DNA from: Rubrivivax sp.
GTDB lineage: Bacteria > Pseudomonadota > Gammaproteobacteria > Burkholderiales > Burkholderiaceae_C
Direction of reading: 5' to 3'
NCBI GenBank assembly: GCA_022842595.1
Contig: JALHPF010000011.1
Span: forward strand, 62,001-126,000
Length of the DNA stretch: 64,000 nt
In this document: piece after piece, positions 1 through 64,000 of the stretch
Layout of the letters: the number at the start of each line of letters is the position of its first letter
Numbering within the stretch: the first letter of the stretch is position 1
The notes under the pieces: model-generated
Databases searched by the model: none
What the model saw: only the letters and a program-made list of their open reading frames with translations
What the model was told of the DNA's origin: nothing
Position numbers and translations under genes: made by a program

Positions 1-1464
1 TTCTCCGGTGCGGAATATGCCCACCTTGTCGGTCATGATCTGCTGCATCGCCAGCTTCAGCACCGAGGCGTCCTCGGTGCCGGGGCCCTTGACGAGCGCG
101 TCGAGCTTGGCCTGCTCGGCCTGCACCCGTTCGCGCACCAGCCCGATGGGGATGCGCATCTCGTTGTCGCTCTTGTCGCAGAAGTCAGCGACGAATTCGC
201 CGACGATCATGCCGGCGACCACGGTTTCGGCCACCGAGTTGCCGCCCAGGCGGTTGAAGCCGTGCATGTCCCAGCAGGCGGCTTCGCCGGCGCTGAACAA
301 GCCCTTCAGCGTGGGGCTCCGCCCCGTGTGGTCGGTGCGCACGCCGCCCATGGTGTAGTGCTGCGCCGGACGCACGGCGATCATGTCCACCGCCGGGTCG
401 ATGCCGAGGAAACTCTCGCAGATCTCTTTCACCTCGCGCAGGTTTTTCTCGATGTGCGCGCGGCCCAGCTGGGTGATGTCCAGCCACAGGTGATCGCCGA
501 AGCGCGAGGGCACGCCCAGCCCCTTGCGAATGTGCGTTTCCATGCGCCGCGACACGACGTCGCGCGAGGCGAGCTCCTTCTTCTCGGGCTCGTAGTCGGG
601 CATGAAGCGGTGGCCGTTCACGTCCTTCAGCAGCCCGCCATCACCGCGGCACCCTTCCGTGACCAGGATGCTGGCCGGAAAGATGCCCGTGGGGTGGAAC
701 TGCACCGCCTCCATGTTGCCCAGCGCGGCCTGGCCCGTTTCCAGCGCGATGGCCATGCCGATGCCTTCGCAGATGACGGCGTTGGTCGTCACCTTGAAGA
801 GCCGGCCGGCGCCACCGGTGGCGATCACCGTCGCCTTGGCGACATGGGCGCTGAGCTCGCCGGTGACGAGGTCGCGCACCACGGCGCCCTGGCAGCGGCT
901 GCCATCAACGATGAGCGCGATGGCTTCGGCGCGCTCCACCACCGGGATGCTCTCGGCGATGGCGCGGTCGCTGACGGCATAGAGCATGGCGTGGCCGGTG
1001 CCGTCGCTCACAAAGCAGGTGCGCCACTTCTTGGTGCCGCCGAAGTCGCGCTGCGCCACCAGGCCGTGGGCCTCGTCGCGTTCGGTCAGCGTGACCTTCT
1101 GCCCGTTGATGATGACCTGGCGGTCACCGCGCTGCACACGGCTCCAGGGCACGCCCCAGGCGGCCAGTTCGCGCACGGCCTTGGGCGCCGTGTGGACGAA
1201 CATGCGCACCACGCGCTGGTCGGCGCCCCAGTCGCTGCCACGCACGGTGTCTTCGAAGTGCACGTCCTCGTTGTCGCCCTGGCCCTTGATGACGTTGGCC
1301 AGCGAGGCCTGCATGCCACCCTGCGCCGCGGCCGAGTGGCTGCGCTTGGGCGGCACCAGCGAGAGGATCACGGCATCGTGGCCACGGCGCTTGGCGCCGA
1401 TGGCCACGCGCAGGCCGGTCAGGCCACCGCCGATGACCAGCACGTCGGTGTAGTGGATCTTCAT
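1..1464 (-). CDS. frdA: Fumarate reductase flavoprotein subunit, 3' end outside window
   Basis: Catalytic FAD subunit of quinol:fumarate reductase, which reduces fumarate to succinate on the cytoplasmic face of the inner membrane. The ATG at 1464 follows frdC by 18 bases. The 488 visible codons start with an FAD-binding GGGLTG motif, then the [10 protein letters not shown] segment that carries the histidine for covalent FAD, and later HRFMPDYEP and [11 protein letters not shown]. From memory of the family, the sequence tracks the Wolinella succinogenes FrdA closely (about 656 residues), not E. coli FrdA or SdhA. The last ~170 residues and the expected frdB lie left of the window. The gene order C-A-(B) also matches Wolinella. 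Confident on family; quinone use is inferred from frdC and menA. Confidence 0.95.
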
Positions 1465-1482
1465 GGCGGGTTCGGCCCGGGC

Positions 1483-2262
1483 TCACCTGGGCACCGGCGC
1501 GCCCGGTGGCTGCACCCAGGCCGGGGTGTAGGTTTCGCCGGCTCGCGGCGCGTGCTCGATGCCAATCTTCATGTAGGCGGCCAGCGTGGCCAAGCCCAGC
1601 GCAAGGAAAAACACCGTCAGGCACCACTTCAGGGCTTTCAGCTTCTTGCGCATGGCGTCGGGGTCGGCACCACCGAACCAGTTCCACTTCACGGCCAGCC
1701 GGTACAGCCCGATGCCGCCGTGGATTTCTACCGCGAACAACAGCACCAGGTAGAGCACCCAGTAGTGGTCGGTCCAGACGCGGTCGGCACTCTCGTAGGG
1801 GCCGATCAGGTCGGGCCGCGACAGCATCACGAACAGGTGCATCGAGGTCAGGAAGAACAGCGCGAACCCGGTCACCACCTGCCACCACCACAGCGTGGTG
1901 TCACTGTGTTTCATGTCGCGGGCGTGGTCTCGGAAGGTTCGCGCCTGCGTGTAGCTGCCGGGGAACTTGCGCATCGCCAACAGCGCATGCACCACCAAAA
2001 GCAGCAGCACCACGGCAACCACGGCCGACACCAGCCAGGGCAGCGAACGGCCGAAGATGAAATAGCCCTCGAAGGCCTTGGTCACCGCCCACATCACGTC
2101 CTTGCCGAGCAGGATCGACGAGACGAAGAACATGTGGCCCCACATGAACAAGGCCAGCACCAAGCCACTGACGCTTTGCAACGCGTCCAGCCGAGCCGGC
2201 CATAGGCTCTTGCGCGATCGCAGCCGCCCCGCATGGGGCGCCACCGGCGCCTGGCTGTTCAT
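1483..2262 (-). CDS. frdC: Fumarate reductase dihaem cytochrome b subunit
   Basis: Membrane anchor of 259 residues that oxidises menaquinol and passes electrons through two b haems to FrdB and FrdA. Five hydrophobic segments are visible. The four expected haem ligands of the Wolinella-type FrdC are present as H43, H92, H142 and H181, and the two acidic residues of the E-pathway, E65 and E179, are also kept (E179 lies two residues before H181, as in Wolinella). The ATG at 2262 is preceded by GGAG and fits the family length (256 in Wolinella); an upstream in-frame extension lacks homology. First gene of frdCA(B), with an FNR-like site 82-95 bases upstream of the start. Confidence 0.95.
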   Translation of the reverse strand: MNSQAPVAPHAGRLRSRKSLWPARLDALQSVSGLVLALFMWGHMFFVSSILLGKDVMWAVTKAFEGYFIFGRSLPWLVSAVVAVVLLLLVVHALLAMRKFPGSYTQARTFRDHARDMKHSDTTLWWWQVVTGFALFFLTSMHLFVMLSRPDLIGPYESADRVWTDHYWVLYLVLLFAVEIHGGIGLYRLAVKWNWFGGADPDAMRKKLKALKWCLTVFFLALGLATLAAYMKIGIEHAPRAGETYTPAWVQPPGAPVPR

Positions 2263-2343
2263 CGGCAATGTCTCCTCTGCCGGCCCGTGCTTTACCGCCT
2301 CTTTGCCGACGGGGCATCTTCTGCCCGCCCCCCTACGGGCATG

Positions 2344-2357
2344 TTGACGCACATCAA
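2344..2357 (-). promoter_or_regulatory. FNR-type site upstream of frdC
   Basis: TTGAC-gcac-ATCAA on the + strand (TTGAT-gtgc-GTCAA read toward frdC): one mismatch to the FNR consensus. A -10-like GAAGAT on the minus strand (2316-2321) has its centre 32 bp from the site centre, the class II activator distance. Confidence 0.65.
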
Positions 2358-2440
2358 TTGCCAGCCTGCCCATCGAGTTGCTACAGGGACCCCCGGCGAC
2401 TGGGCGGGTGGCAGCAAGGCGCCCGGTCGCCCGGCCCCGT

Positions 2441-3010
2441 TCAGCCGCGCAGCGGTTCTGCGCTCGACAAGAGCTGGCGCGCGTCAAGCCCCTCTTCGAT
2501 CACGAGCAGCGTCTCGTCGTTGATGCTTCCCTTCGCCTGCAGCCGGTGCAGGCATTCGCGCTCGGCCTGGATGCCGGCCAGCCGCAGCCGGCGTGCCGCG
2601 GCAATGCGTTGGGCCTTGGCCTCGGCAGTGGCCGGGTCGGCCTCGCGCAGGGTGACTTTGCCCTCGTAACGGTGCATCAGTTGTTCGGCAAAGGCACGGG
2701 TGCATTCGCTGGCGGCCTGGGTCGCCAGCGGGGCGATGGCAGCCATGCCGGCGCGTGCCAGATCGGCACGGGCCTGGTTCTCTTCAGGCGGGCCCGCCGC
2801 CTCGCTGCTGGCGTGCAGCTAGTTTTCCCCGGGGCCCGGCCCAAGCCCAGTGCAGGCGAAAACGGTCAGCCGGCCCAGCCCAGGCAGGAAGGTCGCGGCC
2901 ACGCCCGTCACGACCAGGAGGATCGGCATGCCCATGTGGGTCCATCGCACGAAAGCCCCACCCACGACAACGATCAGCAGCAACACCAGGGCGACCTCGA
3001 CGGTATGCAT
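2441..3010 (-). pseudogene. Remnant of a CPA1-type Na+/H+ antiporter gene
   Basis: Two pieces of one reading frame remain. From ATG 3010 the frame gives about 45-60 residues of a hydrophobic N-terminus (MHTVEVALVLLL..., then a second segment ending LPGLG) like the first membrane helices of CPA1 antiporters. It hits a TAG at 2819-2821. The same frame then continues to 2441 with ~125 residues resembling the soluble C-terminal tail of these transporters (RYEGKVTL..., INDETLLVIEEGLD). The intervening ten or so helices, roughly 1.1 kb, are missing. The gene therefore looks like an internal deletion with a stop at the junction. The C-terminal piece could still be translated from ATG 2746, but would have no transport role. 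Family assignment comes from memory of the sequence pattern. Confidence 0.7.
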
Positions 3011-3066
3011 GGGCGGGCACTCGGCTATGGCGCGGCGCAGCATCGGTGGTTGCCCTGCGCCCAGGC

Positions 3067-3108
3067 TTGATGCAGGTCATGTCCGCCCCTGTTCGCGCTT
3101 CTTAGCAT
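3067..3108 (+). promoter_or_regulatory. FNR-type promoter of the por operon
   Basis: TTGAT-gcag-GTCAT at 3067-3080 (two mismatches in the right half) and a -10-like TAGCAT at 3103-3108, centre to centre 32 bp. The predicted transcript would start near 3115, just ahead of porC at 3141. Confidence 0.65.
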
Positions 3109-3140
3109 CCAGGCTCACGCGCACAGCGAGGGGGGCGGCG

Positions 3141-3731
3141 ATGCTGCAGATTCGGATTCACGGTCGTGGCGGTCAGGGCGTGGTCACGGCCACGGAACTG
3201 CTGTCGGTGGCGGCCTTCGAGCAAGGCCGGCATGCACAGGCTTTCCCCAGCTTCGGCTCGGAACGCACGGGCGCGCCGGTGGTGGCCTTCTGCCGCATCA
3301 GCGACCACGAGATCCGGCTGCGCGAGCCCATCCTGGCACCCGACGTGCTGATCATCCAGGACCCCACCCTGCTGCACCAGGTCGACGTCTTCCAGGGCCT
3401 GAAGCCCGACGGCTACGTGCTCATCAACAGCAAGCGCAGCTTCGATGAGCTGGGCCTGGCCGACGTGGCCAGCCGCTTTCGCCACGAGCGGCTGACCACC
3501 GTGCCGGCCACCGAGATCGCGCTCAAGCATCTGGGCCGGCCGCTTCCGAATGCGGTGCTGCTGGGCGGCTTCGCGGCGCTGTCGGGATTGATCTCGCTGG
3601 CCGCGGTGGCGCATGCCATCCACGACAAGTTCAGCGGCAAGGTGGCCGGTGGCAACGTTGCGGCCGCCACCGAAGCCCATGACTTCGTGACCCGCGAGAT
3701 GCAGGAGTTGAGCCATGCTCAAGCAGATTGA
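3141..3731 (+). CDS. porC: Pyruvate:ferredoxin oxidoreductase gamma subunit
   Basis: Gamma subunit (196 residues) of a multi-subunit 2-oxoacid:ferredoxin oxidoreductase, which converts pyruvate and CoA to acetyl-CoA, CO2 and reduced ferredoxin. The N-terminal IRIHGRGGQGVVTA is the hallmark of the POR/KOR gamma domain, followed by FPSFGSERTGAP. The ATG at 3141 has a purine-rich GGGGGCGG upstream; a long in-frame extension to 2850 carries no homology. The 3' end overlaps porA by 17 bases, so translation is coupled. Pyruvate is preferred as substrate because PorB resembles pyruvate enzymes, but the sequence alone does not exclude another 2-oxoacid. Confidence 0.92.
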   Translation: MLQIRIHGRGGQGVVTATELLSVAAFEQGRHAQAFPSFGSERTGAPVVAFCRISDHEIRLREPILAPDVLIIQDPTLLHQVDVFQGLKPDGYVLINSKRSFDELGLADVASRFRHERLTTVPATEIALKHLGRPLPNAVLLGGFAALSGLISLAAVAHAIHDKFSGKVAGGNVAAATEAHDFVTREMQELSHAQAD

Positions 3732-4968
3732 AGGCTCGCAGGCCGTGGCCCAGGCCGTGGCGCTGTGCCGGCCCGACGTGATCTGTGCCTACCCCATCTC
3801 TCCGCAGACGCACATCGTCGAAGGCCTGGGCGAGCTGGTGAAGGACGGAACGCTGGCCCCCTGCGAGTTCATCAACGTCGAAAGTGAGTTCGCCGCGATG
3901 AGCGTGGGCATAGGCAGCAGTGCCGCAGGCGCGCGCACCTACACCGCCACCGCCAGCCAGGGCCTGCTGTTCATGGCCGAGGCGGTCTACAACGCCTCCG
4001 GCCTGGGCCTGCCCATCGTGATGACGGTGGCGAACCGTGCGATCGGAGCCCCGATCAACATCTGGAACGACCACAGCGACAGCATGAGCCAGCGCGACTG
4101 CGGCTGGATCCAGCTGTTCGCCGAGAGCAACCAGGAAGCGCTGGACCTGCACATCCAGGCCTTCAAGCTGGCCGAAGAACTGTCCATGCCGGTGATGGTG
4201 TGCATGGACGGCTTCATCCTCACCCACGCCTACGAACGCGTGGACATGCCCTCGCAGGCGGATGTCGACGCCTACCTGCCGCCCTACGAACCGCGCCAGG
4301 TGCTGGACCCGGCCGAGCCGGTGTCGATCGGTGCCATGGTCGGCCCCGAGGCTTTCATGGAGGTGCGCTACCTGGCGCACGCCAAACAGTTGCAGGCGCT
4401 GGAGGTCATCCCGCGCATCGCCGACGAATTCCGGCAGCGCTTCGGCCGCGACGCCGGCGGCCTGGTTCGCGGCTACCGCTGTGAAGACGCAGACACCATC
4501 GTGGTGGCGCTGGGCTCCGTGATCGGCACCTTGAAGGACACCATCGACGAGATGCGCGACGAGGGGCAGAAGATCGGCGTGCTGGGCATCCGGTCGTTCC
4601 GCCCCTTCCCGCTGGCGGCCGTGCGCGCTGCGCTGCAGGGTGCCCAGCGTGTGGTGGTGCTGGAAAAGAGCTTCTCGGTCGGCCTGGGCGGGGTGGTCTC
4701 CACCGACGTGCGGCTGGCGCTGTCGGGCCTGCAACTGCACGGCTACACCGTGGTGGCGGGCCTGGGCGGGCGGTCGATCACGCTGGCCTCGCTGAAGCGC
4801 ACGCTGCTCGAGGCCATCGCCGGCACGCTGCAGCCCCTGACCTTCCTGGACCTGGACTGGCGCATCGTCAACCGCCAGCTCGAACGCGAAACCCAGGTGC
4901 GGCGCAGCGGGCCGATTGCCGAGAACCTGCTGCGAGACGTGGGCACCGTCGCATCCAAGGTGAGCTGA
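3715..4968 (+). CDS. porA: Pyruvate:ferredoxin oxidoreductase alpha subunit
   Basis: Alpha subunit, 417 residues, supplying the pyrimidine-binding half of the TPP site and the substrate pocket. Recognisable are the N-terminal CAYPISPQTHI, the ESEFAAMS stretch (Glu conserved in TPP activation), the AS(Q)GLLFMAEA segment and the C-terminal LEKSFSVGLGG region shared by PorA proteins. It overlaps porC and is followed, after an 84-base spacer holding a REP-like element, by porB. Family assignment is firm. Confidence 0.93.
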   Translation: MLKQIEGSQAVAQAVALCRPDVICAYPISPQTHIVEGLGELVKDGTLAPCEFINVESEFAAMSVGIGSSAAGARTYTATASQGLLFMAEAVYNASGLGLPIVMTVANRAIGAPINIWNDHSDSMSQRDCGWIQLFAESNQEALDLHIQAFKLAEELSMPVMVCMDGFILTHAYERVDMPSQADVDAYLPPYEPRQVLDPAEPVSIGAMVGPEAFMEVRYLAHAKQLQALEVIPRIADEFRQRFGRDAGGLVRGYRCEDADTIVVALGSVIGTLKDTIDEMRDEGQKIGVLGIRSFRPFPLAAVRAALQGAQRVVVLEKSFSVGLGGVVSTDVRLALSGLQLHGYTVVAGLGGRSITLASLKRTLLEAIAGTLQPLTFLDLDWRIVNRQLERETQVRRSGPIAENLLRDVGTVASKVS

Positions 4969-4975
4969 AGTCATG

Positions 4976-5048
4976 ACGACCCCCAAGCTCGTTTCACTCG
5001 CTGCCCCCCGAGGGGGCGCGGCCTCCTTTGGGGCGGCCCGGCAGGAGG
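4976..5048. repeat. REP-like GC-rich intergenic element
   Basis: Between porA and porB lies a segment with the core GCTGCCCCCCGAGGGGGC followed by GGCCTCC-TTT-GGGGCGGCC. The CCCCC/GGGGG and GGCC.CC/GG.GGCC arms can fold into two hairpins. From memory, elements of this pattern recur between genes in Burkholderiales genomes such as Comamonadaceae and Rubrivivax relatives. Only this one copy is seen here, so the repeat status rests on that recollection. It interrupts an otherwise tightly coupled operon and could affect the PorA:PorB ratio. Confidence 0.6.
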
Positions 5049-5052
5049 CCAC

Positions 5053-6072
5053 ATGAACGCCCCCCTCAAGTTCTACCAGACCGGCACCTTCACCGTCGGC
5101 AACCGCCTGCTTGCGCCCGAGCAGCGCAGCGTGCAGTCCAGCACCGAGCGCACCAACGCGCTCAACAGCGGCCACCGCGCCTGCCAGGGCTGCGGCGAGG
5201 CACTGGGCGCGCGTTACGCCATCGACGCGGCGATGCGCGCCACGCAGAACCAGCTGATCGCCGTCAACGCCACCGGCTGCCTGGAAGTGTTCAGCACGCC
5301 CTACCCCGAAACTTCCTGGCAGCTGCCCTGGATCCATTCGCTCTTCGGCAACGCGGCGGCCGTGGGCACCGGCGTGGCGGCGGCGCTGAAGATCAAGGCC
5401 ATCAAGGCCGGACTGCCACACAGCCGCACGCGGGTCGTGGCGCAAGGTGGCGACGGCGGCACCACCGACATCGGCTTCGGGTGTCTCAGCGGCATGTTCG
5501 AGCGCAACGACGACGTGCTCTACATCTGCTACGACAACGAGGCCTACATGAACACCGGCGTGCAGCGCAGTTCGGCCACGCCCTTCGCCGCGCGCACCGC
5601 CACCACCATGGCGGTCGGCCCCACACCCGGCGCGGAACGGGGCAAGGGCAAGAACCTGCCGCTCATCGCGATGGCGCACGAGATTCCGTATGTCGCCACG
5701 GCCACGGTGGCCGACCTGCGCGACCTGGAAGCCAAGGTCGAGAAGGCCATGGGCATGCACGGGGCGCGCTACCTGCACATCCTGGTGCCTTGCCCGCTGG
5801 GCTGGGGCTCGGCCAGCTTCGACACGATCAAACTGGCCCGGCTGGCGCGCGAGACCGGCATCTTCCCGGTCTTCGAGGCCGAAAACGGCGAAGTGACGAG
5901 CGTGACGAAGATCCGCCACCGGGTGCCGGTGGACGAGTACCTGAAACCGCAGAAGCGATTCGCGCACCTGTTCGGGCCGAAGGGCCACGCAGACATGCTG
6001 GCGCAGGTCCAGGCCGACGCCGACAGGAACATCCGCCGATTCAAGCTGCTCGACGAAAGCGCCGAGGTCTGA
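5053..6072 (+). CDS. porB: Pyruvate:ferredoxin oxidoreductase beta subunit (TPP-binding)
   Basis: Beta subunit of 339 residues. It carries the GHRACQGCGEALG cluster-binding start, NATGCLEVFSTPYP, the PWIHSLFGNAAAV stretch typical of pyruvate-type beta subunits, and the TPP motif GGDGGTTDIGFG followed by YDNEAYMNTGVQRSS. The ATG at 5053 sits behind AGGAGG. It ends two bases before the GltD-like gene. Reduced ferredoxin made here could be used by the downstream fusion protein. Confidence 0.94.
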   Translation: MNAPLKFYQTGTFTVGNRLLAPEQRSVQSSTERTNALNSGHRACQGCGEALGARYAIDAAMRATQNQLIAVNATGCLEVFSTPYPETSWQLPWIHSLFGNAAAVGTGVAAALKIKAIKAGLPHSRTRVVAQGGDGGTTDIGFGCLSGMFERNDDVLYICYDNEAYMNTGVQRSSATPFAARTATTMAVGPTPGAERGKGKNLPLIAMAHEIPYVATATVADLRDLEAKVEKAMGMHGARYLHILVPCPLGWGSASFDTIKLARLARETGIFPVFEAENGEVTSVTKIRHRVPVDEYLKPQKRFAHLFGPKGHADMLAQVQADADRNIRRFKLLDESAEV

Positions 6073-6074
6073 CC

Positions 6075-7706
6075 ATGCAAAAGCCGTTCGCGATCACGCT
6101 CGACCCTGGCTCTTCGCTGGCCAACAAGACCGGCAGCTGGCGCACCGAGCGGCCGGTCTACATCGACCGCCTGCCGCCCTGCAATGCGCAGTGCCCTGCC
6201 GGCGAAGACATCCAGGGCTGGTTGTTCCACGCCGAGAGCGGCAATTACGAAGCCGCCTGGCGGCACTTGGTGCGCGACAACCCCTTCCCGGCCATCATGG
6301 GCCGCGTCTGCTACCACTCGTGCGAGAGCAAATGCAACCGCGGGCAGATCGACGACCCGGTGGGCATCAACTCGGTCGAGCGTTTCCTGGGCGACGAAGC
6401 CCTCAAGCAGGGCTGGGGCTTCGAACCCACGTCGCGGGAGACCGGCAAGCGGGTCCTGGTGGTCGGCGCCGGGCCGTCGGGCATGTCGGCCGCCTACCAC
6501 CTGCGCCGCCAAGGGCACGCCGTCACCGTGGCCGACGCCGGGCCGGCCATGGGCGGAATGATGCGTTTCGGCATCCCCAAGTACCGCCTGCCGCGCGACG
6601 TGCTCGACGCCGAGATGCAGCGCATCGTCGCCATGGGCGTGACGCTGCAGCTCAACACCAAGGTGGCCGACATCGCGCAGGCCATGCAGGACGGTGGTTT
6701 TGACGCCGCCTTCCTGGCCGTCGGCGCGCACATCGCCAAGCGCGCCTACATCCCGGCCAAGGACAGCTCGCGCATCCTCGACGCGGTGGCCGTGCTGCGG
6801 TCGATGGAAGAAGCCGAACAACCCATGCTCGGCCGGCGCGTGGTGGTCTACGGCGGCGGCAACACCGCCATCGACGTGGCACGCACCGCCAAGCGCCTGG
6901 GCGCGACCGACGCGATCATCGTCTACCGCCGCACGCGCGAGAAGATGCCCGCGCACGACTTCGAGGTCGAAGAAGCGCTGGAAGAAGGCGTGATGGTGAA
7001 GTGGCTGTCGACCATCAAGCAGTCGGGTGATGGCGGCGCGCTGACCATCGAGAAGATGCAGCTCGACGACAAGGGCAACCCGCAACCCACCGGCGAGTTC
7101 GAGACGCTGGAAGCCGATTCGCTGGTGCTGGCACTCGGACAGGACGTGGACCTCTCGCTGCTGGACGGCGTTCCCGGTCTGAGCCTGAAGGACGGCGTGG
7201 TGCAGGTCGACCCGGTCACGATGATGACGGGGCACCCGGGCCTGTTCGCCGGCGGCGACATGGTGCCGGCAGAACGCAACGTGACGGTGGCCATCGGCCA
7301 CGGCAAGAAGGCGGCGCGGCAGATCGACGCCTGGCTGCGTGGCCAGGCGCTGCCGCCTCAAATCAAGCACCCGGTGGCCAGCTTCGACAAGCTCAACACC
7401 TGGTACTACAGCGATGCGCCCAAGACCGTGCGCCCGCAGCTCGAGCTGGCCCGCCGCACCAGCAGCTTCGACGAAGTGCAGGGTGGCCTGTCTTCAGACA
7501 ACGCGCTCTTCGAAGCCCGCCGCTGCCTGAGCTGCGGCAACTGCTTCGAATGCGACAACTGCTACGGCGTATGCCCCGACAACGCCGTCACCAAGCTGGG
7601 CCCGGGCCAGGGCTTCGAGTTCAAGCTCGACTACTGCAAGGGCTGCGGCATCTGCGTGGCCGAGTGCCCCTGTGGCGCCATCGAGATGGTGCCCGAGCAG
7701 GTCTGA
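6075..7706 (+). CDS. GltD-like FAD/NAD(P) oxidoreductase fused to a C-terminal ferredoxin domain
   Basis: 543 residues in three parts. An N-terminal Fe-S helical region has C36, C40, C79, C83 and C87. An FAD domain has VVGAGPSG near residue 133 and an NAD(P) domain has VYGGGNTAIDVA near 260. A C-terminal 2[4Fe-4S] ferredoxin-like module has the motifs CLSCGNCFECDNC and CKGCGICVAEC. It resembles the glutamate synthase small subunit, but no large subunit is near, so its likely job is electron transfer between the PorABC ferredoxin pool and NAD(P). Similar proteins accompany 2-oxoacid:ferredoxin oxidoreductases in some betaproteobacteria. The ATG at 6075 overlaps nothing and lies 2 bases after porB. 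Cofactor preference (NAD or NADP) cannot be read from sequence. Confidence 0.88.
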   Translation: MQKPFAITLDPGSSLANKTGSWRTERPVYIDRLPPCNAQCPAGEDIQGWLFHAESGNYEAAWRHLVRDNPFPAIMGRVCYHSCESKCNRGQIDDPVGINSVERFLGDEALKQGWGFEPTSRETGKRVLVVGAGPSGMSAAYHLRRQGHAVTVADAGPAMGGMMRFGIPKYRLPRDVLDAEMQRIVAMGVTLQLNTKVADIAQAMQDGGFDAAFLAVGAHIAKRAYIPAKDSSRILDAVAVLRSMEEAEQPMLGRRVVVYGGGNTAIDVARTAKRLGATDAIIVYRRTREKMPAHDFEVEEALEEGVMVKWLSTIKQSGDGGALTIEKMQLDDKGNPQPTGEFETLEADSLVLALGQDVDLSLLDGVPGLSLKDGVVQVDPVTMMTGHPGLFAGGDMVPAERNVTVAIGHGKKAARQIDAWLRGQALPPQIKHPVASFDKLNTWYYSDAPKTVRPQLELARRTSSFDEVQGGLSSDNALFEARRCLSCGNCFECDNCYGVCPDNAVTKLGPGQGFEFKLDYCKGCGICVAECPCGAIEMVPEQV

Positions 7707-7812
7707 GCCACCGCACGCGACGAGCCGGCGACCACCCCCAAGCCCTGCATGGCGCGTGGTTTTTCAACGTGCCCGGCTTGGCACAAACCCCAGCCCGGCT
7801 TGGCCGGCAAGC

Positions 7813-7853
7813 GTGACCTACATCAAGGTCTTGCCGGCCGCGGTGCATAGAGT
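7813..7853 (+). promoter_or_regulatory. FNR-type promoter of the nqr operon
   Basis: GTGAC-ctac-ATCAA at 7813-7826 (perfect right half, two mismatches left) and TAGAGT at 7848-7853 with a centre distance of 31 bp. The same TAGAGT at the same distance occurs before lutA. Confidence 0.6.
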
Positions 7854-7882
7854 CGGCCTGCAACCCAAAAGGAAGCAGTGCC

Positions 7883-9247
7883 TTGTTCGAACACCACGTG
7901 AAGCGCGGCCTGGACCTGCCGCTGGCGGGCACGCCCGCCCAGGCGGTGTACGCCACGCCGGCGGTGTCACGCGTCGCCTTGTTGGCCGAGGACTATCCGG
8001 GTCTCAAGCCCAGCTTCCATGTCGAGCCTGGCCAACAGGTGCTCTGTGGCCAGCTGCTGTTCGATGACCGGAAGACCCCTGGCGTGCGCTTCACCGCGCC
8101 GGCCGCAGGCACGGTCGTGGCAATTCACCGGGGCGAGCGCCGCGCCTTCCAGTCGCTCGTGATCGCGTTGGCGGCGGGTGAGCAGGCCGACGCACAGCTG
8201 GGCTTCGACAGCTACAGCGGCCTGGCACCCGACGCGCTGTCGGCAGACGCAGTGCGCGCCCTGCTGCTCGAGTCCGGCCTGTGGACGGCCTTGCGAACGC
8301 GCCCTTTCTCGCGTGTGCCGGCACCCGACAGCCAGCCCTTGGCGCTCTTCGTGACCGCGATGGACACGCGGCCGCATTCGCCGTCACAGGACCTGGTGCT
8401 GGCAGGCCGCGAGGCCGACTTCGAAGCCGGCGTGCTGTGCCTGGCCAAGCTGTGCGCGGGCCACACCCATGTGTGCGTGGCACCCGGCTCGGCGATTCAG
8501 GTGCCCCAGGCCGAACGGGTGCGGCGCGACGTCTTCAGCGGCCCCCACCCCGCGGGCAATGCCGGCACGCACATCCACATGCTGTGCCCCGTCGACCTGA
8601 CACGCACGGTCTGGCACATCGGCTACCAGGACGTGGCCGCGGTGGGCCATCTCTTCAGGACCGGCAGGATCGAGACCCGCCGCGTCATCGCGCTGGCCGG
8701 CCCGAGTGTCAAGCATCCCCGCCTCGTACACACGCGCCTGGGCGCCAGCAGCGACGATCTCGTGCACGAGCAGCTCGACGAGGGCGTGCACCGCGTGGTG
8801 TCGGGCTCGGTGCTGGACGGCCGAATCGCACAGGGCGACATCCTGGGTTACCTTGGCCGCTACCACCAGCAGATCAGCGTGCTGGCCGAAGCGCAGCAGC
8901 GCGAACTCTTCGGCTGGATCATGCCGGGCTTCGACAAGTTCTCGGTCTGGGGCGTGGTCGCCGGCGCCTTCACCGGCCGCCCGCAGGCGCTCACCACCAC
9001 CACCAACGGCGGTGCCCGAGCGATGGTGCCCATCGGGTCCTTCGAGCGTGTGATGCCGCTGGACCTGATGCCCACCTTCCTGCTGCGCGCACTGCTGATG
9101 AAGGACGACGAGCGCGCCGAGGCGCTGGGTGCGCTGGAACTGGACGAAGAAGACCTGTCGCTGTGCACCTTCGTCTGCCCCGGCAAGGCCGAGTACGGCC
9201 CGCTGCTGCGTGCCGCACTCGACCGCATCCAGAAGGAAGCCGCCTGA
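7883..9247 (+). CDS. nqrA: Na+-translocating NADH:quinone reductase subunit A
   Basis: Peripheral subunit A (454 residues) of Na+-NQR, the sodium-pumping NADH dehydrogenase. The N-terminal [10 protein letters not shown] and the following [18 protein letters not shown] region are typical. Start is TTG at 7883 behind AAAAGGAAG; no ATG lies nearby in frame and the length fits the family. It overlaps nqrB by one base. First gene of a complete nqrA-F operon under an FNR-like promoter. Confidence 0.93.
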
Positions 9248-10473
9248 TGTCGCTCCTGCGCCGCTGGCTCGACCGCATCGGCAAGCCCTTCCACCCCGGC
9301 GGAAAGCTGCAGCGCTTCTTCCCGCTGTACGAGGCCGCCGACACCTTCTTCTACGCACCGGCCAAGAAGACGACCACCGGCGCGCATGTGCGCGACGCGA
9401 TGGACCTCAAGCGCATGATGATCATCGTCGTCATCGCGGCCTTCCCTTGCGTTTTCATGGCGCTCTACAACACCGGTCTGCAGGCCAATCAGGCGCTGGA
9501 CCCGGCCAAGCTAGGGCTGCTGACAGGCTGGCGGCACGACGTCATCGCGCTGCTGGGGGTGGGATACTCGCCGCAGAGCTTCACGGCCAACATGGTGCAC
9601 GGCTCGCTCTACTTCGTTCCGCTCTATGCGGTGACGATGATTGTCGGGCTGGGCATCGAGGTCGCCTTTGCGGTGGTGCGCAAGATGGAGGTCAACGAAG
9701 GCTTCTTCGTCACCGGCATCCTCTTCCCCCTGATCTGCCCGCCCGAGACCCCGCTGTGGCAGGCGGCGCTGGCGGTGGCCTTCGCTGTCATCCTGGCCAA
9801 GGAGGTGTTCGGCGGCACGGGCATGAATTTCGTCAACCCGGCGCTGGCCGCGCGAGCTTTCCTGTTCTTCGCCTACCCGGCAGCGATCTCCGGCGACAAG
9901 GTCTGGACGGCGGTGCCAGCGGCCGCCGCCGTCGACGGCTTCTCGGGCGCCACCGCGCTGACACAGTTGCGGCAGGTGCAGGCACCTGCCACGCATGAAG
10001 ACCTGTCCTGGCTGCTGGCCTTCGGCGGCTTCGAGCCCGGCAGCATGGGCGAGACCTCGGCGCTAGCCTGCCTCATCGGGGCGTTCATCCTCATCGTCAC
10101 AGGCGTGGGGTCGTGGCGGCTGATGCTGTCGGTGACGCTGGGCACGGTGGCCATGGCCACGGTCTTCAACCTCATCGGCTCGGCCACCAACCCGCTGTAT
10201 GCCCTGCCTTTCTGGTGGCACATGGTGACGGGCGGCTGGGCCTTCGCGACCGTGTTCATGGTCACCGACCCGGTGACCGCGCCCTTCTCCAACATCGGCC
10301 GCTGGATCTACGGGCTGGCCACTGGCGCGCTGATCGTGCTGATCCGCGTCGTCAACCCGGCTTACCCGGAATCGGTGATGCTGGTGATCCTCTTCATGAA
10401 CGTGGTCGGGCCGACCATCGACTACTTCGTCGTGCGCGCCAACATCCGCAGAAGGCAGGCCCGGCGTGGCTGA
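9247..10473 (+). CDS. nqrB: Na+-NQR subunit B (membrane, covalent FMN)
   Basis: 408 residues with about ten hydrophobic segments. The SGAT motif ends at T236, the very threonine position that carries FMN through a phosphoester bond in Vibrio NqrB. NqrB binds ubiquinone and forms part of the Na+ path. It starts on the ATGA overlap with nqrA and overlaps nqrC by eight bases. Flavinylation would be done by the ApbE encoded further down in the same operon. Confidence 0.95.
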   Translation: MSLLRRWLDRIGKPFHPGGKLQRFFPLYEAADTFFYAPAKKTTTGAHVRDAMDLKRMMIIVVIAAFPCVFMALYNTGLQANQALDPAKLGLLTGWRHDVIALLGVGYSPQSFTANMVHGSLYFVPLYAVTMIVGLGIEVAFAVVRKMEVNEGFFVTGILFPLICPPETPLWQAALAVAFAVILAKEVFGGTGMNFVNPALAARAFLFFAYPAAISGDKVWTAVPAAAAVDGFSGATALTQLRQVQAPATHEDLSWLLAFGGFEPGSMGETSALACLIGAFILIVTGVGSWRLMLSVTLGTVAMATVFNLIGSATNPLYALPFWWHMVTGGWAFATVFMVTDPVTAPFSNIGRWIYGLATGALIVLIRVVNPAYPESVMLVILFMNVVGPTIDYFVVRANIRRRQARRG

Positions 10474-11284
10474 AGCTCAGGCACCTGCACGGCCCCGCGA
10501 CCTGAACTCGGTGCGCTACACCGTGTTCTTCGCCACCGTGGTGTGCGTGGTCTGCGCGGCGCTCATCGCGTCAGCCGCCGTTTTGACACGACCTGCCCAG
10601 GTGGCCAACGCCCTGCTCTACAAGGAAAAGAACGTGCTGCTGGCGGCCGGCCTCATCGAGCCCGGCGCCAAGGTCAGCACCGCACAGGTCGAGCAGCTCT
10701 TCAAGCAATCCATCCAGGCGCGCCTGGTCGATCTGGCCACCGGTGAACTGCTGCCCGAAGCGACCGGCGACGCACGTCGCTACGACCAGCGGGGCGCACG
10801 TGACGACCCCGCCACCAGCCGTGTCGCGCCGCCCAACAACGCTGGCGTGCGGCGGCTGCCTCACCAGGGCATCGTCTACCTGATCAGGCAGGGCGAGACC
10901 GTCGACCAGATCGTCATTGCCATCGAAGGCCTGGGCATGTGGGGCACGATGTACGGCTTCATGGCGCTGGCGCCGGACGGCAGCACCATCCGCGGCCTGA
11001 CCTTCTACGACCAGCGCGAGACCCCCGGCCTGGGCGGCGAAGTCGCCAACCCCGGCTGGCTGGCACTTTGGCGCGGCCGCAAGGCCTTCGATGCCAACTG
11101 GGACGTCGGCATCGAGGTCATCAAGGGCCAGGCCGGCCCGCCCCAGACCGCCCCGATGCAGGTCGACGGCCTGTCCGGTTCCACCATCACCAGCAAGGCC
11201 GTCACGTATCTCCTGCGCTTCTGGCTGGGCGATGCAGGGTACGGCAAGTTCCTCAAGAAGTTCCGTGAAGGCGCATCGGCATGA
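10466..11284 (+). CDS. nqrC: Na+-NQR subunit C (covalent FMN)
   Basis: 272 residues: one N-terminal membrane helix (~18-40) and a periplasmic FMN-binding domain. The flavin site reads SGST-ITS with T240 as acceptor; the usual alanine before the threonine is a serine here. GTG start at 10466 inside the end of nqrB; four-base overlap with nqrD. Confidence 0.93.
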
Positions 11285-11982
11285 GCGTTGTTCCAGGCGA
11301 CATCGTCCCCGTGGCCGGCCCAGCCGGCGCCGAACCCGGCACACGCCCGCGCGCGCGCTTCGGCCCGCGGCAGCGTGCGATCCTCTTTGGCCCGATCCTG
11401 CAGACCAACCCCATCGGCGTGCAGGTACTGGGCATCTGCTCTGCACTGGCGGTCACCACATCGGTGGCCAAGGCGCTGGTGATGAGCGCCGGGGTGATCC
11501 TGGTGGGCATGCTGGCCAGCCTGGCGGTGAGCCTGGTGCGCAACCACACGCCGCCTTCCATCCGCATCATCGTGCAGCTGGCCATCATCGCCTCGCTGGT
11601 GATCGTCTTCGACCAGGCGCTCAAGGCCACCTTCTACGAGCTGTCGCTCGAGCTCAGCGTGTTCATCGGCCTGATCATCACCAACTGCATCGTGCTCGGC
11701 CGTGCCGAAGGCTATGCGATGAGCAATCCGCCCCTCGAGTCCGCGCTCGACGGCCTGGGCAACGGCCTGGGCTATGCGCTGGTGCTGGTCATCGTGGGCT
11801 TCCTGCGCGAACTGCTCGGTGCGGGCAAGGTGCTGGGCACCACCGTGCTGCCACAGATCAAGGACGGCGGCTGGTTCGAGCCCAACGGCCTGATGCTGCT
11901 GGCGCCCTCGGCGCTGTTCATCATCGGCCTGCTCATCTGGGCGCTGCGCAGCTGGAAGCCCGAACTGCAGGAGAAGAACTGA
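11281..11982 (+). CDS. nqrD: Na+-NQR subunit D
   Basis: 233-residue membrane protein of the NqrDE/RnfAE family. [17 protein letters not shown] and the [11 protein letters not shown] motif containing the conserved cysteine for the membrane iron centre are present. It has a somewhat longer, proline-rich N-terminal tail (about 25 residues) than usual. ATGA overlap with nqrC. Confidence 0.94.
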
Positions 11983-11992
11983 GGAGGCGCCG

Positions 11993-12607
11993 ATGGAGCA
12001 CTACATCAATCTCGCCCTGCGTTCGGCCTTTCTGGAGAACATGGCGCTGGCCTATTTCCTGGGCATGTGTTCTTTTCTGGCCTGCGCCAAGAAGGTCGAG
12101 ACCGCCATCGGCCTGGGGCTGGCCGTGGTCTTCGTGCAGGTGCTGACGGTGCCGCTCAATTACCTGATGCTCGAATACCTGCTCGCCGAAGGCGCGCTGA
12201 CCTGGGTGCATCCGTCGCTCGCCACGGTCGACCTCAGCTTCCTGTCCTTCATCCTCTTCATCGCCAGCATCGCGGCGGCCACGCAGGTGGTCGAGATGGC
12301 GGTCGATCGCTACGCCCCCGAGCTCTACAACTCGCTCGGCGTCTTCCTGCCGCTGATCGCGGTGAACTGCGTCATCCTGGGCGGTTCGCTCTTCATGCAG
12401 GAGCGCCGCTACGACTTCACCGAGAGCATCGTCTTCGGCATCGGCTCGGGCGGAGGCTTCTTCATCGCCATCGTCGCGCTCGGCGCCATCCGCGAGAAGC
12501 TCGTTTATTCCGACGTGCCTGCCGGCCTGCGCGGCCTGGGCATCACCTTCATCACCACCGGGCTGATGTCGATGGCCTTCATGGTCTTTTCGGGCATACA
12601 GCTCTAA
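11993..12607 (+). CDS. nqrE: Na+-NQR subunit E
   Basis: 204-residue membrane protein, paralogue of Nqr[21 protein letters not shown] and [11 protein letters not shown] hold the conserved cysteines that with NqrD bind the intramembrane FeS centre. Good RBS (GAGGAGG) before ATG 11993; ten-base gaps on both sides. Confidence 0.95.
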
Positions 12608-12617
12608 GGCAGGCGCC

Positions 12618-13847
12618 ATGTTGTCCATTGGTCTGGCCGTCCTGATGTTTACTGCCGTCGTGCTGACGCTGGTGGCGCTGTTGATGGTGGCGCGCCGGCG
12701 CATGGTGGCCAGCGGCGACATCTCGATCACCGTCAACGAGGACGCCAGCAAGGTCATGCGCGTGGCGGCCGGCGGCACGCTGCTCGGTGCGCTGACCGAC
12801 AACAAGATCTTCATCCCCTCGGCCTGCGGCGGCAAGGGCACCTGCGGGGTCTGCGAAGTCGTGGTGAAGGAAGGCGGCGGCGCGATCCTGCCCACCGAGA
12901 CCGCCTTCATTTCGCGCAAGGAAGCCAAGCAGGGCTGCCGGCTGGCCTGCCAGGTGAAGGTCAAGCGCGACATGCGCATCGAGGTACCGGCGGCCATCTT
13001 CAGCGTCAGGAAGTGGCAGTGCAAGGTGCTGAGCAAACACAATGTCTCGACCTTCATCAAGGAGCTCAAGCTCGAACTGCCGCCGGGCGAAGAAGTGCCC
13101 TTCCGCGCTGGCGGCTACGTGCAGATCTCCTGCCCGCCGCACGCATTGAACTACCGCGACATCGACATCGACCCGCAGTACCACCCCGAGTGGGACAAGT
13201 TCGACCTATGGCGCTTCAAGTCGGTGGTGGACGAACCCGTCGAACGCGGTTATTCGCTGGCCAGCTTTCCGCTCGAGAAGGGCGTGCTGCTCTTCACCAT
13301 CCGCATCGTCTTCCCGCCCGACTACCGCAACGACATCCCGCCGGGCAAGATGAGCTCGTACCTGTTCCACCTGAAGCCCGGCGACCACGTCACCGTGGCC
13401 GGGCCCTTCGGCGAGTTCTTCGCCCGCGACACCGACAAGGAGATGTGCTTCGTTGCCGCCGGGGCCGGCATGGCGCCGATGCGCAGCCACATCTTCGACC
13501 AGCTCATCCGGCTGAAGACAAAACGCAGGATCACGTTCTGGTATTCGGCCCGCAACCTGTCGGAAGTGTTCTACGTCGAAGAGTTCAACCAGCTGCAGGC
13601 CGAGCACCCGAACTTCACATGGCACATCGTCCTGTCCGAGCCGCGGCCCGAGGACAACTGGACCGGCCCGGTGGGCCTCGTGCGCCACAAGGTGCTGCGC
13701 GACCAGTTCCTGGCCAAGCACCCGGCGCCCGAGGACATCGAGTACTACCTGTGCGGCCCCGACGTGATGAACAAGGCCGTCATCGCGATGTGCCTGGAGA
13801 TGGGCGTCGACCGCGAGAACATCATGCTCGACGACTTCGGTCTGTAG
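12618..13847 (+). CDS. nqrF: Na+-NQR subunit F (NADH-oxidising, FAD and 2Fe-2S)
   Basis: Entry point of electrons from NADH; 409 residues. An N-terminal membrane helix (4-24) is followed by a plant-type 2Fe-2S domain with C70, C76, C79 and C111, the same numbers as in Vibrio NqrF. The FAD domain holds RGYSLAS and the NADH domain GAGMAPMRSH; it ends with the typical LDDFG. Length and motifs show an intact subunit. Confidence 0.96.
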   Translation: MLSIGLAVLMFTAVVLTLVALLMVARRRMVASGDISITVNEDASKVMRVAAGGTLLGALTDNKIFIPSACGGKGTCGVCEVVVKEGGGAILPTETAFISRKEAKQGCRLACQVKVKRDMRIEVPAAIFSVRKWQCKVLSKHNVSTFIKELKLELPPGEEVPFRAGGYVQISCPPHALNYRDIDIDPQYHPEWDKFDLWRFKSVVDEPVERGYSLASFPLEKGVLLFTIRIVFPPDYRNDIPPGKMSSYLFHLKPGDHVTVAGPFGEFFARDTDKEMCFVAAGAGMAPMRSHIFDQLIRLKTKRRITFWYSARNLSEVFYVEEFNQLQAEHPNFTWHIVLSEPRPEDNWTGPVGLVRHKVLRDQFLAKHPAPEDIEYYLCGPDVMNKAVIAMCLEMGVDRENIMLDDFGL

Positions 13848-13867
13848 CCAACCAGGACAGCAACCCC

Positions 13868-14320
13868 ATGAAGCAAACCGTTCAAGCCGTCCTCGACGAC
13901 AAGCCAGCCAGTGACGAGCTCATCACCGTGGACTCGGGTGCCTTCGTCAGCGAAGCCGTTGCCGTGATGGCCGATCGCCAGATCGGCGCCGTCCTCATCC
14001 GCAACGAGGATGGCCTGGTCGACGGCATCTTCACCGAGCGCGACCTGCTCACGCGCGTCGTGCATGCCGGGCGCGACCCGAAGACGACGCCTGTTTCGCT
14101 GGTGATCACGCGCGATGTGCGCTTCGTGCCACCCGGCACATCGGTGGACGCGGCGCTGGCGCTGATGCATGTCAACCGCCATCGCCACCTGCTGGTCATC
14201 GACGGGCCGCGTGTGCACGGGCTGCTGTCGATGCGGGACCTCACCCACCACCTCATCTGCCATGGCGAAGGCCGGCTCGAAGCGGAAATCCGCAGCGCCG
14301 GCAGCACCCTGGCGGGCTGA
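13868..14320 (+). CDS. CBS-domain pair protein
   Basis: 150-residue soluble protein made of two CBS motifs (about 20-75 and 85-140), the fold that senses adenine nucleotides. VLIRNEDGLVDGIFTERDLL and VIDGPRVHGLLSMRDL are classic CBS signatures. No other domain is attached. It sits 20 bases after nqrF and before apbE, so it is probably cotranscribed and might tune the operon's products to energy status; that role is inference only. Confidence 0.85.
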   Translation: MKQTVQAVLDDKPASDELITVDSGAFVSEAVAVMADRQIGAVLIRNEDGLVDGIFTERDLLTRVVHAGRDPKTTPVSLVITRDVRFVPPGTSVDAALALMHVNRHRHLLVIDGPRVHGLLSMRDLTHHLICHGEGRLEAEIRSAGSTLAG

Positions 14321-14356
14321 TTGACCCCTTTGCGATCGCGCCCACTGGAGACACCG

Positions 14357-15496
14357 ATGGACCTCCTCCTCCTCAGCCCCTGCAGGCGCAGGCTGCTCGG
14401 CGCGGCCAGCGCGCTGGGCGCTTTCGGTGCCTCTGCGCTGGCCGGATGTTCCGACACGCGCAGCGCTTCGAACTCCGCAGCCACATCGGCTGGAACACCC
14501 GCTTCGACGCCGCCCACCAAGTCCGTATCTCGCCACGCTGGGCAACAGCTCAGCGGCCAGACGATGGGCAGCAGCTACACCGTGCGCCTGGCCGGCGCGG
14601 CGCTCAGCCCGGCCCGGCTCGCCCACCTGCAGGCCGATGTGCAGGGTGCGCTGGAGGCAGTCGACCACCGCATGTCGCTCTACCGTCCCGACGCCGAGCT
14701 CATGCAATTCAACCGCCACGCCGCGACCACGCCCATGGCGCTGTCGGCCGAGCTGATGACGGTGCTGCAGGCTGGCCAGCGTGTGGCCGCGCTCACCGAA
14801 GGTGCCTTCGACATGAGCGTCGCGCCGCTGGTGCTGGCCTGGGGCTTCGGGCCCGAAGCCCGGCGCGGCATCCCCGACGCGCAGTTGCTGGCGCAAAGGC
14901 GCGCCACGACCGGCCACCACCATCTGCTGCTCGACCCCGCGCGCGGCCTGGCAGCCAAACGACTGCCGGGTCTGCAGCTGGACCTGGGCGGCATCGCCAA
15001 GGGCCATGGCGTCGACCGCACCGCACAGGTGTTGCAGGCGCAGGGCGTCGCCGACTACATGGTCGAAGTGGGCGGCGAAGTGCGCACCGCCGGCCGCAAC
15101 GCCCAGGGCCGGCCCTGGCAGATCGGCATCGAGGAACCCGACGCCGTGCCGCAGCGCGCCCGCCTCGTCGTGCCGCTGTCCGGGCTGTCGATGGCGACCT
15201 CGGGCGACTACCGCAACTACTTCGAAGAAGGCTCGCGGCGCTATTCGCACGGGATCGACCCCAAGAGCGGCGAGCCCGTCGAGCACGGCCTGGCTTCCGT
15301 GACCGTGGTGGCGCAGGACTGCATGCAGGCCGATGCACTGGCCACCGGATTGATCGTGATGGGGCCGCAGGCCGGCCTGGCGCTGGCCCGGCAGCAGGGC
15401 ATCGCTGCGCACTTCATCGTGCGCGGACGCGACGGCCGCTTCGTCGACCAGGCCACCGACGCCTTCACCGCGCGGCTCGCCAAGCCCGCCGCCTGA
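14357..15496 (+). CDS. apbE: FAD:protein FMN transferase (lipoprotein)
   Basis: ApbE moves FMN from FAD to the threonines of NqrB and NqrC. 379 residues from ATG 14357, which has GGAG upstream; a TTG at 14321 is possible but adds nothing recognisable. A lipobox (ALAGC, cysteine near residue 31) predicts a membrane-tethered periplasmic enzyme, where the target domains lie. The family motifs GQTMGSSYTV, DMSVAPLVLAWGFGP, LDLGGIAKGHGVD and the C-terminal Mg-binding D(A)L-ATG segment are present. Confidence 0.93.
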   Translation: MDLLLLSPCRRRLLGAASALGAFGASALAGCSDTRSASNSAATSAGTPASTPPTKSVSRHAGQQLSGQTMGSSYTVRLAGAALSPARLAHLQADVQGALEAVDHRMSLYRPDAELMQFNRHAATTPMALSAELMTVLQAGQRVAALTEGAFDMSVAPLVLAWGFGPEARRGIPDAQLLAQRRATTGHHHLLLDPARGLAAKRLPGLQLDLGGIAKGHGVDRTAQVLQAQGVADYMVEVGGEVRTAGRNAQGRPWQIGIEEPDAVPQRARLVVPLSGLSMATSGDYRNYFEEGSRRYSHGIDPKSGEPVEHGLASVTVVAQDCMQADALATGLIVMGPQAGLALARQQGIAAHFIVRGRDGRFVDQATDAFTARLAKPAA

Positions 15497-15510
15497 ACGG
15501 ACTGCCGCGC

Positions 15511-15720
15511 ATGGACACCGCCACCAGCCTGCTGCCCGTCTTCCTCGTTGTCCTGGCACTGCTCGGCATCGGCGTGCTGGCGATGGCGGTGGGCGTGATC
15601 TTCAAGCGGCCCTGCCTGCGCGGGTCGTGCGGCGGCAGCACGCCGCTCGGGCCCGATGGGCAGGCCTTGTCCTGCGCAATCTGTCCGCGGCGCAAGGCGG
15701 CCCAGGACACGCAGCGCTGA
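15511..15720 (+). CDS. nqrM: Na+-NQR maturation protein NqrM
   Basis: 69-residue small membrane protein. One hydrophobic helix (~8-30) is followed by four cysteines in the pattern KRPCLRGSCGG...SCAICPRR, the signature of NqrM (DUF539), which helps build the iron site between NqrD and NqrE. Fourteen bases after apbE, last gene of the operon. Confidence 0.92.
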   Translation: MDTATSLLPVFLVVLALLGIGVLAMAVGVIFKRPCLRGSCGGSTPLGPDGQALSCAICPRRKAAQDTQR

Positions 15721-15733
15721 CTCTCTGCACCCC

Positions 15734-15750
15734 CCCCCTGATTCAGGGGG
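15734..15750. terminator. Possible shared hairpin between nqrM and fnr
   Basis: CCCCCTG-att-CAGGGGG, a 7-bp stem in the gap of two converging genes, overlapping the fnr stop codon. No strong T-run follows on either side, so termination strength is uncertain. Confidence 0.45.
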
Positions 15751-16489
15751 TCGTTTCGCCGTCCAACAGCTTTTGCAGGCCGACGGGGTCGGTGATGTGG
15801 ATCTGCCGATGGCGCACGCTGAGCAGGCCGTCGGCCTGGAACTTCGAAAAGGTGCGGCTGACGGTTTCCAGCTTCAGGCCCAGGAAGCTGCCGATCTCTT
15901 CGCGGCTCATGCGCAGCAGGATGTCCGACGCCGAGAATCCGCGCGCGTGGATCCGGTGGGTCAGGTTCAGCAGGAACGCGGCCAGGCGTTCTTCGGCATG
16001 CATGCTGCCCAGCAGCAACATCACGCCGTGATTGCGCACGATCTCGCGGCTCATCACGCGGTGGAACTGCTGCTGCAGGGAATTGATCTCCGTCGCCAGC
16101 GCTTCCAGCTCTTCGTAAGGAATCCTGCAGACCTGCGAATCCTCCAGCGCCACGGCGTCGAATTCATGCACCCGGTGGCCGATGCCGTCCAGGCCGATGA
16201 GTTCGCCGCCCATCTGGAATCCGGTGACCTGCTCGCGCCCGTCGCGCGAGGCGATGCAGGTCTTGAAGAAGCCCGTCCACACGGCATAGACCGCGGAAAA
16301 GCGTTCCCCGGCCTGGAACAAGCTGGCGCCACGGGCGACCTTGACGCGGTCGGCCACCAGGCGGCGGTCGACCAATTCCAGCTCACCCTTCGTCAACCCG
16401 ACGGGCAGGCAGATTTCACGCAGGTTGCAGTCGGAGCACACCACATGGCAGTGCGGCGTGTGCAGGGGCCTGTAGACAGGGTGGTCCAT
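15743..16489 (-). CDS. fnr: FNR/ANR-type oxygen-sensing transcription regulator
   Basis: 248-residue CRP/FNR regulator. It has the N-terminal cysteines C18, C21 and C27 (C-x2-C-x5-C) and an internal C121 matching the four [4Fe-4S] ligands of E. coli FNR, so it should bind DNA only under low oxygen. The C-terminal helix-turn-helix includes the recognition segment LGLKLETVSRTFSKFQ, with the E-x2-SR pattern that reads TTGAT sites. It is divergent from lutA. It is the obvious candidate to act on the many TTGAT-N4-ATCAA sites in this window. Confidence 0.95.
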   Translation of the reverse strand: MDHPVYRPLHTPHCHVVCSDCNLREICLPVGLTKGELELVDRRLVADRVKVARGASLFQAGERFSAVYAVWTGFFKTCIASRDGREQVTGFQMGGELIGLDGIGHRVHEFDAVALEDSQVCRIPYEELEALATEINSLQQQFHRVMSREIVRNHGVMLLLGSMHAEERLAAFLLNLTHRIHARGFSASDILLRMSREEIGSFLGLKLETVSRTFSKFQADGLLSVRHRQIHITDPVGLQKLLDGETTP

Positions 16490-16610
16490 GGCGGCTCTTT
16501 CCGGCCTGGGGCGGCCAGGACTGTTCGCAAGTTTGCAATCTTATTGTCTGGGGTACCGGTTCCCGGTCGCGATTAGGTAAATCCGGATGGTCAGACCTGC
16601 ACGACTGCTC

Positions 16611-16651
16611 ATGATCTGAATCAAGTGTCTTCCCGCCCAGCGCCCTAGAGT
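16611..16651 (+). promoter_or_regulatory. FNR-type promoter of the lut operon
   Basis: ATGAT-ctga-ATCAA at 16611-16624 (one mismatch) and TAGAGT at 16646-16651, centres 31 bp apart. It lies in the 202-base gap between divergent fnr and lutA; transcription toward lutA fits best. Confidence 0.75.
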
Positions 16652-16691
16652 CACCCGAACGCCCTTCAGAGCCGGGTGAGAAGGAGACCGG

Positions 16692-17465
16692 ATGGACCAG
16701 AGAGCGCCGCTGCGGGTAGGGCTTTTCGTCACTTGCCTGGCCGACCTGATGCGCCCCAGCGTCGCCTTCGCGGCCGTCAAGCTGCTCGAAGACGCCGGTT
16801 GCAGCGTGGCTGTACCCCCGGGCCAGACCTGTTGCGGCCAGCCCGCGCTGAACAGCGGCGACAACGCCGACACAAGACTCATCGCCAAGCAGGTGATCGA
16901 GGCGTTCGAAGGCTTCGACGCCGTCGTCGGACCCTCGGGGTCGTGCATGGGCACGCTGCGGCACGACTACCCGGCCCTGTTTCCCGACGACCCGGCCTGG
17001 CGCCGTCGCGCCGAGGACCTGTCCGCCCGCTGTCACGAACTGCTCAGCTTCCTGGTCGATGTGCTGAAGGTCGATCCCCGGCCCGTGCAGCTGAAGGGTC
17101 TGGCGACCTACCACGACTCCTGCGCCGGGCTGCGCGAGCTGGGCGTGAAGGGCCAGCCACGGCGCCTGCTCGGGCAGGTGCAGGGCTTGCGGCTGGTGGA
17201 GATGCAGGGCACCGAGGTGTGCTGCGGCTTCGGCGGTACTTTCTGCGTCAAGTACCCCGAGATCTCGACCAAGATGGTCGACGACAAGATCGCGAACATC
17301 CAGGCCAGCGGCGCCCAGATGGTGCTGGGTGGTGACCTGGGCTGCCTGCTGAACATCGCAGGCCGCATTCAGCGGCGCGGTTTGCCCATCCGCGTGCTGC
17401 ACACCGCCGAAGTTCTGGCGGGCATGGGTACCCAGCCCGCCATCGGCGAACCCCAGACCACCTGA
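16692..17465 (+). CDS. lutA: Lactate utilisation protein A-like Fe-S subunit
   Basis: 257-residue protein of two cysteine-rich CCG domains (CCGQPALNSG near 46 and CCGFGGTF near 178), as in LutA/YkgE and glycolate oxidase GlcF. LutABC together oxidise L-lactate to pyruvate. Good RBS (GAAGGAGA) before ATG 16692. Followed by lutB and lutC. Confidence 0.9.
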   Translation: MDQRAPLRVGLFVTCLADLMRPSVAFAAVKLLEDAGCSVAVPPGQTCCGQPALNSGDNADTRLIAKQVIEAFEGFDAVVGPSGSCMGTLRHDYPALFPDDPAWRRRAEDLSARCHELLSFLVDVLKVDPRPVQLKGLATYHDSCAGLRELGVKGQPRRLLGQVQGLRLVEMQGTEVCCGFGGTFCVKYPEISTKMVDDKIANIQASGAQMVLGGDLGCLLNIAGRIQRRGLPIRVLHTAEVLAGMGTQPAIGEPQTT

Positions 17466-17486
17466 AACACTGCCGAGGCACGCCCG

Positions 17487-18923
17487 ATGCACGCCGCCCC
17501 GACCGCCGCCAACAATACCTTCCCGAAACGGGTGACGCTGGCCATCCACGACCAGCGCCTGCAGGCCGCGCTGGACCATGCCAGTGGCGGCTTCGTCGCC
17601 AAGCGCCAGGCGCAGGTCGACGCCCTGCCCGAGTTCGAGGCCCTGCGCGAACGTGCGCGAACGGTGAAGGAGCATGTGCTGTCGAACCTGGACGGCTACC
17701 TCGAGCGCTACGAAGCCGAGGTCGTCCGCCAGGGCGGCCACGTGCACTGGGCAGCCACGGCCGAGGAAGCGCAGCAGATCATCCTGGGCATCTGCAAGGC
17801 GGCCGGTGCCAAGACCATCACCAAGGGCAAGTCGATGGTCAGCGAAGAGATCGGCCTGAACGACGCGCTCGAAGCCGCGGGCTACGAGGTGATGGAAACC
17901 GACCTGGGTGAATACATCATCCAGCTGGCCAAGGAACCCCCCAGCCACATCATCGTGCCGGCGGTGCACAAGACACGTGCCCAGGTGGCCGACCTCTTCG
18001 ACACGCACCACCGCCCGCTGGGCTACACGCGCCACCTCACAGAGGTGAGCGAGATGGTCAACGAAGCGCGCCAGGTGCTGCGCGGGCATTACTTCGCGGC
18101 CGATGTCGGCATCACCGGCGGCAATTTCCTGGTGGCCGAGACCGGCAGCAGCATCATCGTCACCAACGAAGGCAATGGCGACCTCACACAGACGCTGGCA
18201 CGTGTGCACATCGTCACCAGCGGCATCGAACGCGTGGTGCCGACGCTGGACGACGCGACGACCTTCCTGCGCCTCCTGGCCCGCAGCGCCACCGGGCAGG
18301 AGACCGAGACCTACACGACGGTGAGCACCGGGCCGCGACGTCCGGGGGATCTGGACGGCCCGCAGGAATACCACGTCGTGCTCGTCGACAACGGCCGCTC
18401 GAAGATGCTGGGCGGCGCGTTTCGCGAGATGCTGCGCTGCATCCGCTGCGGCGCCTGCCTGAACCACTGCCCCGTCTACACCTCGATCGGCGGGCACGCC
18501 TACGGCTGGGTCTATCCGGGGCCGATGGGATCGGTACTGACGCCGCTGATCAACGGCATCGACAAGGCTTACGACCTGCCGAACGCCTGCACGCTGAACG
18601 GCCGGTGCCAGACGGTGTGCCCCGTGAAAATACCGCTGCCCGGCTTGTTGCGCGAAATCCGCCGACAGCAGTTCGAGTCCGGCCTCACGCCCACGCCCGT
18701 GCGCTGGGCGCTGCAGGCCTGGGCCTGGCTGGCGCGGCGTGCCGGGCTGTACCACGCGCTGATGGGCATCGCCCTGCCCGTCATGCATCGCCTGGGACGC
18801 CGGCGCGGCGGCATGCGCTGGCTGCCGCTGGCGGGTGGCTGGACTGGCACGCGCGACCTGCCGGCGCCGCAGGGCAGCACCTTCCAGCAGGCCTGGAAGG
18901 CGCGGCAAGGGGCGCGACGATGA
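17487..18923 (+). CDS. lutB: Lactate utilisation protein B-like Fe-S subunit
   Basis: 478 residues. An N-terminal LUD domain (TKGKSMVSEEIGLN, VGITGGNFLVAETGS) is followed by a 2[4Fe-4S] ferredoxin part (CIRCGACLNHCP and CTLNGRCQTVCP). Soluble subunit that links lactate oxidation to the electron chain. It overlaps lutC by four bases. Confidence 0.92.
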   Translation: MHAAPTAANNTFPKRVTLAIHDQRLQAALDHASGGFVAKRQAQVDALPEFEALRERARTVKEHVLSNLDGYLERYEAEVVRQGGHVHWAATAEEAQQIILGICKAAGAKTITKGKSMVSEEIGLNDALEAAGYEVMETDLGEYIIQLAKEPPSHIIVPAVHKTRAQVADLFDTHHRPLGYTRHLTEVSEMVNEARQVLRGHYFAADVGITGGNFLVAETGSSIIVTNEGNGDLTQTLARVHIVTSGIERVVPTLDDATTFLRLLARSATGQETETYTTVSTGPRRPGDLDGPQEYHVVLVDNGRSKMLGGAFREMLRCIRCGACLNHCPVYTSIGGHAYGWVYPGPMGSVLTPLINGIDKAYDLPNACTLNGRCQTVCPVKIPLPGLLREIRRQQFESGLTPTPVRWALQAWAWLARRAGLYHALMGIALPVMHRLGRRRGGMRWLPLAGGWTGTRDLPAPQGSTFQQAWKARQGARR

Positions 18924-19561
18924 GTGCGTGGCCGACCGGCGGCCGCGAACGCGTGCTCGGGCAGATCCGGCAGTCCCTGGGCCGCGGCGCACTCGCGGCG
19001 GCTGAGATTCCCGCATTGCCGGGCAGCGGCCCGCGGCCGGCCTTCAGCGATCCGCTGGTCGATCGCTTCGCGGCCAAGATGCAGGAAAAGGCGGCCACGG
19101 TGGAAAGGCTGGCCGGCCTGTCTGACGTGGGCGTTGCCGTGGCGCGCTTCGTGGCGGCAGTGCCCTCAGGCCCGGCCGTGCGCGTCTCAAAGGCCTTGGC
19201 TGATATCGCTTGGCCGTCGCAGCTGACGGTGCAGTTCGGTGCGGCGGTGCGCGAAGACGAGACCAGCGTGACGCCGTGTTTCGCGGCGGTGGCCGAACCG
19301 GGCGCCATCGTCACGCTGTCCGGACCCGACACGCCGAGCACGCTGAACTTCGTGCCGGACACGCACATCGTGATCGTGCACGCCGGCCAGGTGGTTGCGT
19401 ACTTCGAGGACGTCTGGGCGCAATGGCGCGCCAAAGGTATTCCGATCCCGCGCACGGTCAACGTCATCTCCGGCCCTTCGCGCACGGCCGACATCGAGCA
19501 GACCATCCAGCTCGGTGCGCACGGGCCGAGGCGGCTGCACGTCCTGCTCGTCGGACACTGA
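18920..19561 (+). CDS. lutC: Lactate utilisation protein C-like (LUD domain)
   Basis: 213-residue LUD-domain protein. The C-terminal half carries AEPGAIVTLSGPDTPSTLNFVPDTHIVI and the closing SGPSRTADIEQTIQLGAHGPRRLHVLL typical of LutC/YkgG. ATGA overlap with lutB gives the start at 18920. Confidence 0.92.
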   Translation: MSAWPTGGRERVLGQIRQSLGRGALAAAEIPALPGSGPRPAFSDPLVDRFAAKMQEKAATVERLAGLSDVGVAVARFVAAVPSGPAVRVSKALADIAWPSQLTVQFGAAVREDETSVTPCFAAVAEPGAIVTLSGPDTPSTLNFVPDTHIVIVHAGQVVAYFEDVWAQWRAKGIPIPRTVNVISGPSRTADIEQTIQLGAHGPRRLHVLLVGH

Positions 19562-19930
19562 TCTTGCGCCGTTAGGCGCTGGTGGACAACGCGCCGTGGC
19601 CGTTCCGCCGCCAAAGTGCGGGATTGCCCAGGGGCAGACGGTCGCAGAAGCTGACGTGGATCAATTCAGTGGTCGTACCGTATGGCGAGCATGCGCTGCG
19701 GGTACTGAATGCAATTCAGGAGACAAAAGCAGTAGGCATCGGATTGCTGGCCCTGCTGGCCTTTTCACCCACCGGCCTGGTCAGCGGCCACCGTGGCAAT
19801 CCGCTGGAGAGATTCGACGACCCCGTCAAGCTGAGTTTTACGAGCCAACCCGAACAAGCGCCTCAGTGAAAGGCACGCCGTCCCGCTGGGCCGGCCCCCA
19901 TCGATCGTTCGCAACCCGGAGACCTTCCCG
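19562..19930. other. 369-base gap between lutC and the TRAP operon
   Basis: I see no convincing gene. Short open frames on both strands (19582-19869 +, 19765-20193 -) lack recognisable motifs. One weak FNR-like site, CTGAC-gtgg-ATCAA at 19651-19664 with GAGCAT 32 bp downstream (19687-19692), may start transcription of dctP. Confidence 0.5.
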
Positions 19931-20992
19931 ATGAAATCTGTTGTCATCCCCCTCAAGAGATTCGCACTGGCCGCCACCGTTGTCGTGGCCGCCGCGCCGG
20001 CCGCAGCGCAGGAGACCGTTCGCTGGGGCATCCCCATGGCCTTCGGGTCCAACCTCACGGCGCTGGGCGACACCATGCCCTGGGTGTCGGAACAACTGAA
20101 GAAGATCTCCGGCGGCACTGTCAACCTGCAGATCTTCGAGCCCGGCAAGCTGGTGCCGGCCCTGGGCATCTTCGAAGCCGTGTCCACCGGCAAGGTCGAG
20201 GCCGGTTACAGCTGGATGGGCTATGAATCAGGCAAGGTGGCGGCATCGCAGCTGTTCGGAGCCGTGCCCTTCGGCATGGAGTCGCCGCAGTTCGCCGCCT
20301 GGATCTTCTTCGGCGGTGGCGACGCGCTGCTGAAGGAGACCTTCAAGCCGCACAACATCTACCCGATCTTCTGCGGCTCGATCAGCCCCGAGGCGGCGGG
20401 CTGGTTCCGCAAGGAAATCAAGACCCCGGACGACCTGAAGGGTCTGAAATTCCGCGCTGCCGGGCTGGGCGGCAAGATCTACCAGAAGGTCGGCGCCACG
20501 GTGACCATGTTGCCGGGCGGTGAGCTCTTCCAGGCGCTCGAGAAGGGCGTGCTCGACGGCACCGAGTTTTCGCTGCCCACGGTCGATGACCAGCTCGGCT
20601 TCGACAAGGTGGCCAAGAACTACTACCTGCCGGGTTGGCACCAGCCGTCCACCAACCAGTTCCTCTACGTCAGCATGGCCGCATGGACGAAGCTGAGGCC
20701 GCAGACGCAGGCGCAGATCGAGACCACCTGCACCGCCGGCGTGACCATGGCGCTGGCCAAGGCCGAGGCGCTGCAAGGCGAGATGCTGGCCAAGTTCAAG
20801 AAGGAAGGCGTCACGCTGCGCCAGTTCAGCAAGCCGCTGCTCGACGCGTTCTCGAAAGCCGCGAAGGAAGTGCTGGCCGAAGAGTCGGCCAAGGACCCGA
20901 TGTTCAAGAAGGTCGCCGACAGCATGGCCGCGTTCCAGGAAAAGAACCGCGAGTGGCACAACCTGGGTTACCTGCCGCGCGACCACAAGTGA
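19931..20992 (+). CDS. dctP: TRAP transporter substrate-binding protein
   Basis: Periplasmic DctP-family solute receptor of 353 residues with a Sec signal peptide (cleavage after AAAQA, ~27). The mature part shows the TRAP pattern: LQIFEPGKLVPALGIFEAVSTGKVEAGYSW and LKGLKFRAAGLGG, whose arginine normally binds the substrate carboxylate. Its place between lutABC and D-lactate dehydrogenase suggests lactate or a related hydroxy- or keto-acid as ligand; this is inference from context. Confidence 0.9.
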   Translation: MKSVVIPLKRFALAATVVVAAAPAAAQETVRWGIPMAFGSNLTALGDTMPWVSEQLKKISGGTVNLQIFEPGKLVPALGIFEAVSTGKVEAGYSWMGYESGKVAASQLFGAVPFGMESPQFAAWIFFGGGDALLKETFKPHNIYPIFCGSISPEAAGWFRKEIKTPDDLKGLKFRAAGLGGKIYQKVGATVTMLPGGELFQALEKGVLDGTEFSLPTVDDQLGFDKVAKNYYLPGWHQPSTNQFLYVSMAAWTKLRPQTQAQIETTCTAGVTMALAKAEALQGEMLAKFKKEGVTLRQFSKPLLDAFSKAAKEVLAEESAKDPMFKKVADSMAAFQEKNREWHNLGYLPRDHK

Positions 20993-21022
20993 TCCTGCAG
21001 CGCTGATCCTAAAGACCGAACC

Positions 21023-21044
21023 CGCGCCGGCACTCGCCGGCGCG
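21023..21044 (+). promoter_or_regulatory. Strong hairpin between dctP and dctQ
   Basis: Perfect 9-bp GC-only stem (CGCGCCGGC-actc-GCCGGCGCG) in the 68-base spacer. No T-run, so it is more likely an mRNA-stabilising or attenuating hairpin that lets the binding protein be made in excess over the membrane subunits than a full terminator. Confidence 0.55.
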
Positions 21045-21060
21045 CAGGGAGAGACACGAC

Positions 21061-21615
21061 ATGGACAACACGGCCACCGCGCCAGCGGCTGGACAATCGG
21101 GCATCGTCTTGCCCGTCACTTCGTTTTCGCGCGTCGTCGACCGTTTCATCGGCTGGGTGGGCGAGGTGGCTTCGGCCCTGTGGCTGGTGCTGGTGCTGGT
21201 GATCGTCGTGCAGGTCGTGGCACGCTATGCCTTCGGCACCGGGTCGATCGCGATGGAGGAGCTGCAGTGGCACCTCTACGCCATCGGCTTCATGCTGGGC
21301 CTGAGCTTCACCGACATGCGCGAGCGCAACGTGCGCATCGACGTGCTGGCCGAGCGCTTCAGCCAGCGCAAGCGGCTGTGGATCGAGATGTTCGGCCTGG
21401 TGCTGCTGTTCCTGCCGTTCACGATCTTCGTGATGTGGGCCGCCATCCCGTTCTTCTGGTCGTCGTACCAGCTCAACGAGACCTCGGCCGCCGCCGGCGG
21501 CCTACCCTACCGCTGGTTCCTCAAGTCGTTCATCGTCACCGCCTTCGCACTGCTCGTGCTGGTGGGGCTGAGCCGGCTCACGCGCGTCTGGGCGGCGCTG
21601 GCCGCCCGCAATTGA
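21061..21615 (+). CDS. dctQ: TRAP transporter small membrane subunit
   Basis: 184 residues with four predicted transmembrane helices; MEELQWHLYAIGFMLG and RIDVLAERF are the conserved DctQ segments. It pairs with DctM and DctP for Na+-driven uptake, which would use the gradient made by Na+-NQR encoded nearby. Confidence 0.92.
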   Translation: MDNTATAPAAGQSGIVLPVTSFSRVVDRFIGWVGEVASALWLVLVLVIVVQVVARYAFGTGSIAMEELQWHLYAIGFMLGLSFTDMRERNVRIDVLAERFSQRKRLWIEMFGLVLLFLPFTIFVMWAAIPFFWSSYQLNETSAAAGGLPYRWFLKSFIVTAFALLVLVGLSRLTRVWAALAARN

Positions 21616-21640
21616 CATCGTACGGATCGGGTCCACCACC

Positions 21641-23011
21641 ATGCTGCCGTTCTACGAGTACCTCTCGATCGCCTTGATGGTGACCTTCATCCTGGCGCTG
21701 TTCACCGGCTATCCGGTGGCCTGGCTGCTGGCCGGGCTGTCGTTGATCTTCGCTGCGCTGGGCATCACGCTGGGCCAGGAGTTCGGCTTCGATACCTTCC
21801 TGATGACGAACTGGGCCAAGGTCGGCGGGATCATCGACCGCTTCGACGCGATCATGTCGAACTGGGTGCTGGTCTCGCTGCCGATGTTCGTCTACATGGG
21901 CCTGATGCTCGACCGCTCGGGCGTTGCAGACACCATGATGCGCAACTTCGTCAAGGTCTTCGGCGGCATCCGCGGCGGTCTGGGCCTGACCGTGGTCGTG
22001 ATCGGCATCCTGCTGGCCGCCTCGACAGGCATCGTCGGTGCATCCGTGGTGCTGCTGGCCATGCTGGCCATGCCGATCATGCTGCAGCACAACTATTCCA
22101 AGGCGGTGGCCTCGGGCGTGATCGCGGCCTCGGGCACCCTGGGCATCCTGATCCCGCCGTCGATCATGCTGGTGCTGATGGCCGACCAGGTGTCGGTGTC
22201 GGTGGGTGACCTGTTTGCCGGCGCGATGATCCCCGGCGTCGGCCTGGGCGTGCTCTACATGATCTTCCTGGTGGTGCTGGGTTTCGTGCGGCCCGACCTG
22301 GTGCCGCCGCGGCCGGACGACGCCGAGAAACTGACGCTCCGCCAGGTCGGCATCGCCTTCCTGTCCACGCTGCCGACCTTCGGGTTGATCCTGGTAGTGC
22401 TGGGCAGCATCTTCTTCGGCATCGCGACGCCCACCGAGGCCTCGGGGCTGGGCGCCGCCGGAGCCATCCTGCTGGCGGCAGCCAACCGCAAGCTGAGCTG
22501 GAGCGTCATCCGCCAGGTGGGCATCGAGACCACGCTCACCACCAGCTTCATCTTCGCCATCTTCATCGGCGCCACAGTCTTCGCCTACGTGCTGCGTTTG
22601 ATCGGCGGTGACGAGCTGATCGCGGAATTCTTCAAGGGCCTGGGCCTGGGGCCCACCGGGCTGGTGCTGGTGGTGCTCCTGGTGGTTTTCATCGCCGGCT
22701 TCTTCCTCGACTGGTTCGAGATCGTGCTCATCGTCCTGCCGCTGCTGGCACCGGTGATCAAGCTCGCCGGCGTCGACATGACCTGGTTCCTGATCCTGAT
22801 CGCGCTGATGCTGCAGACCTCCTTCCTCACGCCGCCGGTGGGCTTCTCGCTCTTCTACTTGAAGGGTGTGGTACCCAAGGAGGTGACGATCATGGATATC
22901 TACGTCGGCATCATCCCGTTCGTGCTGCTGCAGCTGCTGATGGTGGCCGCGTGCTTCATGATCCCGGGCCTCATCACCTGGCTGCCCAAGCAGATGTACG
23001 GCGGCGGTTGA
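21641..23011 (+). CDS. dctM: TRAP transporter large membrane subunit
   Basis: 456-residue DctM channel subunit with about 12-13 hydrophobic helices. ASGTLGILIPPSIMLVLMADQ, ATPTEASGLGAAGA and FLTPPVGFSLFYLKGV are signature loops. Follows dctQ by 25 bases. Confidence 0.94.
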   Translation: MLPFYEYLSIALMVTFILALFTGYPVAWLLAGLSLIFAALGITLGQEFGFDTFLMTNWAKVGGIIDRFDAIMSNWVLVSLPMFVYMGLMLDRSGVADTMMRNFVKVFGGIRGGLGLTVVVIGILLAASTGIVGASVVLLAMLAMPIMLQHNYSKAVASGVIAASGTLGILIPPSIMLVLMADQVSVSVGDLFAGAMIPGVGLGVLYMIFLVVLGFVRPDLVPPRPDDAEKLTLRQVGIAFLSTLPTFGLILVVLGSIFFGIATPTEASGLGAAGAILLAAANRKLSWSVIRQVGIETTLTTSFIFAIFIGATVFAYVLRLIGGDELIAEFFKGLGLGPTGLVLVVLLVVFIAGFFLDWFEIVLIVLPLLAPVIKLAGVDMTWFLILIALMLQTSFLTPPVGFSLFYLKGVVPKEVTIMDIYVGIIPFVLLQLLMVAACFMIPGLITWLPKQMYGGG

Positions 23012-23068
23012 CCGCAGAGCGGCGACCGGCTGCCTGGCCTGGCCTTGACGTATGGAGAGCCGGACACG

Positions 23069-25900
<2,832 letters not shown>

Positions 25901-25985
25901 CGATCACGCCGCCGCACTTGCACCATCCGAAGCCGTGGCCATCCACCAACGACGGAGCCCGCGCGCCGGGCTGCGCCCGCCCGGC

Positions 25986-26393
25986 TCAGGGCTTCAGCGT
26001 CAGCAGCCAGCTGATGATGTTGGCCTTCTCGGCCGCGGTGCACTCGCGGCCGACCACGTCACGGCAGTTCACGCGGAACCAGAACTCGACTTTCGACGCG
26101 TCGGTGAATCGCTGAGGATTGGCGGCCGGGGCCAAAGGTGCGATGGGCTTTTCGGTGACCTGGTCGCGACCTTGCTTCACTGGCACAGGGCCATGGCAGG
26201 AAGAACACTTCAAGCCGAGATCACGACCGAAGTCGGTGTTGAACAATCGCTGGCCTTGTGCCGGATCCACGGGCGTACCCGCCTTGGCGCTGTAGGCCGC
26301 GAGCAACTCCGCGGGTGCAGCGGCCTGGGCCGCGAACGGCAATATCAGCGCGGCGAGCATCCAGGCCGCGGCTCGAGAGGGCTGTACGCTCAT
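25986..26393 (-). CDS. DUF1924 / SHP-type monohaem cytochrome c
   Basis: 135-residue exported cytochrome: Sec signal (~1-25) and one haem motif CSSCH at 63-67, followed by two spaced cysteines (C110, C118) as in sphaeroides haem protein (SHP), which forms a disulphide and has an open haem site able to bind O2 or NO. Good GGAG before ATG 26393. An FNR-like site lies 57-70 bases upstream. Role in this organism unknown; gas binding is family knowledge. Confidence 0.82.
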   Translation of the reverse strand: MSVQPSRAAAWMLAALILPFAAQAAAPAELLAAYSAKAGTPVDPAQGQRLFNTDFGRDLGLKCSSCHGPVPVKQGRDQVTEKPIAPLAPAANPQRFTDASKVEFWFRVNCRDVVGRECTAAEKANIISWLLTLKP

Positions 26394-26422
26394 GAAATCT
26401 CCGGGGCATCAAGGTCTTCTGA

Positions 26423-26463
26423 ATTGAAACAGCCTGGCATGGGTACAACTTGACGAGGATCAA
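26423..26463 (-). promoter_or_regulatory. FNR-type site between the SHP cytochrome and ccmI
   Basis: TTGAC-gagg-ATCAA at 26450-26463 (one mismatch). Read toward the SHP gene, a TTCAAT hexamer (26423-26428) lies 31 bp away centre to centre; no comparable -10 is seen toward ccmI. Confidence 0.6.
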
Positions 26464-26546
26464 CAATGCCGCCCTCGGGGCGCCCCGGTCTGGCCGCACA
26501 CGGCCGACCCCGTCGAAACCGCGCCCGTGCGCCTAGAACCTGCCCG

Positions 26547-27791
26547 ATGAACGACACCATCTCTGCGCTGCGCGCACAACTGCAACAACTCAAGGCCCTC
26601 CACAGCGAAGGCAGCCTCAGTGCCGAGGCCTACGACAAGGCCCGGGCGCCGCTGGAGCGCCAGCTGCTGGACAGCGTGATGGCGGCCCCGCCGGCCACGC
26701 CAGGTGAACCGGCCCAGGCGGACCACCCACGCACACCGGTGCGGCTGACCGCGCTCTTGGGTGTGGCGGTGCTGGCTCTGGCCGGCGCCGGCTATTGGTG
26801 GACCGGATCGCCCGGCGCACCCAGCGCCTCCACGCCCGGCGCCACGCGCTCGGCGGCGGCCACCGACGACGGCGTGGCCCCGCCGCACAGCGAAAGCGAC
26901 AACGAACAGCGGTTCGCGGCCGCCGTGGCCCAGCTCGCCGAGAAGCTGAAGAAGCAGCCCGACAACGCTGAAGGCTGGGCCATGCTGGCGCGGTCGTACG
27001 CACGGCTGGGTCGCCATGCCGAGGCCGTGCCGGCGTACGAGAAAGCAGTGGCACAGAATGGCGGTGATGCGCGCCTGCTGGCCGATTACGCCGACACGCT
27101 GGCGGTCCAGAACAACCGCAGCCTGACCGGCGCGCCGATGAAGCTGGTCGAGCGCGCGCTGAAGATCGACCCCAACAGCCCCAAGGCGCTGGCCCTGGCC
27201 GGCACGGACGCTTTCGAGCGCAAGGACTTTCCCGTGGCCGTTCGCCTTTGGGAAAAACTGGCCCAGGGAATGCCCGCCGACAGCGCGTTCATGCCCGAGT
27301 TGCAAAGCAGCATTGCCCAGGCGCGCGAACTGGGCGGCATGCCCAAGGCAGCGACCACGTTCGCCGCTGCGACCCCTGCCGTCGCCGCACCCGCAACGCC
27401 GGCGCCGGCGCCAGCGCCGACGCAAGCCGGCGCAGCGCCGGGGCCTGCCGCGCTTCAGGGCAGCGTGCGCCTGTCGCCCGCCATGGCCAAGCTGGCGTCG
27501 CCGACGGACACGGTGTTCATCTTCGCGCGCGCCGCTGAAGGGCCCCGCATGCCGCTGGCCATCCTGCGCATGCAGGTCAAGGACCTGCCGCTGAAGTTCA
27601 CGCTCGACGACAGCACCGCCATGTCACCGGCCACCCGCTTGTCGCAGCACCCCCGGGTGGTGGTCAGCGCCCGCGTCAGCAAGAGCGGCCAGGCCACGCC
27701 CGCGCCAGGCGACCTGGTCGGCCAGTCGGCCCCGGTGGACAACACGGCCGGGGCCGTGGACATCGAGATCAACGAACTGGCAAAACCCTGA
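26547..27791 (+). CDS. ccmI: CcmI/CycH-like cytochrome c biogenesis TPR protein
   Basis: 414 residues: N-terminal coiled segment, one membrane helix (~67-88), TPR repeats (~120-240; LARSYARLGRHAEAVPAYEKAV), a long Ala/Pro linker, and a C-terminal beta-sandwich domain (VFIFARAAEGPRMPLAILRM) like that of CcmI/NrfG proteins, which hold apocytochromes for haem ligation. It fits a locus crowded with multihaem cytochromes. The first helix of classical CcmI is not obvious, so the protein may be a specialised relative. ATG 26547 fits the start of homology. Confidence 0.78.
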   Translation: MNDTISALRAQLQQLKALHSEGSLSAEAYDKARAPLERQLLDSVMAAPPATPGEPAQADHPRTPVRLTALLGVAVLALAGAGYWWTGSPGAPSASTPGATRSAAATDDGVAPPHSESDNEQRFAAAVAQLAEKLKKQPDNAEGWAMLARSYARLGRHAEAVPAYEKAVAQNGGDARLLADYADTLAVQNNRSLTGAPMKLVERALKIDPNSPKALALAGTDAFERKDFPVAVRLWEKLAQGMPADSAFMPELQSSIAQARELGGMPKAATTFAAATPAVAAPATPAPAPAPTQAGAAPGPAALQGSVRLSPAMAKLASPTDTVFIFARAAEGPRMPLAILRMQVKDLPLKFTLDDSTAMSPATRLSQHPRVVVSARVSKSGQATPAPGDLVGQSAPVDNTAGAVDIEINELAKP

Positions 27792-27792
27792 G

Positions 27793-28212
27793 ATGCCCAC
27801 GACCACGAACCGTCTTGCGATGTCGCCGCTGCGCCCCATCGCGGCCCTGCTGGCCGGCCTGCTGTGCGCGCCCCTGACGACTGACGCGCAGGCCCAAGCG
27901 CAGTCACAAGTTCAGTCGCGGGGCGAGTTGCTCTACCGCACCCATTGCGCGGAATGCCATTCGTCGCAGAAGCACTGGCGCGAGAAGAAGACCGTGCACG
28001 ACTGGCCCAGCCTGCGCGCCCAGGTGACCTTCTGGCAGGCACAGGCCCGGCTGGGATGGGACGACGATGACATCACGTCGGTGGCGCGTTACCTGAACGA
28101 CGCCTTCTACCGTCTGCCACCGCCACCCGAAGCCAATGCGGTTGGCGCGCTGCCTGGCGCGCCTGCGGGCTCAGCGCTGCTTTCCAGCGCGGGCGTGCCA
28201 CCGCGGCGCTGA
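27793..28212 (+). CDS. Small periplasmic monohaem cytochrome c
   Basis: 139 residues with a signal peptide (~1-35) and one CAECH haem motif near 53. A tryptophan-rich central part (HDWPSLRAQVTFWQAQ) and a Pro/Ala tail follow. No assigned family. It overlaps the end of ccmI by an ATG two bases after the stop and is probably cotranscribed. Likely an electron shuttle or an accessory of the neighbouring octahaem enzyme. Confidence 0.75.
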   Translation: MPTTTNRLAMSPLRPIAALLAGLLCAPLTTDAQAQAQSQVQSRGELLYRTHCAECHSSQKHWREKKTVHDWPSLRAQVTFWQAQARLGWDDDDITSVARYLNDAFYRLPPPPEANAVGALPGAPAGSALLSSAGVPPRR

Positions 28213-28240
28213 GGCAAGGCCCTGGCGACAGGCCCGCGCC

Positions 28241-28978
28241 TCAGGGCCGGGGCACAGGCAGCGCAAACCGTAACCGTTTCTCGGCTCGCTCGATGGCGGA
28301 TTGCAGCGGCGCATGCCGTGGGCTGCCGGGCGGCAGCAGCAGCAGCAGTCGCTTCCAGTAAGCCACGGCGCTGGCGTAATCCCCGGTCTCCCAGGCGGCG
28401 CTGCCGGCCAGGTCCAGTGCCTGCGGATGGCGGCCGTCAAGTTCAAGCGCCTTGAGCAGCAGTCGCTGCGGCTCGCCAGCAAGGGTGCGGCCCTGCGCCA
28501 TACCCACGGCCTCGGCATACTCCACCCACACGCCCGCGTCGTTCACGACCTTGGACCGCCCGGCCAGCGCACCCTGGAAGGCCACGACCGCAGGCGCGAA
28601 GCGCTCGGCCTGCATGTCCAGCCGCGCCTTCAGCACCAGCGCACGCGGGTCGCCAGGCTGCTTCTTCAGATGCGCCTGGAGCGTCTGATACAGGGCCTCG
28701 GCCGCTTCGCCCGGTGGCGGCAGGCCTTGTTCAAGCAATTGCTCGCTCAGCGCGACACGGTCGCCGCTCAAGGCATCGGGATTGCCGCGCAGGCCATACA
28801 GCCCGAAGACCAGCACCAGCAGCCCCACGCCGACTGCAGCGGTCCAGCGCGGAAACCCAGGCGTCGCGCCCGCACCGGGCTGCGATGCGGCGCTGCGCCG
28901 CAGGCTGCGCCACAAGACCCACAGCACCAGCGCGCTCAGGGCGCTGGCCAGTCCGTAGAACGCCAACTGCGGATTCAA
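28241..28978 (-). CDS. Membrane-anchored TPR protein, CcmI/NrfG-like
   Basis: 245 residues. Two hydrophobic helices (~5-24 and ~48-66) are followed by TPR repeats (~90-240; RALVLKARLDMQAERFAPAVVAFQGAL). Two N-terminal helices plus TPRs is the plan of CcmI's first half and of NrfG, which helps attach haem to NrfA. It lies 34 bases downstream of the octahaem nitrite reductase gene, same strand, so a dedicated assembly factor for that enzyme is a reasonable inference. Confidence 0.75.
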   Translation of the reverse strand: MNPQLAFYGLASALSALVLWVLWRSLRRSAASQPGAGATPGFPRWTAAVGVGLLVLVFGLYGLRGNPDALSGDRVALSEQLLEQGLPPPGEAAEALYQTLQAHLKKQPGDPRALVLKARLDMQAERFAPAVVAFQGALAGRSKVVNDAGVWVEYAEAVGMAQGRTLAGEPQRLLLKALELDGRHPQALDLAGSAAWETGDYASAVAYWKRLLLLLPPGSPRHAPLQSAIERAEKRLRFALPVPRP

Positions 28979-29012
28979 GAGAGCACGCGGCGCGTGGCGT
29001 CTACGGTGAATG

Positions 29013-30869
29013 TCAACGCGGGTTCACTGCCAGCGAGGTCGGCTTCAAGCCCGCCGCCTGGGGCTTGGCGGCCGGGCTTTCTGGCGCCGCTGCCGTGGGC
29101 GTGGCTGCGGGTACGACCGGCCGGCGCTTGGCCATGGCGTCGTCGAGCAGCTTGATGCCGGCCTGCGACAGGCCCATGCCCTTGTTGATGGAGGCCTCGA
29201 ACTGCTGCGGGTTGTGGAAGTGCGCGCCGTTGGCTGCCGACCACCACTCGTAGTGGATGTGGGCATCGGCATGCCGGGCGCGCGCCTCGGTCAACACCGC
29301 CGCGTCGACGCCCATGTTCTGCGCCTGCTCGTACTTGTCGATCAGGCGGGTCAGCCAGAACTCGGCCTTGCGCATCTTGCCGGTCCAGCGTTCCTTCAGC
29401 GAATCGATGGCGTAGACGGCCTGCTTCTCGGTCCAGTCCTTGTGACAGGTCAGGCAAGTTTCCTTGATGTAGTGCTTGGGCGAGGTCTGCCAGTGCGAGG
29501 TGTAGGCCTTGCCGGTCTTGACGTCCTTGACCTTGGGCATGTGGCAGTCGGCGCACTCGACCCCGGCCAACTGGTGCTTGCTGTTGTAGAAGGTCTCGAC
29601 ATCGGCGTGCTGGCCCTTCCACAACATGGCGCCGGTGAGGCCATGGCGGAAGTCACCGAACTTCAGGTCCTTGTAGTGCTGCTGGATGTCGTCCACCGCC
29701 TTGAAGGGGAAGTGGTTGGTGCGGGCATCGGCCATGGTCACCGGCTGCCCGGTGACGGGATCGGTGCCCGGGTTGCAGTTGTATTCCACGTGGCACTGCG
29801 CGCACTGCAGCTTGCTGTCGTAGCGGCTGAGCATGGCGATTTTGCGCGTGAAGCCGCGCTCACCCAGTTCCACCACGTTGATCTTCGCGCCCTTGGGGTC
29901 CTTGTGCCACAGGGTATCGGCCTCGGGCCGGGTCAGCGCCTGGATCAGGCCGTCGCGGATGACACGCGGCTTGGCGGCGTGCGGGTCGTGGCAGAAGTTG
30001 CAGTTCAGCGAGTGGTTGGTGTCCTTCACGAAATCGTTGACCTTGGACAGCCGGCTCCACTTGGCTTGGGGGTGGGGGTCGCCCATGTAGGCCCAGTCCA
30101 GGATGTGGTCGGACGTCTTGCAGGACATGCACACCGGGTTGGCCGCGGCGGCGGTGCCGGGCTTGAAGGCCTTGTGCGGCTCGCCGGGGAACTCGTCGAC
30201 CAGCACGTCCCAGATCTTGAAGTTGCCGCCCATGCGCGCCAGGCCGGCCTTGCCTTCCTTGTTCTGGAAGCGGCCGCCGAAAGCCCGGTCCACCACCACC
30301 TGGTCATACAACGCAAAGGCGTGCGAGCGCGGCTCGTTGTGTTCGCGCGTGAAGCCGTGGGGCGTGAGGATCTTGTCCATGGCACCGAAGGTGGCGACGC
30401 TCTTTTCCTTGTTCGCCTTCTTCTCGGTGTTCATGTTGTACATGGTGCGGTACTGGTTGTCGTGGCAGGTGCCGCAACTGGCAGGGTCCATGTTCGTGGA
30501 GGGGCGGCCCTTGCCCTTGGCCTTGTGCGTGTCGAGGCCGCCATGGCAGGAATCGCACCCCACCGTCTTGTGCCCGCCGTCCACGTGGAAGGCCTTCACC
30601 TCGGCGTGGCACTCGTAGCAGTCGGTGGCGTCGTAAGGCGTCTTGGCCGGCGCGGCGGTCTTCGTGCGCGCGGCCGTGACGACGGGCTTCGCGGTGGCGG
30701 CGGTCTTGACGGCCGGTGTGGCGGCTGCCGTGGCCGGCGTGCCGGCCGGGTTGGCCGCAGCTGGCATCTGCATGGCCAGCGCCCACAGGCCCATCGCCCC
30801 TGCCAGCAAGGCTCTGCGGCCGATGCGGAGCGGCCGGCCCCGGTCCACGGTCAAGTTCAGGGCGAGCAT
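29013..30869 (-). CDS. Octahaem cytochrome c nitrite reductase-like (TvNiR/ONR family)
   Basis: 618 residues with eight haem motifs: C84-H88, C105-H109, C132-H136, C247MSCK251, C290-H294, C356-H360, C439-H443 and C472-H476. The fourth is CxxCK, whose lysine ligates the catalytic haem in NrfA and in octahaem nitrite reductases. Y363 and C365 form the Tyr-x-Cys pair that is cross-linked in Thioalkalivibrio TvNiR, and H421, 18 residues before C439, matches the active-site histidine. These enzymes reduce nitrite (and sulfite) to ammonium (sulfide) with six electrons in the periplasm. The signal region is followed by an odd Ala/Pro/Thr/Lys linker (~40-78). ATG 30869 has GGAG eight bases upstream. 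NrfA (five haems) is excluded by haem count. Confidence 0.88.
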   Translation of the reverse strand: MLALNLTVDRGRPLRIGRRALLAGAMGLWALAMQMPAAANPAGTPATAAATPAVKTAATAKPVVTAARTKTAAPAKTPYDATDCYECHAEVKAFHVDGGHKTVGCDSCHGGLDTHKAKGKGRPSTNMDPASCGTCHDNQYRTMYNMNTEKKANKEKSVATFGAMDKILTPHGFTREHNEPRSHAFALYDQVVVDRAFGGRFQNKEGKAGLARMGGNFKIWDVLVDEFPGEPHKAFKPGTAAAANPVCMSCKTSDHILDWAYMGDPHPQAKWSRLSKVNDFVKDTNHSLNCNFCHDPHAAKPRVIRDGLIQALTRPEADTLWHKDPKGAKINVVELGERGFTRKIAMLSRYDSKLQCAQCHVEYNCNPGTDPVTGQPVTMADARTNHFPFKAVDDIQQHYKDLKFGDFRHGLTGAMLWKGQHADVETFYNSKHQLAGVECADCHMPKVKDVKTGKAYTSHWQTSPKHYIKETCLTCHKDWTEKQAVYAIDSLKERWTGKMRKAEFWLTRLIDKYEQAQNMGVDAAVLTEARARHADAHIHYEWWSAANGAHFHNPQQFEASINKGMGLSQAGIKLLDDAMAKRRPVVPAATPTAAAPESPAAKPQAAGLKPTSLAVNPR

Positions 30870-30978
30870 GATTGGAGTCTCCTCATGCCCCCTTTAGGGG
30901 CGTCCGCACCGAACCGTTTTGGTGCACCAAGATGCTGCCTGCAATCCGTGACAGCCCACCCGACGACCCGACGGGCAC

Positions 30979-31001
30979 TTGATGCACGTCAAGTTCTTGA
31001 C
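30979..31001. promoter_or_regulatory. FNR-type site abutting a palindrome, octahaem/EB_dh divergent region
   Basis: TTGAT-gcac-GTCAA at 30979-30992 (one mismatch) overlaps the perfect inverted repeat GTCAAG-tt-CTTGAC at 30988-31001. It lies in the 269-base divergent region. CTGAGT at 31015-31020 is 32 bp from the site toward the + gene; no clear -10 appears toward the octahaem gene, so direction is open. Nothing else is visible in this gap except a short GCCCC-cttta-GGGGC hairpin at 30887-30901. Confidence 0.6.
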
Positions 31002-31138
31002 CCCCTCGAAAACCCTGAGTCGCTACTGCGGCCCGTTGCGGTGCTGTTCAGAAGGCGGGAAAGCTTGTGCCACGACAAGTCATTGCGGGGCAGCCAGTTG
31101 CTTAATGAAAAACCCAAAATGAAGTAAGGAGATCTTCG

Positions 31139-32182
31139 ATGCGTCGAGCCGCCCTGTCCTTGTCCGACACCGCCGCCGCGGCGCTGCTGGCCGCCTGCGC
31201 CAGCCCCGAAGCCGAGGTCGCGCCCAACGTCCTGGTGTCGCAGAAGGTCAGCACGCCGCCGGTACTCGACGGTCTGGCCAACGATGCCGCCTGGGCCGGC
31301 GCCAAGCCCATCAGGGTGGCGCTCAGCGGCGGCATGAACTTCGCCGGCGGCAAGGGCGAAACCAACGCCACGCTGCGCAGCGTCTACAGCGGCGACACCG
31401 TGTACTTCCTGGTGCAGTACGACGACCCTACCGATTCGCAGCGCCGCGGCCCGTACCAGAAGCAGGCCGACGGCTCGTGGACCAAGCTCAAGGACCCGGC
31501 CGACAAGGGCGGCGACGACAACGTCTACTACGAAGACAAGTGGGCCATGATCTGGAACATCAACAACTCCATCGGCAACTTCGACAAGAAGGGCTGCGCC
31601 GTGGCCTGCCACATCGGCGAGGGCAAGCCCTATGGCAACAAGTACCTGGCCAAGGAAGGTGAGCTGGGTGACATGTGGCACGCCAAGGGCTCGCGCACCG
31701 GCCCGCTGGGCAAGGTGGACGACCAGTACCTGGACCACACCCGCCACGACCCCAAAAACTCACCGAACGCGGGCCGCAAGAGCGACCCGGGCGGCCCCGA
31801 GTACCGGGGCTTCGGCCTGGTGGGCGGCAAGCCCGAGTTCATGCCGCGCGACGGCCGAACGTCCAACGTCTCGGGCCGCTACTACATCGTGGACGGCCAG
31901 CAGGTGCCGTTCGATGACAGCCGCTTCAAGGCGGGTGACGAAGTGCCCTCCTACGTCGTCCTGCCGCTGAAGGGCGACCGCGCCGACATCAACGTCGCCA
32001 CCCGCTGGGCCGGTGGGGTCCACACCTCCGAAGCCAGCCGCAAGCTGGTGACGGGCAGCAAGCTGGACGTGCAGTTCAGCGACCTCACCCAGTCCTACGG
32101 CTTCGGCTTCGCGGCCTTCGACAACGCGCAGGTCCAGCACGCCACGGGCGACGACCCGCTGTACCTGAAGTTCTCGAAGTAA
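31139..32182 (+). CDS. Ethylbenzene-dehydrogenase-like haem-binding lipoprotein with CX3CH motif
   Basis: 347 residues related to the haem-b-binding gamma subunit family of ethylbenzene/DMSO-type dehydrogenases (EB_dh domain): VSTPPVLDGLANDAAW at the start, strand-rich body and a GFGFAAFDNAQ-type C-terminus. The N-terminus ends in a lipobox (LLAAC20). Inside the domain is C153-A-V-A-C157-H158, a CX3CH sequence that could be an unusual c-type haem site. Good AAGGAG RBS before ATG 31139. No molybdenum catalytic subunit is nearby, so it is not part of an obvious EB dehydrogenase; an electron-transfer role alongside the octahaem enzyme is inferred. Confidence 0.75.
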   Translation: MRRAALSLSDTAAAALLAACASPEAEVAPNVLVSQKVSTPPVLDGLANDAAWAGAKPIRVALSGGMNFAGGKGETNATLRSVYSGDTVYFLVQYDDPTDSQRRGPYQKQADGSWTKLKDPADKGGDDNVYYEDKWAMIWNINNSIGNFDKKGCAVACHIGEGKPYGNKYLAKEGELGDMWHAKGSRTGPLGKVDDQYLDHTRHDPKNSPNAGRKSDPGGPEYRGFGLVGGKPEFMPRDGRTSNVSGRYYIVDGQQVPFDDSRFKAGDEVPSYVVLPLKGDRADINVATRWAGGVHTSEASRKLVTGSKLDVQFSDLTQSYGFGFAAFDNAQVQHATGDDPLYLKFSK

Positions 32183-32228
32183 GTGCCCCGCATTCCCGCC
32201 CGGGCGCCGCCGCGGGCGCGGGTCGGCC

Positions 32229-34256
32229 TCAGTTCGACATCCGCTTCTCAGGCGCCGGCAACAGGGCCGCGACCACCAGTTCAGCCAGGTCCTGCGACTG
32301 CACACCGGCACCCTGCGGCAGCGCGCCCAGGCCGTCGGCCATCATGACGGCGCAGTACGGGCACGCCGTGGCAATCGTGGCCGGCGTGGTTTCCAACGCC
32401 TGCTCCACACGCAGGATGTTGATGCGCTTGCCGATGGTCTCTTCCATCCACATGCGCCCGCCACCGGCGCCGCAACACATGGCCTTCTCGCGTGAGAGCG
32501 CCATCTCCAGCGGGGTGTCGCTGCACAGCTGGCGCAGCACCTGGCGCGGCGCGTCGAACTCGCCGTTGTGGCGGCCCAGGTAACAGGGGTCGTGGAAGAC
32601 CACGCGCTGCAGTTGCGCATGCACGTGGATGCGCCCCTGGGACAACAGGTCGGCGATGACCTGGGTGTGGTGCAGCACTTCGAAGTGCCCGCCCAGGTCG
32701 GGGTACTCGTTGCGCAAGGTGTTCAGCGCGTGTGGGTCGCAGGTGACGATGCGTTTGACGTTCAGGCCGTTGAGTGTTTCGACCAGGCTGCCGGCCAGTT
32801 GCTGGAACAGCATCTCGTTGCCCACCCGCCGCACGCACTCGCCAGTGGAGCCTTCCGCACCCGCCAGGATGCCGAAGCGCACGCCCGCGGCCTGCAGCAC
32901 GGCCACGAAGGCGCGGGCGATCTTCTGGCCGCGCGGGTCGAAGGACATCGCCGAGCCGACGTAGAACAGGCAGTCCAGGCCCGCCATGTCCTGCGCATTC
33001 CGCACCACCGGCACGCCCAGTCCGGCAGCCCAGTCGCCGCGCTGCGATGCCTGCAGGCCCCAGGGGTTGCCCTGCGCTTCGTAGGCCTCGAAGACCTTTT
33101 TCAGCGCGTGCGGGAACTCGCCGGCGATCATCACCTGGTGCTGGCGCATGCGGAAGAGCTTGTCCAGGTGCTCCAGCTCAATGGGGCAGGCGGACTCGCA
33201 GTAGCCGCAAGACGTGCAGGCCCACAAGGTGTCTTCGCTGATCACCTCGCCCACCAGCGCCGGCAGCGGCTGCGGTGTACCCGAAGCCACGATGAGCCCG
33301 CGTTGCGACATCAGGTGGCGCTTGAGGTCGTCGTTCACGGCCTTCAGCGACAGCGGCTTGCCCGTCAGGTGCGTGGGGCAGGCGTCCTTGCAGCGTCCGC
33401 ACTCGGTGCAGGTGAAGGCGTCCAGGCCGTCCTTCCAGACCAGGTCGCGCGCGTCGCGCACGCCGGCCTTCATGTCGGCCTCGTCGGTGGCTTGCATGAG
33501 CTTGTCGATGTCCACCGTGGGCACCGTGTGCCCCGGCCTGCCGCGGCGGAAGTACAGCGTGGGCAGGGCCGTGACGATGTGGAAGTGCTCGCCTGTCGGC
33601 AGCAGCACCAGAAAGCCCAGCACCACGGCCATCTGCGTCCAGTAGCTGCCCACGTAGCCAACGCTCAGCGCCGCCGGTGACCACCCGCCCAGAGCCCCGG
33701 CGAGCGCGCCGCCCACGAACGCAAAGGCCTGCTCGTGGGCGATGCCAGGCACCTCGGTGGAGAGCTTGGCGAATCGGAAGGCGTCGAAGGCGAAGTCCGT
33801 GAGCATGATGCTCAGGATCAGCCCCAACACCAGCAGACCCTCGCGGTTGCGCTCCAGGCGCGCCGGGCGCAGCACCAGTCGGCGCCAGAATCCGTACAGC
33901 ACCGCCAGCGTCACCGCCAGCTCGACGCCGTCCTTCAGCGCCGCAAACGGCCCGCCGAAGGCCTCGGGGAAGACGAAGGCCTCGTCATAGCCGATGACCA
34001 GCAGCTGCAGCTTGCGCAGCAGCAGCGCCAGGAAGCCCAGGAAGATGACCGCGTGCATCACCCCCGGTCTCCATTCGCGCTTGACCATGCGGTGCTGCAT
34101 GAAACCGTTGACGAGAACGCTGCGCAGCCGCTGCCACGGCTGGTCCCAGCGCGGCTGCGGCTGCAGCGCCATCACGATCTGCAGCTTGCGCCAAGCCAGC
34201 AGCGAGAAGCCCGCTGCGGCCAACAGCATCAGCAGGCTGATGCCGAGAGGGCTCAC
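32229..34256 (-). CDS. Membrane HdrD/GlpC-like Fe-S oxidoreductase with NarI-like membrane part
   Basis: 675 residues. The first ~250 form five or six membrane helices with spaced histidines (NarI-like cytochrome b plan). Next come two [4Fe-4S] motifs, CTECGRCKDACP (~285) and CTSCGYCESACP (~350), and two cysteine-rich CCG-type regions (HDPCYLGRHN; AMCCGAGGGRMW). This architecture is shared with proteins that link cytoplasmic dehydrogenases or ETF to the menaquinone pool, and with HdrD and HmcF. GTG start at 34256; an ATG is absent nearby. It follows the cyclic-nucleotide-domain gene by 30 bases behind an FNR-like promoter. The partner donor is unknown. Confidence 0.82.
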   Translation of the reverse strand: MSPLGISLLMLLAAAGFSLLAWRKLQIVMALQPQPRWDQPWQRLRSVLVNGFMQHRMVKREWRPGVMHAVIFLGFLALLLRKLQLLVIGYDEAFVFPEAFGGPFAALKDGVELAVTLAVLYGFWRRLVLRPARLERNREGLLVLGLILSIMLTDFAFDAFRFAKLSTEVPGIAHEQAFAFVGGALAGALGGWSPAALSVGYVGSYWTQMAVVLGFLVLLPTGEHFHIVTALPTLYFRRGRPGHTVPTVDIDKLMQATDEADMKAGVRDARDLVWKDGLDAFTCTECGRCKDACPTHLTGKPLSLKAVNDDLKRHLMSQRGLIVASGTPQPLPALVGEVISEDTLWACTSCGYCESACPIELEHLDKLFRMRQHQVMIAGEFPHALKKVFEAYEAQGNPWGLQASQRGDWAAGLGVPVVRNAQDMAGLDCLFYVGSAMSFDPRGQKIARAFVAVLQAAGVRFGILAGAEGSTGECVRRVGNEMLFQQLAGSLVETLNGLNVKRIVTCDPHALNTLRNEYPDLGGHFEVLHHTQVIADLLSQGRIHVHAQLQRVVFHDPCYLGRHNGEFDAPRQVLRQLCSDTPLEMALSREKAMCCGAGGGRMWMEETIGKRINILRVEQALETTPATIATACPYCAVMMADGLGALPQGAGVQSQDLAELVVAALLPAPEKRMSN

Positions 34257-34286
34257 GACGGCAGCCTCGACAAAGGCACCGATCGA

Positions 34287-34778
34287 TCAGTAGCGACCGT
34301 GCTGCTTGACGATGTAGTTCGTCAGCTCGCTGGCCTGCACGGACAGCCGCGTCTGCACGCGGTGCACGGTGCGCACGATGGCGCACATCACCGCGTACAG
34401 CACGCGCGGGTGGGTGTCGATCAGGCTCTCGAGCTGTTCGCGCTCGAGCACCAGCACCTGTCCGTCGCTGGAGGCAACCAGCGAGGCGTGGCGTGGCGCG
34501 CCGTCGAGAAACCCCAGTTCGTGGGCGAAGTCGCCCGGATTCAGGGTGGCCAGGACGGTCTCGTCGGGCGTGCCGCGGTGTTTCACGATGGCAAGCGCGC
34601 CTTGCACGATGACGAACAGGCGGTTGTCGACCCGGCCTTCTTCGGCCAGCAACTGGGCCGCCTGCACCGGTTGCAGCCGCAACCGGGTGGCCAGCACAGC
34701 CTGCTGCGATGCGTCGAGACCGGCGGACAAGGGGCTGGCCAGGACGGCTTGTTCCAGGGTGGGGGCGGCGTTGTTCAT
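34287..34778 (-). CDS. Stand-alone cyclic-nucleotide-binding (CRP/FNR effector) domain protein
   Basis: 163 residues with a CRP-like beta-roll (LAEEGRVDNRLFVIVQGALAIVKH; LNPGDFAHELGFLDGAPR) and a following helix, then it stops at HGRY without any helix-turn-helix. It cannot bind DNA by itself in the CRP manner. It is cotranscribed with the membrane Fe-S oxidoreductase and may gate it in response to a nucleotide. The phosphate-binding cassette is only loosely kept (ELGFLDGAPRHAS), so the ligand may not be cAMP. ATG 34778 follows GAGAGGG; the frame is open further up but lacks homology. Confidence 0.82.
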   Translation of the reverse strand: MNNAAPTLEQAVLASPLSAGLDASQQAVLATRLRLQPVQAAQLLAEEGRVDNRLFVIVQGALAIVKHRGTPDETVLATLNPGDFAHELGFLDGAPRHASLVASSDGQVLVLEREQLESLIDTHPRVLYAVMCAIVRTVHRVQTRLSVQASELTNYIVKQHGRY

Positions 34779-34823
34779 GACCCTCTCGCGCGTGGAGCCG
34801 GACCCGCCGGCGACATGCGGCCG

Positions 34824-34864
34824 ACGATAGGCCGTGCCCCGGCCAGGCGCTTGATGCAGGTCAA
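34824..34864 (-). promoter_or_regulatory. FNR-type promoter of the cNMP-domain/Fe-S operon
   Basis: TTGAT-gcag-GTCAA at 34851-34864 (one mismatch) and TATCGT on the minus strand (34824-34829), centres 31 bp apart. The site overlaps the stop codon of the upstream SDR gene. Confidence 0.7.
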
Positions 34865-36399
34865 GACACGCGGACGGAGCTCGGCGTGCGCTGCTCCAGG
34901 GCCTCGGCACGGCGGGCCATGCGGGCCGTCATGCCCTTGAAGATGAACAGATGGGCAGGCACGAGGGCGTACCAGTACAGCAGGCCCCAGATGCCTTGCG
35001 GGTGCCAGTAGGCCGTCACCGTGACGCAGCACGAAGGTGCGTCCGGGGACAGGCCCTCACCCACGGGGTCGGCCACTGGCGCGATGTCGATCTCCAGCAC
35101 GCCCGAGCCCGGCGAGCGCATGCCGAACTGCAGCGTCAGCCGCCGCCCTTGCTCGACGCCCAGCACCGTCCAGTAGTCGATGCGGTCGCCCAGGCGCAGC
35201 TCGGTCGGATGGCGCCGCCCGCGGGTCAGGCCCCGGCCGCCGAGCAGCCAGTCGGCAAACCCGCGCAGCCACCACAACACGTCCATGTAGAGGTAACCGT
35301 TGTCGCCACCCAGGGTGCTGACCACCTGCCACATCGAAGCCTCTGACGCCTGGGCCACGGCACTGCCCCCCGCCCGCTTGGCATAGAAGGCGTTGTCGAT
35401 GCGGAAGTCGCGGAACATCATCAGCCCTTCGGTCCAGCGCGCCGCCACGGTGTGCGTGCGCTCGGCCTCCAGCGCGGCCTGGATCGATTCCTTGAACGTC
35501 AGCAGCCGCTGCGGCACCATGCGCCGCAGCGCCGCGTCATCGGCCGGCAGGTCGTGCTTCAAGCCACCAATCAGCGCCCGGGCGATGTTGGCCGGCACCG
35601 CCGTCACCAGACCCAGCCAGTGGGCCGACAGCGTCGGTGTCAGCAGCGGCACGCGCACGATGCGCGGGCGGCGCCCCACCGCTTCGCCGTACTGGCGCAT
35701 GACGTCCTCGTAGCTGATGTAGTCGGGGCCAGCAGCGTCCAGCACCTGGCCGGCGGCCTCGGCGATGGTGGCGATGCGCACCAGGTACTCCAGCAAGTTG
35801 TCCAGCGCGATCGGACCCGACTTCGACTGCACCCACTTGGGCGTCAGCATGACCGGCAGGTGGTTGACCAGGTCACGAATCACCTCGTAGGCCGCCGAGC
35901 CGGCGCCGACGATGATGCCGGCGCGGATCTCCGTCACCGGCACCGCCCCCTGGCGCAAGCGCACGCCGGTGTCGCGGCGCGAGGTCAGGTGTTCGGAATC
36001 GGCGTCGGCGGGAATCAGCCCGCCCAGGTAGACGATGCGCCGCACGCCTGCTGCGGCCGCGGCAGCCGCGAAGTGGTCTGCAGCGAGCAGGTCGAGCGCA
36101 CCAAAGTTGCGGCCGGCAGCCATCGAATGCACGAGGTAGTAGGCGGTGTCCACGCCCTCAAGCGCCGCGCCCAGGGTGGACGGCTGCAGGGCGTCAGCGG
36201 CCACGAGCTCTGCGCCCTGCCAGCCGCGCGACTGCAACGCGCCCAGGCTGCGGGCGCTGGCCCGCACGCGCACGCCATCGCGCAGCAGGCGTGCGACGAG
36301 ATGGCTGCCGATGTAGCCGGTGGCGCCGAACACCAGCACCAAGGGGCCCGGAACCACCGCTCCTTGATCTGGCGCAAGAGGCCGCTGTGCTGCATGCAT
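34861..36399 (-). CDS. NAD(P)-binding SDR/NmrA-like protein with DUF2867 domain
   Basis: About 512 residues. An atypical SDR domain begins with VLVFGATGYIGSHLV and has YLVHSM, YLGGL and IRAGIIVGAGS. The C-terminal third is the DUF2867 region (TLQFGMRSPGSG...LLYWYALVPAHLFIFKGM), of unknown function. Homologous two-domain proteins are common in proteobacteria but uncharacterised. The start is unclear: ATG 36399 is chosen because ATG 36438 would overlap the divergent gene at 36440, and neither has a good RBS. The 5' end contains the FNR-like site for the menaquinone operon. Confidence 0.8.
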   Translation of the reverse strand: MHAAQRPLAPDQGAVVPGPLVLVFGATGYIGSHLVARLLRDGVRVRASARSLGALQSRGWQGAELVAADALQPSTLGAALEGVDTAYYLVHSMAAGRNFGALDLLAADHFAAAAAAAGVRRIVYLGGLIPADADSEHLTSRRDTGVRLRQGAVPVTEIRAGIIVGAGSAAYEVIRDLVNHLPVMLTPKWVQSKSGPIALDNLLEYLVRIATIAEAAGQVLDAAGPDYISYEDVMRQYGEAVGRRPRIVRVPLLTPTLSAHWLGLVTAVPANIARALIGGLKHDLPADDAALRRMVPQRLLTFKESIQAALEAERTHTVAARWTEGLMMFRDFRIDNAFYAKRAGGSAVAQASEASMWQVVSTLGGDNGYLYMDVLWWLRGFADWLLGGRGLTRGRRHPTELRLGDRIDYWTVLGVEQGRRLTLQFGMRSPGSGVLEIDIAPVADPVGEGLSPDAPSCCVTVTAYWHPQGIWGLLYWYALVPAHLFIFKGMTARMARRAEALEQRTPSSVRVS

Positions 36400-36404
36400 A
36401 TCGT
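36364..36404 (+). promoter_or_regulatory. FNR-type promoter of the menaquinone operon
   Basis: TTGAT-ctgg-CGCAA at 36364-36377 (perfect left half, two mismatches right) and TATCGT at 36399-36404, centres 31 bp apart. The -10 hexamer is identical to that of the cNMP-domain operon. It lies within the first codons of the divergent SDR gene if that starts at 36399. Confidence 0.5.
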
Positions 36405-36439
36405 TCGACGCCTGACCCGCCACAAAGGAAGCAGCCATC

Positions 36440-36640
36440 ATGACCGATAACGCAATGACCTGGCCGGAGCTGGCTGCACAGCTGTACGACAAGCTCACCG
36501 GCCGTGGCGCGGAGATCACCTACGAGTTCCAGAATCTGGAGGTCTTCGTGCCCGACAGCCATGTCGAAACACCGACCTTCGCCAAGTGGAAGCTCAACGG
36601 CGTGCTGAAGATCCGCACCCGCGACGCCCGGCAGGGCTGA
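36440..36640 (+). CDS. Small conserved-looking protein of unknown function
   Basis: 66-residue soluble acidic-to-neutral protein with a good RBS (AAAGGAAG) and a plausible amphipathic start (MTWPELAAQLYDKLTGRGAEI). I do not recognise a family. It heads the menaquinone operon, 33 bases before the next gene. Confidence 0.65.
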   Translation: MTDNAMTWPELAAQLYDKLTGRGAEITYEFQNLEVFVPDSHVETPTFAKWKLNGVLKIRTRDARQG

Positions 36641-36673
36641 TGGCACGCCACGACCACCATGACGTGAGCTGAC

Positions 36674-37024
36674 GTGACCATCCCCGTTGACGCCCTCGGG
36701 CACCTGAGCCTGGTCGACCCCCAACAGCGTTGCATCGACATCCAGGCGCGCGGTGCTTCGGTGGACATCGGCTTCCCCGATCTGGGCAGCGCACGCCAGG
36801 CCTACCTGGCGTTCTCGACCCGCGCCGACAGCAACCGCGCCATCGCACTCGCGCAACGCGAGTTGCAGCGCGCCGACCTGGCATTGCGCTTCACGGTGCG
36901 CGGGGTCATGGTGGCTCAGCTCAGCGGCGACACGCGTGGCAACCTGGTCAGCCGCGCGTTGCGCTTGAACGGGACAGACATCCGATGGCGTGGCATGCTG
37001 CGGGCATTCCTGGGTTTGCGATGA
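36674..37024 (+). CDS. Unknown protein upstream of ubiE
   Basis: 116 residues, GTG start at 36674, ending in the ATGA overlap with ubiE. It is predicted mixed alpha/beta with no signal peptide and no cysteine. I recognise no family. Translational coupling to ubiE/menA is the only hint of function. Confidence 0.65.
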   Translation: MTIPVDALGHLSLVDPQQRCIDIQARGASVDIGFPDLGSARQAYLAFSTRADSNRAIALAQRELQRADLALRFTVRGVMVAQLSGDTRGNLVSRALRLNGTDIRWRGMLRAFLGLR

Positions 37025-37767
37025 CCATGACCGAACTGTCCCGCACCTTCGGCAAACACAGCGTGGACGAGCAGGAGCGCGAGCAGCGCATCCGCCGCGT
37101 CTTCGAGGCCGTGGCCGCCCGCTACGACCTGATGAACAACCTGATGAGCATGGGCATCCACCGCTTGTGGAAGCGCACGCTCGTGCGCATGGCGGCACCC
37201 GCCCCCGGGCAGTGCATCGTCGACCTGGCCGGCGGCACCGGCGACGTGGCCGCGCTGATGGCCGCCCCGGACCGGCAGGTCACCGTGTGCGACCCCAGCC
37301 TGGCGATGATGGACGTGGGCCGGGCACGCGGACACGGGCACGTGAGCTGGCTGGAAGGCACGGCCGAACGCATCCCGCTGCGATCGGCGTCGGTGGACAC
37401 CGTGACCATCGCCTTCGGCATCCGCAACGTCACGCGCGTCGAAGATGCGCTCGTCGAGGCGCTGCGCGTGCTCAAGCCCGGTGGGCGCTTCCTGTGCCTG
37501 GAGTTCTCCACCCCGCACGCACTGGTCCGGCCCTTCTACAACCTGTTCTCCTTCGCGGTGATTCCGCGCCTGGGCGCATGGATCGCCAGGTCGCCCGAGG
37601 CCTACACCTACCTGGTCGAGTCGATCCGCCGCTTCCCGGATCAACGCGCCTTTACGGCCTTGATCGAACAAGCCGGCTTCACCGATGTGCGGTACCGGAA
37701 CCTGAGCTTCGGCATCGCCGCCATCCACACCGGCACGCGGCCCGCCACGGCAGCACCAGCGGCATGA
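37021..37767 (+). CDS. ubiE: Demethylmenaquinone/ubiquinone C-methyltransferase
   Basis: 248-residue SAM-dependent methyltransferase of the UbiE/MenG family. It contains RYDLMNNLMSMGIHRLWKR, the SAM motif VDLAGGTGDVA and the family signature AFGIRNVTR, then PGGRFLCLEFS. Because it is coupled by ATGA to menA it most likely makes menaquinone from demethylmenaquinone; a ubiquinone-type copy may lie elsewhere in the genome. Confidence 0.92.
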   Translation: MTMTELSRTFGKHSVDEQEREQRIRRVFEAVAARYDLMNNLMSMGIHRLWKRTLVRMAAPAPGQCIVDLAGGTGDVAALMAAPDRQVTVCDPSLAMMDVGRARGHGHVSWLEGTAERIPLRSASVDTVTIAFGIRNVTRVEDALVEALRVLKPGGRFLCLEFSTPHALVRPFYNLFSFAVIPRLGAWIARSPEAYTYLVESIRRFPDQRAFTALIEQAGFTDVRYRNLSFGIAAIHTGTRPATAAPAA

Positions 37768-38705
37768 ATACGAACCGCAACACCGCCGACGCCGCCCGCG
37801 CAGTGCGCTCGGGCTCGCTGGCTGCGTGGCTGGTGGCGGTGCGCCCGCACAGCCTGCTGGTGGCCTTCAGCCCGGTGCTGGTGGGCGCCACGCTGGGCTT
37901 TGTACGCACCGGCGCCATCGACGCAGTTGCGGCCCTGCTGGTGCTGGGCTCGGCGCTGCTGGTGCAGGTCATCACCAACATGCAGAACGACGTCGGCTAC
38001 ACCGTGCGCGGCGGCGACAGCAGCGGCACACGCACCGGGCTGCCGCGTGCCACGGCCAATGGCTGGCTCAGTGTGCGGCATGTGCGCACCGGCATCGTGG
38101 TGGTGGCGCTGGCAGCCACCGCGCTGGGCCTGGCATTGGTGGCCTACCGCGGCTGGCCGGTGCTGGCCATTGGTGTGGCCTCGCTGCTGGCAGCCCTGGC
38201 CTACATGGGCGGGCCCAAGCCCATCGCCTACACGCCCCTTGGCGAACTCACGGTGTTCGTGTTCTTCGGTCTGGTTGCCGTGATGGGGACCGATTGGGTG
38301 CTGACGGGCGCCATCGGCCTGGACAGCGCACTGGCCTCGGTGGCCATCGGCGCCCTGGCCGCCGCGGCGCTGGCCGTCAACAACCACCGTGACCTGGCCC
38401 ACGACCGCCTGGTCGGCCGCCGCACCTTTGCCGTCACCTTTGGCGAGCGCGCATCATTGGCGCTGTACAGCGCGCTGCTGCTCGGCCCCATGGTGCTGGT
38501 CCCGGCGATGGCCCTTCTGGCGCAGTCCCCCGCCCTGCTGCTGCCCTGGCTGCTGCTGCCGGCGGCAGTGCATCTGCAGCGCGACTTCGGCAGGTGCGCC
38601 CCTGGCACGGCGTTCAATGCCATCCTGTTCCGAACATTTCGTCTGGAACTTTGGTTTGCAGCGCTCCTGACCGCGGGCGCCTTGCTCGGCCGGGTGCTGC
38701 GTTGA
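37764..38705 (+). CDS. menA: 1,4-dihydroxy-2-naphthoate prenyltransferase
   Basis: MenA attaches the prenyl tail to DHNA, the membrane step of menaquinone synthesis. 313 residues with about eight or nine helices. The first Asp-rich motif is NMQNDVGYTVRGGDS and the second NNHRDLAHDRLVGRRTFAV, both typical of MenA and not of UbiA. It predicts that the organism makes menaquinone, which fits the Wolinella-type FrdC. Overlaps ubiE and the Bug gene by four bases each. Confidence 0.92.
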   Translation: MNTNRNTADAARAVRSGSLAAWLVAVRPHSLLVAFSPVLVGATLGFVRTGAIDAVAALLVLGSALLVQVITNMQNDVGYTVRGGDSSGTRTGLPRATANGWLSVRHVRTGIVVVALAATALGLALVAYRGWPVLAIGVASLLAALAYMGGPKPIAYTPLGELTVFVFFGLVAVMGTDWVLTGAIGLDSALASVAIGALAAAALAVNNHRDLAHDRLVGRRTFAVTFGERASLALYSALLLGPMVLVPAMALLAQSPALLLPWLLLPAAVHLQRDFGRCAPGTAFNAILFRTFRLELWFAALLTAGALLGRVLR

Positions 38706-39694
38706 ACTCGGTTGGCCTCAACCGGCGCGCACTGCTGGCGGCAGCCTCGTTGATGTGGCCCGGGCGTGCCGTGTGGGCACAAGATGCTGCGCCCAGGTTT
38801 CCCAGCCGCGCCGTGCGGCTGGTGGTGCCCTACTCGGTCGGCATCGGCCCTGATGTGGTGGCGCGCAGCGTGGCCGAACAACTGGCTCAGCAGTGGCAAC
38901 AAGCGGTGTGGGTGGACAACAAGCCCGGCGCTTCCGGCATCGTCGCCTTCAGCGACGTGCGCCGCACGCCGGCCGACGGCCATACGCTCTTCCTCGCCGA
39001 CACGGCCACGCTGGCCGTCAACCCGCTGCTGCACGCCAGCCTGCCCTACGACGCGCAGCGCGACCTGGTGCCGCTGACCTTGCTGTTCCGCGCCACCTTC
39101 CTGCTCTGGACGGGCGGCAGCAACCGCTGGCGCACGCTGGTGGACCTTCAGGACGCCGCGCGCCGCGAGCCCGGCCGGGTGAGCTACGGCACCTTGGGCA
39201 ACGGCCACGCCAGCCACGTGGCGGTGGAGAGTTTCGCGCGTGCCGCCGACCTGCGCTTCCTGCACGTGCCGTTCAAGGACGCCGGCTCGCTGTTCACCAG
39301 CGTGGCCTCAGGCGATGTCGACTTCACCGCCTTCGGCATGAACAGCGTTGCCGGCCTGTTCCAGGCGGGCCGCCTGCGCCCGCTGGCCGTGGCCGCGCGC
39401 CGACGCCTGGCCAGCCACCCCGACATCCCGACACTGCCCGAGGCCGGTGGCCCCGCCGTCGAGATGCACCCCTGGGCGGCCATCGTCGCCCTGGCCGGCA
39501 CCCCGCAGCCGGTGCTGGAGCAACTGCAACACGACCTGACCACCGCCATGACCCACCCCGAGGTGCTTGCACGCAGCAGCCAGGCCGGCTTCGAGATCAC
39601 GCCGTCCACGCCCCAGGGCCTGCGCGCGCGCGTCGAGGCCGATGTGGCCCTGGTCCGCCCGCTGCTCGCCGAGGGCCGCATCGCGCGGCTCTAG
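38702..39694 (+). CDS. Bug/TctC-family periplasmic solute-binding protein
   Basis: 330 residues, TTG start on the TTGA overlap with menA. An exported protein (RRALLAAASLMWPGRAVWAQ signal) with the Bug-family pattern: RLVVPYSVGIGPDVVARSVAEQL, WVDNKPGASGIVA, FAFKD-type pocket LHVPFKDAGSLFTSVASGDVDF. Bug proteins bind carboxylates, but here the gene is inside a menaquinone operon. Its ligand and its purpose there are unclear. The usual GG(P/S)xD motif reads GIGPDV. Confidence 0.85.
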   Translation: MNSVGLNRRALLAAASLMWPGRAVWAQDAAPRFPSRAVRLVVPYSVGIGPDVVARSVAEQLAQQWQQAVWVDNKPGASGIVAFSDVRRTPADGHTLFLADTATLAVNPLLHASLPYDAQRDLVPLTLLFRATFLLWTGGSNRWRTLVDLQDAARREPGRVSYGTLGNGHASHVAVESFARAADLRFLHVPFKDAGSLFTSVASGDVDFTAFGMNSVAGLFQAGRLRPLAVAARRRLASHPDIPTLPEAGGPAVEMHPWAAIVALAGTPQPVLEQLQHDLTTAMTHPEVLARSSQAGFEITPSTPQGLRARVEADVALVRPLLAEGRIARL

Positions 39695-39716
39695 CGCGGT
39701 AACGCGGCCAGCCGCC

Positions 39717-40241
39717 ATGATCGTGCGCCGTTCGGCATTGCTGGACCAGCCTGCGGGGCATCTGTTCGACGTCATCGAAGCCGCCGAGCACTACCCCAGC
39801 TTCCTGCCCTGGTGCGTGGGCGCAGTGATCATCAGCCGCGACGACGATGCCGTCTCTGCCGAGCTGCAGGTCCGGCTGGCCGGCATGAACTTCTCGATGC
39901 GCACGCGCAATCCCAAACGGCGCCCCGCGTACATGGCCATCCACCTGGAACGCGGGCCCTTTCGCCGCTTCGAGGGCGAGTGGCAGCTCACCGCCCTGAC
40001 GCCCGACGCCTGCAAGGTCGCCTTCATGCTCGACTACGAGTTCGACAGCAGCTTCATGACCCAAGCCGCCGGACCCGTCTTCAGGCATGCCGCAGACAGC
40101 CTGATGGACGCCTTCGTGCGCCAGGCCCAGTCCCTGCCCGTGGCGCCGCAACCCGGGTCGGCAGCGCTGCCGGCCGCGCCGGCGTCTGTGGCCCCGGCAC
40201 CGGACCGGGCACCCCTTGGTTCGGGGAGTACGCCACCTTGA
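39717..40241 (+). CDS. RatA/COQ10-like START-domain protein
   Basis: 174 residues of the SRPBCC/COQ10 fold: RRSALLDQPAGHLFDVIEAAEHYPSFLPWC at the start and LDYEFDSSFMTQAAGPVFRHAADSLMDAF at the end. Members bind quinones (COQ10) or act on ribosomes (RatA). In an operon for quinone synthesis a quinone-chaperone role is attractive. A Pro/Ala tail (~145-174) is extra. Confidence 0.82.
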   Translation: MIVRRSALLDQPAGHLFDVIEAAEHYPSFLPWCVGAVIISRDDDAVSAELQVRLAGMNFSMRTRNPKRRPAYMAIHLERGPFRRFEGEWQLTALTPDACKVAFMLDYEFDSSFMTQAAGPVFRHAADSLMDAFVRQAQSLPVAPQPGSAALPAAPASVAPAPDRAPLGSGSTPP

Positions 40242-40678
40242 AAGACCCCAACGTGTCTCCTGAACTGATCGACCTGCACCCCATGCTGGCGCGCATGGTG
40301 AAGGTCACGGGCGCCACCGTCCTCACCGCTGCCAGCTACGACGCCTGGGCAGGCCAGGCCGGCAACGCCATGGTCGTGTTCACCAAGGACCCCGACCGCT
40401 TCAACGAGACACTGGACCTGGCCGCCGTGGTGCCTGAGCTGCAGGCCACCGCAGGCGGGAGCCTTCGCCTCGGCTTGTTGCCACCGGCGGCCTCACGCGC
40501 CATCGCACCACGCTACGGCTTTGCCCACTGGCCCGTGTTCGTGCTGTTGCGGGACGGCCGGTACCTGGGCGCCGTGGAGGGCATTCGCGACTGGGACGTC
40601 TACACCAGCGAGCTGCTGCGCATGCTGGCGGCAGAGCCGCCCGCACCGCCCGCCGCCGACACCTCATCCAAGCCGTGA
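40238..40678 (+). CDS. Second HyaE/HoxO-like hydrogenase accessory protein
   Basis: 146-residue thioredoxin-fold protein without active cysteines, very similar to the HoxO encoded at 53780 (both share ETLDLA-VVPEL and LLPPAASRAIAPRYGF). HyaE/HoxO proteins chaperone the Tat signal or the Fe-S maturation of the hydrogenase small subunit. TTG start at 40238 behind GGGGAG, overlapping the RatA-like gene by four bases. A duplicate in the menaquinone operon is unexpected; it could serve another Tat-exported Fe-S protein. Confidence 0.85.
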   Translation: MKDPNVSPELIDLHPMLARMVKVTGATVLTAASYDAWAGQAGNAMVVFTKDPDRFNETLDLAAVVPELQATAGGSLRLGLLPPAASRAIAPRYGFAHWPVFVLLRDGRYLGAVEGIRDWDVYTSELLRMLAAEPPAPPAADTSSKP

Positions 40679-40733
40679 CAGAGCGCGGGCGAGGCTGAAC
40701 CCGCATTCGCGGCTGCGGCTGCGGTGTGCGCTG

Positions 40734-42515
40734 TCAGCGGTGCACCGCCAGGTGCCGCGGCGTGAAGGCGTGGGGCTTGCGGTGCACGAAGTGGTGCCGC
40801 GCGACGTGGTAGCTGGGGTCGAAGCCGTAGAAGTTGCGCTGCATCTGCGCCAGTTCGTCGGCGCGGTAGGCGGCCAGGGGGCGCTCCGCCTCGTCGGCCG
40901 CGCGCTGCTGCGCCTTGGCGGTGATGGCCAGCGCCAGGCCCGGGCCGACCGCCAGGGCCAGCGCACGCGCCAAGGCCTGGGCCTCGAAGTCTGCGGTGCC
41001 TGAGCCGAAACAGGCGTCGACGAGGCCTGCCGACAGTGCCGCCGGGCCGTCCAGCGGCAGCCGCTGCTGCATCAGGGCCCTGGCCTGCTGCGCACCCACG
41101 CGCTTGGGCAGCACGTAGGTCCAGTACTCCGAGCCGTAGAGGTTGCCCATGTTCTTGTAGTGCGGGTTGAGCACGGTGCCGGCATGGGCCCACAACTGGT
41201 CGGCGGCCAGCGCCATGAAGCAGCCACCCGCGCCAGCGCTGCCGCGCAAGGCGCTCACGGTCAGGCGGTCGGTCATGGTCAGCAGTTCCAGCACCACGTC
41301 GTCCATGGCCTGGATGTTGCGCATGGAGGCATCGGCGGCGCTGTCGCCTTCAAGGTGCGCCGCGGCTTCGATGTCGTGCAGGTGGATGCCGTTGCTGAAG
41401 AAGTCGGCGCCGCCAGCCAGCACCAGCACTTGCATGTCGTGGCCGCGCAGGCTGTGCAACGCCGCCTGCAGGCGACGGCATTGGCGTTCTGACATGGCGC
41501 CGTTGTGGAAGTCCATCTCCAGCCATCCGACGCGGGCGCCGGTGGGGCCGAATTCGCGCAGGCGCAGCTCGTCCCACTCGTCGTCGGGGCGCGACAAGGG
41601 CACGGGCCACTCAGGCACGGCGGCCGCCAGTTCCGCAAGAGCCCGCGTCGCCGGCAGCTTCAGCGCCGAGGTCTGGCCGGCGGCGTCGATCAAGCGCACA
41701 TGGCCGACCCACAGCGCGGCGTCCAGGGTCGCCACCAACAGCGCGGGGCCGCGGCGTGCCAGCGCCTGCCCGGGTGTGGCGCCCGGCCACTGGGCACGCG
41801 CACGGGCCACGGTGGCCGCGCTGGCGGGGTGCACGTCGTGCAGGCGGCAGTCGTGCCCCATCAGACGGGCCACGGCGCCCGGTGCGCCGTCTGCACTGCG
41901 CACGCAGCGCAGCAGCTCGGTGCTGGCGTGCGCCTGCCAGTCCACCGCGCGCTGCTCGCGCCTCACCAACGGCTGCCAGCGGGGCTGCGCTGCCGGTGCA
42001 TCGGCACAATCAGCCCCGGCAGCTGCTGCAGCAGGCGCGAGCTGCCCCGGCACATAACGCGCCACCGCAGCCAGCGTGGCCGCCACCGCCGCCTGTGTCA
42101 CCTCGCGCCGGTACAGGCTGGACTTGGTGGCATCGGGCCGCACATTGAAGCCGGTGCTGGCCCAGACCGGTCCGGCGTCGAAGTCGGCCACGGCCTGCAG
42201 CACCGTCACGCCCCAGCGCGTTTGCGCCTGCAGCACGGCCCAGTCCAATGCCGATGGCCCGCGGTCGCCGGGCGGGCCGGGGTGCACCACCAGGCACACG
42301 CAGGCCTGCCAGACCGCTTCAGGCAGGCGCCGCTTCAGGAAGGGTGCGATCAGCAGGTCGGGCTTCCAAAGCGCGACGGCCTCTGCCGTGACGGCGTCGG
42401 CAATGTCGAGTTCCACCGTCACCGCGTGTCCCTGGGCGCGCAGGGCGATCAGCAGGCGCTGCGCCAGGCCATTGAAGGCGTGCGTGAGCAGCAAGATGCG
42501 CAATGGCGCGGTCAT
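40734..42515 (-). CDS. hypX: HypX/HoxX, CO synthase for the NiFe cofactor under air
   Basis: 593 residues. The N-terminal formyltransferase-like part (PDLLIAPFLKRRLPEAVW; VHPGPPGDRGPSALDWA) hydrolyses or transfers formyl from formyl-THF, and the C-terminal enoyl-CoA hydratase-like part (VLAGGADFFSNGIHLHDIEAA; SALRGSAGAGGCFMALAADQLWAH) releases CO. HypX provides the CO ligand of hydrogenases made under oxygen, which agrees with the O2-tolerant enzyme in this window. Last gene of the hyp operon. Confidence 0.93.
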   Translation of the reverse strand: MTAPLRILLLTHAFNGLAQRLLIALRAQGHAVTVELDIADAVTAEAVALWKPDLLIAPFLKRRLPEAVWQACVCLVVHPGPPGDRGPSALDWAVLQAQTRWGVTVLQAVADFDAGPVWASTGFNVRPDATKSSLYRREVTQAAVAATLAAVARYVPGQLAPAAAAAGADCADAPAAQPRWQPLVRREQRAVDWQAHASTELLRCVRSADGAPGAVARLMGHDCRLHDVHPASAATVARARAQWPGATPGQALARRGPALLVATLDAALWVGHVRLIDAAGQTSALKLPATRALAELAAAVPEWPVPLSRPDDEWDELRLREFGPTGARVGWLEMDFHNGAMSERQCRRLQAALHSLRGHDMQVLVLAGGADFFSNGIHLHDIEAAAHLEGDSAADASMRNIQAMDDVVLELLTMTDRLTVSALRGSAGAGGCFMALAADQLWAHAGTVLNPHYKNMGNLYGSEYWTYVLPKRVGAQQARALMQQRLPLDGPAALSAGLVDACFGSGTADFEAQALARALALAVGPGLALAITAKAQQRAADEAERPLAAYRADELAQMQRNFYGFDPSYHVARHHFVHRKPHAFTPRHLAVHR

Positions 42516-42532
42516 CGAGCCCGCTCCGGCGT

Positions 42533-43582
42533 TCAGCAGATGCGCGGCAGCGCCTCGCCCACCAACCAGTCCACGACGCGCCGGCCGCCGAAGGAAGTCG
42601 CCATCTGCACGAAGTGGTGCGGGTCGTCGCAGACCGTGCCGATGCGTGCCGCCTGGCGGCCCAGCGGGTGGGCGTGCATGGCGGCCAGCACGGCGTCAGC
42701 CGAATCGGGCGCGACGATCGCCACCAGCTTGCCTTCGTTGGCGATGTACAGCACGTCCAGCCCCAGCAGCTCGCAGGCTGCAGCCACCTGCGGCTGCACG
42801 GGTATGGCGGCTTCTTCCAGCAACATGCCCACGCCGGACTGGCGGGCGATCTCGTTGAGTGTGGTGGCCAGCCCACCGCGCGTGGGGTCGCGCAGCGTGT
42901 GCACGGCGCCTTCGGGCACGGCCGCCAGCATCGCGGCCACGAGTGTGTGCAGCGCGGCGCTGTCGGAGACGATGGCCGTATCGAATTCCAGCGATTCGCG
43001 CTTCGACAGCACGGCCACGCCATGTTCGCCCAGCGTGCCCGAGACGATGACGGCATCGCCCGGCCGGGCCAGTGACCCGCTGATGCGCCGCGCCATCGGC
43101 GCCAAGCCCACGCCGGTGGTGGTGATGAAGACCCCGTCGCCCTTGCCCTTTTCGACGACCTTGGTGTCGCCGGTGACCACCCACACGCCGGCCTCGCGCG
43201 CTGCGGCGGCCATGGACTCGACGATGCGCTTCAGGTCGGACAGCGGCAAGCCTTCTTCCAGGATGAAGCCGGCTGACAGCCAGCGCGGCTCGGCCCCCAG
43301 CATGGCCACGTCGTTGACCGTGCCGTGCACGCTGAGCGAGCCGATGTCGCCGCCGGGAAAGAACAACGGCGAGATCACATGCCCGTCGGTGGCCATCACG
43401 ACGCGGTGGCCGGCGGGCAGGTCGAGCAAGGCGCCGTCGTCGCCCTGGCGCAGGGCCGGGTTGTCGAAGGCGCGGGCGAACAAGTCCTCGATCAGCTGCG
43501 CCGCGGCACGACCACCGGCGCCGTGGTTCATGTCGACGCGACCCTGCTTGAAGTCCAGCGGGCGCTGGTAGCCCGGCTTCAT
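42533..43582 (-). CDS. hypE: Hydrogenase maturation protein HypE
   Basis: 349 residues. HypE dehydrates the carbamoyl group on its own C-terminal cysteine to a thiocyanate that becomes the CN- ligand. The C-terminal PRIC with the terminal cysteine, the N-terminal DFKQGRVDMNHGAGG and the ATP-binding ATDGHVISPLFFPGGDIG are present. Confidence 0.95.
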   Translation of the reverse strand: MKPGYQRPLDFKQGRVDMNHGAGGRAAAQLIEDLFARAFDNPALRQGDDGALLDLPAGHRVVMATDGHVISPLFFPGGDIGSLSVHGTVNDVAMLGAEPRWLSAGFILEEGLPLSDLKRIVESMAAAAREAGVWVVTGDTKVVEKGKGDGVFITTTGVGLAPMARRISGSLARPGDAVIVSGTLGEHGVAVLSKRESLEFDTAIVSDSAALHTLVAAMLAAVPEGAVHTLRDPTRGGLATTLNEIARQSGVGMLLEEAAIPVQPQVAAACELLGLDVLYIANEGKLVAIVAPDSADAVLAAMHAHPLGRQAARIGTVCDDPHHFVQMATSFGGRRVVDWLVGEALPRIC

Positions 43583-43589
43583 GAGGATC

Positions 43590-44729
43590 TCATGCGGAAG
43601 TCACCGCGATGTCCCTGAAGCGGCCGTAGGAGTAGTGCGCCGCGCAGGCGCCTTCGCTGGACACCATGCACGAGCCCATCGGGTTCTCCGGCGTGCACAC
43701 GGTGCCGAAGAGCTTGCAGTCGGTGGGGGTCTTCACGCCGCGCAGGATGGCGCCGCATTCACACTGCTTGTGGTCGGGCACGGGCTTGTAGTCCAGGCCG
43801 AAGCGCCGTTCGGCATCGAACCCCGCGTAGGCCTTGCGCAGACGCAGCGCGCTGTAGGGCACCTCGCCCAGGCCGCGCCACTCGAAGCGTTCGCGCAGCT
43901 CGAAGACTTCCGACACCAGCTGCTGCGCGGCCAGGTTGCCATCGGACGTGACAGCGCGCGTGAACTGGTTTTCCACCTCGGCGCGGCCGTCGTTCACCTG
44001 CCTGACCAACATCAACACGGCCTGCATCACGTCCAGCGGCTCGAAGCCGGCGATGACCACCGGCTTGCGGTACTCCTGGGCAAAGTGTTCGTAGGGCTGC
44101 GAGCCGATGACGATGCTGACGTGCGCCGGGCCGACGAATCCGTCGATGGGCACGGTGCCGTACAGGCGCACCTCGGGCGATTCCATGATGTGCGTGATGG
44201 CGCTGGGCGTCAGCACATGGCAGCACAGCACACTGAAGTTGGCCAAGCCTTCGGCACGCGCCTGGCGCAGCACCAGGGCGGTGGGCGGCGTGGTGGTCTC
44301 GAAGCCGATGGCGAAGAACACCACCTCGCGTGTCGGGTTGTCGCGTGCCACCTTCAAGGCGTCGGCCGGTGAATACACCATGCGAATGTCGCCGCCACGC
44401 GCCTTGGCACGCATCAGCGACAGGCTGCCCGAGGCCGGCACGCGCAGCGTGTCGCCATAGGTGCACAGGATGACGTTTCTCTCCAGCGCCAGGGCGATGG
44501 CCTGGTCGACGCGACCGATGGGCAGCACGCACACCGGGCAGCCCGGGCCGTGGATCATGCGGATCTGCGGCGGCAGCAACTCGCCGATGCCGTAGCGCGC
44601 GATGGCATGCGTGTGACCACCGCAGAACTCCATGAAGCTGTAGCGGTGGTCGGGTTGCAGTTCGGCCGCGATGCGCTCGGCCAGGCGACGCGCGGTGTCG
44701 CCGCAGCGGAATTCGTCGATGTACTTCAT
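43590..44729 (-). CDS. hypD: Hydrogenase maturation protein HypD
   Basis: 379-residue Fe-S scaffold that with HypC assembles Fe(CN)2CO. Characteristic motifs are FCGGHTHAI, HGPGCPVCVLP, FAIGFETTTP and C-terminal cysteines of the [4Fe-4S] centre (CECGAILRG; KLFGTVCTPENPMGSCMVSSEGACAAHY, discontinuous cysteines). Start ATG 44729 overlaps hypC. Confidence 0.95.
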   Translation of the reverse strand: MKYIDEFRCGDTARRLAERIAAELQPDHRYSFMEFCGGHTHAIARYGIGELLPPQIRMIHGPGCPVCVLPIGRVDQAIALALERNVILCTYGDTLRVPASGSLSLMRAKARGGDIRMVYSPADALKVARDNPTREVVFFAIGFETTTPPTALVLRQARAEGLANFSVLCCHVLTPSAITHIMESPEVRLYGTVPIDGFVGPAHVSIVIGSQPYEHFAQEYRKPVVIAGFEPLDVMQAVLMLVRQVNDGRAEVENQFTRAVTSDGNLAAQQLVSEVFELRERFEWRGLGEVPYSALRLRKAYAGFDAERRFGLDYKPVPDHKQCECGAILRGVKTPTDCKLFGTVCTPENPMGSCMVSSEGACAAHYSYGRFRDIAVTSA

Positions 44730-44986
44730 GCGGCGGGCACCGGCTCGGCCGAACGTTCGGTGGCTGGCGCAGCCGACTGCAGTTCGTTCATCAAGGCCAG
44801 CGTTTGCCGGGCCTCTTCAGGGTCGATCATGCCGATGGCAAAGCCGACATGCACGATGACGTAGTCGCCCACCCGGGCCTGCGGCACCAGCGCCAGCGAG
44901 ACTTCCTTGCGCACACCGCCCAGGTCCACCAGGGCCTGGTCGTCGGCGCGCATTTCGACCACGCGGGCAGGCAGGGCTAGGCACAT
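44726..44986 (-). CDS. hypC: Hydrogenase maturation chaperone HypC
   Basis: 86 residues beginning MCLALPA, with the essential Cys2 that binds iron in the HypCD complex, and GDYVIVHVGFAIGMIDPEEA. ATGA overlap with hypD and ten-base overlap with hypF. A second HypC-like protein (HoxL) is encoded at 53404. Confidence 0.94.
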   Translation of the reverse strand: MCLALPARVVEMRADDQALVDLGGVRKEVSLALVPQARVGDYVIVHVGFAIGMIDPEEARQTLALMNELQSAAPATERSAEPVPAA

Positions 44987-46110
44987 GTCAACTCCTCTTG
45001 CGGGGCCGCGATGCGCAGCCGTTGTGCGGCGACCCAGGCCTGCCCCAGGGCCAGACCGGCGTCGCCCGCGCTGACGGCCTGCGGCTGCAGCACGCGCAAG
45101 CCCGCAGCCAGCAGCCTGGCCTGAAGCCGCTGCGTGAGCAAGCGGTTGAAGAAGCAGCCGCCGCCCAGCACGACAGTGCCCGCTGCGGCTTGTTGAGCCG
45201 CTGCGATGGCGGCGTGGGCCAGGCTGTCGGCGAGCATGTCGTGAAAGCGGCGCGCCCCGGCGGCGGCCTGGCCAGCGTCGGCCAGCTCGAACAACTCGGC
45301 CAGCAGCGGGCGCAGGTCGATCACGCCTTCTGGCATGGGCAGCGGCGTGGTGCTGTCCGACGCCGGCACGGTGGCAGCCAGCGCCTCCAGCGCCATCGCT
45401 GCCTGCGCTTCCTCTTGATGAAGGTCGCACAGGCCCAGCGCCGCCGCGGCGGCGTCGAACCAGCGCCCGGCGCTGGTGGTGACGGGGCAGTTCAGCCGCC
45501 GCAGCAGCAGCCCGGCGACCCCTTCTGCAGCGGCCCGGCCCACGCGCGGCGCAAAGCGGGGGCTGATCTCGTCTGCCCTGCCCATGGCATGCAAGGCGGC
45601 CGCGGCCATGCGCCAGGGCTGCCGGGCCGCGCGGTCGCCACCGGGCAGCAGCAGCGGCTGCAAGTGCGCCAGGCGCTGCGCCTGGCCGGCCTGCACACGC
45701 AGCAGCTCGCCGCCCCAGGCCGTGCCATCGTCGCCCAGGCCCACGCCGTCCAGCGCGATGCCGATGACGGCTTGCGTTGGCGGCACTTCAGCTTCACCAC
45801 AAAGGCCGGCTTCGCCCAGCGCCACGCCGATGTGCGCCAGGTGGTGCTGCACGCCCACTGCCGGCACCCCCAGTCGCGCGGCCAGCGAGAGCGCGACGCG
45901 GGTGCTGTGAAAGTCAGGATGCAGGTCGTGGGCGACAGCGTCGATGGGGCCCTCGGCGGCCTTCAGCAGCGCCGCCACCGACGCCTCGAGCGCGATGCAG
46001 GCCTGCGGCGTCGACAGGTCGCCATGCATCGCAGACAAGGCCCAGCGGCCGTCCTGCCACAGCGCGGCACTGTTCTTCAGGAACGCACCCGTGGCGAGCA
46101 CCCGGCTCAT
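44977..46110 (-). CDS. hypF: Short HypF (Kae1-like domain only)
   Basis: 377 residues, about half of a normal HypF (~750). Only the C-terminal Kae1/carbamoyltransferase-like part is present ([25 protein letters not shown], the metal and nucleotide motifs [19 protein letters not shown] and [12 protein letters not shown]). The acylphosphatase, zinc-finger and YrdC-like domains are missing. Start ATG 46110 overlaps the hypB stop by four bases, so this is not a frame-shifted fragment. A similarly short HypF1 is known from Ralstonia eutropha and is functional. Cyanide-precursor synthesis would need the missing domains from elsewhere or by-pass. Confidence 0.9.
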
Positions 46111-46982
46111 GAGGTCCCCATTCCTGCATGCAGCACCCAGTCCAGCCACGCGTCCATGCCATCGCCGCTGGTGGCCGACAGTTGCAGCACCTCGATGCCC
46201 GGGTTGACGCGACGCGCGTAGTCGATGCAGCGCGCCACATCGAAGCGCAGGTGCGGCAGCAGGTCGGTCTTGGTCAGCACCATCAGGCGCGCAGCGGCGA
46301 ACATGTCGGGGTACTTCAGCGGCTTGTCCTCGCCTTCGGTGACCGACAGGATGACCACCTTGGCGGCCTCGCCCAGGTCCCACAGCGCCGGGCAGACGAG
46401 ATTGCCGACGTTTTCGATGAACAGCAACCGCTCGGTGTGGGTGTGGCCGTGCTGGTGACCGTGGTCGTGATCATGGGGCGCATGGTCATGGTCGTGGCCA
46501 TGGCTGTGCATGGACAAGCGCGCGAACGCGGCGGCGACCATGGGCGCGTCCAGATGGCAGCCCTTGCCGGTGTTGACCTGGATGGCCGGCGCGCCGGTGG
46601 CACGGATGCGGTCGGCGTCGTGGCTGGTCTGCTGGTCACCTTCGATGACGGCGACGTCCGTGTGCGGCGCCGTGCGCTGCAGCGCTTCAATGGTGGCCAC
46701 CAGCAGCGTGGTCTTGCCCGATCCGGGGCTGGACACCAGGTTCAGCGCCACCACACCGTGCGACTCGAAGTGCGCCCTGTTCTGCGCCGCCACTTTCTGA
46801 TTGGCACCCAGCACATCGGCTTCGAGCTTGATGGCACGCTCCTGCGACAGGCCGGGCACCGACACGCGCGCCAGGCCGGCGCCGAAGTGCAGGTCGCCGG
46901 CCTCGGCTTGCAGCGCAGGCGCCGCCTGTGCTGGCGCCTCGTGAACCTTGGCGGCATCGCCGCAACCACACACGACGCACAT
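46107..46982 (-). CDS. hypB: Hydrogenase nickel-insertion GTPase HypB with internal His-rich loop
   Basis: 291 residues. N-terminal MCVVCGCG nickel site, P-loop SSPGSGKT (~84-91), EGDQQT, the G-domain metal pair C142-H143, and [10 protein letters not shown] histidine-rich run with 12 His between H159 and H182 sits inside the GTPase domain, between the C142-H143 metal site and the ENVGN segment; in most HypB proteins such a run follows the N-terminus. It may store nickel or feed the G-domain site. Confidence 0.93.
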
Positions 46983-46995
46983 GGTCTGGTCTCCT

Positions 46996-47340
46996 TCAGT
47001 CGACGACGTTCATGTCCACCACGCGCAGCTCGGTGCCGCCGGTGGGTTGGATCTGGTAACTGCCGCAGGCTGGGCAAGCCTGGCCGCGCGAGCGAATGTG
47101 CACCGTGCTGCTGCAGCGCATGCACCAGGCGCTGGCGGCGGGCTCGTCGATGTCGATGATGCTGCCGTCGAGGCAGGTGCCGGGCACCAGGGATTCGAGC
47201 GCGAAGAGCAGCGCACCGATCTCCACCCCGCACAGCGCGCCGGCCTCCAGGCGCAGCCGCGTGACGCGGCTGAAGTGCTCGCGCTGCGCGGCGTCCTCCA
47301 CCAGTTGCAGAATGCCGCCGGCAAGGCTGACTTCATGCAC
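46996..47340 (-). CDS. hypA: Hydrogenase nickel chaperone HypA
   Basis: 114 residues, GTG start at 47340 giving MHEVSLAGG, the conserved His2 nickel ligand. The zinc site is two CxxC pairs (WCMRC and CPAC). The GTG start is forced because HypA needs His at position 2. Eight-base overlap with hoxV. Confidence 0.93.
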
Positions 47341-48517
47341 GGGCAGCCTCTTGCGGGTGCAGGTCGACCTCGACGCAGGGGTCCAGCGCGGCGACGGCAG
47401 CAGCCACTTCACGCGGTGTGCGGGCCGGCTGAGCCAGCCACCGCGCCAGCGTGCCCTGGGGATGAAAGTTCCATTCCGTGGGCGCCAGCACGCGGCAGCC
47501 CAGCACCGTAGCGCCGGCGCCTTCGCCCTGCAGATGCACCCCATGCAGCAGCAGGCCACGCGACATCTCGGTCCAGGCCAGCGCCTGGCCGTCTTTCAGC
47601 CGCAATGCACCAAAGCGCAGCCAGGGCCCGGGCCGGGCCAGGCGCAGCAACTCGGCCAGCCGCGCCAGCCAGCGGCCCCAGGGGCTGCGCGGCTGGCGCG
47701 CGTTGGGTGCCTGGGCTTGACGCGTCCAGCAGCCGGTCTCGGCAGGCGCGCCTTGCCACAGCGGCTTCAAGGCGAAGTCGGGATCGTCCGACAAGCGGGT
47801 GGCCAGCAGGCGCAGCCCGGGCTCGCCTTCGTCCAGCACGTTCAGCGAGCGGGCCGGCAATTGCAGCGCAGTGGCCAGCGGGCGTATGCCGTGCAGCCAG
47901 CGGGCGACGGGATGCGGGTGCGTTGCGCACCAGTGCTGCAAGCCAACGGGCGCTGGCTCGCCGTGCTCAGGATGGCTGCGGCCCGCAGTCCCGGATTCCC
48001 ACAAGGCCAGCCACTGCGCGGCCGGCTGGCCGAATACAGTCCGCTCCAGCCAGGTCAGCAAAGCCGTTTGCTGCTGCACGAGCGCCTGCTCAAAGGCCGC
48101 ATCCGATTCGCCGGCAGCGGCCTCGCGCAGCTTCAGCAGCGGCGAGCCGCGCAGCCAGGCCGCGTCGGCCGCGGCACCCTCCACCGGCACCTGGCGAGGC
48201 AGGTCGATGGCCAGACGCTGCAGGTGCTCGCGCGCGGTCCACAAGCGCAGCAAGAGGTCTTCACGGGCCTGCTGGGCCGCGTCCTCCGGCTGCCCCAGCG
48301 CTGCGCGCACGGCCCGCGCGGCGGTCAGACGGTGCGCCGAACCGCACAGGCTGAAGACGCTGGCCAGGCGCTGCGGCAATTGCAGCGCTGGCAGCCCGCC
48401 GGTCAGCCGCTGCATCAAGGCCACGCCGATGACCGGCCGGCCACCGGCCAGCGGCTGGGCCCCGCCCGGGCGCACCGCCAGGCGACCGGCCAGCAGGTCG
48501 AGCGCGGCGGCGCTCAC
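47333..48517 (-). CDS. hoxV: HoxV/HupK-like hydrogenase maturation scaffold
   Basis: 394 residues with the HupK/HoxV C-terminal pattern CRVLAPTEWNFHPQGTLARWL, which resembles the end of hydrogenase large subunits; HoxV carries the Fe(CN)2CO unit to HoxG. GTG start at 48517, four bases after the small membrane gene. In Ralstonia hoxV ends the hox operon; here it has moved to the head of the divergent hyp operon. Confidence 0.82.
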   Translation of the reverse strand: MSAAALDLLAGRLAVRPGGAQPLAGGRPVIGVALMQRLTGGLPALQLPQRLASVFSLCGSAHRLTAARAVRAALGQPEDAAQQAREDLLLRLWTAREHLQRLAIDLPRQVPVEGAAADAAWLRGSPLLKLREAAAGESDAAFEQALVQQQTALLTWLERTVFGQPAAQWLALWESGTAGRSHPEHGEPAPVGLQHWCATHPHPVARWLHGIRPLATALQLPARSLNVLDEGEPGLRLLATRLSDDPDFALKPLWQGAPAETGCWTRQAQAPNARQPRSPWGRWLARLAELLRLARPGPWLRFGALRLKDGQALAWTEMSRGLLLHGVHLQGEGAGATVLGCRVLAPTEWNFHPQGTLARWLAQPARTPREVAAAVAALDPCVEVDLHPQEAARA

Positions 48518-48521
48518 TGCG

Positions 48522-48749
48522 TCAGGCCTTGTCCTTGTCGCGCCGGTCCTTGTCCCGACGAAGCAACCGGCGCAGCACCGCCGCCACCGCGACGAGCGCC
48601 GCCACCGGCAGCAGATGCATCGGCTCGAGCATGTGCAGCAGCCCCAGCAGTGTGGTTTCGTCGCCGTGGCCTGGGTGCGCCCACGAGCTGGCTGCCGGTG
48701 CCAGCAACAGAGCCGACACAACGGCTCGCAGAGGAGACTGCTTGTTCAT
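48522..48749 (-). CDS. Small membrane protein with AHPGHGDE motif, hydrogenase-linked
   Basis: 75 residues: signal peptide (~1-24), then AHPGHGDETT right after the cleavage site, one membrane helix (~45-62) and a very basic/acidic tail (RRDKDRRDKDK). A histidine motif directly after the signal recalls HupE/UreJ nickel transporters, but the protein is far too short to be one. First gene of the hyp operon. Possibly a periplasmic metal-binding accessory; function unknown. Confidence 0.65.
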   Translation of the reverse strand: MNKQSPLRAVVSALLLAPAASSWAHPGHGDETTLLGLLHMLEPMHLLPVAALVAVAAVLRRLLRRDKDRRDKDKA

Positions 48750-48890
48750 TGAGACGGCCCTTCTTGGACGGGGTGGGTCGGGGATGGCGGCCAGCGCAAC
48801 GCCAGGTGGCGTGACGGGCGCCGACGATCGATGTGCGGCTGCACCAGGAATGGCGCAGCAACGGTATCGCCGAAACCTGCTGCAGGCTGG

Positions 48891-48904
48891 TTGACTTAGC
48901 TCAA
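48891..48904. promoter_or_regulatory. FNR-like site, hyp side
   Basis: TTGAC-ttag-CTCAA, two mismatches. On the minus strand a GATACC hexamer (48863-48868) lies 32 bp away, toward the hyp operon. Weak but correctly spaced. Confidence 0.45.
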
Positions 48905-49021
48905 GGCAGGTGGAACTACTCCCTTTGTCCCGGTGGAGCCACTGCCGACTGCGCTCGCGTCATGAGCGCTTTGACAACACCTGTGCCGATGGGCCGCGAC
49001 GGCCCCAGGCGCTGATCGAAC

Positions 49022-49035
49022 TTGATCTGGATCAG
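49022..49035 (+). promoter_or_regulatory. FNR-like site, hox side
   Basis: TTGAT-ctgg-ATCAG, one mismatch. GAGACT at 49057-49062 lies 31 bp downstream, 74 bases before the hoxK start. Confidence 0.6.
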
Positions 49036-49135
49036 AGCTTATGCGCACCAGAGGAAGAGACTCGCAACCGGGTTGCCGCCATCCCGTCCATCCGGAATGC
49101 CGCAGTGCAACCTGAGACAACCCGAGGACGTCCAA

Positions 49136-50233
49136 ATGACCGAGACCTTCTACGAAGTCATGCGCCGGCAGGGCATCACCCGCCGCAGCTACCTCAAGTT
49201 CTGCAGCCTCACTGCCGCGTCGCTGGGCCTGGCGCCGGCCTTCGCGCCACGCATCGCGCACGCCCTGGAGACCAAACCGCGCACCCCCGTGCTGTGGCTG
49301 CACGGCCTGGAGTGCACCTGCTGCACTGAATCGTTCATCCGCTCGGCGCACCCGCTGGCCAAGGACGTCATCCTGTCGATGATCTCGCTCGACTACGACG
49401 ACACCATCATGGCTGCCGCCGGTCACCAGGCCGAGGCCGCGCTCGAGCAGGTGATGAAGGAATACAAGGGCAACTACATCCTGGCCGTCGAAGGCAACCC
49501 GCCGCTCGGCGAGGACGGCATGTTCTGCATGCCCGGCGGCAAGCCCTTCGCCGACAAGCTCAAGCACGTGGCGAAGGACGCCGCCGCCGTCATCGCCTGG
49601 GGCTCGTGCGCCAGCTGGGGCTGCGTGCAGGCCGCCAAGCCGAACCCGACCACCGCAGTGCCGATCAACAAGGTCATCACCGACAAGCCCATCATCAAGG
49701 TGCCGGGCTGCCCGCCGATCGCCGAGGTGATGACCGCGGTCGTCACCTACTACGCCACCTTCGGCAAGATCCCCGAGCTCGACCGCCAGGGCCGGCCGAA
49801 GATGTTCTACAGCCAGCGCATCCACGACAAGTGCTACCGCCGGCCGCACTTCGACGCGGGGCAGTTCGTCGAGAAGTGGGACGACGACGGCGCCAAGGCC
49901 GGCTACTGCCTCTACAAGATGGGCTGCAAGGGCCCCACCACCTACAACGCCTGCAGCACGACACGCTGGAACGAAGGCGTCAGCTTCCCCATCGCCAGCG
50001 GCCACGGCTGCATCGGCTGCAGCGAAGACGGCTTCTGGGACAAGGGTTCCTTCTACGACAGGCTGACCACCATCACCGACTTCGGGGTCGAGGCCAACGC
50101 CGACACGGTCGGCTTGGTGGGTGCCGGCGTCACGGGTGCCGCCGTGGTGGCCCACGCTGCGGTCAGCGCCATCCAGCGCGCGTCAAACCGCAGCAAGACC
50201 CAAGCCGATAACAGCAACAAGGTAGAGAGCTGA
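49136..50233 (+). CDS. hoxK: [NiFe]-hydrogenase small subunit, O2-tolerant membrane-bound type
   Basis: 365 residues. Tat signal with TRRSYLKF (~16-23) exports the folded dimer. Around the proximal cluster the sequence reads ECTCC and GSCASWGC, giving six cysteines instead of four: the [4Fe-3S] proximal cluster that makes group 1d hydrogenases O2-tolerant. Medial and distal cluster motifs follow ([44 protein letters not shown]), then a C-terminal membrane helix (~325-345). ATG 49136 is chosen because the Tat motif begins properly after it. Confidence 0.96.
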
Positions 50234-50235
50234 TC

Positions 50236-52029
50236 ATGGCCGTCATCGAGACCCAAGGCTTCAAGCTCGACAACAGCGGCAGGCGCATCGTCGTCGACCC
50301 GGTCACCCGCATCGAAGGCCACCTGCGCGTCGAGGTGAACCTGGACGACAAGAACGTCATCCGCAACGCCGTCAGCACCGGCACGATGTGGCGCGGGCTG
50401 GAGGTCATCCTCAAGGGCCGCGACCCGCGCGACGCCTGGGCCTTCGTCGAGCGCATCTGCGGCGTCTGCACCGGCACGCACGCGCTGGTGTCGGTGCGCG
50501 CGGTGGAAGACGCGCTGAAGATCGCCATCCCCGACAACGCCAACGTCATCCGCAACCTGATGCATGCGACCTTGTACGCGCATGACCACCTCGTTCACTT
50601 CTACCACCTGCATGCACTCGACTGGGTGGACGTGGTCAGCGCACTGAGCGCCGACCCGAAGAAGACGAGTGAACTGGCGCAGAGCATCAGCAACTGGCCG
50701 CTGTCCAGCCCCGGCTACTTCCGCGACCTGCAGAACCGGCTGAAGAAGTTCGTCGAGAGCGGCCAGCTCGGCCCCTTCCGCAACGGCTACTGGGGTCATC
50801 CGGCCTACAAGCTGCCGGCCGAGGCCAACCTGATGGCCGTGGCGCACTACCTGGAAGCACTCGACTTCCAGAAGGAGATCGTCAAGATCCAGACCATCTT
50901 CGGCGGCAAGAACCCGCACCCGAACTGGCTGGTGGGCGGCGTGCCTTGCTCGATCAACCTCGAGGCCACCGGGGCCGTGGGCGCGATCAACATGGAACGC
51001 CTGAACATGGTGGCCAAGATCATCGACGACACCATCGCCTTCATCGACAACGTCTACGTGCCCGACCTGCTGGCCATCGCTTCGTTCTACAAGGACTGGG
51101 GCGCCATCGGCGGCGGCATCTCCAGCATGAACCTGATGAGCTACGGTGAGTTCCCCGACATCGCCAACGACCAGGGCGAGAAGAGCCTGCTCATGCCCCG
51201 CGGCGCCATCATCGGCGGTGACCTGAAGACCTTCCACGCGGTCGACCTGAAGGACCCCTCGCACATCCAGGAGTTCGTCAACCACAGCTGGTACAAGTAC
51301 GGCGACGAAACCAAGGGCCTGCACCCCTTCGACGGCGTCACCGAACCCAGCTTCGTGCTGGGTACCGGCACCAAGGGCAAGAAGACCGCCATCGAGCAGA
51401 TCGACGAGAGCGCCAAGTACTCGTGGATCAAGTCGCCGCGCTTCAAGGGCCACGCGATGGAAGTGGGCCCGCTGGCGCGCTACGTCATCGGCTACGCCAA
51501 GGGCATGCCCGAGTTCAAGGAACCCGTGGACATGGTGCTGAAGAAGCTGGACGTGCCCATCACGGCGCTGTTCTCCACGCTGGGCCGCACGGCGGCGCGC
51601 GGGCTCGAGGCCTCGTGGTCGGCGCACAAGATGAAGTACTTCTACAACAAGCTGATGGCCAACCTGAAGGGCGGCAACTTCGCCACCGCCAACATCGACA
51701 GCTGGGAGCCCCGCACCTGGCCGGCCACGGCGCAAGGCGCCGGCTACTGCGAAGCTCCGCGTGGCGCCCTGGGCCACTGGATCAAGATCAAGGACACGAA
51801 GATCGACAACTACCAGTGCGTGGTGCCCACGACCTGGAACGCCGGCCCGCGTGACACCAAGAACCAGATCGGCGCCTACGAAGCCGCGCTGATGAACACG
51901 CCGATGGCCAAGCCCGATGAGCCGCTGGAGATCCTGCGCACCCTCCACAGCTTCGACCCCTGCCTGGCGTGCAGCACGCACGTGATCTCGCCGCAGGGCG
52001 AGGAAATCACCCGCGTCCCGGTGCGCTGA
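50236..52029 (+). CDS. hoxG: [NiFe]-hydrogenase large subunit
   Basis: 597 residues with both NiFe ligand motifs, [10 protein letters not shown] near 74 and DPCLACSTH near the end. The tail after that histidine ([15 protein letters not shown]) is the extension removed by HoxM after nickel insertion. Two bases after hoxK. H2 is oxidised to protons and electrons that pass through HoxK to cytochrome HoxZ. Confidence 0.97.
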
Positions 52030-52046
52030 ACCCGGCGGAGGCGATC

Positions 52047-52736
52047 ATGACCCTGAGCACCCACGACAAGCTGTTTCCGGTCTACGTCTTCGAGGCGCCC
52101 GTGCGCATCTGGCACTGGGTGATGGCCCTGTGCATGGTGGTGCTGGCCGTCACCGGCTACCTCATCGGTTCGCCGCTGCCGTCGGTCGGCGGCGAGGCCA
52201 GCAACCATTTCCTCTTTGGCTACATCCGCTTCGCGCACTTCGCAGCGGCTTACATCTTCGCCGTCATGTTCGTCCTGCGCGTCGTGTGGGCCTTCATGGG
52301 TAACCGCTTTTCGCGCCAGATGTTCATGGTGCCCGTCGACATGTTCACACGTGAGTTCTGGCGCGGCTTCACCAGCCAGGGAAAGCACTACCTGTTCATG
52401 AAGCGCCACGCCGAACCCTGGCAGGGGCACAACCCCATCGCCGCGGCGGCCATGTTCTTCATGTACACCCTGGGCACGGTGTTCATGATCATCACCGGCT
52501 TTGCGCTGTACGGCGAGGGTTTGGGCATGGAGAGCTGGGCCTTCAAGATGTTCTCGTCCTGGGTGCTGCCGTTGCTGGGCTACAGCCAGAACGTGCACAC
52601 GCTGCACCACCTGGGCATGTGGTGGTTGCTGATCTTCACGATGGTGCACATCTACATGGTGTTCCGCGAAGACATCATGACCAACGAGAGCATCATCGGC
52701 GCCATGGTCAACGGCTGGCGGACGGTCAAGAAGTGA
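52047..52736 (+). CDS. hoxZ: Hydrogenase cytochrome b subunit
   Basis: 229-residue dihaem membrane cytochrome with four helices and histidines at the expected places (RIWHWVMAL, RFAHFAAAYIF, TLHHLGMWWLL, VHIYMVFRED). Passes electrons from HoxKG to the quinone pool. ATG 52047 follows GGCGGAGG. Confidence 0.95.
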   Translation: MTLSTHDKLFPVYVFEAPVRIWHWVMALCMVVLAVTGYLIGSPLPSVGGEASNHFLFGYIRFAHFAAAYIFAVMFVLRVVWAFMGNRFSRQMFMVPVDMFTREFWRGFTSQGKHYLFMKRHAEPWQGHNPIAAAAMFFMYTLGTVFMIITGFALYGEGLGMESWAFKMFSSWVLPLLGYSQNVHTLHHLGMWWLLIFTMVHIYMVFREDIMTNESIIGAMVNGWRTVKK

Positions 52737-53404
52737 TGTCGGCCGCAGCAGAGAGCTCTGCGCCGGCCGCCCGCGCTGGCGTGCTGGTTCTGGGCATAGG
52801 CAATGTGCTCTGGGCCGATGAAGGTTTCGGCGTGCGCGCCGTGCAGGCCTTGCACCAGCACTGGCAGATGCCTTCCGAGGTGAGCCTGGTCGACGGCGGC
52901 ACGCAGGGGCTGTACCTGCTGGACGCGGTCTGTGCCGCGGGCAGCGTCATCGTGCTCGACGCCATCGACTTCGCGCTGCCGCCGGGCACGCTGAAGGTCT
53001 TCCGCGACGCCGAGGTCCCGGTGTGGTCCGACACCGTGATGAGCCTGCACCAGGCCTCGTTCCAGGAACTGCTGTCGCTGGCGCGGCTGCGCAACCGCTT
53101 CCCGAGCCGCATCACGCTGATCGGCGTGCAGCCTGCCGTGCTGGACGACCTCGGAGGCAGCCTGAGCCCGCTGGTGCGCGCCCGCGTCGACGAGGCCGTG
53201 GCGCTGGCCGTGAGCGAATTGACCGCTTGGGGCGTGGCCGCCGTGCCACGCACCGCGCCGCCCGAGGACATGCTCAGCGCCGACGCCCTGGACCTGCACC
53301 GCTACGAAGGCGAACGCCCGTCGGCAGCCGACGCCTGCCGCGTCGGCGATGCGCGCTTCCTCAACCAGGTGCACGGCCCGGGCGGCGCGAGGGAGCACGC
53401 CTGA
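52736..53404 (+). CDS. hoxM: Hydrogenase large-subunit maturation endopeptidase
   Basis: 222 residues; HyaD/HybD family. VLGIGNVLWADEGFGVRA carries the first metal-binding Glu, LDAIDFALPPGTLK the Asp, and MSLHQAS the His. It trims the HoxG C-terminus once nickel is bound. Overlaps hoxZ by one base and hoxL by one. C-terminal ~60 residues are longer than E. coli HyaD. Confidence 0.92.
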   Translation: MSAAAESSAPAARAGVLVLGIGNVLWADEGFGVRAVQALHQHWQMPSEVSLVDGGTQGLYLLDAVCAAGSVIVLDAIDFALPPGTLKVFRDAEVPVWSDTVMSLHQASFQELLSLARLRNRFPSRITLIGVQPAVLDDLGGSLSPLVRARVDEAVALAVSELTAWGVAAVPRTAPPEDMLSADALDLHRYEGERPSAADACRVGDARFLNQVHGPGGAREHA

Positions 53405-53724
53405 TGTGCCTGGGCATCCCGATGCAGGTCACCGCCATCGAGCCGCACCACGCCTGGTGCGAAGTCGACGGCCAGCGCGAACGCCTGGACATGGCACTCG
53501 TCGGCCCACAGGCCCTGGGCACCTGGGTGCTGGCCTTTCAAGGAACGGCGCGCCAGGTGATGGGTGACGAAGAAGCGGCGATGGCCCGCGCCGCGCGCCG
53601 TGCGCTGGCCGAGGTGCTCGCCGGTGGCAGCGAAGTCGACGCTTTCTTCGCCGACCTCGTCGGGCGCAGCCCGGAATTGCCCGAACACCTCAGACCAGCC
53701 ACCCCGGAGAGGATCACGCCATGA
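53404..53724 (+). CDS. hoxL: HypC-like chaperone HoxL/HupF
   Basis: 106 residues starting MCLGIPMQV, with Cys2 as in HypC, and a longer C-terminus ending in a conserved-looking LAEVLAGGSEVDAFFADL. Dedicated to HoxG cofactor transfer in O2-tolerant systems. Confidence 0.9.
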   Translation: MCLGIPMQVTAIEPHHAWCEVDGQRERLDMALVGPQALGTWVLAFQGTARQVMGDEEAAMARAARRALAEVLAGGSEVDAFFADLVGRSPELPEHLRPATPERITP

Positions 53725-53779
53725 GCCGCCCGGCCGTTCCAAAGGCGAATTCCGCAGTGCGAAGCACGGAGGTTTCCTG

Positions 53780-54250
53780 ATGAGCCAGACCACCCTGCAA
53801 GCACCTGCCGTCGAACTGCACCCCCTGCTGTCACGGCTGGTGAGGGAGACGGGTGCCGCCACGCTGTCGGCAGAGAGCTTCGACGACTGGGCAGGACGGC
53901 CTGGATTGGCGATGGCGGTGTTTGCCGAGGACCCCGAGCGCTTCAAGGAGACGCTGGACCTGGCCGTCGTCGTGCCCGAACTGCACGTCGCCGGCGGACG
54001 GCGCTTCCGCGTCGGCCTGTTGCCGCCTGCAGCCTCGCGTGCGATCGCTCCGCGCTACGGCTTCGCACGCTGGCCGGCCTTCGTGATGCTGCGCGACGGC
54101 CAGTACCTGGGTGCAGTGGACGGCATCCGTGACTGGGACGTCTACACCGCAGAGCTCGTGCGCCTGCTGGCCGCTGCGCCGTCGCGACCGCCCACGGTGG
54201 GCATCCCGGTCAAGGCCGCCGACGCGCCCGACGGACCGGCCTGCCACTGA
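53780..54250 (+). CDS. hoxO: HyaE/HoxO-like hydrogenase accessory protein
   Basis: 156-residue thioredoxin-fold protein lacking active cysteines; ETLDLAVVVPELH and LLPPAASRAIAPRYGF are shared with the second copy at 40238. It acts on the small subunit before Tat export. GGAGG RBS before ATG 53780. Confidence 0.9.
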   Translation: MSQTTLQAPAVELHPLLSRLVRETGAATLSAESFDDWAGRPGLAMAVFAEDPERFKETLDLAVVVPELHVAGGRRFRVGLLPPAASRAIAPRYGFARWPAFVMLRDGQYLGAVDGIRDWDVYTAELVRLLAAAPSRPPTVGIPVKAADAPDGPACH

Positions 54251-54288
54251 GAGCCTCGAAAGACCTGAACCCTCCCGGAGCCCCGCTG

Positions 54289-55158
54289 ATGCAACCCCTC
54301 CACATCCCCATTCGCAACCTGATGCCCGAACCCACGGACGCCGTCGAGTACATGCCCATGCCGCGCGAGATGAGCACCTTCGAGATGCCGCGCCTGCCCG
54401 AACCCGGACCCGACACCGAAGTGGGCGACTTGCTCGTCGCGCGCGACGTGCTCGAAGTCTTCCTGGGCCACATGGCGCGCTGGCTGGCCGAAGGCGGCGA
54501 GCTGCCCGCGCTCGATCTCGTGGGCCTGCCCGCTGGCGCGCTGCGCGTGCTGAACGAAACCCTGGGTGAAGGCGAAGTCAGCGCCATCGTCGAAGCCGGG
54601 CACGAGATTCGTGTGCAGGAGACGGTGTTCTCGGGCGTCTGGCGCGAGCAGCACATCCGCGGCACGCAGCTGCTGCACGACTTCCTGCTCGGCGCACCGA
54701 TTCCGCCGGTGGTGGGTGCGCTGGCGGCAGAACGGGCGTCGACGCGGCTGCGCGGCCTGCCACTGCCGCCGGCCGCGATGAACGTGCCCGCCCTCGTCAA
54801 CGAACTGCAGGACGCCATGGACCGCGCCGGCCCCGACACGCCCGCGCACGTCATCAACCTGACGCTGCTGCCGCTGTCACCCGAAGATGCAGCCCACCTC
54901 GACGCACTGCTCGACGGCGGCTCGGTGGTGGTGCTGTCGCGCGGCTTCGGCAACTGCCGCATCAGCAGCACCGCGGCACGGCATGTCTGGCGCGTGCAGT
55001 ACTTCAACAACATGCAGACGCTCATCCTGAACACCATCGAGGTCATCACCATGCCCGAGGTGGCGCTGGCCGCGCAGGAAGACCTGGCCGAGACCCACGG
55101 CCGCCTGACCGACCTGGTGCAGTGGATGAGCGACTCGGTGAGCCCTGCGGCCGCCTGA
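54289..55158 (+). CDS. hoxQ: HoxQ/HyaF-like small-subunit maturation factor
   Basis: 289 residues of the HupH/HyaF family. YMPMPREMSTFEMPRLPEP at the start and SRGFGNCRISSTAARHVWRVQYFNN near the C-terminus are characteristic. Forms a complex with HoxO and the immature HoxK. Confidence 0.9.
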   Translation: MQPLHIPIRNLMPEPTDAVEYMPMPREMSTFEMPRLPEPGPDTEVGDLLVARDVLEVFLGHMARWLAEGGELPALDLVGLPAGALRVLNETLGEGEVSAIVEAGHEIRVQETVFSGVWREQHIRGTQLLHDFLLGAPIPPVVGALAAERASTRLRGLPLPPAAMNVPALVNELQDAMDRAGPDTPAHVINLTLLPLSPEDAAHLDALLDGGSVVVLSRGFGNCRISSTAARHVWRVQYFNNMQTLILNTIEVITMPEVALAAQEDLAETHGRLTDLVQWMSDSVSPAAA

Positions 55159-55202
55159 CCGGCCTGACCCGCCTGATTCCGCCTGATTCCGGCTCATCCC
55201 GC

Positions 55203-55412
55203 ATGTCTGCGCCCGACCCCGCCAGCCGACAGGCCACGATAGCCGCGCACACGCGCCTGGAGTGCAAGATCTGCTGGACGGTCTACGACCCGGCGCTGGG
55301 CGACGAGGTCTGGCAGATCCCGCCCGGCACGCCCTTCAGCGAACTGCCACCGCACTGGACCTGCCCGAACTGTTCCTGCGAAAAGCAGCACTTCCTCGTC
55401 CTGGATGACTAG
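55203..55412 (+). CDS. hoxR: Rubredoxin-like protein HoxR/HupI
   Basis: 69-residue rubredoxin with both CxxC pairs (CKIC and CPNC). In Ralstonia HoxR is needed to build the [4Fe-3S] cluster under high oxygen. Overlaps hoxT by eight bases. Confidence 0.93.
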   Translation: MSAPDPASRQATIAAHTRLECKICWTVYDPALGDEVWQIPPGTPFSELPPHWTCPNCSCEKQHFLVLDD

Positions 55413-55968
55413 CACCGACGCCCCTGCCGGGCCGCAGCCTCTGCCCTCCCCTGCGGCGGCACTGCAGACGCACTTCGATCACGTCATGCGGCACCAGATG
55501 GCGGGCGTGCCCATGCTGAACCCGGCGCTGCAGGTGCAGGCCCTGGGCTTCCGGCCCTGGGCAGAACACTGGCTGGGTGTGCTGGTGACGCCGTGGTTCA
55601 TGAACCTGGTGCTCTTTCCGCGGCTGCCCGCACACTGGCAGGCCATCGGTGAGCGCGAGAGCCGGCACTATGTCTTCCCGGCCGGCGTGTTCGAGTTCAT
55701 CGGGAGCCGCGACGCCGAACTGGGCGACTACCAGGCGTGCTCGCTGTTTTCGCCGATGTTCGAGTTCGGGGACCACGCCGCCGCCCACGACACGGCGCTG
55801 GCCGCGCTGGCCGCGCTGTTCGACCCCGCATCGCGGCCGGGCAGCGACGCGCCCGCCGCCAACCCCGTCAAGCCCGAGCCAGCCCACGCAGCCGCGGCAG
55901 CCAAGCCTGCGTTGAGCAAGCGCGACTTCCTCTTCGGCGGCAGCGCGCGGGGCCCGCGCGGGCCTTGA
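55405..55968 (+). CDS. hoxT: HoxT/HybE-family hydrogenase assembly chaperone
   Basis: 187 residues; HybE domain (MNPALQVQALGFRPW, LGVLVTPWFMNLVLFP, GVFEFIG-type strand, YQACSLFSPMFEF). The last ~50 residues are Pro/Ala-rich and end in LSKRDFLFGG. Helps HoxK assembly under oxygen. Last recognised gene of the hox operon. Confidence 0.9.
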   Translation: MTSTDAPAGPQPLPSPAAALQTHFDHVMRHQMAGVPMLNPALQVQALGFRPWAEHWLGVLVTPWFMNLVLFPRLPAHWQAIGERESRHYVFPAGVFEFIGSRDAELGDYQACSLFSPMFEFGDHAAAHDTALAALAALFDPASRPGSDAPAANPVKPEPAHAAAAAKPALSKRDFLFGGSARGPRGP

Positions 55969-56033
55969 AGAAGGCCACCCCGGCGCAGGTGCCACAGCGG
56001 CACGTGGGCCGACCGCCCTGTCGACCCGGCCCC

Positions 56034-56222
56034 ATGGCAAGCGAGCTTGCGTTGCGGCATGAATCATTCGGCAATATGTGCGACGCCCTGGCGGGCATTC
56101 CCGAGGTGCTGGCCGTAGGCCCCAGGACCGGCATCGCCGACTTCGAGCACTACGCCCGAAAGCACCGCCGTGCGCACGCCAAGCTGATATCGCTCAAACC
56201 CCGACCGGTGCGCGCTGACTAA
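56034..56222 (+). CDS. Possible small protein downstream of hoxT
   Basis: 62-codon frame starting ATG 56034, 65 bases after hoxT, with no clear RBS. The product (MASELALRHESFGNMCDALAG..., ISLKPRPVRAD) matches no family I know. Its last bases overlap the porin stop codon. It may be a relic of a further hox gene or a chance frame. Confidence 0.35.
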   Translation: MASELALRHESFGNMCDALAGIPEVLAVGPRTGIADFEHYARKHRRAHAKLISLKPRPVRAD

Positions 56223-57310
56223 AAGGCGTGCCGCAACCCCGCGGTGAAGCCGGATTGGCCCGTACCGACCTTGGGGTTGCTGCCCCCCGCACCGGCGCTG
56301 ACGGACAGCGCCAGGCTGCCCTCGTTGGACACGGCACCTGCCGTCGCGTACAGCGCAGTGCGGCGCGACAGCGCGTAGGTGGCGCGAGCGGCCAGCAGCC
56401 AGGCCCGGTCGGTGCTGCCCGCGTAGTCCAGGCGCAGCAACTCGCCGTCCAGCGTCAACGCCGGCGCAGCCGACCAGACGACGCCGGCGTACCAGAGGTC
56501 GCTGCGCGGCGTGCTTTGACTGGCCCCGTTGCGGCGCCTGACCACACCCAACGTGGTCTTGATGCTGCCGATCTTCACATAGCCATTGGCCGACACGCGG
56601 GTGTCGCTCAGGGCGGCCGACGACAGCCCGGCAAACGCGCCCGGCCCGCCGCGGATGGTGTCCCGGGCCCAAGCCACACCCCAGCTGGCAGCGTCGTAGC
56701 GCGCCAGAACCGACCACTCGCGGCAGGCCTTGGCGTCGGCCGCGAGCTCGCCCGGGCAATTCGTGCCCGCCGGGTTGCCGGCATTCACGGCATCGCGACC
56801 GAAGCTGTAGGTGGCCCCCAGCATCCAGCCGCCAAAGCTGCCCCGCCAGGCCAGTGCGTTGTCGGCGCGCGCGTTCGGGATGTAGGGGTCGAGTGAACCC
56901 GTGCCGTATATGGCCGGCCCGAGCACGTCGGACTCGAGGATCGACCAGAACAACATGGTGTACTGGCGGCCGAAGCTCACCGTGCCCCAGGGGCCGGACA
57001 CACCGACGAAGGCCTGTCGCCCGAACGCCCGCCCGCCCTGACTGAGGCCGCCGGTGTCGGGCACGAACCCCTGCTCGATGGTGAAGACCGCACGCAGGCC
57101 ACCGCCCAGGTCTTCCTGGCCCCGAAAGCCGATTCGCGACGGCACGCTGCCCGTGAGGCTGGGCATGCGCGTGAGCCCGCTGCCCGCGGGGCCGACCCGG
57201 GTGACGTGTTCCACCGCGGCATCGACAACGCCGAACACGGTGAGCGACTGCGCGCACGCGCCGACCGTGAACGCCGCGAGCAGGACAGGCAAAACGAGCA
57301 GACGATTCAT
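56219..57310 (-). CDS. General porin (Gram-negative 16-strand type)
   Basis: 363 residues with signal peptide (~1-20) and the burkholderial porin pattern: SLTVFGVVDAAVEHV, SRIGFRGQEDLGGGLRAVFTIEQGF, FGRQAFVGVSGPWGTVSFGRQ, and a C-terminal AGLRHAF ending in Phe as outer-membrane barrels do. It forms a diffusion channel. A TAG stop shares bases with the small + frame. An FNR-like site lies upstream with good spacing. Confidence 0.92.
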   Translation of the reverse strand: MNRLLVLPVLLAAFTVGACAQSLTVFGVVDAAVEHVTRVGPAGSGLTRMPSLTGSVPSRIGFRGQEDLGGGLRAVFTIEQGFVPDTGGLSQGGRAFGRQAFVGVSGPWGTVSFGRQYTMLFWSILESDVLGPAIYGTGSLDPYIPNARADNALAWRGSFGGWMLGATYSFGRDAVNAGNPAGTNCPGELAADAKACREWSVLARYDAASWGVAWARDTIRGGPGAFAGLSSAALSDTRVSANGYVKIGSIKTTLGVVRRRNGASQSTPRSDLWYAGVVWSAAPALTLDGELLRLDYAGSTDRAWLLAARATYALSRRTALYATAGAVSNEGSLALSVSAGAGGSNPKVGTGQSGFTAGLRHAF

Positions 57311-57378
57311 CGCGGGCGGGCAGTCATGTGGGACAGAACTCCGGCGCGACCGGACCGGCACGGCACCGCTAGGGGCCC

Positions 57379-57443
57379 ACTCTGCACAGAAAGTCCGCCT
57401 CCGGGATGATGCAGATCAAGGTCCCCGATCTGATTCAGATCAA
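57379..57443. promoter_or_regulatory. Tandem FNR-type sites between porin and cytochrome c
   Basis: ATGAT-gcag-ATCAA at 57406-57419 and CTGAT-tcag-ATCAA at 57430-57443, each one mismatch, 24 bp apart. Toward the porin, CAGAGT (57379-57384, minus) lies 31 bp from the first site. Toward cytochrome c, AAACAT (57442-57447) lies 32 bp from the first site; the second overlaps that -10 and could repress. Confidence 0.7.
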
Positions 57444-57590
57444 ACATCGACGTGATGGGCCTGCCGTGCTGCTTGTGGCCCCTGAGAATTCGGTACGCTG
57501 GCAGTCGGCCATGTCGGCGCACCGTTTGCGTCGCGCGTTGTCGTTGTTGGCTTGCTGCCACGTACCCTACCTTTTCCCGGAGATGAACCC

Positions 57591-57902
57591 ATGAGACTGC
57601 CCATCGCATTTGCCCTTGTCCTGGCCTGCGCAGCCAGTGCGGGTGTAGCCCAAGCCGCCACGGGTGACGAGGTGATCGCCGCGCAGAAGTGCAACAAGTG
57701 CCATACCGCCAAGACGACGAAGAAGGGTCCGTCCTTTGCGGACGTGGCTGCCAAGTACAAGGGCGACGCCGCCGCCAGCGCAAGCTTGTTCAAGGGCCTG
57801 AAGGCCGGCGGCAAGATGGGCGACGAAGACGACCACAAGAAGCTCGAGGTCTCCGACGACGAGATCCGCGCCGTCGTGGCCGTGGTGCTCGCTTCCAAGT
57901 AA
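57591..57902 (+). CDS. Small class I cytochrome c
   Basis: 103 residues, signal peptide (~1-22), one haem motif CNKCH near residue 34-38. Lysine-rich surface and a methionine in the GGKMGDEDD loop as likely sixth ligand. A soluble periplasmic shuttle between the NapC-like quinol dehydrogenase and MtrA is a natural guess. ATG 57591 follows CCGGAGA; an upstream in-frame ATG at 57552 only adds a non-homologous leader. Confidence 0.88.
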   Translation: MRLPIAFALVLACAASAGVAQAATGDEVIAAQKCNKCHTAKTTKKGPSFADVAAKYKGDAAASASLFKGLKAGGKMGDEDDHKKLEVSDDEIRAVVAVVLASK

Positions 57903-57956
57903 GGAGCCTTTGGCTTCGTGGTTTGCCCCAGTCCCGCGGCACCCGCCCGGCGCTTG

Positions 57957-57998
57957 TTGACGCAGCGCAAGTTGCGAGGCTGAGCGCGACCTTATGGT
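57957..57998 (+). promoter_or_regulatory. Weak FNR-like promoter before the NapC-like gene
   Basis: TTGAC-gcag-CGCAA at 57957-57970 (three mismatches) with TATGGT at 57993-57998, 32 bp centre to centre. Spacing fits; the site is degenerate. Confidence 0.4.
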
Positions 57999-58032
57999 CG
58001 CCCGATCGCCCGACACTTGATGGAGCTTGACG

Positions 58033-58692
58033 ATGGCACCGACCCCGAAGCCCGGCCTGATTCGGCGACTGTTTGGCTGGCTGTTCAGCCCTTCGGCCAA
58101 GTGGTCGGTGTTCGCACTGCTGCTGGCGGGCTTGGTGGCTGGCGCGGTGGGTGTGGTCGGCACGCAGGTCGCGGTGGCCGTCACGGGCACGAATGAGTTC
58201 TGCGGCAACGCGTGCCACTCGCACACCAAGTTCGTCTACCCCGAGTACAAGGCCTCGGTGCACGGCAGCAACCGCACGGGCGTGCAGGCCACCTGCAGCG
58301 ACTGCCACATTCCCCACAGTTATCCGGCCAAGCTCTTCTACAAGGCTGAAGCCGGCATCCGCGATGGCATCGCCGAGATGCAGGGGGCGATCTCGACACA
58401 GGAAAAGTTCGAGGCCAAGCGCTGGGAGATGGCCAACCACGTGTGGGAAGAAATGCGGGCCAACAACTCCGCCAACTGCCGCACCTGCCACACGCCCGAG
58501 GCGATGAGCGCCGAGAAGCAGTCCGAAGATGCCGTGAAGCAGCACAAGAAGTTTGCGTCTGGCAAGGCCACGTGCATCGACTGCCACACCGGCATGGCGC
58601 ACAAGGAACCCGAAGAGCCCAAGGCCGTCAAGCCGGCGGCCGCTGCGTCACCCGATAGCCAAGCCGTTGTGCAAGCGGCCGCCGCGAAGTAG
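58033..58692 (+). CDS. NapC/NirT-type tetrahaem quinol dehydrogenase with CX3CH first haem
   Basis: 219 residues: N-terminal membrane anchor (~24-50) and four haem motifs. The first is C57-G-N-A-C61-H62, a CX3CH spacing; the others are regular (C88-H92, C149-H153, C181-H185). Family members (NapC, CymA) oxidise menaquinol or ubiquinol and hand electrons to periplasmic partners. Next to MtrCAB it would take the CymA place. An Ala/Pro tail follows the last haem. ATG 58033 is chosen over TTG 58027 because of GGAG spacing. Confidence 0.88.
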   Translation: MAPTPKPGLIRRLFGWLFSPSAKWSVFALLLAGLVAGAVGVVGTQVAVAVTGTNEFCGNACHSHTKFVYPEYKASVHGSNRTGVQATCSDCHIPHSYPAKLFYKAEAGIRDGIAEMQGAISTQEKFEAKRWEMANHVWEEMRANNSANCRTCHTPEAMSAEKQSEDAVKQHKKFASGKATCIDCHTGMAHKEPEEPKAVKPAAAASPDSQAVVQAAAAK

Positions 58693-58757
58693 ATTCGTGG
58701 ATGGCCAGCCCCGGCGGCTGGGGCCAACCCTATAGCCCGCAACGGCACGGCCAGCAA

Positions 58758-58798
58758 CTGATCCAGATCAAGTTTTTTCGGCCACCCGCACGGACACT
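58758..58798 (+). promoter_or_regulatory. FNR-type promoter of the mtr operon
   Basis: CTGAT-ccag-ATCAA at 58758-58771 (one mismatch) and GACACT at 58793-58798, centres 31 bp apart, 65 bases before mtrC. Confidence 0.65.
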
Positions 58799-58862
58799 TG
58801 CCACTCTGTACCGGTCGTCGTTTGCCAGGGGGCGAGCAGATCCGGTCCGCGTGAGGACTCCG

Positions 58863-61649
58863 ATGGCCAAGATCGAGACTCGCCGCTGGTCAGCACTGCT
58901 GGCAGCCGGCTTCGTCGCAGCCCTGCTGTCGGCTTGCGGCGGTGGTGACAGCGGTGCGGCCGGTCCGGCCGGGACGGCAGGCACGCCCGGCGCTCCGGGG
59001 CCGGCAGGTCCGGCAGGGCCCTCTGGCCCGGCGGCGACTGCGGCTGTCAACGTCGCAGCACTCACGCCCGAGTCGTGGGAAAACGCGCAATGGAAGTCGA
59101 CCGTCACCAAGGTCACCATCGCCAGCGCACCTGTCGTTGAGTTCACCGTGGCTGATGCGCTGGGCAACCCGGTTGTCGGCCTCGAGAAGCTGACTTCCCG
59201 CAGCGCCACCGCAACCGCCGCGCAGTATCCGAACGTGTCTTTCGCCTTGGCCAAGCTGGTGCCGCGCACCGACGCGCGGCCGAGCACCTGGGTCAGCTAC
59301 ATCGTCACCACCGTGCCCACGACCACCGCAGTGGCCGCGCCGACACGCCCCAGCACCGACAACACCGGCACCCTGGCGGCCATCGCCGACAAGCCCGGCA
59401 GCTACCGCTACACCTTCTTCCGTGACGTGACGACCATCAAGACCCAGGTCGATGGCATGACGGTGTCCGGCGCCAACAACAAGGCCCAGCTCGGCGACCT
59501 GACCTGGGCACCCAACCTGCACCACCGACTGACGATCCAGATCAGCGGCGCAGCCCCGGGGACCGGCAGCAACACTGCGACGGGCGCACAGACCACCCCG
59601 GCCGTGAACATGGCCAACCCCATCAACGTCACCTACGACTTCATTCCCGCCACCGGGCGGGAACTGGCGGCCACCGAGCTGACGCGCGAAGACGTCAACA
59701 TCGACAGCTGCAACACCTGCCACGGCAAGCTGGCCTTCCACGGCGGCAGCGCCCGTGTCGAAACGCGCTATTGCGTGGTCTGCCACACCGATCAGCGCGG
59801 ATACGGATTTGCGAATGTCGCTTCCACCGCCGGCAAGTTCCCGGCGCTGACCGAAAGCAAGAGCGTCAATGCCGCCACCGGCATCACCAGCTACAGCTAC
59901 ACGCCGGAGACCCGCATCGCCGACGGCGAGGTGCTGGGCAACTTCACCACCATGATCCACAAGATCCACCAGGGCCACACCCTGGCCAAGGACAACTACC
60001 ACTACGCCGGCCTGGCGATGAACAACAAGGGCTTCTCCAAGCTCGGCGACGGCCAGCGCATGTGCACCACCTGCCACGACAGCGGGATTGCGCCGACGGC
60101 AGAGAACCACGTCAAGCTGCCCAGCCGCACGTCCTGCGGCGCGTGCCACGACGGCATCAAGTGGGACACCGGCACCGGCTCGACGCTGGCGGACAAGGCC
60201 GCAGCCACCGCCGTGGGTTCTGTGGTGGCCACATCCGGCCACCGCGGCGGCCCGGCCGCCGATGACGCCAACTGCGCGTCCTGCCACACGCCCACCTTCA
60301 TCCGCATCTCGCACCGGATGGAGAACATCACCAAGAACAACCCGACCATCACCGACGGCCTGGCGAGCTTCACCTACGAGATCCGCTCGGCGACGGTGAA
60401 TGCAGCGAATGACGTGACGATAGAGTTCGGCATCAAGCAGCGCATCGCCCCTTCGACCACGGATAGGCTGGTCACGCTGGTGGCACCCGCCGCGAGCGTG
60501 TCCAACTCGCTGGCGGGCTTCACCGGCGGGCCCAGCTTCCTGCTGCCCTACGCGATGAGCCAGGACGGCATCACCACGCCCGTGGACTACAACAACCTGG
60601 GCCGACCGCAGGCGCAGCCGCGCAGCGTCAGCATCGCGCAGCTGCTGAGCACCAACAATGCCGCCAACGGCAGCGTGGTGGCATCAGCTACCAACCCGGG
60701 CTACTACATCGCCACCATCCGCGGCTCCGGTCAGTGGTCATTCCCGGTGGGCGCCAAGCTGCGCGCGGTGGCCTTGCAGGGCTACTACAGCCAGATCACG
60801 GCGCCGGCCTCTGCCACGGCACCGAACGGCCGCCATGCCATATCGGTCGTCAGGGGCGTGGCGGGCGACACCGTGCGGCGCACCGTCGTCGACTCGAACA
60901 AGTGCGCCAACTGCCACGAGTGGTTCGAGGCGCACGGCGGCAACCGGGTGTTCGAGCCGCAGGTGTGCGCCACCTGCCACGTGCCCGGCCTGGCCACCAG
61001 CGGGCGCGGCATCAGCGATACCTTCCTGAGCACCTTCAACTTCAACATCGCGCAGACCAAGATCCTCAACGACTGGGGCTTCAACAAGTCACTCCCGAAC
61101 GCGGCGCTGAAGTTTCCCGCCACCAGCAACAACCTCAAGGACATGATCCACGGCATCCACGCCGGCCGGGAACGCGTGACACCGTTCCAGGACGCACGCG
61201 ACTCCACAAGCCGTGGCTCGATCGACCTGGTGGACCTGCGTCGCATGGACTTCCCGGGCCGGCTGAACAACTGCGAGACCTGCCACGTGACGGCGGCCAG
61301 CAGTGACCAGAAGACCTACAACTATGTGCCCAATGGCGCGCTGCTGTCGACTTACGAATCGGTCGATGCGACCTACGCTGCAGCCATCGCCACCAGCAGC
61401 GCGACACCGCTGATGGCCAAGAACTCCTTGGCGGTCGCCAGCGCCACCGACGTCGTCACGACACCCTTCGCGGCCGCCTGCGTCAGCTGCCACGACCGTC
61501 CCGCAGCCAAGGCGCACATCACCTTGAACGGTGGTGTGGTCAACGGCACGCGCGCCGGGGCCCGCCCGACCGGGGTCGAAGATGTCGAGTCCTGCGCGGT
61601 GTGCCACGGGCCGGGCCGCGAATTCGACGCGGCAAAGATCCACAAGTAG
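58863..61649 (+). CDS. mtrC: OmcA/MtrC-family decahaem outer-membrane cytochrome
   Basis: 928 residues. A lipobox (LLSAC25) anchors it to the outer membrane. Ten CxxCH motifs fall into two pentahaem modules, ~282-475 and ~681-916, separated by beta domains, the OmcA/MtrC layout. Between the lipid anchor and the first beta domain is a collagen-like G-x-y stretch (~31-57, about nine triplets). It should pass electrons from the MtrAB pore to minerals, electrodes or soluble shuttles outside the cell. ATG 58863 starts the signal peptide directly; the upstream in-frame part has none. Confidence 0.93.
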   Translation: MAKIETRRWSALLAAGFVAALLSACGGGDSGAAGPAGTAGTPGAPGPAGPAGPSGPAATAAVNVAALTPESWENAQWKSTVTKVTIASAPVVEFTVADALGNPVVGLEKLTSRSATATAAQYPNVSFALAKLVPRTDARPSTWVSYIVTTVPTTTAVAAPTRPSTDNTGTLAAIADKPGSYRYTFFRDVTTIKTQVDGMTVSGANNKAQLGDLTWAPNLHHRLTIQISGAAPGTGSNTATGAQTTPAVNMANPINVTYDFIPATGRELAATELTREDVNIDSCNTCHGKLAFHGGSARVETRYCVVCHTDQRGYGFANVASTAGKFPALTESKSVNAATGITSYSYTPETRIADGEVLGNFTTMIHKIHQGHTLAKDNYHYAGLAMNNKGFSKLGDGQRMCTTCHDSGIAPTAENHVKLPSRTSCGACHDGIKWDTGTGSTLADKAAATAVGSVVATSGHRGGPAADDANCASCHTPTFIRISHRMENITKNNPTITDGLASFTYEIRSATVNAANDVTIEFGIKQRIAPSTTDRLVTLVAPAASVSNSLAGFTGGPSFLLPYAMSQDGITTPVDYNNLGRPQAQPRSVSIAQLLSTNNAANGSVVASATNPGYYIATIRGSGQWSFPVGAKLRAVALQGYYSQITAPASATAPNGRHAISVVRGVAGDTVRRTVVDSNKCANCHEWFEAHGGNRVFEPQVCATCHVPGLATSGRGISDTFLSTFNFNIAQTKILNDWGFNKSLPNAALKFPATSNNLKDMIHGIHAGRERVTPFQDARDSTSRGSIDLVDLRRMDFPGRLNNCETCHVTAASSDQKTYNYVPNGALLSTYESVDATYAAAIATSSATPLMAKNSLAVASATDVVTTPFAAACVSCHDRPAAKAHITLNGGVVNGTRAGARPTGVEDVESCAVCHGPGREFDAAKIHK

Positions 61650-61667
61650 GCCGTTCACGACACGCCG

Positions 61668-62051
61668 ATGACCTCAACCTATCCGGTGGCGGCTGCGCTG
61701 GCCCTGCTGGCCCCGCTTGCATCAGGGCCAGCAGCCGCCTACGGAACGACGCTTGCAGGCGCCACACCGCCGGCCGTCGCCAGCAAGACACAGGGCACAC
61801 CGGGGCCATCGGTGGTGCGGCTGGTGGACCTCAACAGCGCCAGCCGGTCTGACCTGAAAACCTTGCCCGGCATCGACGACGCAGCGGCCGACCGCATCGT
61901 GGCCGCACGCCCCTACCCCAGCAAGGCCAAGCTGGTGGCTGACAAGGTCATCAGCATGGAACTCTTCCTGAGCCTCAAGGACCGCGTCGTTGCCGTGCAG
62001 CAGCCCCTGCTGCGCGCCAAGGCCAGCCCGCACAGCAGCCGTCAGCCCTGA
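61668..62051 (+). CDS. Exported helix-hairpin-helix (ComEA-like) protein
   Basis: 127 residues with a signal peptide (~1-24) and one HhH motif region (VDLNSASRSDLKTLPGIDDAAADRIVAARP), as in ComEA DNA receptors and T2SS-linked HhH proteins. It lies 18 bases after mtrC and 39 before mtrA, so it is part of the mtr operon. DNA binding is possible, but the context suggests a structural or assembly role in the conduit. Function unknown. Confidence 0.8.
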   Translation: MTSTYPVAAALALLAPLASGPAAAYGTTLAGATPPAVASKTQGTPGPSVVRLVDLNSASRSDLKTLPGIDDAAADRIVAARPYPSKAKLVADKVISMELFLSLKDRVVAVQQPLLRAKASPHSSRQP

Positions 62052-62090
62052 GACCAGACGCCGCATCGCGCACATCAACGGGCCCAGACC

Positions 62091-63056
62091 ATGACGACCA
62101 GCCGATTGCTCCTGTGTTTGCTGCCCCTGTTGATCGGTCTCCTTGCGCCCTTGGCGTCGCAGGCCCAGGCCACGTCAGCCCCGGCCCCCCTGCCCAGCGC
62201 CGACCAGTACAGCGCCAAGGGCGCAGACACCTGTCTGGGTTGCCACGACGACGAGAGCAAGACCTACTCGGCATCGGCCCTGTTCAAGACCAAGCACGCC
62301 CAGCGTGGCGACAAGCGCTCGCCGTTCGGTGCCGGCGGGCTGCAATGCGAGTCCTGCCACGGCCCCGGGGCCTTGCACGCCCGCACCAAGAAGGCCGAGC
62401 ACATCAACACCTACAAGACCGACTCGAGCGTGCCACTGGCGCAGCGCAACCAGGTCTGCCTGAGCTGCCACCAGGGCAGCACCCGCAACGCCTGGCACGC
62501 CGGCGCCCACGAACGCGCCGAACTCGCCTGCAGTGATTGCCACAAGGTGCACCAGCAGCATGGCGACCCGGTGCTCAGCAAGGCCAGCCAGACCCAGACC
62601 TGCCTGAGCTGCCACAAGAACCAGCGTGCCGACTTCCACAAGCCTTCCGCCCACCCGGTGCTGCAGGGCAAGATGGCCTGCAGCGATTGCCACAACGCCC
62701 ATGGTTCCTCGGCACCGGCCATGCTGGTGAAGGCCACGCTGAACAAGACCTGCCACAGCTGCCACGCTGACAAGCGCGGGCCGCTGCTGTGGGAACACGC
62801 CCCGGTGGTCGAGAACTGTGCCTCCTGCCACACGCCACACGGGTCGGTGCGCGCTGCGATGTTGACCAAGACACCTCCCTTGCTGTGCCAGCAGTGTCAC
62901 AGTCCAGCCAACCACCCGTCCTTGGCACGCACCGCGTCCAGCCTGCCCGGCGGCAATGCGGGCGGCGCGATCTTCCTGGTGGCGGGCAGTTGCAGCAACT
63001 GCCACACGCAGGTTCACGGCTCCAACCACCCCTCGGGCGCCAAGCTGCTGCGCTGA
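62091..63056 (+). CDS. mtrA: MtrA/DmsE-family decahaem periplasmic cytochrome
   Basis: 321 residues, signal peptide (~1-26), ten CxxCH motifs from C48 to near the C-terminus, the spacing and length of MtrA. MtrA sits inside the MtrB barrel and forms the haem wire across the outer membrane. Confidence 0.93.
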   Translation: MTTSRLLLCLLPLLIGLLAPLASQAQATSAPAPLPSADQYSAKGADTCLGCHDDESKTYSASALFKTKHAQRGDKRSPFGAGGLQCESCHGPGALHARTKKAEHINTYKTDSSVPLAQRNQVCLSCHQGSTRNAWHAGAHERAELACSDCHKVHQQHGDPVLSKASQTQTCLSCHKNQRADFHKPSAHPVLQGKMACSDCHNAHGSSAPAMLVKATLNKTCHSCHADKRGPLLWEHAPVVENCASCHTPHGSVRAAMLTKTPPLLCQQCHSPANHPSLARTASSLPGGNAGGAIFLVAGSCSNCHTQVHGSNHPSGAKLLR

Positions 63057-63118
63057 ACGGGTCGGCGCTCAACAGTCCCCAGGCCCTGGGTCGAGCCACC
63101 AAAACCACGGATGCTCCC

Positions 63119-64000
63119 ATGACGATCTACAGCCCGTTGTTCCTTTTGGGTGCGCTGGGCGTGCTGTCCAGCGCCGGCGCGTGGGCGACCGACACCAGTG
63201 CCTGGAAGTGCGAGTCCTGCCCCTACCCCAAGGGGCTTGGTGGCAGCGTCGAGGTCGGTGTGGGCAACGTGTCCGACCGATCGGCCAAGTTCGGCGACTA
63301 CAGCGGTCTGCAACGCAAGGGCGCCCACGCCGTGCTGGGCGGGTCGGCCACGCTGCGCGAAGCCGACGGCATCTACGCCGACCTGGACGCCGCCGACCTG
63401 GGCCTCGATTCACGCAGCCTGCGCCTGCGCGGTGGCCGCGAGGGCCTGGTCGCGCTGGACTTGCGTTACGACGAGATCCCGCGCTACTTCGGCGACGGCG
63501 CTCAGACACCCTTCCTGGGCGCTGGTGGCGGCACGCTGACACTGCCGCCGGGCTTTGCGGCGCCCGGCACGAACAGCATGCCGCTGGCCGCCAACCTGCG
63601 CCCCATCGACCTGGGCTACAGCGCCAAGCGGCTCGACCTGACAGGCAGCTGGCTGGGCACCGATTCACTGAACCTGCGCGTGGGTTTTCGGCGCGATGTG
63701 CGTGACGGCACGAAGCCGCTGTACGCGTCCTTCCTGTCCACGGCGGCACAACTCCCCGCGCCGGTGGACCACGTCACCGATGTGCTGGAACTGGCCGCCG
63801 CCTACAACGCCACGCAATGGCAGGCCTCGCTGTCCTACCAGTGGTCGCAGTTCCGCAATGGCACACAGGCGCTGACCTGGGACAACCCCTTCACCGCCGT
63901 CGTCCCAGGCGCCACGAGCGGGCAACTGGCGCTGGCACCCGACAACGAACTGCACCAGATCATCGGCTCGGCCGCTTACCAGCTGGCGCCCACCATTCGC
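63119..64000 (+). CDS. mtrB: MtrB/PioB-family outer-membrane barrel, 3' end outside window
   Basis: 294 codons visible of a protein usually near 700 residues. Signal peptide (~1-23), then WKCESCPYP, the N-terminal CxxC that is typical of MtrB, followed by alternating beta strands (SVEVGVGNVSDRSAKFGDY). It forms the sheath of the MtrAB conduit. ATG 63119 is the first in frame; the ATG at 63111 runs into a stop after three codons. Continues past the right edge. Confidence 0.9.
   Translation, partial: MTIYSPLFLLGALGVLSSAGAWATDTSAWKCESCPYPKGLGGSVEVGVGNVSDRSAKFGDYSGLQRKGAHAVLGGSATLREADGIYADLDAADLGLDSRSLRLRGGREGLVALDLRYDEIPRYFGDGAQTPFLGAGGGTLTLPPGFAAPGTNSMPLAANLRPIDLGYSAKRLDLTGSWLGTDSLNLRVGFRRDVRDGTKPLYASFLSTAAQLPAPVDHVTDVLELAAAYNATQWQASLSYQWSQFRNGTQALTWDNPFTAVVPGATSGQLALAPDNELHQIIGSAAYQLAPTIR

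What the first reader, a model, noticed from the sequence alone, without database searches (positions are those of the whole stretch)
2316..58798. One FNR-type control signal links nearly every operon of a 64-kb electron-transfer region
Sites close to TTGAT-N4-ATCAA lie upstream of frd, por, nqr, lut, the SHP cytochrome, the octahaem/EB_dh pair, the cNMP-domain operon, the menaquinone operon, hox/hyp, the porin/cytochrome c pair, napC-like and mtr. At about ten of them a -10-like hexamer (TAGAGT, TAGCAT, TATCGT, GAGACT, GACACT and others) lies 31-32 bp from the site centre, the class II FNR geometry. This repeated spacing argues against chance. An fnr gene with all four cluster cysteines is within the region. 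The window may be a physically clustered FNR regulon that combines hydrogenase, Na+-NQR, lactate use, menaquinone and extracellular electron transfer.
Basis: partly seen in the sequence, partly recalled or inferred. Interest (0 to 1): 0.85.

Follow-up and report, generated by a model that had tools for sequence, protein, structure and literature searches.

The report
Clustered FNR-controlled electron-transfer operons
Ten neighbouring sets of genes for hydrogen use, lactate use and passing electrons out of the cell carry the same predicted low-oxygen "on" switch in front of them, and a gene for a matching oxygen-sensing regulator sits among them.

Summary
FNR-type sites (TTGAT-N4-ATCAA, up to 2 mismatches) occur in 12 of 30 promoter-side intergenic regions of the window, against 17 of 355 in 40 control stretches of the genome (P about 1e-7). 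The class II geometry holds without choosing sites by eye: in 11 of 23 site-to-gene directions the best -10-like hexamer lies 21-22 bp past the site; random intergenic positions give mean 1, maximum 6, and sites inside control genes 13 of 290. For the combined pattern this is the genome's densest 64 kb. Sites and geometry recur upstream of several orthologous genes in relatives with other gene orders, unevenly. Best reading: a real cluster of FNR-activated operons, including a class II site at mtrC. Caveats: two four-cysteine FNR proteins share near-identical DNA-reading helices, so the regulator is unassigned; some named operons have a site but not the geometry; there are no transcription data. 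The window's FNR is a rare paralogue, adjacent to genes of this module in all five genomes where it was found at 72% identity or more; whether it is dedicated to the module is open.

The parts
2344..2357 (-). FNR-type site, frd operon; hexamer GAAGAT at 2316-2321 (gap 22)
   Evidence: site TTGACGTGCATCAA with gap-22 CAGCAT before the G018 frd genes
1..2262 (-). fumarate reductase flavoprotein (cut by window edge) and cytochrome b subunit
   Evidence: NCBIfam PRK08626, PRK13553
3067..3080 (+). FNR-type site, por operon; hexamer TAGCAT at 3103-3108 (gap 22)
3141..7706 (+). 2-oxoacid:acceptor oxidoreductase operon (gamma, alpha, beta, NAD(P)-binding/PorD-like)
   Evidence: NCBIfam
7813..7826 (+). 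FNR-type site, nqr operon; hexamer TAGAGT at 7848-7853 (gap 21)
   Evidence: class II site in 1 of 7 other nqrA upstreams (L186)
7883..14320 (+). nqrABCDEF and one further gene labelled CBS
   Evidence: NqrA by NCBIfam; the others named by recall from gene order and sequence start
15743..16489 (-). FNR2, four-cysteine FNR-family regulator, recognition helix LKLETVSR
16611..16624 (+). FNR-type site between fnr2 and lut; class II for lut (TAGAGT at 16646-16651, gap 21), not class II for fnr2
16692..19561 (+). lutABC lactate oxidation operon
   Evidence: first gene matches LdhH/GlpC-type families; lut names from recall and gene order
19651..19664 (+). weak FNR-type site upstream of the TRAP transporter/dld operon; GAGCAT at gap 22 scores low and is not the best hexamer
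26450..26463 (-). FNR-type site; class II for the DUF1924 cytochrome (TTCAAT at 26423-26428, gap 21); not for the ccmI-like gene
   Evidence: DUF1924 by Pfam
30979..30992 (.). FNR-type site between octahaem cytochrome and EB_dh genes; no good hexamer at class II distance on either side
34851..34864 (-). FNR-type site, cNMP-domain/FeS operon; hexamer TATCGT at 34824-34829 (gap 21)
   Evidence: recurs in relatives
32229..34778 (-). cNMP-binding protein and CCG/4Fe-4S protein operon (the FeS gene served as marker in relatives)
36364..36377 (+). FNR-type site, menaquinone operon; hexamer TATCGT at 36399-36404 (gap 21)
36440..40678 (+). UbiE/MenG and MenA genes with TctC, polyketide-cyclase-like (RatA-like, recalled) and HyaE-like genes
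48891..48904 (-). FNR-type site on the hyp side; best hexamer TACCGT at gap 24
49022..49035 (+). FNR-type site, hydrogenase operon; hexamer GAGACT at 49057-49062 (gap 21)
   Evidence: GAGACT at gap 21 also in G018, GACACT in G024
49136..55968 (+). Hya-type [NiFe] hydrogenase structural and accessory genes
57406..57419 (-). FNR-type site, porin side (CAGAGT at 57379-57384, gap 21); on the cytochrome c side AAACAT at gap 22 overlaps the second site
   Evidence: class II site also before the G018 porin gene
57430..57443 (+). second, adjacent FNR-type site upstream of cytochrome c; no good hexamer at class II distance
   Evidence: class II sites before the orthologous cytochrome c in L101, L102, L103
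57957..57970 (+). weaker site (3 mismatches) upstream of napC-like gene with TATGGT at gap 22
   Evidence: class II site before napC in L105
58758..58771 (+). FNR-type site, mtrC; hexamer GACACT at 58793-58798 (gap 21)
   Evidence: G018 mtrC has a site with TAGACT at gap 21
58863..64000 (+). MtrC-like decahaem cytochrome, HHH-motif protein, MtrA-like cytochrome, MtrB (cut by window edge)

Best explanation
The window holds a physical cluster of operons activated by an FNR-family regulator at low oxygen. At ten promoters the FNR dimer site sits 21-22 bp upstream of a -10 element and stands in for the -35 region, so FNR would activate by touching RNA polymerase (class II, as in E. coli). The operons are frd, por, nqr, lut, the DUF1924 cytochrome, cNMP/FeS, menaquinone, hydrogenase, porin and mtr. 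When oxygen falls, the [4Fe-4S] form of FNR would switch on together electron sources (H2, lactate, 2-oxoacids), quinone and Na+ steps, and export of electrons through Mtr. Shown here: site enrichment, geometry, recurrence with several of the genes in relatives, and two FNR proteins with cluster cysteines and the DNA-reading residues. Inferred: binding, activation, oxygen dependence, and which FNR acts.
For: Density 12 of 30 vs 17 of 355 intergenic regions. Geometry 11 of 23 vs random mean 0.99, maximum 6 in 2000 draws, and 13 of 290 in-gene control directions. Densest 64 kb of the genome for the combined pattern. Relatives, best hexamer at gap 21/22: G018 cluster 5 of 10 directions, G025 5 of 17, G028 6 of 11, G024 C71 1 of 4, G024 C104 2 of 6, L101-L105 9 of 24; together 28 of 72 where about 3 are expected. 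G018 promoter-side regions with a site: 6 of 16 in the cluster, 5 of 43 elsewhere on the fetched contig. Upstreams of orthologues with a site: FeS gene 7 of 10 (window included) and 3 of 4, hyaA 12 of 24, nqrA 2 of 8, against 0.26, 1.4 and 0.2 on average for the other letter orders (no such control for the 3 of 4). Four cysteines and E..SR helix. In E. coli 19 of 23 directly FNR-activated promoters with known start have the site at -41.5 plus or minus 4 (PMC3688515, passages).
Against: No transcription start is mapped and no binding was measured. The -10 matrix was typed from recall. Recurrence is uneven: 12 of 24 hyaA upstreams have no site and 21 of 24 no good hexamer at 21/22; 6 of 7 nqrA upstreams other than the window's have no site; 3 of 10 FeS upstreams (L144, L150, L151) have none within 900 bp and 1 of 4 in the second set (L215); L104 has no class II site. 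G018 lacks nqr, and por, dld, dct, octahaem and EB_dh matches were not seen in its fetched 180 kb. Outside the G018 cluster 2 of 10 directions also have the best hexamer at 21/22. Octahaem/EB_dh, ccmI-like and fnr2 have a site without the geometry. FNR2 scores 215.4 bits against a curated cut-off of 228 for NCBIfam Fnr. The 40 control stretches left out C11 and C15, which were known to hold sites.
Confidence: 0.85

Rival explanations
1. The sites are read by the other, housekeeping-like FNR (C1); the resident FNR2 does something else or is redundant. The cluster is then an ordinary part of a genome-wide FNR regulon.
For: FNR1 has the same four cysteines and the near-identical helix LKLETVSRAFSK. 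Class II sites occur upstream of the FeS marker in G034, G025, G010 and G036, whose best FNR matches are 52-65% identical to FNR2. FNR-type sites also stand upstream of 29 of 33 fnr-family genes.
Against: FNR2 at 72% identity or more occurred in 3 of 355 other sampled genomes and all 3 have the marker gene, which 12 of 355 have (P about 3e-5, not corrected for relatedness). FNR2 adjoins module genes in all 5 genomes where it was found.
Confidence: 0.4
2. Another Crp/Fnr protein, such as the one at C7:96434-97006 (HETVSR helix, no N-terminal cysteine cluster), reads the sites in response to a signal other than oxygen.
For: It has the E..SR reading residues; the genome has 18 Crp-type HTH matches over the cut-off.
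Against: 3 of 4 intergenic sites on the stretch around its gene have a TTGAG half (L070), whereas 12 of 14 window sites are TTGAY-N4-RTCAA at those positions. FNR proteins with an intact cluster motif are present.
Confidence: 0.08
3. The operons are clustered because respiratory genes cluster anyway; each acquired an FNR site on its own, so co-location has no regulatory meaning.
For: Gene order differs in G018, G025 and G028 while sites stay with several genes. FNR control of anaerobic respiratory genes is ordinary.
Against: Many of the genes stay within about 50 kb (G018) or 100 kb (G025, G028) of each other despite rearrangement, and fnr2, where present, adjoins them; neither proves selection on co-regulation.
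Confidence: 0.55
4. The sites are chance matches.
For: Some chance matches are expected: 17 of 355 control intergenic regions hold one, and whole-genome counting at 2 mismatches gives only 25 of 1207 in the window, P 0.006.
Against: Intergenic density, letter-order, geometry and orthologue tests.
Confidence: 0.01

Closest known systems
E. coli FNR regulon, class II promoters
   Same: Site consensus, distance to -10 (site at about -41.5), four-cysteine regulator, anaerobic respiratory targets (PMC3688515, passages).
   Different: The targets shown in those passages lie at widely spaced map positions; here ten operons lie within 57 kb and include extracellular electron transfer, Na+-NQR and a Hya-type hydrogenase.
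Shewanella oneidensis mtr control by CRP, with Fnr/EtrA as fine tuner
   Same: Mtr-type extracellular electron transfer switched on under anoxia by a Crp/Fnr-family protein.
   Different: In Shewanella CRP binds directly upstream of omcA and mtrC; an fnr deletion lowered omcA-mtrCAB expression but not metal oxide reduction rates significantly, so Fnr is given a minor part (PMC4468914, passages; PMC3078092, abstract). Here mtrC has an FNR-type class II site, also in G018.
Two fnr genes in Sphingopyxis granuli (fnrN, fixK)
   Same: Two functional FNR-type proteins in one genome (PMC7713065, abstract).
   Different: Whether one of them lies within an electron-transfer module was not looked at; here fnr2 adjoins lut, nqrM/apbE, frd, FeS or dld genes.

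Membership tests
E. coli-type FNR regulator (protein 15743-16489) | Crp/Fnr architecture: cNMP-binding-like domain plus Crp HTH | tested here: met
   PF00027, PF13545, PF00325 over cut-offs
E. coli-type FNR regulator (protein 15743-16489) | Four cluster cysteines (three N-terminal, one internal) | tested here: met
   C18, C21, C27, C121, aligned with relatives; extra C14 and C78; equivalence to E. coli positions is recalled
E. coli-type FNR regulator (protein 15743-16489) | Recognition helix with E..SR | tested here: met
   LKLETVSR; meaning of the residues recalled
E. coli-type FNR regulator (protein 15743-16489) | Passes the NCBIfam Fnr cut-off (NF008365, 228 bits) | tested here: not met
   215.4 bits, best family but 13 bits short. 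Filed as FNR-family, not as a curated Fnr
E. coli-type FNR regulator (protein 15743-16489) | Oxygen-labile [4Fe-4S] cluster | not testable with these tools
   needs purified protein
FNR class II promoters | Site matching TTGAT-N4-ATCAA in promoter-side intergenic DNA above background | tested here: met
   12 of 30 vs 17 of 355 regions
FNR class II promoters | Site centre 31-32 bp from the -10 centre | tested here: met
   11 of 23 directions (ten operons) at gap 21/22
FNR class II promoters | Transcription start about 41 bp from site centre | not testable with these tools
   no RNA data
FNR class II promoters | Loss of anaerobic activation without FNR | not testable with these tools
   no mutant data

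The most novel reading that the evidence does not exclude
The window is a low-oxygen electron-transfer module that travels with its own FNR paralogue (FNR2), a regulator that diverged from the housekeeping FNR and serves mainly this module: an FNR 'island' with its own oxygen sensor that switches on H2 and lactate oxidation, Na+-NQR, menaquinone and Mtr electron export as one unit.
Probability: 0.3. Interest if true: 0.75.

Novelty: new variant of a known kind. Interest (0 to 1): 0.55.

Why it matters
If right, it gives a testable wiring diagram for oxygen control of extracellular electron transfer in Burkholderiales, on which no title in my search listings was a report (listings only), and one that differs from the CRP-based control of Shewanella. 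It also allows an evolutionary test: sites stay with several genes while gene order is shuffled, and one of two FNR paralogues adjoins the module. It predicts that electron export, hydrogen uptake and lactate use are induced together by low oxygen rather than by the electron acceptor.

Tried and rejected
Chance or composition as the cause: rejected by half-site letter orders, in-gene sites, random positions and shuffles. Exact consensus TTGATNNNNATCAA: one place in the genome, not in the window, so exact matching is uninformative. The plain whole-genome count at 2 mismatches is weak (25 of 1207, P 0.006), since many matches lie in coding sequence. Assigning the regulator by recognition helix: not possible, FNR1 and FNR2 read alike. 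Strict dependence on FNR2: not the only reading, since genomes without a close FNR2 have the sites. Literature searches gave precedents; no listed title describes this cluster; the library is open-access only and most hits were seen as listings. The regulon outside the window was only sampled: genes that look like hemN, a response regulator and a universal stress protein have a site with a hexamer score of 1 or more at gap 21/22; these names are impressions, not searches. Structure prediction was not used, as it would not separate the two FNRs.

Rows dropped before counts: 4 of 14 FeS loci (L152-L155) and 1 of 25 hyaA loci (L174) whose match did not reach the start of the protein. In the co-occurrence count, 5 of the 13 FeS matches among 60 relatives (33-40% identity) were not counted as the marker; one search used a stricter cut-off. 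G062 was left out of that count because it was reached through an electron-transfer gene. Of 17 named loci, L101-L105 were scanned for sites. An earlier figure of 84 distinct whole-genome pattern hits in the script was wrong; it is 81; no number in this report rests on it.
Full report
What was checked. The window is G000:C11:62001-126000 of a 5.46 Mb genome in 75 contigs. The closest relatives of its napC-like gene lie in genomes titled Aquabacterium, Burkholderiales, Pseudomonadota and Rubrivivax. I called genes with a codon-usage script and named key ones by Pfam and NCBIfam; others are named by recall from sequence and order. The region encodes fumarate reductase, a 2-oxoacid oxidoreductase, Na+-NQR, an FNR protein, lut and a TRAP/dld-type operon, cytochromes, a cNMP/FeS operon, MenA and UbiE, a Hya-type hydrogenase with hyp genes, a porin, a NapC-like cytochrome and MtrC, MtrA and MtrB.

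Sites. With the E. coli consensus fixed beforehand, 25 matches with up to 2 mismatches lie in the window and 1207 in the genome; with up to 1 mismatch, 10 and 90. In promoter-side intergenic DNA the window has 14 sites in 4,737 bp (12 of 30 regions) and 40 control stretches have 20 in 68,295 bp (17 of 355 regions); at most 1 mismatch, 9 vs 6 sites. Fisher P is 1.1e-7 and, for 8 of 30 vs 5 of 355, 5e-7. No other letter order of the half-site gives more than 2 sites in the same window DNA. The rest of contig C11 is in between: 4 of 29 regions.

Geometry. For all 23 site-to-gene directions I scored hexamers at each gap from 5 to 49 bp. The mean score peaks at gap 21, then 22. The best hexamer falls at 21 or 22 in 11 of 23; random intergenic positions give mean 0.99 and maximum 6 in 2000 draws, base shuffles mean 0.96 and maximum 6 in 1000; in-gene sites give 1 of 22 in the window and 13 of 290 in controls; control intergenic sites 3 of 30; intergenic sites on the rest of C11 and the C1, C15 and C7 stretches 8 of 23. 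The eleven directions are frd, por and the small gene opposite it, nqr, lut, the DUF1924 cytochrome, cNMP/FeS, menaquinone, hydrogenase, porin and mtrC: ten operons and one doubtful gene. The whole-genome pattern of site plus TANNNT at gap 21 gives 89 hits (81 distinct; 30 with the reversed control), and its densest 64 kb is this window, with 9, one of them pointing away from frd.

Conservation. In G018 many of these genes, with fnr2 among them, lie within about 50 kb in a different order; nqr has no match in that genome, and por, dct, dld, octahaem and EB_dh matches were not seen in the 180 kb fetched. Sites with a hexamer at gap 21/22 stand before its hydrogenase (GAGACT, though a better-scoring hexamer lies at gap 33), cNMP/FeS, frd, mtrC and porin genes. 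Five named loci were scanned: class II sites stand before cytochrome c (L101, L102, L103), the FeS gene (L102) and napC (L105), none in L104. G025 and G028 stretches of 100 kb hold the hydrogenase, FeS, menA and mtr genes; 5 of 17 and 6 of 11 directions have the best hexamer at 21/22. Over all relatives' loci scanned, G018 outside the cluster apart, it is 28 of 72; in G018 outside the cluster 2 of 10. Upstreams with a site: FeS gene 7 of 10 and 3 of 4, hyaA 12 of 24 (3 of 24 with a good hexamer), nqrA 2 of 8 including the window, fnr family 29 of 33. So recurrence is strong for the FeS operon and the closest hydrogenases, and weak for nqr.

Regulators. The genome has 20 Crp-type HTH matches, 18 over the cut-off. 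Read by eye, two of the proteins have the four cluster cysteines: FNR2 in the window and FNR1 on C1, beside a hemN-like gene (named from recall); they are 64% identical and share LKLETVSR. A third, on C7, has HETVSR but no N-terminal cluster. In a tree of 36 rows FNR2 groups with G018, G024, G062 and a long-branch row of G015 at 100/100. FNR2 at 72% identity or more was found in G018 and G024 (of 60 relatives), G267 (of 298 other family genomes) and G062. The FeS marker at 65% identity or more was found in 8 of 60 (five more matches of 33-40% not counted) and in 4 of 298 at a stricter cut-off; three genomes are in both sets. All three counted FNR2 genomes have the marker; the chance is about 3e-5 if genomes were independent, which they are not. 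In G062 and G267 fnr2 again faces lutA, in G062 with nqrM and apbE on its other side as in the window; in G024 it faces dld; in G018 it lies between the FeS and frd genes. Against a strict tie, G034, G025, G010 and G036 have class II sites at the FeS gene without such an FNR2.

Reading. The simplest account is direct activation of ten operons by FNR at low oxygen, by the class II mechanism known from E. coli (PMC3688515, passages). What is new is the make-up and packing of the set and the linked paralogue. In Shewanella CRP binds upstream of omcA and mtrC; fnr deletion lowers omcA-mtrCAB expression but Fnr is given a minor part in the Mtr pathway (PMC4468914, passages; PMC3078092, abstract). 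A genome with two working FNR-type proteins is known (PMC7713065, abstract). My searches listed no title on FNR control of Mtr genes in Burkholderiales, in an open-access library only.

Limits. No transcription or binding data; home-made gene calls; recalled -10 matrix; control stretches at fixed positions without C11 and C15; unnamed and partly incomplete genomes; relatives' stretches chosen because they hold the genes; the co-occurrence test ignores relatedness and used two cut-offs.

Noticed in passing
window 49136-50233: The hydrogenase small subunit has the run ECTCCTES, the extra-cysteine pattern I recall from oxygen-tolerant Hyd-1-type enzymes; HyaE, HupH, rubredoxin and HypX-like (name recalled) genes are in the region. 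An oxygen-tolerant hydrogenase under FNR control would point to use at low rather than zero oxygen.
   Followed up: partly
L070 (G000:C7:90001-110000) at 6068, 11573, 13201: Three of four intergenic sites on the stretch around the third Crp/Fnr gene have a TTGAG half rather than TTGAY, perhaps a different half-site preference.
   Followed up: no
L138 (G000:C1:152500-160800), C1:154116 and C1:159103: The same palindrome TTGACCGCAGTCAA stands at two places about 5 kb apart in opposite orientation, one next to a gene that by eye resembles another Crp/Fnr-type protein.
   Followed up: no
window 57406-57443: Two FNR-type sites 24 bp apart between porin and cytochrome c genes; the -10-like hexamer of one overlaps the other, so one may block the other.
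   Followed up: partly
window 37764-39694: menA is followed by a TctC-type receptor gene; the menA-tctC pair recurs in G018, G028, L102 and L103.
   Followed up: partly
window 2441-3043: Two small predicted genes on the minus strand between frd and por have no Pfam match and may not be real genes.
   Followed up: no
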